This document shows, in pieces, positions 1 to 32,272 of a DNA stretch of 32,272 nucleotides (the first letter of the stretch is position 1; every line of letters starts with the position of its first letter). Both the position numbers and the translations under genes were made by a program. The notes under the pieces are model-generated. The model saw nothing but the letters and a program-made list of their open reading frames with translations. It searched no databases and was not told the origin of the DNA. This stretch comes from Elainella sp. Prado103 (GTDB lineage: Bacteria; Cyanobacteriota; Cyanobacteriia; Elainellales; Elainellaceae): the NCBI GenBank assembly GCA_025454395.1, contig JALOOM010000097.1:1-32272 (forward strand), read 5' to 3'.

Positions 1-737
1 TCGGAGGTCAACCCTGCCGGTATCGTTTGGAGCTGGACGATCGCCCGAATCTCACGGGCCAGTTTAAGACTGAGATCATGTCGGGCGGTAGATGTCATGG
101 ACAAGCGCCGATGCAGGTAGGCACTGACCACAGCAAAATCATCTGGCTGAAGCTGCTTCAGATCAACCAACTCCGGCAATTGGGCTGCCAACTGGCTAGA
201 GCGTTCATCTAGACGCAGTTTCTGCTCGATCGGCGATCGGGACTGCTGAATCACCAGGGTTCCAGCCACCCAGTCGCCCAAGCGCTTTTCTTGTTTGCCA
301 AAGAAAATGAGAAAGCTACCGATGAAGAGGAAATCGTCGATCGGCCGCAAAATCGCACGTAAGGTAGATTGCGCTAGCCCTACCGGCTTGCCATTATCTT
401 GAACAACACGAATTTTAACCAGCCGTTTGCCCGGTGTTTGCCCCTGCCACCAGGTTTCAAAGTAGACAAAATAACCTGCATAAATTGCAAAGGTGATCAG
501 TAGAGCGATCGAAAATAGCCAGAGGGGTAGCCCGCTGTAGTTCACCGCTAACCCATCTAAGAGCCAAAACAGTTGCTCCGTCAGCCACCCCCCCAAGAGC
601 CAAAATGCCACCAGGCTTAGCACCAGCACATGGTAGTCGATCACCAAGGCAAGGGCGCGGCTACCGATCCCAGCAAGCGTAAACTCCAGTTCAACACTCT
701 CCGGTGTATTGAATTTAATTTGTCTGAATAGCGGCAT
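1..737 (-). CDS. RDD family membrane protein (3' end outside window)
   Basis: Translating the minus strand from the ATG at 737 gives at least 245 residues with no stop, so the C-terminus lies outside the window. The N-terminus (MPLFRQIKFNTPESVELEF) leads into an Arg-Ala-Leu-Ala-Leu-Val-Ile-Asp stretch, two hydrophobic segments around residues 45-60 and 75-95, and then the motif WWQGQTPGKRLVKIRVV. This arrangement is typical of RDD (PF06271) inner-membrane proteins. A soluble tail follows (SRSPIEQKLRLDERSSQLA). RDD proteins are mostly of unknown function; some have been linked to ion transport or stress. The gene starts 36 bp after the stop of the upstream membrane protein, so the two probably form an operon. 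The family call is firm; the function is open. Confidence 0.8.
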   Translation of the reverse strand, partial: MPLFRQIKFNTPESVELEFTLAGIGSRALALVIDYHVLVLSLVAFWLLGGWLTEQLFWLLDGLAVNYSGLPLWLFSIALLITFAIYAGYFVYFETWWQGQTPGKRLVKIRVVQDNGKPVGLAQSTLRAILRPIDDFLFIGSFLIFFGKQEKRLGDWVAGTLVIQQSRSPIEQKLRLDERSSQLAAQLPELVDLKQLQPDDFAVVSAYLHRRLSMTSTARHDLSLKLAREIRAIVQLQTIPAGLTS

Positions 738-773
738 AACTTCGCGGTATCGCGGGCAAAATAGCAGGATTCT

Positions 774-1745
774 CTAAAGGCGGCGATCACGCAATTCCAG
801 ATCGATGCCTTCCCGCCGACTGCGTAGATCATAATAAATGGTGGCTTTAATGGCTTGCCAGAGCGGCAACATAAACACATTGCTCAAAAAGCTAAAGGCA
901 TAAGACACCAACAGCAACAATCCAGCATAACCGGGTGTCTCTTCTGAAACCGTCACCATAAAAGCAGCCTGCAAGGCATTCACCACGAGCTGGGTCAAGA
1001 TCACCAGCGGCAGCGTGATCAAAAACGTCACAAACAGAACCAATGCCACCCGCCAAGCATTACTTTTTGTGAGCTGCCAACTGCGACTGATCGCTCCAGA
1101 TGCCGTGGCTTCTCGCTCTACCGCCAAAGACAACTCCGGCACCGACAAGCGAGCCCCCAACCACAGCAAAAAGGCGATCAAGCCTAAGACTAACAGCACC
1201 ACCAATAAAGAAACTCCGATCGCTAAAGCCGGATTAGTCGTAAAGAGCTGCTCCAACGAAGCATTTTCAGCCAGACCTGCCAAGCCCGACCCAGCCAGTA
1301 GGGCAAATAAAATTACAAAGGCCACAATATACATGACGATGACGATGGCAAAGTAGATCAAGCTCACCAGCACCGACATCCAGACAAACGACCACTGGCG
1401 GCTATTGGTAAACCGCTTGGCATTTTGGGCAGTTTCTGGTTGATTCGTCAACTCTCCAAAGGCTAATCGACCGATCGCCGCTGCGCCAGCTAAATAACGC
1501 CCCATGCAGTAGAGCAACAGCACAAACCAGGCTGGGATCGCCAGCCACAACAAAGCACTGAGATCGGGCACCAAACCAAAGAAGCTCACCAGCAATGCCC
1601 CGATCACAAAGGGGAGCAGTACCCAGAGGGTTGCCACCAATGCCACCCCAAAATACTGTTTAAAGTGATTGCTATAGAGACGTAATCCAGCACTCACCAC
1701 ATTGCCCACACTTAGCGGTCCCTGCAAGTTGGAACTCACAGCCAT
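774..1745 (-). CDS. multi-pass membrane protein, GDPD-membrane-domain/DUF975-like
   Basis: A hydrophobic protein of about 323 residues with six or so membrane segments: after an N-terminal amphipathic stretch (VGNVVSAGLRLYSNHFKQYF), at roughly 30-50, 60-85, 120-150, 175-200, 230-255 and 270-300. The C-terminal signature is IKATIYYDLRSRREGIDLEL. That ending (short Tyr-Tyr-Asp-Leu-Arg, then Glu-Gly-Asp-Leu-Glu) is common in bacterial membrane proteins resembling the membrane domain of glycerophosphodiester phosphodiesterases; no catalytic domain is present. An ATG at 1760 gives five more residues, but its codons ATGGAGGAC contain a GGAGG Shine-Dalgarno eight bases before the ATG at 1745, so 1745 is preferred. 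It lies upstream of the RDD gene and divergent from dnaX. Function unknown. Confidence 0.75.
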   Translation of the reverse strand: MAVSSNLQGPLSVGNVVSAGLRLYSNHFKQYFGVALVATLWVLLPFVIGALLVSFFGLVPDLSALLWLAIPAWFVLLLYCMGRYLAGAAAIGRLAFGELTNQPETAQNAKRFTNSRQWSFVWMSVLVSLIYFAIVIVMYIVAFVILFALLAGSGLAGLAENASLEQLFTTNPALAIGVSLLVVLLVLGLIAFLLWLGARLSVPELSLAVEREATASGAISRSWQLTKSNAWRVALVLFVTFLITLPLVILTQLVVNALQAAFMVTVSEETPGYAGLLLLVSYAFSFLSNVFMLPLWQAIKATIYYDLRSRREGIDLELRDRRL

Positions 1746-1909
1746 GGTTTTGTCCTCCATGCAGACAGCTCACAAAATTGCCTGCTTATACTCAGAAAAT
1801 ACTCCGCCCAAGCCAAAATTTCCTAGTTTGCTCAGTGCTTCTTTACAGTCGTTAGAATGAATCCCTCGCTTACCCTAGATCAAGAGGGAATTCGGCAGAG
1901 CAAAGATCT

Positions 1910-4132
1910 ATGGCTTATGAACCGCTGCACCACAAATACCGTCCGCAAACCTTTGCTGAACTCGTTGGGCAAGAAGCGATCACCACCACCCTGGTCAACG
2001 CCCTGAAACAGCAAAAGATTGCCCCAGCCTATCTCTTCACCGGCGCACGAGGCACTGGCAAAACTTCGAGTGCTCGCATCCTGGCTAAGTCGCTCAACTG
2101 TTTGCGCTCCGATCGCCCAACCGAGCAGCCCTGTGGTCAGTGTGAAGTGTGTCGATCGATTGCCGATGGATCGGCCCTGGATGTGATTGAAATTGATGCC
2201 GCCAGTAACACCGGGGTCGATAACATCCGGGAGCTGATCGAACGATCGCAGTTTGCCCCTGTGCAGTGTCGCTACAAGGTTTATGTGGTGGATGAATGCC
2301 ACATGCTCAGTACGGCTGCCTTCAATGCTCTATTGAAAACGCTGGAAGAGCCGCCCGATCGGGTTATCTTTGTGCTGGCCACTACCGATCCCCAACGAGT
2401 CCTGCCCACCATCATTTCTCGCTGTCAGCGGTTTGATTTTCGACGGATTGACCTGCCGGCCATGGTAAGTCACCTGAGTCAGATCGCCCAAGCTGAAGCG
2501 ATTACCATCACACCAGAAGCCGTTCAGATCGTGGCTCAGATCGCCCAAGGTGGGTTACGCGATGCCCAAAGTATGTTGGATCAGCTCAGCCTGCTAGAAG
2601 GGACGATCAGTGTCGAGCGGGTTTGGGATCTAGTCGGGGCGGTGCCAGAGCGAGATCTCCTGGACTTAGTGCAAGCCTTGATGCAAGCTGATCCCACTAC
2701 CGTGATCGATCGAGTTCGCCATTTGTTAGATCGAGGCAGAGAACCCCTGATCGTGCTACAAAATTTGGCCAGCTTTTATCGGGATTTACTCATTGCCAAA
2801 ACCACACCCGATCGGCAAGATTTAGTCGCTCTCACCGCACCCACTTGGCAGGCAATGGTGGATCTGGCGCAGTCGATCGAGTTCGCTACCCTTCTACATG
2901 GACAACAACATTTGCGAGCCAGCGAAGTTCAAATTAAAAACACAACCCAACCGCGACTGTGGTTAGAAGTGACCTTGCTAGGTTTGCTCCCGGGCTCAGC
3001 GGCTTCCCCTCCAAGCAATCAACCTCGCTCCTTAACTGCGCCCTCTTTTTCTCAGGTAGTGCCAACCCCTCAAGCTACTCCGCAACTCCCACCGAATCCC
3101 AAAACTGATCAGGCTCAGGTTAAGGCCGCTCCCACAACCGCCTTCACTGCGGCGGAAACCGGGGCTCCAATCCCGGTAGACACAACGAGCCCCGCTCCAG
3201 AGTATTGCCCCGTGCCTGATGCAACGACCAGTGATTTACCCACTTTACCCACTTCACCTGCTTTACCGACTTCATCCCTCACTGCCGCGATCGACGATTC
3301 AGCCAGCCTCTCTCCTCCGGAGAACGATTCGCCTACTGCTCCTGTTGATCCCGATCCGAATGCATCTCTGCCTCCAGTTTCGATCGATTTAGAACAAGTT
3401 TGGCAAACCATTTTGGGATTGATACATCCACCCGGTACCCAGGCATTGTTTAAGCAACAGGGTCGTTTGCTAGCACTGGATGCCAACCTCGTCCGGGTCG
3501 GTATCACGTCCCAACCCCTGTTCAAAATGGCTCAGCAGCGGATTACCAATCTGGAGGCTGCTTTTAGTCAGCATATGCAGCAGCCGATGAAGGTAAGCCT
3601 AGAGGTAACCGCAATCCCAGCTCCAGCAGCCCCTAACATCAGTGATGCAGATTTTGCGGCCGATCGACCTGAACCCGTCCATCCGACTCCAACGGCTCCC
3701 CCACCCTTCACTGCCAATGGCAATCAAGCTCGATCGGTAGCTGGATCACAACCTCCTGGATCACAACCTCCTGGATCTTCACCTGCCGGATCTTTACCTG
3801 CCGGATCTTTACCCAGCCGCCCAGAAGCCGGGATCCCGGCTCCTCCAGAGCAGGTTTCTGCTACTCCCACAAATCACCTCGCAAGACCAATAACCAATGG
3901 CGCTCCCCCTCTCGCACCGCCGCCCATTGAGCCCTCACCGGGCTGGCAGGCCGAAGATGAGGTGAGTCGAGCGGCCAAAAGTCTGGCTCAATTGTTTAAC
4001 GGTCAGGTGGTGAGTTGGGAAGAATCTCCATTGACTGCCAGCACCACCGAAACCGAGTTCGATCGAACCCGTAGCGATCTAAATTCAAATCTGGTTGAAG
4101 ATGGAGACCCAGATGATGACGTACCATTTTAA
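1910..4132 (+). CDS. dnaX: DNA polymerase III subunit gamma/tau
   Basis: Clamp-loader ATPase that loads the beta sliding clamp and holds the replicase together. Visible motifs: the entry motif HHKYRPQTFAELVGQ, Walker A GARGTGKT (45-52), zinc-module cysteines C64, C75, C78 and C81, Walker B VVDECHML (126-133), and the SRC motif with its arginine finger near R171. After the AAA+ and domain III core (to about 360) comes a long Pro/Ala/Thr-rich linker, a conserved tau-type block around 495-560 (starting LEQVWQTILGLI), a second linker with five GSxPxG-like repeats, and an acidic tail ending DDDVPF. At 740 residues it is longer than typical short bacterial gamma/tau proteins, mostly through linker. 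Some cyanobacterial dnaX genes (Synechocystis) carry an intein at the ATPase core; here Walker A and B are uninterrupted. No A-rich slippery frameshift site was noticed. Confidence 0.97.
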   Translation: MAYEPLHHKYRPQTFAELVGQEAITTTLVNALKQQKIAPAYLFTGARGTGKTSSARILAKSLNCLRSDRPTEQPCGQCEVCRSIADGSALDVIEIDAASNTGVDNIRELIERSQFAPVQCRYKVYVVDECHMLSTAAFNALLKTLEEPPDRVIFVLATTDPQRVLPTIISRCQRFDFRRIDLPAMVSHLSQIAQAEAITITPEAVQIVAQIAQGGLRDAQSMLDQLSLLEGTISVERVWDLVGAVPERDLLDLVQALMQADPTTVIDRVRHLLDRGREPLIVLQNLASFYRDLLIAKTTPDRQDLVALTAPTWQAMVDLAQSIEFATLLHGQQHLRASEVQIKNTTQPRLWLEVTLLGLLPGSAASPPSNQPRSLTAPSFSQVVPTPQATPQLPPNPKTDQAQVKAAPTTAFTAAETGAPIPVDTTSPAPEYCPVPDATTSDLPTLPTSPALPTSSLTAAIDDSASLSPPENDSPTAPVDPDPNASLPPVSIDLEQVWQTILGLIHPPGTQALFKQQGRLLALDANLVRVGITSQPLFKMAQQRITNLEAAFSQHMQQPMKVSLEVTAIPAPAAPNISDADFAADRPEPVHPTPTAPPPFTANGNQARSVAGSQPPGSQPPGSSPAGSLPAGSLPSRPEAGIPAPPEQVSATPTNHLARPITNGAPPLAPPPIEPSPGWQAEDEVSRAAKSLAQLFNGQVVSWEESPLTASTTETEFDRTRSDLNSNLVEDGDPDDDVPF
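3743..3817 (+). repeat. tandem repeat, 15 bp x 5, inside dnaX
   Basis: Five consecutive 15-bp units. The first two are identical (GGATCACAACCTCCT), and the next three are variants of GGATCTTTACCTGCC. They stay in frame and encode Gly-Ser-x-Pro-x units in the tau linker. Conservation at the base level beyond what the peptide needs points to recent unit duplication. Confidence 0.95.
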
Positions 4133-4238
4133 GTAGAACGTTTGACAGAGCCCTGGTTAAACGTTTGGGTAGAGGGATCGCAATTGTTTCGATCATCTCT
4201 CCATCTCACTGTTTGAGGAGCAACTGAGTCAAAATCCT

Positions 4239-4673
4239 ATGGCTGGAACTTCATCAACCCTTCCACTTGCCTTAGAACAAATTGTGCAGCGGTTTCAGCG
4301 GGTAGCCGACCCGAAGCAACGCTATGAGCAATTACTATCTTTGGCAAAGCGCTTGGAAGAACTGCCCGACGCGGATAAAGTGCCTGAAAATAAGGTGTCT
4401 GGTTGTGTTTCACAGGTTTATATCACGGCCGAGCTAATTGACGGCAAAGTTCAGTATCACGGAGATTCAGACTCTCAGCTTGTGAAGGGGCTAGTCGCGC
4501 TGCTGATTCGGGGGCTCAACGATTTACCGCCTGAGCAGATCTTGCAAGTCACTCCTGACTTTATTCAGGCGACTGGGCTCAATGTCAGTCTTACCCCTTC
4601 GCGAGCCAACGGTTTTTACAACATCTTCCGGATGATGCAGCAAAAGGCATTTCAACTACAAACCAATGTCTAA
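4239..4673 (+). CDS. sufE: SufE family sulfur acceptor
   Basis: Receives sulfane sulfur from the cysteine desulfurase SufS and passes it to the SufBCD Fe-S scaffold in the cytosol. The 144-residue length is normal for the family. The signature segment is NKVSGCVSQVY, in which C56 is the persulfide-carrying cysteine. Further family features are LVKGLVALLIRGLNDLPPEQ and the C-terminal SRANGFYNIFRMM. It lies 106 bp after dnaX on the same strand and is followed by a hairpin with a T-run at 4750. A GAGGAG lies at 4215, rather far from the ATG (18 bases), so translation initiation looks weak or differently organised. Neither the desulfurase nor suf scaffold genes are in the window. Confidence 0.93.
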   Translation: MAGTSSTLPLALEQIVQRFQRVADPKQRYEQLLSLAKRLEELPDADKVPENKVSGCVSQVYITAELIDGKVQYHGDSDSQLVKGLVALLIRGLNDLPPEQILQVTPDFIQATGLNVSLTPSRANGFYNIFRMMQQKAFQLQTNV

Positions 4674-4749
4674 CTAACGCTTAACTCTCTGGCTAGAAAC
4701 CCATCCACTCCAATTAAGTCATTACTCTCAATTTAGTTGTCACTTAATG

Positions 4750-4783
4750 AGGATTCGATCTACTTGCGATCGAGTCCTTTTCT
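4750..4783 (+). terminator. intrinsic terminator after sufE
   Basis: An 11-bp stem (AGGATTCGATC with GATCGAGTCCT, one G-T wobble) around a 7-base loop, followed by TTTT. It sits 76 bp beyond the sufE stop in the right orientation to end dnaX-sufE transcription. Confidence 0.7.
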
Positions 4784-4989
4784 GTATCCACAAATTTTAG
4801 CTGAGCTTTAGTGTGAATGCTCTAAAAGTTTTCAATATTTCGTTCAATCATTATCTGCGATCAGGTATCTATTTGAATTACTTGAGTGCTTCGATCGCAA
4901 ATTAATCTCCAGACGGGCAGCGAGTCATTATCCTTACAAAACTTTTGTCAGTCATCAGAACTTTTGTCAGTCAACCCAGCGAGATTATT

Positions 4990-5045
4990 TCAGTAGAAAT
5001 ACCTCAGTAAAAATACTTCAGTGAAAATACCTCCCTAGAAATTCA
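4990..5045 (+). repeat. tandem repeat, 14 bp x 4 (degenerate)
   Basis: Units TCAGTAGAAATACC, TCAGTAAAAATACT and TCAGTGAAAATACC, followed by a decayed TCCCTAGAAATTCA. Intergenic; the period is not a multiple of three. Confidence 0.8.
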
Positions 5046-5842
5046 TTCCTCATCGTAATTACTCTGGGTTGACGAGAGATGCAGATGAAATCTACATAAA
5101 ATAAATCCGACAAATAACGGATCTATTAGGAATCATCCTTAAAAATACCGAGATTTATTATTAATTTTGTCAATTCATTAATTTATTAATCAATATATTT
5201 TCGATCAGACTGACCTACTCTCAAGAGTAAATTTGATCGCCAAGTTTGGGCATCCTAAATTATTAACCAGATCCAAACCTATATTCTTTTCAAATAGCAA
5301 CAATGCGTAGAAAAATCAGAGAGTAGAATTAATCAACTCAGGCATCTCTGCTTGATCGGCATACAATCCATCAAGGAATCACCCAGCATCATTCCTAGAA
5401 GTACTCAGAAAGTAACTGCACAATTCAAATTGATTGGTTTTCTACTCGTTGCAGTAGCTCTAATCGTAAAAGACTCTGGAAATCACTCAAGTCCTACCTC
5501 AAAGCCCTTTTATAATAAGGCTTTCAGGCTTTCGTTGTGAGTTAATTTTGATTTTTCAAATTCCATTCAAATGTGGATAATGATTCAAACTGTGATCTCA
5601 ATAGCTGATAGAACTCTGCTATTTAAAGATTTAGAATTGGACTCTCAGTAAATGTAAGGAAATTATTGACTTGATGATCTCCTTAAATAAATAAGCCGTA
5701 TTCTCACGGTCGTCGGTAGGCTATAGCAGTCGTTAAACCTAAGTTAATGTGTTTACTGAATATCGTGATTTCTAAAAGTCAAAAAAGGGCTGGAGTAACT
5801 GCTGAATATTTCCTGGTTCAGCTTTCCTGAAAATCGTCTCAT

Positions 5843-5902
5843 CTTCTTAGCCGATGCCTTCTTAGCCGATGCCTTACTAGCCAATGGTTTGTTAGCCAAT
5901 GG
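5843..5902 (+). repeat. tandem repeat, 15 bp x 4
   Basis: Two identical units CTTCTTAGCCGATGC, then CTTACTAGCCAATGG and TTTGTTAGCCAATGG, with a decayed fifth unit. They lie upstream of the glycosyltransferase. On the minus strand they would read as Ala-Ser-Ala-Lys-Lys/Pro-Leu-Ala-Asn-Lys repeats in a short frame that is probably not a gene. Confidence 0.9.
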
Positions 5903-6078
5903 TTTGCTAAGGCACGCAAAGTCCTCTTTTACTTCCCTGTTGTTCACCTCTTCAGACAATTTTTGACCAGTTTTCTCCGAGTGGAATCTCCAAATGGAAT
6001 CGTCCATCGGCGAAATTGTTCTGCGCAAATTGGGCGGGTGCCAGTTGCTTTGCTATCTTCCAAGAGCGGTTTGAATTT

Positions 6079-7398
6079 ATGCGGATTCTGATTTATTCCT
6101 ACAATTACCATCCTGAGCCGATCGGCATTGCGCCGTTAATGACTGAACTGGCTGAGGGGTTGGTAGCACGGGGCCATGAGGTGCGGGTTGTCACCGGCAT
6201 GCCTAACTATCCCCAACGGCAAGTTTACGAAGGCTACAAAGGTAAGCTGTATTGCACAGAAGAACGGAACGGTGTAACGATTCAACGTAGCTGCGTTTGG
6301 ATTCGTCCTCAACCCGGTTTGCTCACCCGGATGCTGCTTGACGGGAGCTTTGTTGTGACCAGTTTGGTTCAAGCCTTGCGAGGTTGGCGACCCGATGTGA
6401 TTTTACTCACGGTTCCACCCTTGCCGGTTTCTGTACCCGCAGCATTACTGGGGTTATTCTACTCTTGCCCGATCGTTCTGAACCTGCAAGACATTTTGCC
6501 AGATGCTGCTGTTCATGTTGGGTTGCTCACCAATAAGCGAGCTATTCGGGTGTTTGAAGCCCTTGAAAAATTTGCTTACCGGACTGCAAGCGTTATTAGT
6601 GTAATCACCGATGGCTTTACTGAGAACCTGATCGCCAAAGGGATCTCGCGGGACAAAATTCGCTGTATTCCCAACTGGGTTGATGTTCAGTTCATTCGCC
6701 CTCTCCCTAAGCAAGGAAATGCCTTTCGTCAAGCCTACGGCTTAGAAGACAAATTTGTGGTGATGTACTCCGGCAATATTGCCCTGACTCAAGGTCTAGA
6801 AACAGTCATTCAGACAGCAGCTCAGCTTGCTCACATCCCAGAAATTATGTTTGTGGTTGTAGGGGAAAAGAAGGCTTTAGAATCCCTTCGTCAAGCCTGC
6901 GTGCAACATGGTGTCCAGAATGTTTTGCTTGTGCCTTTCCAGCCGCGTGAACAACTCCCAGACATGTTAGCCGCAGCCGATGTGGGGTTAGTGGTACAGA
7001 AGCGCAATGTTGTATCCTTCAACATGCCCTCCAAAATTCAAGTTTTACTCGCTAGTGGACGACCGATTGTTGCTTCAGTGCCTACTAGCGGCACGGCAGC
7101 TAGAGCAATCCGGCAAAGTGGGGGTGGAGTCGTGGTTGAACCTGAAAAACCAGAGTCTCTTGCCAGCGCCATTCAAGACCTCTACCTCAATCCAGCCAAG
7201 GCCAATACCCTAGCTCAGCAGGGACGCGCTTATGCGATGCAGCATTACTCCTTTGAGAAAGCATTGAGCCGCTATGAAAAACTGTTCTACGATGTAATTT
7301 CTTCTTCGGGATCGACCACGCCAGTTTTGCCCGACCTTTTGCCTGAGTTGAAAGGTGAGCAATCAATGGCAGATGCTATGCCGATTGAAGTGCAGTAA
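6079..7398 (+). CDS. WcaI-like family 4 glycosyltransferase
   Basis: A 439-residue GT-B glycosyltransferase of the WcaI/colanic-acid type, expected to move a sugar from a nucleotide-sugar donor onto a lipid-linked or polysaccharide acceptor at the inner face of the cytoplasmic membrane. The N-terminal Rossmann half opens with RILIYSYNYHPEPIGIAPL and contains LVARGHEVRVVTGMPNYP. The C-terminal half has VVMYSGNIALTQGLE and FVVVGEKKALE, followed by the donor-site region SGRPIVASVPTSGTAA and GGGVVVEPEKPESLA. The ATG at 6079 fits the family N-terminus; a TTG at 6016 would add 21 unrelated residues. There are no adjacent polysaccharide genes, so it looks monocistronic behind a long leader. The substrate cannot be read from sequence. 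Confidence 0.88.
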   Translation: MRILIYSYNYHPEPIGIAPLMTELAEGLVARGHEVRVVTGMPNYPQRQVYEGYKGKLYCTEERNGVTIQRSCVWIRPQPGLLTRMLLDGSFVVTSLVQALRGWRPDVILLTVPPLPVSVPAALLGLFYSCPIVLNLQDILPDAAVHVGLLTNKRAIRVFEALEKFAYRTASVISVITDGFTENLIAKGISRDKIRCIPNWVDVQFIRPLPKQGNAFRQAYGLEDKFVVMYSGNIALTQGLETVIQTAAQLAHIPEIMFVVVGEKKALESLRQACVQHGVQNVLLVPFQPREQLPDMLAAADVGLVVQKRNVVSFNMPSKIQVLLASGRPIVASVPTSGTAARAIRQSGGGVVVEPEKPESLASAIQDLYLNPAKANTLAQQGRAYAMQHYSFEKALSRYEKLFYDVISSSGSTTPVLPDLLPELKGEQSMADAMPIEVQ

Positions 7399-7460
7399 GC
7401 CAAAGCCAACCCTATCCCTGACATGATCCTATCAGCCCACAGGCAAGCGATGTCGAGATC

Positions 7461-7475
7461 GCCCCTGGGGCTTTT
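7461..7475 (+). terminator. possible weak terminator after the glycosyltransferase
   Basis: GCCC-CTG-GGGC followed by TTTT, 62 bp past the stop. The stem has only four GC pairs and the T-run is short, so this is a weak candidate. Confidence 0.25.
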
Positions 7476-7522
7476 ACAGTCAATGGAGGTTTTACAGTCG
7501 ATGGGGCTTTTACAGTCGAAAG
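7469..7522 (+). repeat. tandem repeat, 18 bp x 3
   Basis: Units GGCTTTTACAGTCAATGG, AGGTTTTACAGTCGATGG and GGCTTTTACAGTCGAAAG. They lie between the convergent glycosyltransferase and pentapeptide-repeat genes. Confidence 0.88.
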
Positions 7523-7562
7523 GAAGAACGCAGAAGTTTGGTGTGCTGCGGCTCTGGTTGTA

Positions 7563-7622
7563 GATCTGGCTGCGGATCGGGTTATAGATCCGGCTATAGA
7601 TTTGGCTACAAATTTGGCTGCA
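7563..7622 (+). repeat. tandem repeat, 12 bp x 5, overlapping a gene end
   Basis: Five diverged units of the form GATCTGGCTGCG / GATCCGGCTATA / GATTTGGCTACA. The array runs across the stop codon (7606-7608) of the pentapeptide-repeat gene, so part is coding and part is not. Confidence 0.8.
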
Positions 7623-8532
7623 AATGTAAATTGCTCAGGTTGGAATCGTTGGATACAGATTGAGGTTGATCCGGTTGAGATTGATCCAATTGATCCAGTT
7701 GAGATTGATCCGGTTGAGGCTGATTGAGTAGAGCCGCATCCCATTGCGTTGGATCGGGTAACATCCGTAACACATTTGGGAAAATTGCGCCTTGGGAGAT
7801 TAAATAAGTACGATCGGGCGGAGTGAGCCCCAGATTGTCACAAAACATCGCTTCTCGGACGTTAGCCATTCGGATATTCGCTTCGGTAAGAATGGTTTCT
7901 CCCAAGTCAGCTCCTACCAGATTGGCATGGAGTAAATTCGTCAAACTCAAGTCCGCCAAACTCAAATCTGCACCTCGCAGATCAGCATCATGTAGGTCAG
8001 CTCCATTCAAGCTGGCCAGTCGTAAATCTGCACCCCTAAGATCGGCTCCACTCAGATTCGCCAGGGAAAGATTGGCACCTCTGAGATCGGCTCCACTCAG
8101 ATTCGCCCTGCGCAAATTTGCCCCGATCAAGTAGCTGCTCACTAAGTCAGCCCCATTCAAATTAGCGAGGGACAAGTTAGCACTTCTCAGATCCGCCTCT
8201 CGTAAGTTTGCACCACTCAAATCGAATTCAACCAAATGAGCGTTCATCAGCTCGATCCCATGGTTGGGATGTTCTTGAAGCCAGTGGTTCCAAGCCTGAA
8301 CACCCCGTTTCAATCGAAGCATTTGCTCAGTAGTTGTGCGGGTGGCAAGCTGTTGCGCGAGTTTCCAAACGGAAGATTGATTCACGGTTCTCGTTGTAAT
8401 TACGGTGAAAGCATGCGATCGACTGCGCTGATTCTTCAGAATATCATTCATCTTTCCAACCGCCCAGTCAGGGCATTGACTTAAAAAGAACTCTGTAAAA
8501 TTTCCGTAAAGCTTCCTCAAGCTAAAAAACAT
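7606..8532 (-). CDS. pentapeptide-repeat protein
   Basis: A 308-residue protein. Residues 54-95 form a helical region (VWKLAQQLATRT ... GVQAWNHWLQEHP) seen at the head of many cyanobacterial pentapeptide proteins. Residues 104-228 are about 25 A(D/N)LXX pentapeptides forming a right-handed quadrilateral beta-helix. Residues 229-252 are the usual cap (LGLTPPDRTYLISQGAIF). The tail is Gln/Asp/Pro-rich and encoded by a 15-bp repeat. There is no signal peptide and no partner domain. Such proteins are abundant in cyanobacteria and mostly of unknown role. The ATG at 8532 has no clear ribosome site; the ATG at 8451 (MNDILKNQ) is a possible alternative start. Convergent with the glycosyltransferase, divergent from pixG. 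Confidence 0.88.
   Translation of the reverse strand: MFFSLRKLYGNFTEFFLSQCPDWAVGKMNDILKNQRSRSHAFTVITTRTVNQSSVWKLAQQLATRTTTEQMLRLKRGVQAWNHWLQEHPNHGIELMNAHLVEFDLSGANLREADLRSANLSLANLNGADLVSSYLIGANLRRANLSGADLRGANLSLANLSGADLRGADLRLASLNGADLHDADLRGADLSLADLSLTNLLHANLVGADLGETILTEANIRMANVREAMFCDNLGLTPPDRTYLISQGAIFPNVLRMLPDPTQWDAALLNQPQPDQSQLDQLDQSQPDQPQSVSNDSNLSNLHLQPNL
7666..7719 (+). repeat. 15-bp repeat with a 9-bp partial unit, in the pentapeptide gene tail
   Basis: TTGATCCGGTTGAGA, a 9-bp partial TTGATCCAA, TTGATCCAGTTGAGA, then TTGATCCGGTTGAGG. Read on the minus strand this gives the Gln-Pro-Asp-Gln-Ser tail. The partial unit suggests slippage or unequal recombination that kept the frame. Confidence 0.88.
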
Positions 8533-8904
8533 CTGATAGTGTTAAAGAATCATGCGATGCCGTTAGAAATACGGAGTTCGCTGTAGTGTGCTGAACTGTA
8601 AGTCTGCTGAACAGATGAAATAGGGCTGAATCCCTAGGGTCTCATTTTGATAATTTGTTCTCAGCAGTTCCCTGTGTCGGGTTTTAGGATTATTACTCAC
8701 GTCTACCAAACCAAGCTGTGCCCATCCTGAGATCCGGAAGCTTTGCTTCAATTTGTATTTAGGGGCTATGGTGCATTCTCGTCCTTCGGACTATTGCTAG
8801 GGTTGCACATTTCAAAAACATCATCTTTCAACTTTTGGAATGCGTGCTTTGACAAGGCTAGAAAAGTCACTAGAAAGTATGCCGAAGCTGAACCAGGTGC
8901 CTGC
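8533..8904. promoter_or_regulatory. divergent control region before the pix operon
   Basis: 372 bp between the divergently transcribed pentapeptide-repeat gene and pixG. It must hold the promoters of both, but no convincing -35/-10 pair could be picked by eye. A 62-codon minus frame at 8563-8751 and a TTG-initiated extension of pixG (from 8743) have no supporting features. Confidence 0.4.
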
Positions 8905-9948
8905 ATGGGTCGCTATACATTTTCTCGTGAATTTCCACTATCCCGTTTACTCAATCAGTTGATCGATCCCCAGATGGATGGTTGTTTGCGCTTGTCTGGT
9001 GGGTCAGTGTTTTGGCTGATTTATCTCCGGCAGGGCAAGTTAGCCTATGCCACAAATTCCATCGATCCATTTGGGCGGTTTGACCGCTATCTGCGCCGGT
9101 TAAGCATCCAAATTCCCACCTTAGTCAGTGCAATTCGCATTCAGGTGCGCTTACTATTTGAAACGCCTGCTGAACAGCCTTCTCCACTCTGCCGAGACTA
9201 TGAAGCCATTGACTGGTTGATCCAACAACAACATCTCACTCTCGCCCAAGCAGCCTTATTAGTTGAGGAATTGGCCAAAGAAGTGATCGAGTCTTTGCTC
9301 TCTATGCAGGAAGGGGAAGGGGAATGGATCCCCCTCGATCGCGCTCAATTACCGCTTTGTTGTCAGATCGATCTGCCTTCTTTACTGGAGTTTTGCCAGA
9401 GTCGATTACGCCAGCGCACAGCCGTCGGTCTGCCGACTTCACCGGGCATCCGTCCCACCGCCTTTAACTCTACGAGTGCCTATTCACTATCTTCTCTGGC
9501 ACAACAGTCTGCCCCTTTAGTGCAGTCTACTTCAATTGTTCCAGCCCCTCCTCATCCATCCCATTCTGACTTTCAGCGTCGTCGAGCCTATACCATTGCC
9601 TGTATTGATGACAGTCCGGTGGTCTTGAAGTCGATCGATCGATTTTTGCATGATGAGAATTGCACAGTCATCATGATCAATGATCCGGTGAAAGCCTTAA
9701 TGCAGATTATTCGTAGTCGTCCTGATTTGATTCTATTAGATGTTACGATGCCGAATCTGGATGGCTATGAGTTATGTTCTTTGCTTCGTAAACACCCTCA
9801 CTTTCGCCAGACTCCCGTAGTGATGGTTACCAGTCATACTGGCTTTATCGATCGAGCCAAAGCCCGTCTTGTCGGTGCTTCTGGATATTTGACTAAACCA
9901 TTTACCCAGCCAGACTTGGTCAAAATGGTATTTAAGCATCTCACCTAA
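8905..9948 (+). CDS. pixG: PixG-like PATAN response regulator
   Basis: Output regulator of a Pix-type phototaxis system, expected to act on type IV pilus motility once phosphorylated by PixL. Residues 1-165 match the PatA N-terminal (PATAN/DUF4388-like) domain: FPLSRLLNQLIDPQMDGCLRL, FWLIYLRQGKLAYAT and a run on handling of the DYEAIDWL segment. A Ser/Pro-rich linker (170-222) leads to a C-terminal receiver (228-347) with acidic pocket D235/D236, phosphoacceptor D279 in LILLDVTMP and the conserved K331 in LTKPF. The start is the ATG at 8905, preceded by AGGTG six bases upstream; the open frame runs back to a TTG at 8743 but the extra 54 residues look unrelated. First gene of the operon, separated from pixH by a 330-bp repeat-rich gap. 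The symbol is by homology and gene order. Confidence 0.88.
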   Translation: MGRYTFSREFPLSRLLNQLIDPQMDGCLRLSGGSVFWLIYLRQGKLAYATNSIDPFGRFDRYLRRLSIQIPTLVSAIRIQVRLLFETPAEQPSPLCRDYEAIDWLIQQQHLTLAQAALLVEELAKEVIESLLSMQEGEGEWIPLDRAQLPLCCQIDLPSLLEFCQSRLRQRTAVGLPTSPGIRPTAFNSTSAYSLSSLAQQSAPLVQSTSIVPAPPHPSHSDFQRRRAYTIACIDDSPVVLKSIDRFLHDENCTVIMINDPVKALMQIIRSRPDLILLDVTMPNLDGYELCSLLRKHPHFRQTPVVMVTSHTGFIDRAKARLVGASGYLTKPFTQPDLVKMVFKHLT

Positions 9949-10063
9949 TTTTCTCAAATTTTCTAGTCGATTTCACCACCAATTCTTGCCAATCATCTAT
10001 CGACATCTACACTGAACCGATCGACCGAGTTTCTAATCGATTTGCTTGCGAATTGATTTGCTT

Positions 10064-10143
10064 GCCAGTTGATTTTTAAGCCAGTTGATTTTTAAGCCAG
10101 TTGATTTTTAAGCCAGTTGATTTTTAAGCCAGTTGATTTTTAA
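10064..10143 (+). repeat. tandem repeat, 16 bp x 5 (perfect)
   Basis: Five identical copies of GCCAGTTGATTTTTAA in the pixG-pixH gap. Perfect identity implies recent expansion. Confidence 0.97.
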
Positions 10144-10166
10144 GGTTGTATTTCCTACCAGATTAG

Positions 10167-10206
10167 CCAATCTCAGCCAATCTCAGTCAATCTCAGTCAA
10201 TCTCAG
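10167..10206 (+). repeat. tandem repeat, 10 bp x 4
   Basis: Two copies of CCAATCTCAG followed by two of TCAATCTCAG, directly after the 16-bp array and unrelated to it. Confidence 0.93.
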
Positions 10207-10278
10207 TGTATTTCCTTCTCCTTACGCCCTCCCCTTGCGCCCTACTCCCTCAAAAATTTTTAGATTCACAGATAATCC

Positions 10279-10641
10279 ATGAATACTGTGCTAGTGGTTG
10301 AAGATACGCCATCTGAACGGGAATTGCTGAGTCACTATCTTCAGCAGAGCGGTTACACCGTTATTGATGCCAGCAGTGGCAAAGAAGCCCTCGACAAAGC
10401 AATTACTCAGAAGCCAGATGTGATTGTCACCGATATTGTCATGCCTGGTATGAGCGGATTTGAACTCTGTCGTAACTTGAAGCGACATCCTGAAACCGAA
10501 AAGGTGCCGATCGTCGTGTGTAGTTCAAAAGATCAATATATCGATCGGCTCTGGGGATTAAAGCAAGGCGCAACCCTCTACATAACTAAACCATTCACGC
10601 GGGAGCAGTTGATTCATGCCGTTGAATCCGTTGTCCATTGA
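10279..10641 (+). CDS. pixH: PixH-like CheY response regulator
   Basis: A single receiver domain of 120 residues, the CheY-like second regulator of Pix/Pil systems. It has acidic pocket E8/D9 in VLVVEDTPSER, phosphoacceptor D52 in IVTDIVMPGMSGFELC, and K104 in YITKPFTREQ. There is no output domain. It is expected to receive phosphate from the PixL kinase and either modulate the opposite pilus motor or act as a phosphate sink; that role follows from the family, not from this sequence. Its stop overlaps the probable pixI start, indicating translational coupling. Confidence 0.92.
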   Translation: MNTVLVVEDTPSERELLSHYLQQSGYTVIDASSGKEALDKAITQKPDVIVTDIVMPGMSGFELCRNLKRHPETEKVPIVVCSSKDQYIDRLWGLKQGATLYITKPFTREQLIHAVESVVH

Positions 10642-11218
10642 AATTTCCCACCTTGGAACTATAGCAGAGCCTGATCCGTCCTCAGAGCTAACGATGGCGG
10701 ATAGGGGATTAGATCAGTCAATTCAACCGATGGTTGCCAGCAATGCTGTCGGGGCAAAGGAAGAAACCTATTTGAAGTTTCGTCTGGATGCTCAAACTGC
10801 TGCTGTCATTCCAGCGCGATCGATTCAGGAAGCCTTTATTCTGCCTGCCCGTCAACTCACTGCCATGCCCAATTTACCTGCTGCATTGCTCGGCTTAACC
10901 AACCGCCGCAATCAAATCATTTGGGTGGTTGATCTGGCACAACTGTTGGGACTCTCAATATTCGATGCTTCGACAAGGCAGTATAACCTCCTACTGATCC
11001 AAGTGGGAATGTTACAGCTTGGGTTAGCCGTTCATGGGATTGAAGGAATGGTGCGTCTCTCGACCGATCGAATTCAAGCCCCGATCGGACAGATGAGTGT
11101 CTCGCTTCTACCCTACCTGCAAGGCTGTACCTGGACATCTCAGAATGATCAACCAGAAATCCTATTGGTTTTAGATGCTGAAGCAATCACCCAATCCCCT
11201 ATTTTGAATTCCGGCTGA
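10616..11218 (+). CDS. pixI: PixI-like CheW adaptor
   Basis: Couples the receptor PixJ to the kinase PixL. The CheW fold occupies about residues 50-195: [20 protein letters not shown], then [20 protein letters not shown], then the second half with [17 protein letters not shown]. The ATG at 10616 lies inside the pixH 3' end (26-bp overlap) and has GGGAG ten bases upstream, giving 200 residues with an unstructured head. The ATG at 10694 (MADRGLDQ) would give 174 residues, closer to ordinary CheW length, but has no visible ribosome site. The identity as CheW is secure from fold and operon position; the exact start is not. Confidence 0.88.
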
Positions 11219-11286
11219 GGGTTGTCACAACTCGTTCTATTTTAAATTTTTTGATTTATCTCCTTCACCTTTTACTCAAGCAATAT

Positions 11287-14200
11287 ATGACAACCCAACT
11301 GCGCGATTCACTTAACCATTCCAAGCACCATTCTGAGGAAATTCCTTCGATCGAACCAATTGCGTCAAGCGCGATCGAAGATCCACAGGTGAGTCGGTCA
11401 GGTTGGTTGAGTCACCTATCCATTCGGCAGAAGTCTCTACTGACCTTAGTCAGCTCGGAGGTTTTATCCATTCTGGCGATCATGGGAGCGAGTTCAGCAT
11501 TATTGCTCTGGGGAGGACGTATGCTCCTTGAACAGCAGTCCAAATCTGAATTAGAGGTGATGACTGTTCTTCATGACATGGCAACAGAGCAGTCTATTGT
11601 CAGTTTACGTAGCCCCGCTACTCATCCTGCACTTCTGACCGTGGCTCGAGAATATGCCAATAGCCGCACTCTCAACCCGGAGTCTACTCAAGCAGCGCGA
11701 GACTGGCTCAAATCTATTGTGATTCCTAACAGAATGCAATATGGAATGCTATTGGGAACCGATCGAAAAATTCTAGTGCATACAACAGCCGCATCCATCG
11801 ATCGCAGCTTTGACCCCGATGGGATCATCACAGCAGTTCTCCAATCTGGTCTCCAATCTGGCAAAGAGCTGCAAAGTCTAGTCGTTGTCAGCAGCCAATC
11901 CCTTCAGCAAGAGGCAGTTCCCTTGCCAGCCGGACTGAATCAGCAGGATATGTTGGTGCGTTATGTCGCGATACCTGTCAAAGATCCAGAGAATCAAACT
12001 TTACTCGGTGTACTGGTGAGTGGCGAAATCCTCAACCAAAATCGGGACTTAGTCGATCGGACGATCCAAGCATTAGGAAGCGGTTATAGTGGGCTTTATC
12101 TTCGGCAAACCAATGGGGTGTTGGGTTTGGTGTCCAGCCTGAAACTCAGTGATCAATCTACCAATGCCCAAGCTGAATCAATGGTGTCTCTTCCTGATGC
12201 GCGGCTGTTAGAGAGGGCGATCCAGGCTGAACCTCCGCAAATTGCCATGCAGCGATCTACCCTTTTGGGGCAACCCTATACCCTCGCCGCCCGTCCCTTA
12301 ACGAATCACCAAGGCGATCCAGTTGCCGTCCTCGTACGGGGTACTTCCGAGGTGGCGTTTCATCAACTATTACAACAACTGTTAAAACTTCAGCTTAGTA
12401 TTGCTGGACTGCTGCTATTACTCGATCTAGTCTTCGCCAGACTTCTGGGAAATTCACTCATTCATCCCATTCAGCAACTTCATCACATCACTCGTCAGTT
12501 TAGTCGAGGCGATCGGCGCGTGCGGGCAGCCGCTTCCACCACTGATGAGATGGGTGAACTGACCCAAGCTTTCAACGAATTAGCAGAGAATATCTCCCGC
12601 TCAGAAGCGCGAATGTCTGAGCAAAACCGCACCCAAGAACAAGTTAACGAACGAGTCAGGTTGCTATCGGAAGTCACCTTACAGATTCGACAATCCCTCC
12701 ATATCCAAACCATTCTCAATACGGCTGTGGAAGGTGGACGGGCTTTACTGCAAGCCGATCGCGTTGTGGTCTATCGCTTTAATCCTGACTTTACCAGTGG
12801 TGAAATTGCTGCTGAATCGGTCGGCGAAGGCTGGATCAAAGCCTTGGGTAAAACCATTTATGATCCGCTCAATCCCATCTCGTTAGATCGCTACCGCACC
12901 GGCCGAATTTCGATGATTGACAATTTAGCCACAGCTCACTTAACGAGCTGTCATTGCGAGATCTTAGAGCGCTTAGAAGTACAAGCTAACATGGTGGCCC
13001 CCATCCTGGTTGGCGATCAACTACTAGGGTTGTTCTGTGTGCACCAATGTGCCACCCCGCGCATTTGGCAACCCAGCGATCTTGAACTCATCCAACAACT
13101 CTCATCCCAAGTCGGTTATGCAATCGCCCATGCGTCCCTATTACAACAACAAAAACATATTGCCGATCGAGAACGCCAACTCAACCTCACCGTTTCTCAA
13201 ATGCGGGAAACCCTGGAACAACAGCATATCTTCAACATTGTTTTGGCAGAAACTCGCCAGATTTTAGCAGCCGATCGAACCATTATTTACCAGTTTGACG
13301 ATCGTTGGGAAGGCACAATTGTTGCGGAATCAGTAGATGATAACTACTTGTCTGCCCTGGGATCTCAAATTGCCGATCCTTGCTTTGCCGATCGCTATGT
13401 GGAAAAATATCGCAAAGGGCGCGTGCAAGCCACAATAGACATTCGGCAAGCCGGACTCACCGACTGTCATATTCAGCAACTAGAAGCATTTCAGGTTAAG
13501 GCCAACCTGGTCGCTCCAATTTTAGTCAAAGACAAGTTGTTAGGATTACTCATTGCCCATCAGTGCTCGAAACCTCGCCATTGGCAGGAATCCGATATTC
13601 GGTTTATGCGACAAATTGCCATTCAGCTTGGATTTGCCTTAGAACAAGCCTTATTACTGAGTCAAACCGAGCAGGCTCGCCAAGCCGCAGAAGCCCTCTC
13701 AGAAGAACGCCAACAAGAAAAAGAACATCTTCAGCAACAATTGGTCAACTTACTTGCCCATGTGGAAGGAGCCGCCAGCGGTAACTTGACTGTACATGCA
13801 GAGGTTTCAACGGGTGAAATTGGTACCGTAGCTGATTTTTTCAACGCGATTATTGAGAATCTACGCTTGATTGTCATGCAGGTAAAACAGTCTGCCCAGC
13901 AAGTGAATACCGCTTTAGGCAAGAACGAAGACGCGATCCAACACTTAGCCGATGCTGCCCATCAGCAATCAGAAGAAACCTCTCATATTTTGAATTCGGT
14001 GGAGCAGATGACCCGCTCGATCCAGGATGTAGCAGAGAGTGCTCGCCAAACTGCTCAGGTGGCTCGATCGGCCTCGACAACAGCGGAAACCGGGGGCATG
14101 GCGATGGATTTAACTGTCCACAATATCCTCAATTTGCGCAACACGATCGGGGATACAGCCAAGAAAGTAAAACGATTAGGGGAATCCTCCCAGCAAATTT

Positions 14201-14721
14201 CTCAAGTGGTGTCGCTCATCAACCAAATTGCGCTACAAACCAATCTTCTGGCAATTAACGCAGGCATTGAGGCAGCCAGAGCGGGGGAAGAAGGACGAGG
14301 ATTTGCGATCGTCGCGGAAGAAGTGGGTGAGTTAGCAGCCCGATCGGCAGAAGCCACCCAGGAGATCGAGCAAGTGGTGGCTGCAATCCAGCGAGAAACC
14401 AGCCAGGTAGTGGAAGCCATGGAGCAAAGCACGTTGCAAGTTGTGGAAGGCACCAAGCTGGTGGAAGAGGCAAAACAGAGCCTTGAGGAGATTAGGGAAG
14501 TATCCCGCCAAATTGATGGTCTGGTGCAGTCGATCTCAGAAGCGACTGTCTCCCAAGCAGCTACCTCCAGTGCCGTTATGCAACTGATGCAACAGGTCAC
14601 CCAAGTTTCAGCACAGACTTCGCTGTCTTCTCAGCACATTGCTACTGCGATCCGACAAACCGTCACGATCGCTCAAGAATTGCAATCTTCCGTAGAAATG
14701 TTCACTGTGGAACCGAATTAA
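11287..14721 (+). CDS. pixJ: PixJ-like phototaxis receptor with two GAF domains
   Basis: A 1144-residue methyl-accepting receptor. Order: cytosolic head, membrane segment at about 54-77 ([17 protein letters not shown]), extracytoplasmic sensor region to about 365, membrane segment at about 370-388 ([17 protein letters not shown]), HAMP (389-440), GAF1 (about 475-620), GAF2 (about 650-795), a second HAMP-like segment (830-875), then the MCP signalling hairpin with tip [20 protein letters not shown] (about 978-997). GAF2 has the DXCF motif (D697-P-C-F700) and the bilin-binding Cys-His pair C727-H728, the hallmark of DXCF cyanobacteriochromes such as Synechocystis PixJ GAF2. GAF1 keeps a Cys-His pair (C555-H556) but has DPLN in place of DXCF. 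The ATG at 11287 is preferred over an in-frame TTG at 11251. It lies 68 bp after pixI. Confidence 0.93.
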
Positions 14722-14827
14722 AGCGATATGGCTACAGCAAGCGATTTCAACCCATAGGGAGGGAAAGAAACAGGCAACACCAGGCGAACTCAAGGATGAA
14801 TCAGAGTGACTGAGGTGAAAGTAATAG

Positions 14828-17800
14828 ATGGATAGGGAAAAAGAAATTCAACAACAGTTTTTGGATGAGGCGCAAGAATATATTCAAATTCTGGAAACTG
14901 TCCTCATCGGCATCAGTCAGAGGATTGAAACCGATCCGATTAATGCCGCATTGCGATCCACCCACTCGATCAAAGGTGGAGCAGCCATGATGGGATTCAC
15001 TCGCTTAAGCCACTATGCCCATCGCCTAGAAGATTCCCTAAAAGTTCTGAAAATTCAAAGAAATGCCGTCAATCCAGATATTACGCTAGAACAACAGCTC
15101 CTCGCCGCCGTAGATGGGCTCCGACAAATTTGTGAACTGGAACGACAAGAGCGATCGATCGGAGCTGACCTACAAACTCAGATTGATGCCCTCTTGGATC
15201 AACTACACCAGCGGTTGGGCGAGCCGCAAGCCGAAGATGCCTATTCGATCCTGGCTCCTGAAGAAGGTCAAGATATCGTTTTACTGCTGTTTCAAACCGA
15301 AGTAGAAGCAAGCCTGAGTCAACTGGAAGCCATTTTATCTTCAGCAGCAATCCTTTCAGCCGAGGACGGAGGCTCGGAGCCACTGCTCCCCTTCCTGGCT
15401 CAATTAACCGATGAGTTGGGTGGCTTAGGTGAAATGCTGCAATTGCCCGCCTTTGTCCAGCTCTGTCGATCGGTACAACAGCATTTGCTAGCTGCCTCAG
15501 AGCCGGTAGGGCAGGTCGAACGGATTGCCACCGCTGCTCTCCAGGCTTGGCGACGATCGCAAGCCCTGATCCTCACCGGCCACCGCAGCGAACTCCCTGA
15601 TGCCATTACCCTACCCGGCATTACCCCAGTCTCATTTGCAGCCAGCCTGCTAGAATCCCAACCCGCTCCGGTGTCGGCTGCTTCTGAAGCGATCGATGCA
15701 AACGAGTCTGCCCCCACCGCCCCGATCGCTGAGGAAACCACCCGGATCCCTACCACCAATCCTGATGCTCTGGTGCTGCCAGCCACTTCAAGCGTAGAAA
15801 CCAGCTTGACAGAAGCAAAACTGAACCCTCAGCCCGATCTGGTCGAAAATACGGTGCGGGTACCAGTCAAACAGCTCGATCGCCTCAACGATTTGTGCGG
15901 TGAATTGACCATTGAACGCAATGGTTTAGATCTCAGTCTCAAACGGTTACGCAAGCTGATGAAAGGTTTGAGCCAACGCATTCAGGTGCTGGAAACCTCT
16001 AATACGGAACTGCGCGATGCTTATGATCAAGTCGCTCCGCTAGATACCGGATCAATGCAGTCTTCAATGCCCCAACGCTCCCATCCCCTGTGCCGATCGG
16101 TTGGGTTACACTTGGAGCCCCATCTGAGGTTCAATCCCCCCTCCCCGGATCGCCTGACTGCTAGTGCTCAACCTTTCAACGGGCTAGACTCCGGTTTTGA
16201 TGCGTTGGAATTGGATCGCTACGACAATCTGCATTTGCTCTCCCAGGAAGTGATGGAATCGATCGTCCAGATTCAGGAGATCGCCAGCGATCTGGAAATT
16301 GGGCTGGATGAAGCCGAGCAAACGACCCGCGAACTGAATCGCACCGCCCGTCAGTTGCAAACCCGCCTGACTCAAGTACGGATGCGCCCCCTGTCGGATC
16401 TTACCGATCGCTTTCCTCGTGCTTTGCGAGACTTGTCGCTGCAATATGGCAAACCTGTTCGACTTCAAGTACAAGGTGCCAATACACTGATCGATCGCAA
16501 TATTCTTGATGCTTTAAACGAACCACTCCTGCATCTGGTGCGAAATGCCTTTGATCATGGCATCGAACCGCCTGAACTTCGCCAGCAGCATGGTAAACCC
16601 CCCGAAGGCACCATTACGATTCGCGCCAGCCACCAACCCAGCCGCACTTTGATTACCCTCAGCGATGATGGCGGCGGTATTCCGCTCGACAAAATTCGCG
16701 ATCGGGCCCGTCAGATGGGGTTAGACGAAGTGTTACTGGCCGCTGCAAGCGATCAAGAATTACTCTCACTCATTTTTGAACCGGGCTTCAGTACTTGCGA
16801 TCAGGTCACCGCCCTATCAGGACGCGGCATTGGCATGGATGTCGTGCGCGATCGACTGCGGCAAATTCAGGGAGAAATTACGGTCAACACTCAGGCGGGG
16901 CAAGGCACCACGTTTACCCTATCTGTACCGTTGACCCTGTCAGTGATGCGAGTGCTATTGGCAGAGAGTAACGGGCTGCTGATGGCCTTCCCCACTCGTG
17001 CGATCCAGGAAATGGTGATTCCCGATCCCAGTCAGATCATGACCACAGCAGGCAGTGAGGCATTTGCCTGGAATGGCAGCATGGTGCAGTTAATTCGCCT
17101 CAAACAGTGGCTCACGTTTAACGGTTCCCGCTCCCTGGACACCCCTGAAGGCACGGCTGCGATCGGTGTACCAACGGTGCTGCTCTTGACTCAGGGGGAT
17201 CAACTGATTGGCTTAGAAGTCGATCGCTGCTGGGGCGAGCAAGAAGTGGCGATCCGTAAAATCCAGGGTGGGCCAAGTCTACCGGCTGGCTTCAGCAATT
17301 GCACTATTCTAGGCGACGGTCGCGTCGTGCCACTCGTGAGCATACCTGATCTGTGGCGCTGGTTAATCACCTGTCAACGCGCCCTCACCGATTTTTCCCA
17401 CCCTGCCTTAGCTCCGGTCGTAATCCGCACCGATCCCCGCTCGATCGCCGCTCTGCCCCGGACTCGCCATACCGTGTTGATTATTGATGACTCCACCAAT
17501 GTCCGCCGGTTCTTAGCCCTGACCCTGGAGAAAGCAGGCTATCAAGTCATTCAAGCCAAAGATGGGCAAGAAGCCCTGGACAAACTCGCAACCGGCCTGG
17601 CCGTACAAGCTGTAGTGTGTGATATTGAAATGCCCCGCTTGGATGGCTATGGCTTTCTGGCCCGCCTGAAATCAAACCCCAGTTACGAACAATTGCCAGT
17701 GGCCATGCTGACCACCCGCAGCAGCGATAAACACCGGCAATTGGCTCTCAGTTTGGGGGCGACGGCTTATTTCTCAAAACCATTCAATGAACAAAATTTG

Positions 17801-17830
17801 CTGCAAGCATTAGATCAAATGGTGGCTTAG
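14828..17830 (+). CDS. pixL: PixL-like hybrid CheA histidine kinase
   Basis: A 1000-residue kinase of the Pix chemotaxis-type pathway. The HPt domain at the N-terminus has phospho-acceptor H46 in STHSIKGGAAMMGF. After a linker come the dimerisation helices (350-520), the HATPase with N-box HLVRNAFDHGIE (569-580), G1 box DDGGGIP (613-619) and G2 box GRGIGMDVVRDRL (665-677), the regulatory CheW-like domain (700-850), and a C-terminal receiver with D887/D888, phosphoacceptor D932 in VVCDIEMPRLDGYG, and K984. A clear GAGGTGA ribosome site lies just upstream of the ATG. A Ser/Pro-rich insert at about 400-470 splits the dimerisation region, which is common in cyanobacterial CheA proteins. Last gene of the operon, followed by a palindromic element. 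Confidence 0.94.
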   Translation: MDREKEIQQQFLDEAQEYIQILETVLIGISQRIETDPINAALRSTHSIKGGAAMMGFTRLSHYAHRLEDSLKVLKIQRNAVNPDITLEQQLLAAVDGLRQICELERQERSIGADLQTQIDALLDQLHQRLGEPQAEDAYSILAPEEGQDIVLLLFQTEVEASLSQLEAILSSAAILSAEDGGSEPLLPFLAQLTDELGGLGEMLQLPAFVQLCRSVQQHLLAASEPVGQVERIATAALQAWRRSQALILTGHRSELPDAITLPGITPVSFAASLLESQPAPVSAASEAIDANESAPTAPIAEETTRIPTTNPDALVLPATSSVETSLTEAKLNPQPDLVENTVRVPVKQLDRLNDLCGELTIERNGLDLSLKRLRKLMKGLSQRIQVLETSNTELRDAYDQVAPLDTGSMQSSMPQRSHPLCRSVGLHLEPHLRFNPPSPDRLTASAQPFNGLDSGFDALELDRYDNLHLLSQEVMESIVQIQEIASDLEIGLDEAEQTTRELNRTARQLQTRLTQVRMRPLSDLTDRFPRALRDLSLQYGKPVRLQVQGANTLIDRNILDALNEPLLHLVRNAFDHGIEPPELRQQHGKPPEGTITIRASHQPSRTLITLSDDGGGIPLDKIRDRARQMGLDEVLLAAASDQELLSLIFEPGFSTCDQVTALSGRGIGMDVVRDRLRQIQGEITVNTQAGQGTTFTLSVPLTLSVMRVLLAESNGLLMAFPTRAIQEMVIPDPSQIMTTAGSEAFAWNGSMVQLIRLKQWLTFNGSRSLDTPEGTAAIGVPTVLLLTQGDQLIGLEVDRCWGEQEVAIRKIQGGPSLPAGFSNCTILGDGRVVPLVSIPDLWRWLITCQRALTDFSHPALAPVVIRTDPRSIAALPRTRHTVLIIDDSTNVRRFLALTLEKAGYQVIQAKDGQEALDKLATGLAVQAVVCDIEMPRLDGYGFLARLKSNPSYEQLPVAMLTTRSSDKHRQLALSLGATAYFSKPFNEQNLLQALDQMVA

Positions 17831-17861
17831 GTAGGTCGCCTGATTGACTGACAAATCTTTT

Positions 17862-17964
17862 CCCCTCATCCCTAAATCCCTTCTCCCACTAGGGGCGAAG
17901 GGACTTGCAATCCAATCCTGGTTCGAAAGCCCCTCTCCCAGAGCGGGCGAGGGGTTGGGGTGTG
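17862..17964. repeat. double-hairpin palindromic repeat element (MITE/REP-like)
   Basis: The element begins CCCCTCATCCCTAAATCCC and ends GCGAGGGGTTGGGGTG, so its ends are imperfect inverted repeats. Each half is itself a hairpin: CCCTTC...GAAGGG on the left and CCCCTC...GAGGGG on the right. This composition matches a widespread dispersed intergenic element of cyanobacteria and other bacteria (recalled, not searched). Placed after pixL, it may act as a transcription terminator. Confidence 0.7.
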
Positions 17965-17968
17965 AAAT

Positions 17969-18085
17969 GAGTCGCTGAAATGAGCCGCTGAGACGGGTCG
18001 CTGAGACGGGTCGCTGAAATGGGTCGCTGAAATGAGTCGCTGAGACGGGTCGCTGAGATGGGTCGCTGAAATAAGTCGCTGAAGT
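17969..18085 (+). repeat. tandem repeat, 13 bp x 9
   Basis: Nine units of G(G/A)GTCGCTGA(A/G)A(T/C), for example GGGTCGCTGAGAC and GGGTCGCTGAAAT. Two sequence types alternate irregularly, suggesting higher-order duplication. The 13-bp period would shift reading frames, which fits non-coding DNA. Confidence 0.95.
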
Positions 18086-18252
18086 AGGCAGATCAGGCAG
18101 GGGCTGAAGCAGCTTTTCACCCTGGGGATCGGGCTGCATCCGGAATTGGGTTAGAATTACCAGGAAGTCTGAATCGCTAGGAGTTGCAACAGGCGATCGA
18201 GCTGAGAGAAAAGTTGATCTAGAATAGGAGCATTTCTCACGTACCAGACTGC

Positions 18253-18888
18253 ATGGGTGATTCTCCCACCGCTCTCCGCCAACAGATTCTCCATTGGCTT
18301 GCCAAGAATGTCCCTGCCAAACGGGTAGAGCACATTTTGCGGGTTGAACAATTTTCTAGTGTTCTTGCAGCACAGCATCAGCTTGATCCTGGAAAAGCAG
18401 CTCAGGCCGGCTTAATGCATGATTTGGCCAAGTACTTTAAACCCCATGTGTTGCTCGAAATGGCCCATCAGGAGGGACTATCCCTCGATCCAGTTGATGA
18501 GCTGAATCCCCATCTGTTACATGCCGATGTGAGTGCGATCGTCGCCCGCGATCGATTTGGAATTACTGATTCACAAATTCTGGCAGCGATCGCCAATCAT
18601 ACGCTCGGTCATCCAGATATGGATGATTTAAGCTGCGTCGTATTTCTAGCAGATAGCCTGGAACCAGGACGGGGAGACCGTGCGGAATTGATCCAATTGC
18701 GGCACCTTTCGCAGCAAGATCTCCATCAAGCCGTGTGGCTAACCAGCGACTACACCCTTAACCATCTGATGGAGACTCAACGGCTGATTCACCCCCGCGC
18801 TTTGGCAACCCGTAACGCTTTTTTACACCGAGCTAAATCCAAGCAAGCCCAAACTAGCGAGGCGATCCAGCCATCCAGTCAGCGGTAG
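18253..18888 (+). CDS. yqeK: YqeK-type HD-domain Ap4A hydrolase
   Basis: A 211-residue HD-superfamily protein, symmetrical bis(5'-nucleosyl)-tetraphosphatase (YqeK), which splits the stress dinucleotide Ap4A into two ADP at a di-iron site. Visible ligands: H27 in VEHILR, the H56-D57 pair in GLMHDLAKYF, H87/H90 in the NPHLLHAD segment, H116 in AIANHTLG, and D134 in FLADSLEPGRG. The last motif is the YqeK hallmark. The tail after residue 190 is variable. Its position just before rsfS is the conserved bacterial arrangement yqeK-rsfS. The ATG at 18253 lacks a strong ribosome site. Confidence 0.92.
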   Translation: MGDSPTALRQQILHWLAKNVPAKRVEHILRVEQFSSVLAAQHQLDPGKAAQAGLMHDLAKYFKPHVLLEMAHQEGLSLDPVDELNPHLLHADVSAIVARDRFGITDSQILAAIANHTLGHPDMDDLSCVVFLADSLEPGRGDRAELIQLRHLSQQDLHQAVWLTSDYTLNHLMETQRLIHPRALATRNAFLHRAKSKQAQTSEAIQPSSQR

Positions 18889-18945
18889 ATTCCAGCCATA
18901 ACCCAATCTAATCTAGTTGTAAACCGATCGAAAGGAGGACGATCA

Positions 18946-19041
18946 ATGCAGCTCAGTCCAGTTAAACCAGATCAACGGCTTCAACTTGAGCCAGTTTCGT
19001 GGCTTTGCCAATTGATCTCGCCTGCTTGCATGATTCACTAA
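18946..19041 (+). CDS. 31-residue upstream ORF with perfect Shine-Dalgarno (candidate leader peptide)
   Basis: ATG at 18946, TAA at 19039-19041, 31 residues (MQLSPVKPDQRLQLEPV... ending CMIH). It is preceded by AAAGGAGG, a full anti-Shine-Dalgarno match, with seven bases between GG and ATG; this is the strongest ribosome site seen in the window. Its stop codon overlaps the AGGAG that serves rsfS (TAAGGAG), so ribosomes ending here would arrive at the rsfS initiation site. The peptide has two cysteines and no recognised family. It could be a regulatory leader for rsfS, a small protein, or a chance frame behind an old rsfS ribosome site. Confidence 0.5.
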   Translation: MQLSPVKPDQRLQLEPVSWLCQLISPACMIH

Positions 19042-19058
19042 GGAGAAGAACGCCCTGA

Positions 19059-19667
19059 ATGTCAAACTCAATTTCCACTTCCGTGAACGCCAACTTTGAC
19101 CCTGATGATTTCAACCGGGATAATTTTGACCCCGATAATTTTGACCAGCCTGATGATTTTGACTCAGATAACTTTGACCCCGATAACTTTGACCCCGATA
19201 ACTTTGACCAGCCTGATGATTTTGAAACTCCCGATTTGAAAGCGTCCGATTTTGCCCATTCCACTGCCCATCCAGTGATTTCTCGCAACCGCACCGATGC
19301 AGAAAGTCACCAGTTAGCGCTGACCATTGCCCAGGCTGCCGATGATCGTAAGGGGGTCGATATTGCCTTACTGCGGGTTTCTGATGTCTCCTATTTGGCC
19401 GATTATTTCGTGGTGGTCACAGGCTTTTCTAATGTGCAAGTGCGAGCGATCGCCCGATCAATTCAGGAAAAAGTGGAAACCGAATGGCAACAATTGCCAC
19501 TCCGAATTGAGGGACAGATGGAAGGCAGTTGGGTGTTGATTGACTATGGTGATGTGATCGCCCATATCTTTTTACCCAACGAGCGTCAGTTTTATAATCT
19601 AGAAGCCTTTTGGGGTCATGCGGAACAAATCAGTTTTGCGCTATCGAGTTCGCAAGAGATTCGCTAA
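19059..19667 (+). CDS. rsfS: ribosomal silencing factor RsfS with acidic repeat extension
   Basis: RsfS binds ribosomal protein uL14 on the large subunit and blocks subunit joining under starvation. The conserved core is residues 83-195: LALTIAQAADDRKGVDI, VSYLADYFVVVTG, GSWVLIDYGDVIAHIF and the FYNLEAFWG ending. The first 80 residues are unusual: a highly acidic stretch of FDPDN/FDQPDDF units (13-55) encoded by 15-bp repeats. Usual RsfS proteins are about 105-150 residues, so this one (202) is clearly extended. No ATG lies between the first codon and the core, though a TTG at residue 60 could restart translation. AGGAG lies 12 bases before the ATG. Next gene CGLD27 is 29 bp on. Confidence 0.93.
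   Translation: MSNSISTSVNANFDPDDFNRDNFDPDNFDQPDDFDSDNFDPDNFDPDNFDQPDDFETPDLKASDFAHSTAHPVISRNRTDAESHQLALTIAQAADDRKGVDIALLRVSDVSYLADYFVVVTGFSNVQVRAIARSIQEKVETEWQQLPLRIEGQMEGSWVLIDYGDVIAHIFLPNERQFYNLEAFWGHAEQISFALSSSQEIR
19092..19223 (+). repeat. in-frame 15-bp repeats in the rsfS 5' end
   Basis: About nine units related to AACTTTGACCCCGAT, with variants GATTTTGAC and CAGCCTGATGAT. A larger block (Asp-Asn-Phe-Asp ... Gln-Pro-Asp-Asp-Phe) occurs twice. They encode residues 12-55 of the RsfS extension. Confidence 0.9.
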
Positions 19668-19696
19668 ATTAAGAAACAAGACTTAAAACTGCGACC

Positions 19697-20194
19697 ATGA
19701 ATTCTTCCGCGCCTGTTTGTCCCGTTCCGGCTGAACAACAGCCTATCAATGAGTATCAGGAACTGAAAGAATCCTGGTTTTTCCGCTGGGCAACTTTAGA
19801 GCTGAAAGCCTACCTGAAGCCTACTTTCACGCTCTGGTTGCTCAGTTGGTTGATCGCTGCTCCGGTGGCAGCCGTCAGCTTTCCGCCCGCTCGCTATCCG
19901 ATCCAGTTTTTCTTGAGCGGTGCCATGGGGGCTTTGGTGATTCCCAGCTTAGCGCTGATTCGCCTCTACCTGGGTTGGATCTATATTTGTAATCGCCTCT
20001 CCCAAGAAACCGTCTTCTATGAAGAATCCGGTTGGTATGATGGGCAATGTTGGCAGAAGCCTGCTGAGGTGCTCCAGCGCGATCGGCTGATTGTCACCTA
20101 TCAAATTCGCTTCTTGCTCCGGCGATTACAACTAACATTTATTGTGATTGCATCGTTGATTTTGGCAGATGCTATGGTTTGGATTTTTCTATGA
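19697..20194 (+). CDS. CGLD27/DUF1230 family membrane protein
   Basis: A 165-residue protein of the CGLD27 (conserved in green lineage and diatoms) family, found in cyanobacteria and plastid-bearing eukaryotes. The cytosolic head (PINEYQELKESWFFRW) and the segment YLKPTFTLWLLSWLIAAPVA precede a second hydrophobic region (FFLSGAMGALVIPSLALIRL, about 75-95). A conserved middle follows (NRLSQETVFYEESGWYDGQ, WQKPAEVLQRDRLI), and a C-terminal membrane segment ends the protein. The molecular function is not established. It sits between rsfS and the asparaginase gene, an order I recall from other cyanobacteria. Confident family call. Confidence 0.88.
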   Translation: MNSSAPVCPVPAEQQPINEYQELKESWFFRWATLELKAYLKPTFTLWLLSWLIAAPVAAVSFPPARYPIQFFLSGAMGALVIPSLALIRLYLGWIYICNRLSQETVFYEESGWYDGQCWQKPAEVLQRDRLIVTYQIRFLLRRLQLTFIVIASLILADAMVWIFL

Positions 20195-20252
20195 CAGCAA
20201 ATTTTCTTAAAGTTTCTTGCGTCTGCGCTGGGAGTGTGGCAAAGTCGTAGCC

Positions 20253-21206
20253 ATGACAAGGGGAAAACGCACACAATCCGCAGAGTTAGAAGTCCGGCTC
20301 CTCCGAGAGGGCATTGTTGAATCGATCCATCGAGTTCAAGCGGTGGTCGCTGATCATCGAGGACGTACCCTATCGGCCGCAGGTAGCGCCGAAACCACTA
20401 CATTTGTTCGCTCAGCCCTCAAGCCGTTTCAAGCCTTGGCCATCACGACTACAGGCACGATCGAACGGTACGGGCTGACCGATCGCGACCTAGCGATTAT
20501 TTGTAGTTCTCATCAAGGCACGGTGGCCCAGGCTCGACAGGCCTTTAATGTGCTCTGGCGAGCCGAAATTCCACCTTCAGCACTGCAATGTCCCATTCCG
20601 CCCGGTAAGCGCAGTCCCTTAGAACATAATTGTTCTGGCAAACATGCCGCCATGTTAGCGGTCTGTCGGCAATGCAATTTCCCTTTGGGCACCTATCTCG
20701 ATCGCAACCATCCAGTCCAGCAGATGATCTTGACTAAGGTGGCAGAACTGCTGCGGATGCCCCCTGCCGAGTTTATTGGAGCCCATGATGACTGTGGGGC
20801 CCCAACCTACTTTATGCAGTTGGGACAAATGGCCACTCTCTACGCTCGCCTCGCTTCTGGCGATAGCCTGGATATGGAGCGGATCGTGCGGGCCATGACC
20901 CATCATCCGACTTTGATTTCTGGCGAAGGGCAGTTTGATACCGAACTGATGCGCCTTTCTCAAGGTGAGCTGGTCAGCAAAGCTGGGGCTGAAGGAGTGC
21001 AATGTGTCGGACGAGTCGGCGAAGGACTGGGGCTAGCCATTAAGGCGATCGATGGGGCCAAACGCGCTAAACATGCCGCTGCGATCCATCTTTTGAAGCA
21101 AATGGGCTGGATTAGTCCAGCGCTCTCGGAACAGTTGACTGAAATGTTTATGGCATTGGGTAACTTTAAACGATTGGAAGTGATCGGTGAGCTGTCAATG
21201 ATGTAA
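20253..21206 (+). CDS. type-3 (Rhizobium-like) L-asparaginase
   Basis: Hydrolyses L-asparagine to aspartate and ammonia. It belongs to the PF06089 family (Rhizobium etli-type), unrelated to E. coli AnsA/AnsB. Visible signature residues: S54 and K57 in RSALKPFQAL (the catalytic Ser-Lys tandem of ReAV), S85/S86 in CSSHQGT, C127 and K130 in NCSGKHAAM, and C181 in GAHDDCGAP; the last three match the reported zinc site of ReAV. SGEGQFDT and VSKAGAEGVQ complete the set. Length is 317 residues, with no signal peptide, so it is cytosolic. ATG at 20253 chosen; a TTG at 20217 would add 12 residues. The DUF62 gene follows 9 bp later. Confidence 0.9.
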   Translation: MTRGKRTQSAELEVRLLREGIVESIHRVQAVVADHRGRTLSAAGSAETTTFVRSALKPFQALAITTTGTIERYGLTDRDLAIICSSHQGTVAQARQAFNVLWRAEIPPSALQCPIPPGKRSPLEHNCSGKHAAMLAVCRQCNFPLGTYLDRNHPVQQMILTKVAELLRMPPAEFIGAHDDCGAPTYFMQLGQMATLYARLASGDSLDMERIVRAMTHHPTLISGEGQFDTELMRLSQGELVSKAGAEGVQCVGRVGEGLGLAIKAIDGAKRAKHAAAIHLLKQMGWISPALSEQLTEMFMALGNFKRLEVIGELSMM

Positions 21207-21215
21207 TTCATTCCT

Positions 21216-22004
21216 ATGTTTATTTCTCTGATTGCCGATTATGGCACGGGTGATCCCGCTTTTGCCGAGGTCAAGCAACGGTTACTGACAGGTCTGCCCC
21301 AAGCCCAGATTCATGAGCTTTCCGTACCCCCCTTTAGCACGTTGGCAACCGGCTTCTGGATTGCCCAGCTTGGCTTGAATCCAGGGCCAGCCGATCGGTT
21401 GATTTACCACAACTGTGCACCGCGCCAGGATGATCCGGAAGCTCGCCGCGATAATGAGGGAGAAGGTTTGACCTACGCACTGTTGCCCAATGGGGTGAAA
21501 GTCGTGGGGGTGAATGCGGGTTTTACGCTGTCTTTCATCAAAAATCACGCCAAGGAACTGCGTACCATCAATGTCTCACGGGGCGGTTCCCAGTTTCGAT
21601 CGCGCGATGTGTTTCCACCGGCCGCAGCCGCCATTGCCACCGGCGATCTTGGCTGGCTGGGCGAGGTAATTCAGCCTGATCAAATTCCGGATGCTCCGTT
21701 CGATCGAATTGCCTGGATCGACGGCTATGGCAACATCAAAACTACGATTCCGGCCCATACGGTGCAGTTGGAACCGGAACAGAAAATCGTGATTCGGATT
21801 GGCGATATTGTCAGCGATGCCATCTACTCAGATGGTAGCTTCCGGGTTCCAGAAGGCACTCTAGCTTTTTCTCCCGGCAGTTCTGGCTGGATCGGGACTG
21901 ATGGTCAACCGCTACGTTGGATCGAGCTGTTTTTACGGGGTGGCAGTGCTTGGGCGAGATTTGGTAAACCAAAGGTGAATCAGCAGATTGCGCGGTTGGG
22001 TTAA
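21216..22004 (+). CDS. diverged DUF62 / SAM hydroxide adenosyltransferase-like protein
   Basis: A 262-residue protein with the two-domain plan of the DUF62 family (enzymes splitting S-adenosylmethionine with water, relatives of fluorinase/chlorinase). Matching landmarks: ISLIADYGTGDPAFAEVK for the usual TDFG start, VGVNAGFTLSFI for the NGLLS region, RSRDVFPPAAAAIA for GRDIFAP, and WIDGYGNIKTTI for VDxFGNxxTN. It departs where catalysis is expected: the His of FHGRD is Arg here (F127-R128-S129-R130-D131), and the VDPGVG loop reads YHNCAPRQDDPE. From memory of the Asp-Arg-His triad this enzyme lacks at least the Asp and His, so hydrolase activity is doubtful. Probably co-transcribed with the asparaginase. 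Confidence 0.75.
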   Translation: MFISLIADYGTGDPAFAEVKQRLLTGLPQAQIHELSVPPFSTLATGFWIAQLGLNPGPADRLIYHNCAPRQDDPEARRDNEGEGLTYALLPNGVKVVGVNAGFTLSFIKNHAKELRTINVSRGGSQFRSRDVFPPAAAAIATGDLGWLGEVIQPDQIPDAPFDRIAWIDGYGNIKTTIPAHTVQLEPEQKIVIRIGDIVSDAIYSDGSFRVPEGTLAFSPGSSGWIGTDGQPLRWIELFLRGGSAWARFGKPKVNQQIARLG

Positions 22005-22060
22005 TTTTGGGTCTGTCTTTTCTCTTCACAGCTTCTGATTCGATCGGTTGAGGGGTAATC

Positions 22061-22094
22061 TTTGGGGGCGTTGCCCCCAAACCCCCATTGGGGG
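22061..22094. terminator. double hairpin, possible bidirectional terminator
   Basis: TTTGGGGGC-GTT-GCCCCCAAA is a perfect 9-bp stem with a 3-base loop (22061-22081). It is immediately followed by CCCCC-ATT-GGGGG (22082-22094). It lies 57 bp after the DUF62 stop and between convergent genes. No long T-run, so termination is inferred from stem strength and position. Confidence 0.5.
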
Positions 22095-22332
22095 ATGAGT
22101 GCCTCCCCCAAACCCCCTGCACAAGGGATGATTGGTGGCAGGAAGAGGCTGCTTCGCCTCATAGGGTGGATATGGATCTATGGGGTATGGATCTATGGGG
22201 TATGGATCTATGGGGTATGGGGTAATCATTCCACTCCCCCACGATCGATCCAGATACGCTACACGGGGCGAAGCGAAACTCTGCCACTCGCAATTAATCT
22301 GATCTGGAGGGGGTTTGGGGGCAACGCTCCCC
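22063..22332. repeat. 270-bp segment bounded by inverted repeats (MITE-like)
   Basis: GGGGGCGTTGCCCCCAAAC at the left end recurs inverted at the right end (22309-22332) with one or two differences, and a third partial copy (CCCCCAAACCCCCT) lies near 22105. There is no open frame for a transposase. It could be a non-autonomous element or simply clustered intergenic hairpins. Confidence 0.5.
22171..22222 (+). repeat. tandem repeat, 15 bp x 3.5 (perfect)
   Basis: Three identical copies of TATGGATCTATGGGG followed by a partial TATGGGG. Intergenic, within the inverted-repeat-bounded segment. Confidence 0.97.
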
Positions 22333-22375
22333 AGCCTAGCGCCTACTCTAATGCCCCAAAAATCTTCAGCAAACA

Positions 22376-23263
22376 TCAGGCCGCCTGAGCCTGGCTTTCC
22401 TTCAACAAGGGAAACCCTAACTCCTCCCGTTGCTTTACATAAAGCTGCGCGACCTGCCGCGCCAGACTGCGGATTCGACCAATATAGCGGGCTCGCTCCG
22501 TCACCGAAATTACCCCACGGGCATCCAGCAGGTTAAACGTATGAGAACACTTCAACACCTGATCGAAAGCGGGCAACACCAACGATGCCTTCATTAACCG
22601 TTCGGCATCTTGTTCAAACAGTTTAAACAACGTAAACAGCAAGTCTGGATCGGAGGCTTCAAAGTTGTACTTCGATCCTTCAATTTCACCTTGCAGATGC
22701 ACATCACCATAGGTGAGCCGATCGTTCCAGCGAATATCAAAAATTGAATTCACTTCTTGCAAATACATGGTCAGCCGCTCTAGCCCGTAGGTAATTTCGA
22801 TCGATACAGGGCGACAGTCGATCCCACCACACTGCTGAAAATAGGTGAACTGGGTAATCTCCATCCCGTCGAGCCAGACTTCCCAACCGACACCCCAGGC
22901 TCCCACCGCCGCATCTTCCCAGTTGTCTTCCACAAAGCGAATATCGTGATCTTCTGGTTTGATCCCCAATGCCTTCAGCGAATCGAGATAGATATCCAGA
23001 ATATTCTCTGGCGACGGCTTGATGAGCACCTGATATTGGTAATAATGCTGTACCCGGTTGGGGTTTTCGCCATAGCGCCCATCTGCCGGACGACGACAGG
23101 GTTCTACATAGGCCACTGACCAGGGTTCGGGGCCCAATGCCCGCAGAAATGTGTGGGGACTTTTGGTGCCCGCCCCTTTTTCTGTGTCGTAAGGCTGAAC
23201 GATCAAACAGCCCCGATCGCTCCAAAACTGATGCAGCGTGGCAATCACCGACTGAAAATTCAC
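22376..23263 (-). CDS. glyQ: glycyl-tRNA synthetase alpha subunit
   Basis: Catalytic alpha subunit of the heterotetrameric (alpha2-beta2) glycyl-tRNA synthetase, which charges tRNA-Gly; the beta subunit gene glyS is not in the window. The 295 residues carry the strongly conserved class II features: [51 protein letters not shown] and [19 protein letters not shown]. The start is a GTG at 23263, giving [14 protein letters not shown], which is the standard GlyQ N-terminus; GGAAGGGGA lies 7-15 bases upstream. It lies 59 bp downstream of the FAD oxidoreductase on the same strand. Confidence 0.97.
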
Positions 23264-23322
23264 AGCTAATCCCCTTCCAATCTCGTTCTTTGTTAGCTTA
23301 CCGCGTGTTCTACCCTAGCAGC

Positions 23323-24681
23323 CTACATTACCTGCTGCCAAGCTTTCATCTTGCCAGGATTGAGCAATCCGTAAGGATCCATCTCTTGTTTGAAAGCAAG
23401 CTGCACCGGATCGATCGTTTTGCGGCCACCATCTTCCAGAATGTAGGTGTGGGGATTGGCGATAAATGCGCCGTTCACTTCATGATATTCAATAATGTCT
23501 TGAAGTCGTTCTGGTGTAGTATACCGAACCAACTGTAAAGCTGCTGGTAGTATCTGCCCGTTAACACGAATGAACTCTAAATGCATCATCACCTCATCAC
23601 CAAAGTGGTGATACATTTGCTCCAGTAAGGTTAGCGCTTGATCTGGTGGAAACAGGGTTTGCAGATAGGTCAGGCTCGGATCGACGCTGCGAGCGTGCAA
23701 AGTGGTGTGGTTCCAGGTGTATTCATAAATGGCCGTGCCTTTACTGGCTTCCTGGGCTGATTTTTGATAGACGATCGTGCCACCAAACACCTGCACCAAC
23801 CCAGCAAACGGCTCTAGACAAGGCTCAGCGATCATCAGCAACGCACAGTGGCTCTCTGCCGTCAGGATATGGCGAAAAGCCGCAAAATATCCGGCGATCG
23901 GGGCGGCACAAATGCAGATCAGCTTTTTGATCAACCCGTCCGCATCCCCCAACGCTTGACCAAACCGAGCGGCTGTCATGAAGTCGGGGAAGGTCACGAT
24001 CAGTTCTGCCCAGGCGTAGGCTGGACTTAGTGGGATTTCCAGTTCGGTCATAATGCCGTTGGTGCCATAGGCATGGTTTACCTTTTGCACATCGTCCCCT
24101 CGCAAAGTCACGACGCGCGGCTGATCCTCCAGGGTTACCACGCGCACCCCATGCAGGTTGCCCCGATCGCGCAATTGCCCATAGGTGATCGAACCAATGC
24201 CGCCGCTGCCGCCACCAATAAAGCCGCCGATCGTCGCCGTTCGATAAGTGGAAGGAGCCATGCGAATTTCCCAACCTTGCTCGCGAGTCTGTTTGTCGAT
24301 TGCGGCTAGTTTTGCCCCTGGTTCGACGCAGGCAATCCCCGGCTGGATCCACTTCACCGCCTGCATTTTAGTCATATCTAGAATGATTCCCCCTTGCAAA
24401 GGGATGCACTGCCCATAGTTGCCCGTGCCTGCCCCCCGCACCGTTAAGGGAATGCGATGCTGCACGCAAACCGCCGCTACCTGAAGCACCTCCGCCTCGC
24501 TGGCTGGACGCACCACCAGATCGCCCACTTTGTCGGCCAATTGCGCCTGCAAAATCGGACTGTAGTGATAATAGTCTTTTGAGAGCTTGGCCACTTGCGC
24601 CGCATCACGCACCACTTCGATGCCGTTCAAGGCAGATACCACAGCATCCCAGTCGATCGATCGGGTTGCAGCCATCATCAT
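23323..24681 (-). CDS. FAD-binding (GlcD-like) oxidoreductase
   Basis: A flavoprotein of the vanillyl-alcohol oxidase/PCMH fold. The FAD-binding half has VVRPASEAEVLQVAAVCVQH, PLTVRGAGTGNYGQCIPLQG and GFIGGGSGGIGSITYGQLRD; the C-terminal half ends in MDPYGLLNPGKMKAW, the common closing motif of GlcD/D-lactate dehydrogenase-like enzymes. It likely oxidises a 2-hydroxyacid or similar substrate; the substrate is unknown. Four in-frame ATGs compete: 24729, 24717 and 24681 with the two codons after it. AAGGAG lies eight bases before 24681, so that start (452 residues) is preferred; the earlier ones have no ribosome site. glyQ follows. Confidence 0.85.
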   Translation of the reverse strand: MMMAATRSIDWDAVVSALNGIEVVRDAAQVAKLSKDYYHYSPILQAQLADKVGDLVVRPASEAEVLQVAAVCVQHRIPLTVRGAGTGNYGQCIPLQGGIILDMTKMQAVKWIQPGIACVEPGAKLAAIDKQTREQGWEIRMAPSTYRTATIGGFIGGGSGGIGSITYGQLRDRGNLHGVRVVTLEDQPRVVTLRGDDVQKVNHAYGTNGIMTELEIPLSPAYAWAELIVTFPDFMTAARFGQALGDADGLIKKLICICAAPIAGYFAAFRHILTAESHCALLMIAEPCLEPFAGLVQVFGGTIVYQKSAQEASKGTAIYEYTWNHTTLHARSVDPSLTYLQTLFPPDQALTLLEQMYHHFGDEVMMHLEFIRVNGQILPAALQLVRYTTPERLQDIIEYHEVNGAFIANPHTYILEDGGRKTIDPVQLAFKQEMDPYGLLNPGKMKAWQQVM

Positions 24682-24735
24682 TTCTGCTTCTCCTTGTGTC
24701 GTATCTGGCGAACTCATGCCTATGCCCATGATATG

Positions 24736-24780
24736 CCCATGAACCGATTGCCCATGAACCGATTGCCCATGAACCGATTG
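24736..24780 (+). repeat. tandem repeat, 15 bp x 3 (perfect)
   Basis: Three identical copies of CCCATGAACCGATTG, upstream of the FAD oxidoreductase gene (between it and the methyltransferase 3' end). Confidence 0.97.
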
Positions 24781-24892
24781 CTCTGATCGAAAATACCTCT
24801 GCCTAAGCCTAGCATGAGCCGCTTTTCTGGCGATCGGGTTAGTATAACTTGCCGCTCACTTGCCGAACGGATCGCGGTCACTTTGAAAATTG

Positions 24893-25954
24893 TTATTCTG
24901 CTACGGGGAAAAGATTGGGTTTGTTGCCAGTGGGTTTGTTGCCAGTGGGTTTGTTGCCAGTGGGTTTATTGCCAGTGAGAGAATTACGCGAATTGTGCTT
25001 CTTATCTACAGAACGTACCTGTTCACTTAAAGTATTACGCTCCCAAAAGACCCCCTCGGAATAACCTTGGATCGCTGGCTCAGTTTCGGCAAGTTCAAGA
25101 CGCTTCTCAGCTAAGCATGAGTACATCTCATCCATTTCTACACCGAAATATCTTCTTCCCAGCTTTTTGGCCACTACAGCGGTTGTCCCTGATCCCAGAA
25201 AAGGATCAAATACAATATCTCCAGGATTAGAACTGGCAAGCATGATCTTTGCAACTAACTTCTCTGGTTTCTGAGTCGGGTGATCTGTATTTTCTGGCAT
25301 TGACCAGAAGGGAACCGTTAGATCAGTCCACAAATTAGAAGGATAGGTAAGACGATAATTGCCGCTATCTGTCATATCCCAATCTTTAGGGGTGCCATTC
25401 ACCCGGTAGGGAGCCATAACTTTTCGCTTCAGCTTTACCGCCTCAACATTGAATGTATAAGTATCGGAGACGGTACAAAACCAAATATCTTCCGAAGAAT
25501 TTTTCCAGTTTCTATTAGCTCCACGCCCTTTCTCTCGCTCCCATGTAATACGATTGCGAATCTGAAACCGATTTTTAACTACTTCAAATACAGCAGGTGA
25601 GGATTGCCAATCTGAGCAAATATAAATTGAAGCAGTTGGCTTTAATATGCCCGTCAAACCAGCCAGACAAGCCTCTAACCAATCTGTATAAGTATCTAAA
25701 TCTTTCTTCTTAAAACTGCTAGAATTAAACGTTTTATTTAAGTTATAAGGTGGATCAATCAGAAGCAGGTCAACTGACTGCTGCGGCAGAAAATCCAGCA
25801 CTTGGAATAAGTCTTGGTTGATAGTGCGACCAATAACCTCTGGCAATTCTGCCGGTTGATCCAGGTGCAAAAGTCTTTTTTTATATTTGATTTGTTCTGC
25901 TGTTTCTAGAGTAATCGTCCTGTTGCGCGGGGCACGTTCTTTATCTTGTAGCAT
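24893..25954 (-). CDS. solitary beta-class DNA methyltransferase
   Basis: A 353-residue amino-methyltransferase that would transfer a methyl group from SAM to adenine-N6 or cytosine-N4 in DNA. Motif IV is DPPYNLNKTF (67-70 for DPPY) and motif I, FDPFLGSGTTAVVAKKLG (249-258), comes after it with the target-recognition region between; this order defines the beta class. DPPY favours N6-adenine, but N4-cytosine cannot be excluded. No restriction endonuclease gene flanks it, so it looks like a solitary regulatory methylase. The frame opens with a TTG at 25999, but the ATG at 25954 (MLQDKERAPRN) is preferred. The last 28 residues carry four TGNKP repeats. Visibly more AT-rich than neighbours and poor in CGATCG. 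Divergent from bioF. Confidence 0.88.
   Translation of the reverse strand: MLQDKERAPRNRTITLETAEQIKYKKRLLHLDQPAELPEVIGRTINQDLFQVLDFLPQQSVDLLLIDPPYNLNKTFNSSSFKKKDLDTYTDWLEACLAGLTGILKPTASIYICSDWQSSPAVFEVVKNRFQIRNRITWEREKGRGANRNWKNSSEDIWFCTVSDTYTFNVEAVKLKRKVMAPYRVNGTPKDWDMTDSGNYRLTYPSNLWTDLTVPFWSMPENTDHPTQKPEKLVAKIMLASSNPGDIVFDPFLGSGTTAVVAKKLGRRYFGVEMDEMYSCLAEKRLELAETEPAIQGYSEGVFWERNTLSEQVRSVDKKHNSRNSLTGNKPTGNKPTGNKPTGNKPNLFPVAE
24916..24975 (+). repeat. tandem repeat, 15 bp x 4, in the methyltransferase tail
   Basis: Three identical copies of TGGGTTTGTTGCCAG and a fourth with one change (TGGGTTTATTGCCAG). Read on the minus strand they encode Thr-Gly-Asn-Lys-Pro four times, just before the C-terminus. 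Confidence 0.97.
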
Positions 25955-26143
25955 TGTGGATCCAAATAGGACAAGAATGTAGGGTCTTACGCTGTACAAT
26001 CAATGATGATAGTACATTTGTAACTCGATCGATTAGCCTCTTCGCTGATCAGATTTTTCTATTTCCAGCCCACTCCTTTATGGTTTTTGAGCTTGAAAGG
26101 TTTGACTTATCATGAATATGTTCAGTGCAACCGTTTAACCAAA

Positions 26144-27325
26144 ATGGGATCAGCTAAGTTCGACTTTATGACAGCAGCTCTGGCGGAAAAGCAACAGACC
26201 CAGCGATTGCGATCCCTCCAGCCGCTGCAACCGATCGATGCGGTTCAGGTCAGTCGATCGGGTCAAACCTATCTCAATTTCAGCAGCAATGATTACTTGG
26301 GCTTATCCAAGCATCCAGCCCTGATTGCGGCCGCCCAATCCTACACCGCCCAATATGGCACGGGTTCGACGGCCTCTCGTCTGGTAACGGGCACCTATGA
26401 AATCCATACTCAACTGGAGTCCAAACTCGCAATTGCCTGTGGTCAAGAAGCAGCTTTACTGTTTAATTCTGGTTTTCAGGCGAATTCCACCGTGCTGGCT
26501 GCCTTGCTCGATCGCCAATCGTTGGTGCTGTGCGATCGTCTGGTTCACCGCAGTTTGATCCAGGGCATTTTAGCGAGTCAGGCTCGGTTTATTCGCTATC
26601 AACACAATGATTTAAATCATCTAGAAAGCCAGCTTCAGCAAGCAATTCAAAAATCCTATCACCGTATTTTGATCGTTACCGAAACTGTGTTTAGTATGGA
26701 TGGCGATCAAAGTGATGTGTCAGCACTAATCCAGTTGGCTGATCGCTATCAAGCCATTCTCTACCTGGATGATGCCCATGCGATCGGCATGTTGGGGAAA
26801 AACGGCATGGGATTGGCTGCCCATCAGCCGGTTGACTTAACCATTGGCACCTGCGGTAAAGCGTTCGGCAGTTTTGGTGCCTTCGTTGCCTGTTCGCAAC
26901 CCTTGAAGGATTACCTGATTAATTGCTGTCCCGGCTTGATTTACACCACTGCTTTACCCCCCGCCGTCATTGGCGCAATTGATGCCGCTTTAGATCTCAT
27001 GCCCAGTCTGGAATCAGATCGACAAACGCTACAGCAAACAGCAGCAGGCTTGAGACACCAATTGCGATCGATCGGTTACGATCCTGGCACTTCAACCACC
27101 CACCTTGTACCGATCTGGCTAGGGGCAGAGTCCCGCGCCCTTCAGCTCTCCCAGTGGCTGGCACAGCAAGGAATTTTGGCGACTGCAATCCGTCCTCCTA
27201 CTGTTCCGATCGACACAGCTCGGATTCGCTTAGCACTCTCCAGTCAACATACTCAAGCACATTATCGAAAATTACTGGATAGTTTGGCTCAATGGCAAGC
27301 AGCAACAAACGAGCTGGGCATCTGA
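26144..27325 (+). CDS. bioF: 8-amino-7-oxononanoate synthase
   Basis: PLP enzyme that joins pimeloyl-ACP (or CoA) and L-alanine to give KAPA in biotin synthesis. It belongs to the alpha-oxoamine synthase family: NFSSNDYLGLSKHP, GTGSTASRLVTGTYEIHTQL, ETVFSMDGD, LYLDDAHAIGMLG (PLP-contacting D209 and H212) and TIGTCGKAFGSFGAF with Schiff-base lysine K239. At 393 residues from the ATG at 26144 the length is normal; a TTG at 26087 would add 19 residues, and the ATG at 26168 is another option. KBL (2-amino-3-ketobutyrate CoA ligase) is the main relative, but the biotin-operon context settles it. First gene of the operon; divergent from the methylase across 189 bp. Confidence 0.93.
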   Translation: MGSAKFDFMTAALAEKQQTQRLRSLQPLQPIDAVQVSRSGQTYLNFSSNDYLGLSKHPALIAAAQSYTAQYGTGSTASRLVTGTYEIHTQLESKLAIACGQEAALLFNSGFQANSTVLAALLDRQSLVLCDRLVHRSLIQGILASQARFIRYQHNDLNHLESQLQQAIQKSYHRILIVTETVFSMDGDQSDVSALIQLADRYQAILYLDDAHAIGMLGKNGMGLAAHQPVDLTIGTCGKAFGSFGAFVACSQPLKDYLINCCPGLIYTTALPPAVIGAIDAALDLMPSLESDRQTLQQTAAGLRHQLRSIGYDPGTSTTHLVPIWLGAESRALQLSQWLAQQGILATAIRPPTVPIDTARIRLALSSQHTQAHYRKLLDSLAQWQAATNELGI

Positions 27326-27365
27326 GTCGAGCATTAATATTCTGTTTGAGTTACTCAATCTATTC

Positions 27366-28055
27366 ATGAAAACCATCACTGAAATTATTGCTTATCATGG
27401 CTGGGGATTTAGGGCTGACTGTTGGCAAGCATGGCAAACTCAACTCATGCAGCAAGGCTATGCTTGGCAGAGTTTCGATCGAGGCTATTTTGGCTCCAGT
27501 CATCAACCAATTTTTACCCCCACCGCTCGCAAAATTATCTTGGTTCATTCCTATGGGTTACATCTGTGCCCGATCGAGCAGTTACAGCAAGCTGATGTGC
27601 TGGTGATTTTCAGCAGTTTTCAGGCATTTCATCCGGTTACCGAACGATTGCGGCAGCGATCACAGCAAGTGGTTGAACGCATGATCGAGCAGTTTCAGGT
27701 GGATCCACAACAGGTGCTCACTCAGTTTTATCAAAATTGCTATTCGCCTCAGGTTTGGAGGGGGCAGGTGCCAGCACCGATCGCGATCGATCGCTTGAAA
27801 CAGGATCTTCAGCAACTCAATCGGGCTGAGTTTGATCTAAACCTGTTCAAACCCATTCCGCTGATCGTAAAGTTTCATGGCCTTAACGATCGGATTGTTG
27901 CAGGGGAGCGACTATCGTTTGAGCAAATCACCGATCATTTGCAGAATCCTCCTATCAACCATACAATCAACAATGCAGGACATGCACTGCCGTTTACCCA
28001 TCAGGCGGTTTGCTGGACGCAACTTCAATCAATTTTGGATCTGTCTCTTAGATAG
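27366..28055 (+). CDS. alpha/beta hydrolase, probable pimeloyl-ACP methyl ester esterase
   Basis: A 229-residue hydrolase between bioF and bioC. It opens with an oxyanion-type HGWGF motif near residue 11, has a nucleophile elbow VHSYGLHL with S62, D175 in HGLNDRIV, and H206 in NAGHALPFTHQ, giving a complete Ser-Asp-His triad in the right order. In biotin synthesis the pimeloyl-ACP methyl ester made by the BioC pathway must be demethylated; non-homologous or distantly related enzymes BioH, BioG, BioJ and BioK do this in different bacteria. Position and triad make this the local gatekeeper. It does not have the usual GxSxG spacing of BioH (elbow is HSYG), so no symbol is given. Confidence 0.75.
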   Translation: MKTITEIIAYHGWGFRADCWQAWQTQLMQQGYAWQSFDRGYFGSSHQPIFTPTARKIILVHSYGLHLCPIEQLQQADVLVIFSSFQAFHPVTERLRQRSQQVVERMIEQFQVDPQQVLTQFYQNCYSPQVWRGQVPAPIAIDRLKQDLQQLNRAEFDLNLFKPIPLIVKFHGLNDRIVAGERLSFEQITDHLQNPPINHTINNAGHALPFTHQAVCWTQLQSILDLSLR

Positions 28056-28117
28056 ACAAACAGTTCGATCGATTTAAGCTCAATTTCGGTTCGATTTAAG
28101 CAATGATACAACAGGTG

Positions 28118-28140
28118 ATTCTGCCTCCTGCAGGCAGAAT
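28118..28140 (+). promoter_or_regulatory. hairpin just upstream of bioC
   Basis: ATTCTGCC and GGCAGAAT form a perfect 8-bp stem around a 7-base loop, 19 bp before the bioC ATG and in the 104-bp hydrolase-bioC gap. No T-run follows. It may protect or tune the downstream message; no experimental parallel is known to me. Confidence 0.4.
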
Positions 28141-28159
28141 GAGTTTAGGATAGGGCGCG

Positions 28160-28987
28160 ATGAAGACGGAGTTACACACCTCACAACAGGCAAAACAGCG
28201 CATTGCCGAACGGTTTGGGCAGGCGGCTCCTGCCTATCATCGCCTGGCTGCACTTCAGCAAGACTGTGCGGGTCGATTGCTGGATCAGATTGCCGCCTAT
28301 CAGTCCGTTTTGCCCACCGGAACGATCCTGGAAATTGGCTGTGGCACAGGATTTTTGACCCAGGGGTTGGTGCAGCAATTGAGTCAGTGGTCACTTCACA
28401 TCACCGATCTCTCTCCGATGATGCTGCAATTTTGCCGGTCTCATCTGGTGCTCTCTGCGGCTCAGTCATCCAACTTACAATTCAGCCTATTGGATGGCGA
28501 ACAGGTGGCAACCCTCTCTCAACCCTATGCGGCGATCGTCAGCAGTTTTGCCTTTCAGTGGCTGCGCAATCCAGCCGTAATTTTGCGAGAGTGGTTGGAG
28601 CGCCTGTTGCCCCATGGCTGCCTGTTTTTGGCGTTTCCGACCTGTCATTCCTATCCCGAATGGCGATCGGTTTGTGCTCAGCTTCAACTTCCCTGCACGG
28701 TCAACGCCCTGCCCGATCCCGACCTATTGTTAGCCACCCTGCCGCCGTCCTCTCGAATTCTCTCTGCCCACACGATAGAAGCAGTCACGACGCATCCCAG
28801 CGCCCTTGATTTTTTCCGCAGCTTTAAGGCGATCGGCGCAGAAGTCAACCCCACTCAACAGCACTTAACCCCGGCTCAACTCAAGTCACTCATCCAATAT
28901 TGGGATAATCAACGGTTACATTCCCTATCTAGTTCTTTACAGGTTCATCATCAAATTGCTTTTTGGATTCTTCAGAGGTTACCATGA
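28160..28987 (+). CDS. bioC: malonyl-ACP O-methyltransferase BioC
   Basis: SAM-dependent methyltransferase that caps malonyl-ACP as its methyl ester, disguising it for two rounds of fatty-acid elongation toward pimelate. The BioC-type N-terminus includes RIAERFGQAAPAYHRLAALQ. SAM motif I is ILEIGCGTGFLTQGL (57-71), followed by ITDLSPMMLQ and the SSFAFQWLRNP segment typical of BioC (compare S-N-A-x-x-W-x-x-x in others). Length is 275 residues. AGGATAGGG lies upstream of the ATG. The stop overlaps the bioD start by 4 bp (ATGA), showing translational coupling. Confidence 0.93.
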   Translation: MKTELHTSQQAKQRIAERFGQAAPAYHRLAALQQDCAGRLLDQIAAYQSVLPTGTILEIGCGTGFLTQGLVQQLSQWSLHITDLSPMMLQFCRSHLVLSAAQSSNLQFSLLDGEQVATLSQPYAAIVSSFAFQWLRNPAVILREWLERLLPHGCLFLAFPTCHSYPEWRSVCAQLQLPCTVNALPDPDLLLATLPPSSRILSAHTIEAVTTHPSALDFFRSFKAIGAEVNPTQQHLTPAQLKSLIQYWDNQRLHSLSSSLQVHHQIAFWILQRLP

Positions 28988-29610
28988 ATTTTCCACATCG
29001 CTTTTTCATCACCGGAACAGATACGGATGTCGGCAAAACAGTAGTTTCATCCATGCTGACCGTTGGGTTACAGGCTGCTTATTGGAAACCGATCCAGTCT
29101 GGCTTGGAACCGCTCACTGACACCGAATATGTTCAAAAAGTAACCCAGCTCGATGATTCCCATTTTCATCCCGAACGCTTTTGCCTCACCGAACCCCTCT
29201 CGCCCCATGCGGCGGCAGCGATCGATGGAGTAGAAATTGACCTGACGGATTTCCAGTTGCCGACTTCAGCCAAACCTTACCTGGTTGTGGAAGGAGCAGG
29301 CGGATTGATGGTGCCTTTGAACGCTCACGAATATATTATCGATTTAATTAAACAGTTGGAATTGCCCGTTTGTCTGGTTGCCCGCAGTAGCCTTGGCACG
29401 ATCAATCATACGTTGCTGTCGATCGCCCAACTGCGCCGCTATCAGATTCCCATCCTCGGAGTCATTCTGAATGGTGAGAAGAATCCCAGCAACCGAGCTG
29501 CCATTGCTCACTATGGGCGCGTCCCCATTTTAGGTGAACTCGAACCTCTACCGGAGATCAACCCCATCACCCTTAAAAATGCCTTTGAGCATCTAACTTG
29601 CTGTCATTAG
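28984..29610 (+). CDS. bioD: dethiobiotin synthetase
   Basis: Closes the ureido ring of dethiobiotin from DAPA, CO2 and ATP. P-loop FFITGTDTDVGKTVVSS with K18, the substrate lysine in YWKPIQSG, SPHAAAAIDG, and LVVEGAGGLMVPLN are all present. ATG at 28984 overlaps the bioC stop (ATGA) and is preceded by AGAGG; a TTG seven codons earlier is not needed. Length 208 residues, normal for BioD. C-terminal nucleotide-binding features around ILGVILNG are conserved. Confidence 0.95.
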   Translation: MNFPHRFFITGTDTDVGKTVVSSMLTVGLQAAYWKPIQSGLEPLTDTEYVQKVTQLDDSHFHPERFCLTEPLSPHAAAAIDGVEIDLTDFQLPTSAKPYLVVEGAGGLMVPLNAHEYIIDLIKQLELPVCLVARSSLGTINHTLLSIAQLRRYQIPILGVILNGEKNPSNRAAIAHYGRVPILGELEPLPEINPITLKNAFEHLTCCH

Positions 29611-29669
29611 CTCTATACTTTATTTGATCGCATTTTTGTTATCCTATTTGTTTATAGATTCATCTATCC

Positions 29670-30947
29670 ATGCATCCTCATCTCTGGCATCCCTACACTC
29701 AAGCTAAAACCGCACTCGATCCCCTTAAAGTCAAATCTGGACAGGGGGTCTGGCTTGAATTAGAGTCTGGGAAACGCCTAATTGATGCCATCTCAAGCTG
29801 GTGGGTGAATTTGCATGGTCATGCTCATCCGAAGATTGCGGAAGCGATCTATCACCAGGCGAAAACCTTAGAGCAAGTCATCTTTGCCGGTTTTACTCAC
29901 GATCCAGCAGAGCAGCTAGCCGATCGATTGATCGAAAAGCTGCCAGATAATTTGAATCGGGTATTTTATTCTGACAATGGCTCAACAGCCGTAGAGGTAG
30001 GGCTGAAAATGGCCTATCAATATTGGGCGAATTTGGATCGGCCGCGCCACACCTTTCTGGCCTTTGAAGGGGCTTATCACGGAGATACTTTCGGCACCAT
30101 GGCGGTAGGGGGTCGATCGATCTTTTCGTCTGTGTTTGCTGATTTGTTATTTGAAGTCGAATACCTGCCCTTTCCATCCACCTACTGGGGTGATCAGACC
30201 ATTGCCCAACGGGAAGCAGATCTGATTGCGCAAATTACTGAAAAACTATCTCAGCCCGATCGCTATGCAGGTGTGATCATTGAACCACTTGTGCAGGGTG
30301 TGGCTGGGATGCAGATGTGTCGTAGCGAATTCCTGCAAGCCTTACGTCAAGTCACTCAAGCCCATGCCACCCTACTCATTTTTGATGAAGTAATGACTGG
30401 GTTCGGTCGCACGGGAGACTGGTTTGCTTGCTTAAAAGCCAAGGTTCAACCTGATATTATTTGTTTATCCAAAGGGATCACGGGTGGCTTTCTGCCCTTG
30501 TCAGTAACAATCTGCACAGAAGAGATCTACAAAGCGTTCTATAGTGATAATCCAGTTCATACACTCTACCATGGTCATAGCTATACTGCAAATCCGCTTG
30601 GCTGTGCAGCAGGGTTAGCATCCTGGAACCTCATGCAAGAAAACCAGGCATCCTTTATGGGGATGGAAACCCAACATCGACAGCATTTAGAACAGTTGCA
30701 AACCCATCCTAAATTGGAAAAGCTGCGAGTGATGGGAACGATCGCTGCAATGGATGTGGTCACTCCCGATCGATCGGGCTATCTGAATCAAGTGGGAGCC
30801 AAGATTCGACAGCAGGCGATCGATCGAGGCGTTTTGTTGCGGCCTTTAGGTCAAGTCATTTATCTGATGCCACCTTACTGTATTACGGATACAGAATTGG
30901 CAAAAATCTATGAAACGATCGCTGATATTCTAGATTGCCTCAATTAA
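29670..30947 (+). CDS. bioA: adenosylmethionine-8-amino-7-oxononanoate aminotransferase
   Basis: PLP aminotransferase that converts KAPA to DAPA with SAM as amino donor. The 425-residue protein begins HLWHPYTQAK, the BioA-type start, and has SSWWVNLHGHAHP, SDNGSTAVEVGLKMA, AFEGAYHGDTFGTMAVGG, IIEPLVQGVAGMQM, IFDEVMTGFGRTG with D239 and CLSKGITGGFLPLS with Schiff-base lysine K268. Some cyanobacteria replace BioA by the suicide enzyme BioU; this one uses classic BioA. It starts 59 bp after bioD and its stop is only 4 bp from the convergent psiE-like stop. bioB is absent from the window. Confidence 0.95.
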   Translation: MHPHLWHPYTQAKTALDPLKVKSGQGVWLELESGKRLIDAISSWWVNLHGHAHPKIAEAIYHQAKTLEQVIFAGFTHDPAEQLADRLIEKLPDNLNRVFYSDNGSTAVEVGLKMAYQYWANLDRPRHTFLAFEGAYHGDTFGTMAVGGRSIFSSVFADLLFEVEYLPFPSTYWGDQTIAQREADLIAQITEKLSQPDRYAGVIIEPLVQGVAGMQMCRSEFLQALRQVTQAHATLLIFDEVMTGFGRTGDWFACLKAKVQPDIICLSKGITGGFLPLSVTICTEEIYKAFYSDNPVHTLYHGHSYTANPLGCAAGLASWNLMQENQASFMGMETQHRQHLEQLQTHPKLEKLRVMGTIAAMDVVTPDRSGYLNQVGAKIRQQAIDRGVLLRPLGQVIYLMPPYCITDTELAKIYETIADILDCLN

Positions 30948-30951
30948 TTGT

Positions 30952-31575
30952 CTAATCTTCTACATTCCAGGTTGCACCAGGACGAATTAGATTAGTGTAT
31001 TTATCAGTATGCTCTATTAACTGTTCATTGGTATGTTCTGCCGATTGAGGCGGCATTGGACTATATTCTCGCTCTACTTGACGACGCTGGGAAACTTGCT
31101 TTTCTGGATCGATCCCCTCAAAGGTGGGCGGCAACCAGACCCGAATGACCAGCAGCAAGCCTAACACCAACAAAAAGGCACAGGCAACCAACACTTGAGT
31201 CCAAGGGGTTTCCAGCACACCCCGCACGATCACCTCTCGCAAAATGGAGACGATCGAGACTTCAACGGCAACTCCGATCGAGACGCGCTGCTCTTGTAAA
31301 TAGATAATCAACAGACGAAACAGCTCTACTAAAATCAACAAAAATAAAATATCGGCGGTGACGAGCTGGAAATCGAGCGGGGGGAGTAGGGACAAAAACA
31401 TATCGCGGAGCTGGATTGTCATGAAGCTGAATAGCCCTAAGCAGAGTGAAATCACGATCAAATCCTGAACGGATTCCAAGAAGCGCACAACTCGATCGCG
31501 CGTTAGCCCAGTTTTTGGATTGGTGGAGTTTGGATTGGTGGAGATAGGATGGGGCGAGTTGACAGGCAGTTGCAT
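30952..31575 (-). CDS. PsiE-like membrane protein
   Basis: A 207-residue protein with a cytosolic Ser/Asn/Pro-rich head, then four membrane segments (about 38-58, 70-92, 98-118 region and 125-147) resembling the phosphate-starvation-inducible PsiE family: VQDLIVISLCLGLFSF, ADILFLLILVELFRLLIIYL, and VSIVSILREVIVRGVLE. A hydrophilic C-terminal tail of about 60 residues follows, without known motifs. Function of the family is unclear. The ATG at 31575 has an excellent AAGGAGGT ribosome site five bases upstream. The head contains two STNPN units encoded by a duplicated 15-mer. Its 3' end nearly touches bioA, so the two transcripts probably overlap. Confidence 0.8.
   Translation of the reverse strand: MQLPVNSPHPISTNPNSTNPKTGLTRDRVVRFLESVQDLIVISLCLGLFSFMTIQLRDMFLSLLPPLDFQLVTADILFLLILVELFRLLIIYLQEQRVSIGVAVEVSIVSILREVIVRGVLETPWTQVLVACAFLLVLGLLLVIRVWLPPTFEGIDPEKQVSQRRQVEREYSPMPPQSAEHTNEQLIEHTDKYTNLIRPGATWNVED
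31514..31543 (+). repeat. tandem repeat, 15 bp x 2, in the psiE-like 5' end
   Basis: Two identical copies of TTTGGATTGGTGGAG encode the doubled Ser-Thr-Asn-Pro-Asn in the protein head (read on the minus strand). Confidence 0.9.
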
Positions 31576-31875
31576 CGAAGACCTCCTTCTTTCCGGGTTA
31601 GCTCCAGATTACAATCACTTCTGCTAATAAGAGAATAGGCGATCGATTTGTTTATCTGATAGCTTTGATTGCGATCGGACAGTTTTGAGAAGATGACCAG
31701 AAGTGTTTGGCGGGTTGCTTCCTATAAGTAGTCAGCTATGTAACGTTAGTATTGGCACTCACGATTTAATTTCGACTTGATGTGCTGGTTGATAGACTTA
31801 ATCGCTTGAGGGGTTCTGTTTGCAAAATTTCCGCACTATCCTAGAGAAAGCAAGCATCTACCTGCAATTCCTCCT
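31576..31875. promoter_or_regulatory. 300-bp divergent region before the edge gene
   Basis: Lies between the psiE-like gene and the small protein at the right edge. It contains the psiE ribosome site at its left end and several CGATC sites. I see no gene, repeat or reliable promoter motif in it. Confidence 0.4.
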
Positions 31876-32256
31876 ATGCAAGAGCAAGACAATTCACTTT
31901 CCGAGCGGTTTATCTGGGTGATCACAACTGATCGACCGATCGCGATTGAAGGCAGTAAGGGGCTGGGCGATAATGACTGGAATGACTTTATCGGCGGCAA
32001 TCAATCCTTGCAGCGGGTGCAGGTGAGTTTGGATCGAGTAGAGCAGGAGATGACGAATTTGCTGAAGGGGTTGAGCGGTATGCTCGATCGGGTGCAGCAA
32101 AGTGTAGGAGATGTGGCTAGCATGGGGCTGGATCAGGTGACGCTTTCGGTGGAGGTGAATGCCCAAGGACAGGTGAGCTTGTTTGGGATCGGGGGGCAGA
32201 CAGGCGGCAAGGGTGCAATTACACTCACGTTTAAGCGATCGGCGGCAGGTTCTTGA
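31876..32256 (+). CDS. small protein with Pepco/Trypco-like C-terminal domain
   Basis: A 126-residue protein. The head (FIWVITTDRP) is followed by a variable loop with KGLGDNDWNDFIGG, a helical region (about 45-82, QRVQVSLDRVEQEMTNLLKG), and a beta-rich C-terminus (85-121) ending GGKGAITLTFKR. The pattern VEVNAQGQVSLFGIGGQTGG before a final strand resembles the Pepco domain and the related trypsin-co-occurring (Trypco) domains, small beta modules described beside proteases, caspase-like proteins and NTPases in bacterial conflict systems. That assignment is from memory of sequence pattern. No strong ribosome site precedes the ATG. The partner gene, if any, would lie beyond the window. Confidence 0.6.
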   Translation: MQEQDNSLSERFIWVITTDRPIAIEGSKGLGDNDWNDFIGGNQSLQRVQVSLDRVEQEMTNLLKGLSGMLDRVQQSVGDVASMGLDQVTLSVEVNAQGQVSLFGIGGQTGGKGAITLTFKRSAAGS

Positions 32257-32272
32257 TGCAGTATGGCTAGGA

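Follow-up and report, generated by a model that had tools for sequence, protein, structure and literature searches.

Short tandem arrays with unrelated sequences, many of them built on a 15-bp unit, are scattered through a 32,272-nt stretch of the Elainella sp. Prado103 genome (the window), raising the question of which process generates them and what sets the length of their units.

Tandem arrays of the window

We detected 16 exact arrays with units of 9–20 bp in the window, whereas 100 second-order Markov shuffles averaged 0.08 and never exceeded 2. Tandem Repeats Finder reported 19 merged loci at a score of at least 40, compared with 0.9 on average and at most 3 in shuffled sequences (n = 20). 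The arrays described in the initial annotation are confirmed as real: all fourteen that it named were recovered by Tandem Repeats Finder, 13 of them starting within about 6 bases of the position given, with the remaining one (7563) lying inside a 12/24-bp array at 7545–7625. The array placed at 7666 is present, but the 15-bp unit proposed for it (score 62, 24% indels) describes it less well than a 24-bp unit composed of 9 + 15 bp (score 87). Exact arrays at 3235 (9 bp), 11838 (12 bp) and 24721 (11 bp), as well as a second sub-array at 3781, had been overlooked. Being head-to-tail copies of a unit within ~6–100 bp, the window arrays have the layout of minisatellites (VNTRs).

Table 1 Position, strand and context of tandem arrays in the window
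Array	Coordinates	Strand	Context
Two abutting 15-bp arrays, 2.5 + 2.2 copies	3741..3813	+	In DnaX-like gene 1910-4132, past last matched domain
14-bp array, imperfect, 28-bp higher-order unit	4989..5042	.	Intergenic, outside predicted genes
15-bp array, two overlapping phases	5843..5906	.	Intergenic
18-bp array, 3 copies	7466..7519	.	Intergenic, between predicted genes 6016-7398 and 7606-8532
12/24-bp imperfect array	7545..7625	.	Mostly intergenic, enters 3' end of pentapeptide-repeat gene
24-bp unit (9+15) array	7660..7724	-	C-terminal tail, pentapeptide-repeat protein gene 7606-8532
16-bp array, five perfect copies and diverged lead-in	10035..10144	.	Intergenic
10-bp array, ~4 copies	10165..10207	.	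Intergenic
12-bp exact duplication	11838..11861	+	Within GAF/MCP gene 11251-14721
13-bp array, 9 diverged copies, 39/52-bp higher-order units	17963..18083	.	Intergenic
15-bp array, ~7 copies, few indels	19095..19209	+	DNFDP-type repeat at N-terminus of RsfS, gene 19059-19667
15-bp array, 3.3 perfect copies	22171..22220	.	Intergenic
11-bp duplication, then intergenic 15-bp array (3.2 perfect copies)	24721..24781	.	5' edge of FAD-binding gene 23323-24729
15-bp array, 4 copies	24916..24977	-	C-terminus of DNA methylase gene 24893-25999
15-bp duplication, 2 copies	31514..31550	-	Near N-terminus of PsiE-like gene 30952-31575

Abundance across the genome and in relatives

The window proved typical of the genome, and the arrays are not confined to the interval 3743–24975 in which they had been noted. 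A sample of 40 stretches (736,200 bases out of 5.84 Mb) held 356 exact arrays with units of at least 8 bp, or 48 per 100 kb, and the 303 merged loci in these 736 kb extrapolate to ~2,400 genome-wide, mostly of two copies. Their spread was uneven (2 of the 40 stretches lacked an intergenic array; chi-square per degree of freedom 1.6). Two stretches of E. coli K-12 (100 kb) yielded zero exact arrays with 9–20-bp units. With genes called by a simple codon-usage script, density reached 186 per 100 kb in intergenic DNA, which upholds the earlier report of arrays in non-coding sequence and is ~13 times the genic value of 14.3.

Intergenic density in 19 other cyanobacterial genomes was 0–83 per 100 kb, a comparison restricted to genomes with an intergenic sample of at least 10 kb and relying on relatives sampled on few contigs. 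Density differed ~20-fold within the genus, from 186 in Elainella sp. Prado103 to 9 per 100 kb in genome G001, where the figure stands for 3 arrays in 35 kb. We read this as a common class of mutation that is much raised in the Elainella sp. Prado103 lineage.

A homologue spanning both flanks was found for 10 of the 362 arrays, three of these being the window matched to its own copy (L021; a named locus, of which there are 80, comprises the region around a single gene). Among the other seven, three homologues lacked repeat copies (L016, L047, L052) and four best matches were of equal length, one of these sites having a second match 7 bases shorter; on realignment, L016 resolved into two separate flanks and L047 gave no alignment. 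At a 16-bp array, the homologous site in genome G002 (65% identity over 162 columns) has 16 bases missing. For coding arrays, spanning homologues were available in 10 of 91 cases, apparently representing 6 genes and several at only 45–48% identity; nine of the ten had no such repeat, and the relative of L010 has proline-serine repeats of its own. Within the window, the DnaX-like gene (Pfam DNA_pol3_delta2/gamma3 matches) has an E. saxicola homologue (L121) with no such repeat at the corresponding place, and the N-terminal repeat of RsfS is absent in all eight relatives listed.

Unit length, reading frame and boundary homology

Intergenic unit lengths formed a smooth bell between 9 and 19 bp (mean 13.7, SD 2.4, mode 14), with counts of 10, 15, 26, 30, 31, 40, 38, 22, 18, 7, 4 and 1 for units of 9 to 20 bp and single cases only above 20 bp. 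Shuffles predicted 0.2 arrays at 10 bp and 0.0 above; at 5–8 bp the excess over shuffles was small (24, 7, 7 and 5), and 4-bp units showed an excess of 212. Genic arrays had units of 9 (n = 14), 12 (n = 25), 15 (n = 32) and 18 bp (n = 11), with three others between 9 and 20 bp, so that multiples of three made up 82 of 85 genic arrays versus 85 of 242 intergenic ones: in genes, purifying selection lets hardly any other unit length persist. All arrays pooled, unit length peaks at 15 bp (74 arrays), because this is the in-frame length closest to the ~14-bp peak. The 15-bp unit thus loses the special status that the initial annotation had given it, its sharp overall peak being the product of a reading-frame filter in genes. 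The argument that frame does not explain the preference fails for this sharp peak and holds for the frame-independent length preference underneath. The proposed correspondence with one and a half turns of the helix likewise lacks support, as the intergenic spectrum shows neither a peak at 10 bp nor a second one near 10.5 or 21 bp. These distributions point to a length limit built into the mutation process, rather than to a special 15-letter repeat.

The units themselves were nearly all different (357 distinct units among 362 arrays), in agreement with the earlier view that the arrays are not copies of one mobile repeat; a dispersed repeat would place one unit at several loci, and the two units that recur each stay within a single stretch. 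As a raw count, 167 pairs of units from separate loci had a 9-mer in common. Perfect copies were more numerous than each class with 1, 2 or 3 mismatches, and it is plausible that the duplication process is, as had been proposed, active. No motif was dominant among 207 intergenic arrays (the top 6-mer, AGTCTG, occurred in 8 versus 1.4 expected), folding energy offered no sign of a hairpin context (same as background, 204 vs 466 sequence windows, P = 0.99), and gene orientation around the arrays (58/25/77/32 versus 57.9/27.8/67.0/39.4 expected) showed no clear bias by eye. Unit length did not follow unit GC (rho = −0.05, P = 0.40, n = 244), nor did the duplex stability of the units differ from background, so that these data do not support a simple model in which thermal limits govern nick separation.

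Boundary homology was assessed in 69 clean two-copy arrays. Overlaps of 0, 1 and 2 bp beyond the two copies occurred in 18, 12 and 2 of them, where simulated duplications predict 37.8, 19.5 and 7.5 if all 69 were homology-free; an early impression of enrichment at 1 bp disappeared against this null. About half of the clean arrays (32/69) fit homology-free duplication, overlapping no more than random duplications would. The remaining 37 overlap by 3–14 bp, against ~4 under the null, pointing to a role for homology in half of this set; slippage would produce such overlaps, as would the decay of older copies.

Origin of the duplications

Our best guess for the origin of the arrays is staggered breakage and fill-in, later followed by slippage. 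We tentatively favour, while holding it short of probable, a genome-wide mutational process that duplicates segments of 9–19 bp (~14 on average) in place by this route. At sites lacking a dominant motif, a staggered break or a pair of offset nicks would expose a single-stranded segment of ~14 nt, as judged from the scars, which may then be copied on each side and rejoined in a Ku-independent way. A protein, as a candidate ruler, would set the length rather than duplex stability. Once two copies are present, slippage would grow, shrink and regenerate the arrays, with purifying selection leaving genes almost only multiples of three.

The same overlaps of 3–14 bp in 37 of 69 clean arrays would also be expected if replication slippage between short direct repeats made and grew all arrays in a mutator lineage, the limit being the distance over which the nascent strand backs up; three or more copies in 93 of 346 arrays and the frequency of imperfect and mixed-length arrays agree with this. 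We regard it as a real but somewhat doubtful possibility, given that 32 of the 69 overlap by 0–2 bp in near-null proportions, that the bell, rather than declining steadily from short units, is almost empty beyond 19 bp, and that MutS_V, SbcC-family, RecJ and XseA matches are all found in Elainella sp. Prado103. Heat as the cause, with hot-spring lineages richer in arrays, is suggested by the family members G016 and G017, presumably from hot springs, which come next in density. One study counts five hot-spring and two non-thermal Elainella genomes (PMC7674949). However, density correlated neither with a proteome proxy of growth temperature (rho = −0.18, P = 0.40, n = 23; ~36 °C for Elainella sp. 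Prado103) nor with tRNA GC (rho = −0.33, P = 0.30, n = 12), and the G016 value represents just 4 arrays in 4.1 kb, making this explanation improbable.

Selection for protein linkers of five-residue repeats is a highly unlikely source of the 15-bp arrays, even though genic units are almost exclusively 9, 12, 15 and 18 bp and several arrays of the window are located close to the end of a gene or beyond any matched domain (DnaX, RsfS, methylase, PsiE). As a sole cause it is already refuted by the intergenic arrays, whose ~13-fold higher density and smooth bell imply that selection filters arrays and does not create them. Adjacent perfect, homology-free copies do resemble an empty target-site duplication, as left by an excised or failed mobile element. 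Known bacterial mobile elements, however, produce target-site duplications of fixed or narrow length, whereas these vary between 9 and 19 bp; no strong boundary motif was evident by eye in profiles of 27 and 22 arrays, and copy numbers of three to five are frequent, so that, with a detection that covers adjacent copies, we give such scars very little credence. The draft state of the assembly (157 contigs) raises the question of artefact, which we consider extremely improbable: two-copy arrays of 9–19-bp units span just 18–38 bp, less than ordinary sequencing reads, the first 1 kb of contigs is not enriched (8 arrays in 7.5 kb, or 107 per 100 kb, versus 194 elsewhere), and frame is kept in 82 of 85 coding arrays.

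None of the candidate genes searched (Ku, MutS_V, Piwi, SbcC family, RecJ, PolA 5' nuclease, ATP-dependent ligase and XseA) tracked array density. Ku-dependent end joining of staggered breaks calls for Ku, and Ku (PF02735) had no match in the Elainella sp. Prado103 assembly (99.29% complete) and was found in one of 40 genomes (G019). MutS_V was matched in all 40. Among 21 genomes, RecJ, the PolA 5' nuclease and the SbcC family were matched in every one (the last above the curated cut-off in 16, Elainella sp. Prado103 included), XseA in 20 and the ATP-dependent ligase in 13; Piwi occurred in four, namely the low-density G001, G005 and G020 but also G002, and was not found in Elainella sp. Prado103. 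The sole genome without an XseA match, G037, had zero intergenic arrays in its sample.

Like bacterial minisatellites, the arrays are head-to-tail copies of unrelated short units; minisatellites, however, usually number tens of loci per genome, far from the mostly two-copy thousands extrapolated here. They share with cyanobacterial heptanucleotide STRRs a short tandem structure and a mostly intergenic location, but STRRs are shared 7-bp families, whereas these units are distinct and 9–19 bp long, exact 7-bp arrays that reach a run of at least 10 being rare (3 in the sample). Small tandem duplications are also known from staggered breaks in eukaryotes, reportedly including the work of Vaughn and Bennetzen (2014). 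A Cas9-nickase study attributes them to nearby opposite-strand nicks and fill-in, with Ku80 and Pol alpha-primase required and induced overhangs of ~43 bp (PMC8355091). As there, the Elainella sp. Prado103 arrays are local, in-place copies of short segments, although with units of 9–19 bp and in a genome without a Ku match. In flies and primates, according to a further study, most short insertions are tandem copies, and for deletions short matches at the junctions are described; insertion lengths there follow two geometric regimes, unlike the bell around 14 bp seen here (PMC2374710). Among the open-licence papers listed in literature searches and judged by title and start of abstract, none reported such a spectrum in cyanobacteria.

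How new tandem repeats originate is still debated in the study of bacterial genome evolution. A genome with duplications in a narrow length class, probably numbering in the thousands and mostly of two copies, provides a spectrum from which the mechanism may be read, and the ~20-fold spread in density within one genus offers a natural comparison for finding the responsible gene. It is conceivable, if rather unlikely, that some cyanobacterial lineages, with Elainella sp. Prado103 the highest sampled, possess an active Ku-independent pathway that makes homology-free duplications of one protein-measured length (~14 nt), continuously supplying new in-frame linkers and changes to intergenic spacers. 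Tandem duplication of this kind would also explain how segments specific to a lineage are born, among them the repeat at the RsfS N-terminus.

Frequency of arrays in Prado103 and other lineages

All fourteen short tandem arrays listed in the initial annotation were confirmed, and the window held 16 exact arrays with units of 9–20 bp, against 0.08 in shuffled sequence; the observation is sound, and broader than originally stated. A genome-wide sample of Prado103 (5.84 Mb in 157 contigs, 99.29% complete), comprising 40 stretches and 736,200 bases, yielded 356 exact arrays with units of at least 8 bp, or 48.4 per 100 kb. Since the corresponding density in the window was 49.6 per 100 kb, the window is representative of the genome. 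Arrays were unevenly spread among stretches, with intergenic ones absent from 2 of the 40.

Intergenic DNA of Prado103 contained 261 arrays in 140.4 kb (186 per 100 kb), compared with 0–83 per 100 kb across the 19 other cyanobacterial genomes whose intergenic sample reached 10 kb. The highest of these were G017 (83), G011 (83), G002 (72) and G029 (64); at the low end, G001, of the same genus, reached 9, and G005, G007, G037 and G039 had none. Eight more genomes, each with less than 10 kb of intergenic sequence, ranged from 0 to 97 per 100 kb. Pooled, the 27 other genomes (140 arrays) gave a similar, slightly shorter bell of unit lengths (mean 12.7 versus 13.7 bp in Prado103; rank test P = 0.0001). 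Eighty named cyanobacterial loci (1.32 Mb), every one around one same gene, held 100 arrays of 9–20 bp (7.6 per 100 kb), with 9-bp and 14-bp units common and those of 14 bp perhaps derived from heptamers; 100 kb of E. coli K-12 held none. The arrays found elsewhere, taken with the difference in intergenic density, indicate that the process is not confined to Prado103, yet is strongly raised there.

Unit lengths and the nature of the units

Units were distinct in 357 of 362 arrays, and the two shared units were each confined to a single stretch; as a raw count, 167 unit pairs from different loci had a common 9-mer. Among Prado103 arrays we found no dominant motif, no excess of folding around them, no clear gene-orientation bias, and no relation between unit length and GC content. 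By number of mismatches between copies, arrays above shuffle expectation numbered 220 (none), 120 (one), 111 (two) and 113 (three). Perfect copies were in excess, and the presence of imperfect arrays shows that the process was no single recent burst.

Genes, predicted with a simple codon-usage script, made up 81% of the sample. Intergenic unit lengths formed a bell around 14 bp (9 bp, 10; 10 bp, 15; 11 bp, 26; 12 bp, 30; 13 bp, 31; 14 bp, 40; 15 bp, 38; 16 bp, 22; 17 bp, 18; 18 bp, 7; 19 bp, 4; 20 bp, 1), with isolated cases only above 20 bp, whereas shuffled intergenic DNA predicted 0.2 arrays at 10 bp and 0.0 at 11 bp or more. Genic units were almost all of 9, 12, 15 or 18 bp (14, 25, 32 and 11 arrays), with three others within 9–20 bp. 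The proposed preference for 15 bp, or about one and a half helical turns, is therefore unsupported: 15 bp is the multiple of three closest to the centre of the bell, and it exceeds its neighbours in the overall total because the genic frame filter raises it. Genes held fewer in-frame arrays per base (82 in ~596 kb) than intergenic DNA did (85 in ~140 kb), as purifying selection predicts.

Intergenic excess over shuffles was small for units of 5–8 bp. Tandem 4-bp pairs (649 seen versus 437 expected in intergenic DNA of the 736-kb sample, an excess of 212), led by ATCG (133/650), are a separate matter from the bell, and are perhaps a by-product of the HIP1-like sequence GCGATCGC, which occurred 824 times versus 57 for its reversed control.

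Locations of other repeats and of the MutS-family match
Feature	Location	Description
Large array at L004	around 15361–15580 of L004	18-bp unit AGTCTGATAGNTCGAACC; many copies in the same genome
Pentapeptide-repeat protein gene	window 7606–8532	naturally 15-bp periodic; additional tandem array in C-terminal tail
MutS-family protein, 878 aa	G000 (Prado103), C16:48745–49491	MutS_V domain match in two pieces ~200 bases apart

Origin and possible mechanism

In alignment with a 16-bp array of Prado103, a site in G002 is 16 bases short; the N-terminal RsfS repeat of the window was absent in all eight relatives displayed, and its DnaX repeats were absent from Elainella saxicola DnaX. Of 69 clean two-copy arrays, whose flanks hold no further copies, 18 showed no overlap beyond the two copies, 12 showed 1 bp and 2 showed 2 bp, proportions near those of homology-free random duplications. 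The remaining 37 overlapped by 3–14 bp, where the null expects ~4. This fairly even spread is unlike births at pre-existing short repeats, as longer repeats become ever rarer by chance; we read the tail as mainly regrowth from decayed older arrays, although direct slippage may also produce it.

The narrow bell, unrelated to duplex stability, suggests that unit length is set by a protein. Our best guess is that staggered breakage or paired nicks would be followed by fill-in at the break, rejoining without Ku and later slippage, but an origin by nothing more than ordinary slippage has almost the same probability. Ku had no match in Prado103 or in 38 of the 39 other genomes, so classical non-homologous end joining is not the probable route. 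The exception, G019, has four Ku matches in two convergent pairs on contigs C61 and C66, and six ATP-dependent ligase matches, three of them on those contigs. Loss of a tested repair gene was rejected as the cause of the rise, as Prado103 has matches to all of them: MutS_V, SbcC-family, RecJ, PolA 5'-nuclease, XseA and ATP-dependent ligase. The 878-aa MutS-family protein is probably MutS2-like; the gap in its match is an apparent insertion within the ATPase domain, and the two-piece match recurs in many of the 40 genomes, not in others.

In eukaryotes, according to one study, small tandem duplications arise from nearby single-strand breaks and require Ku80 (PMC8355091), whereas Prado103 has no Ku match. 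For flies and primates, another study describes the majority of short insertions as tandem copies, with length distributions that are not bell-shaped (PMC2374710), in contrast to the intergenic bell here. Among the open-licence papers listed, we found no description of such a spectrum in cyanobacteria. At the level of pattern, there is good support for a duplication process limited in length and raised in this lineage, which merits proper study.
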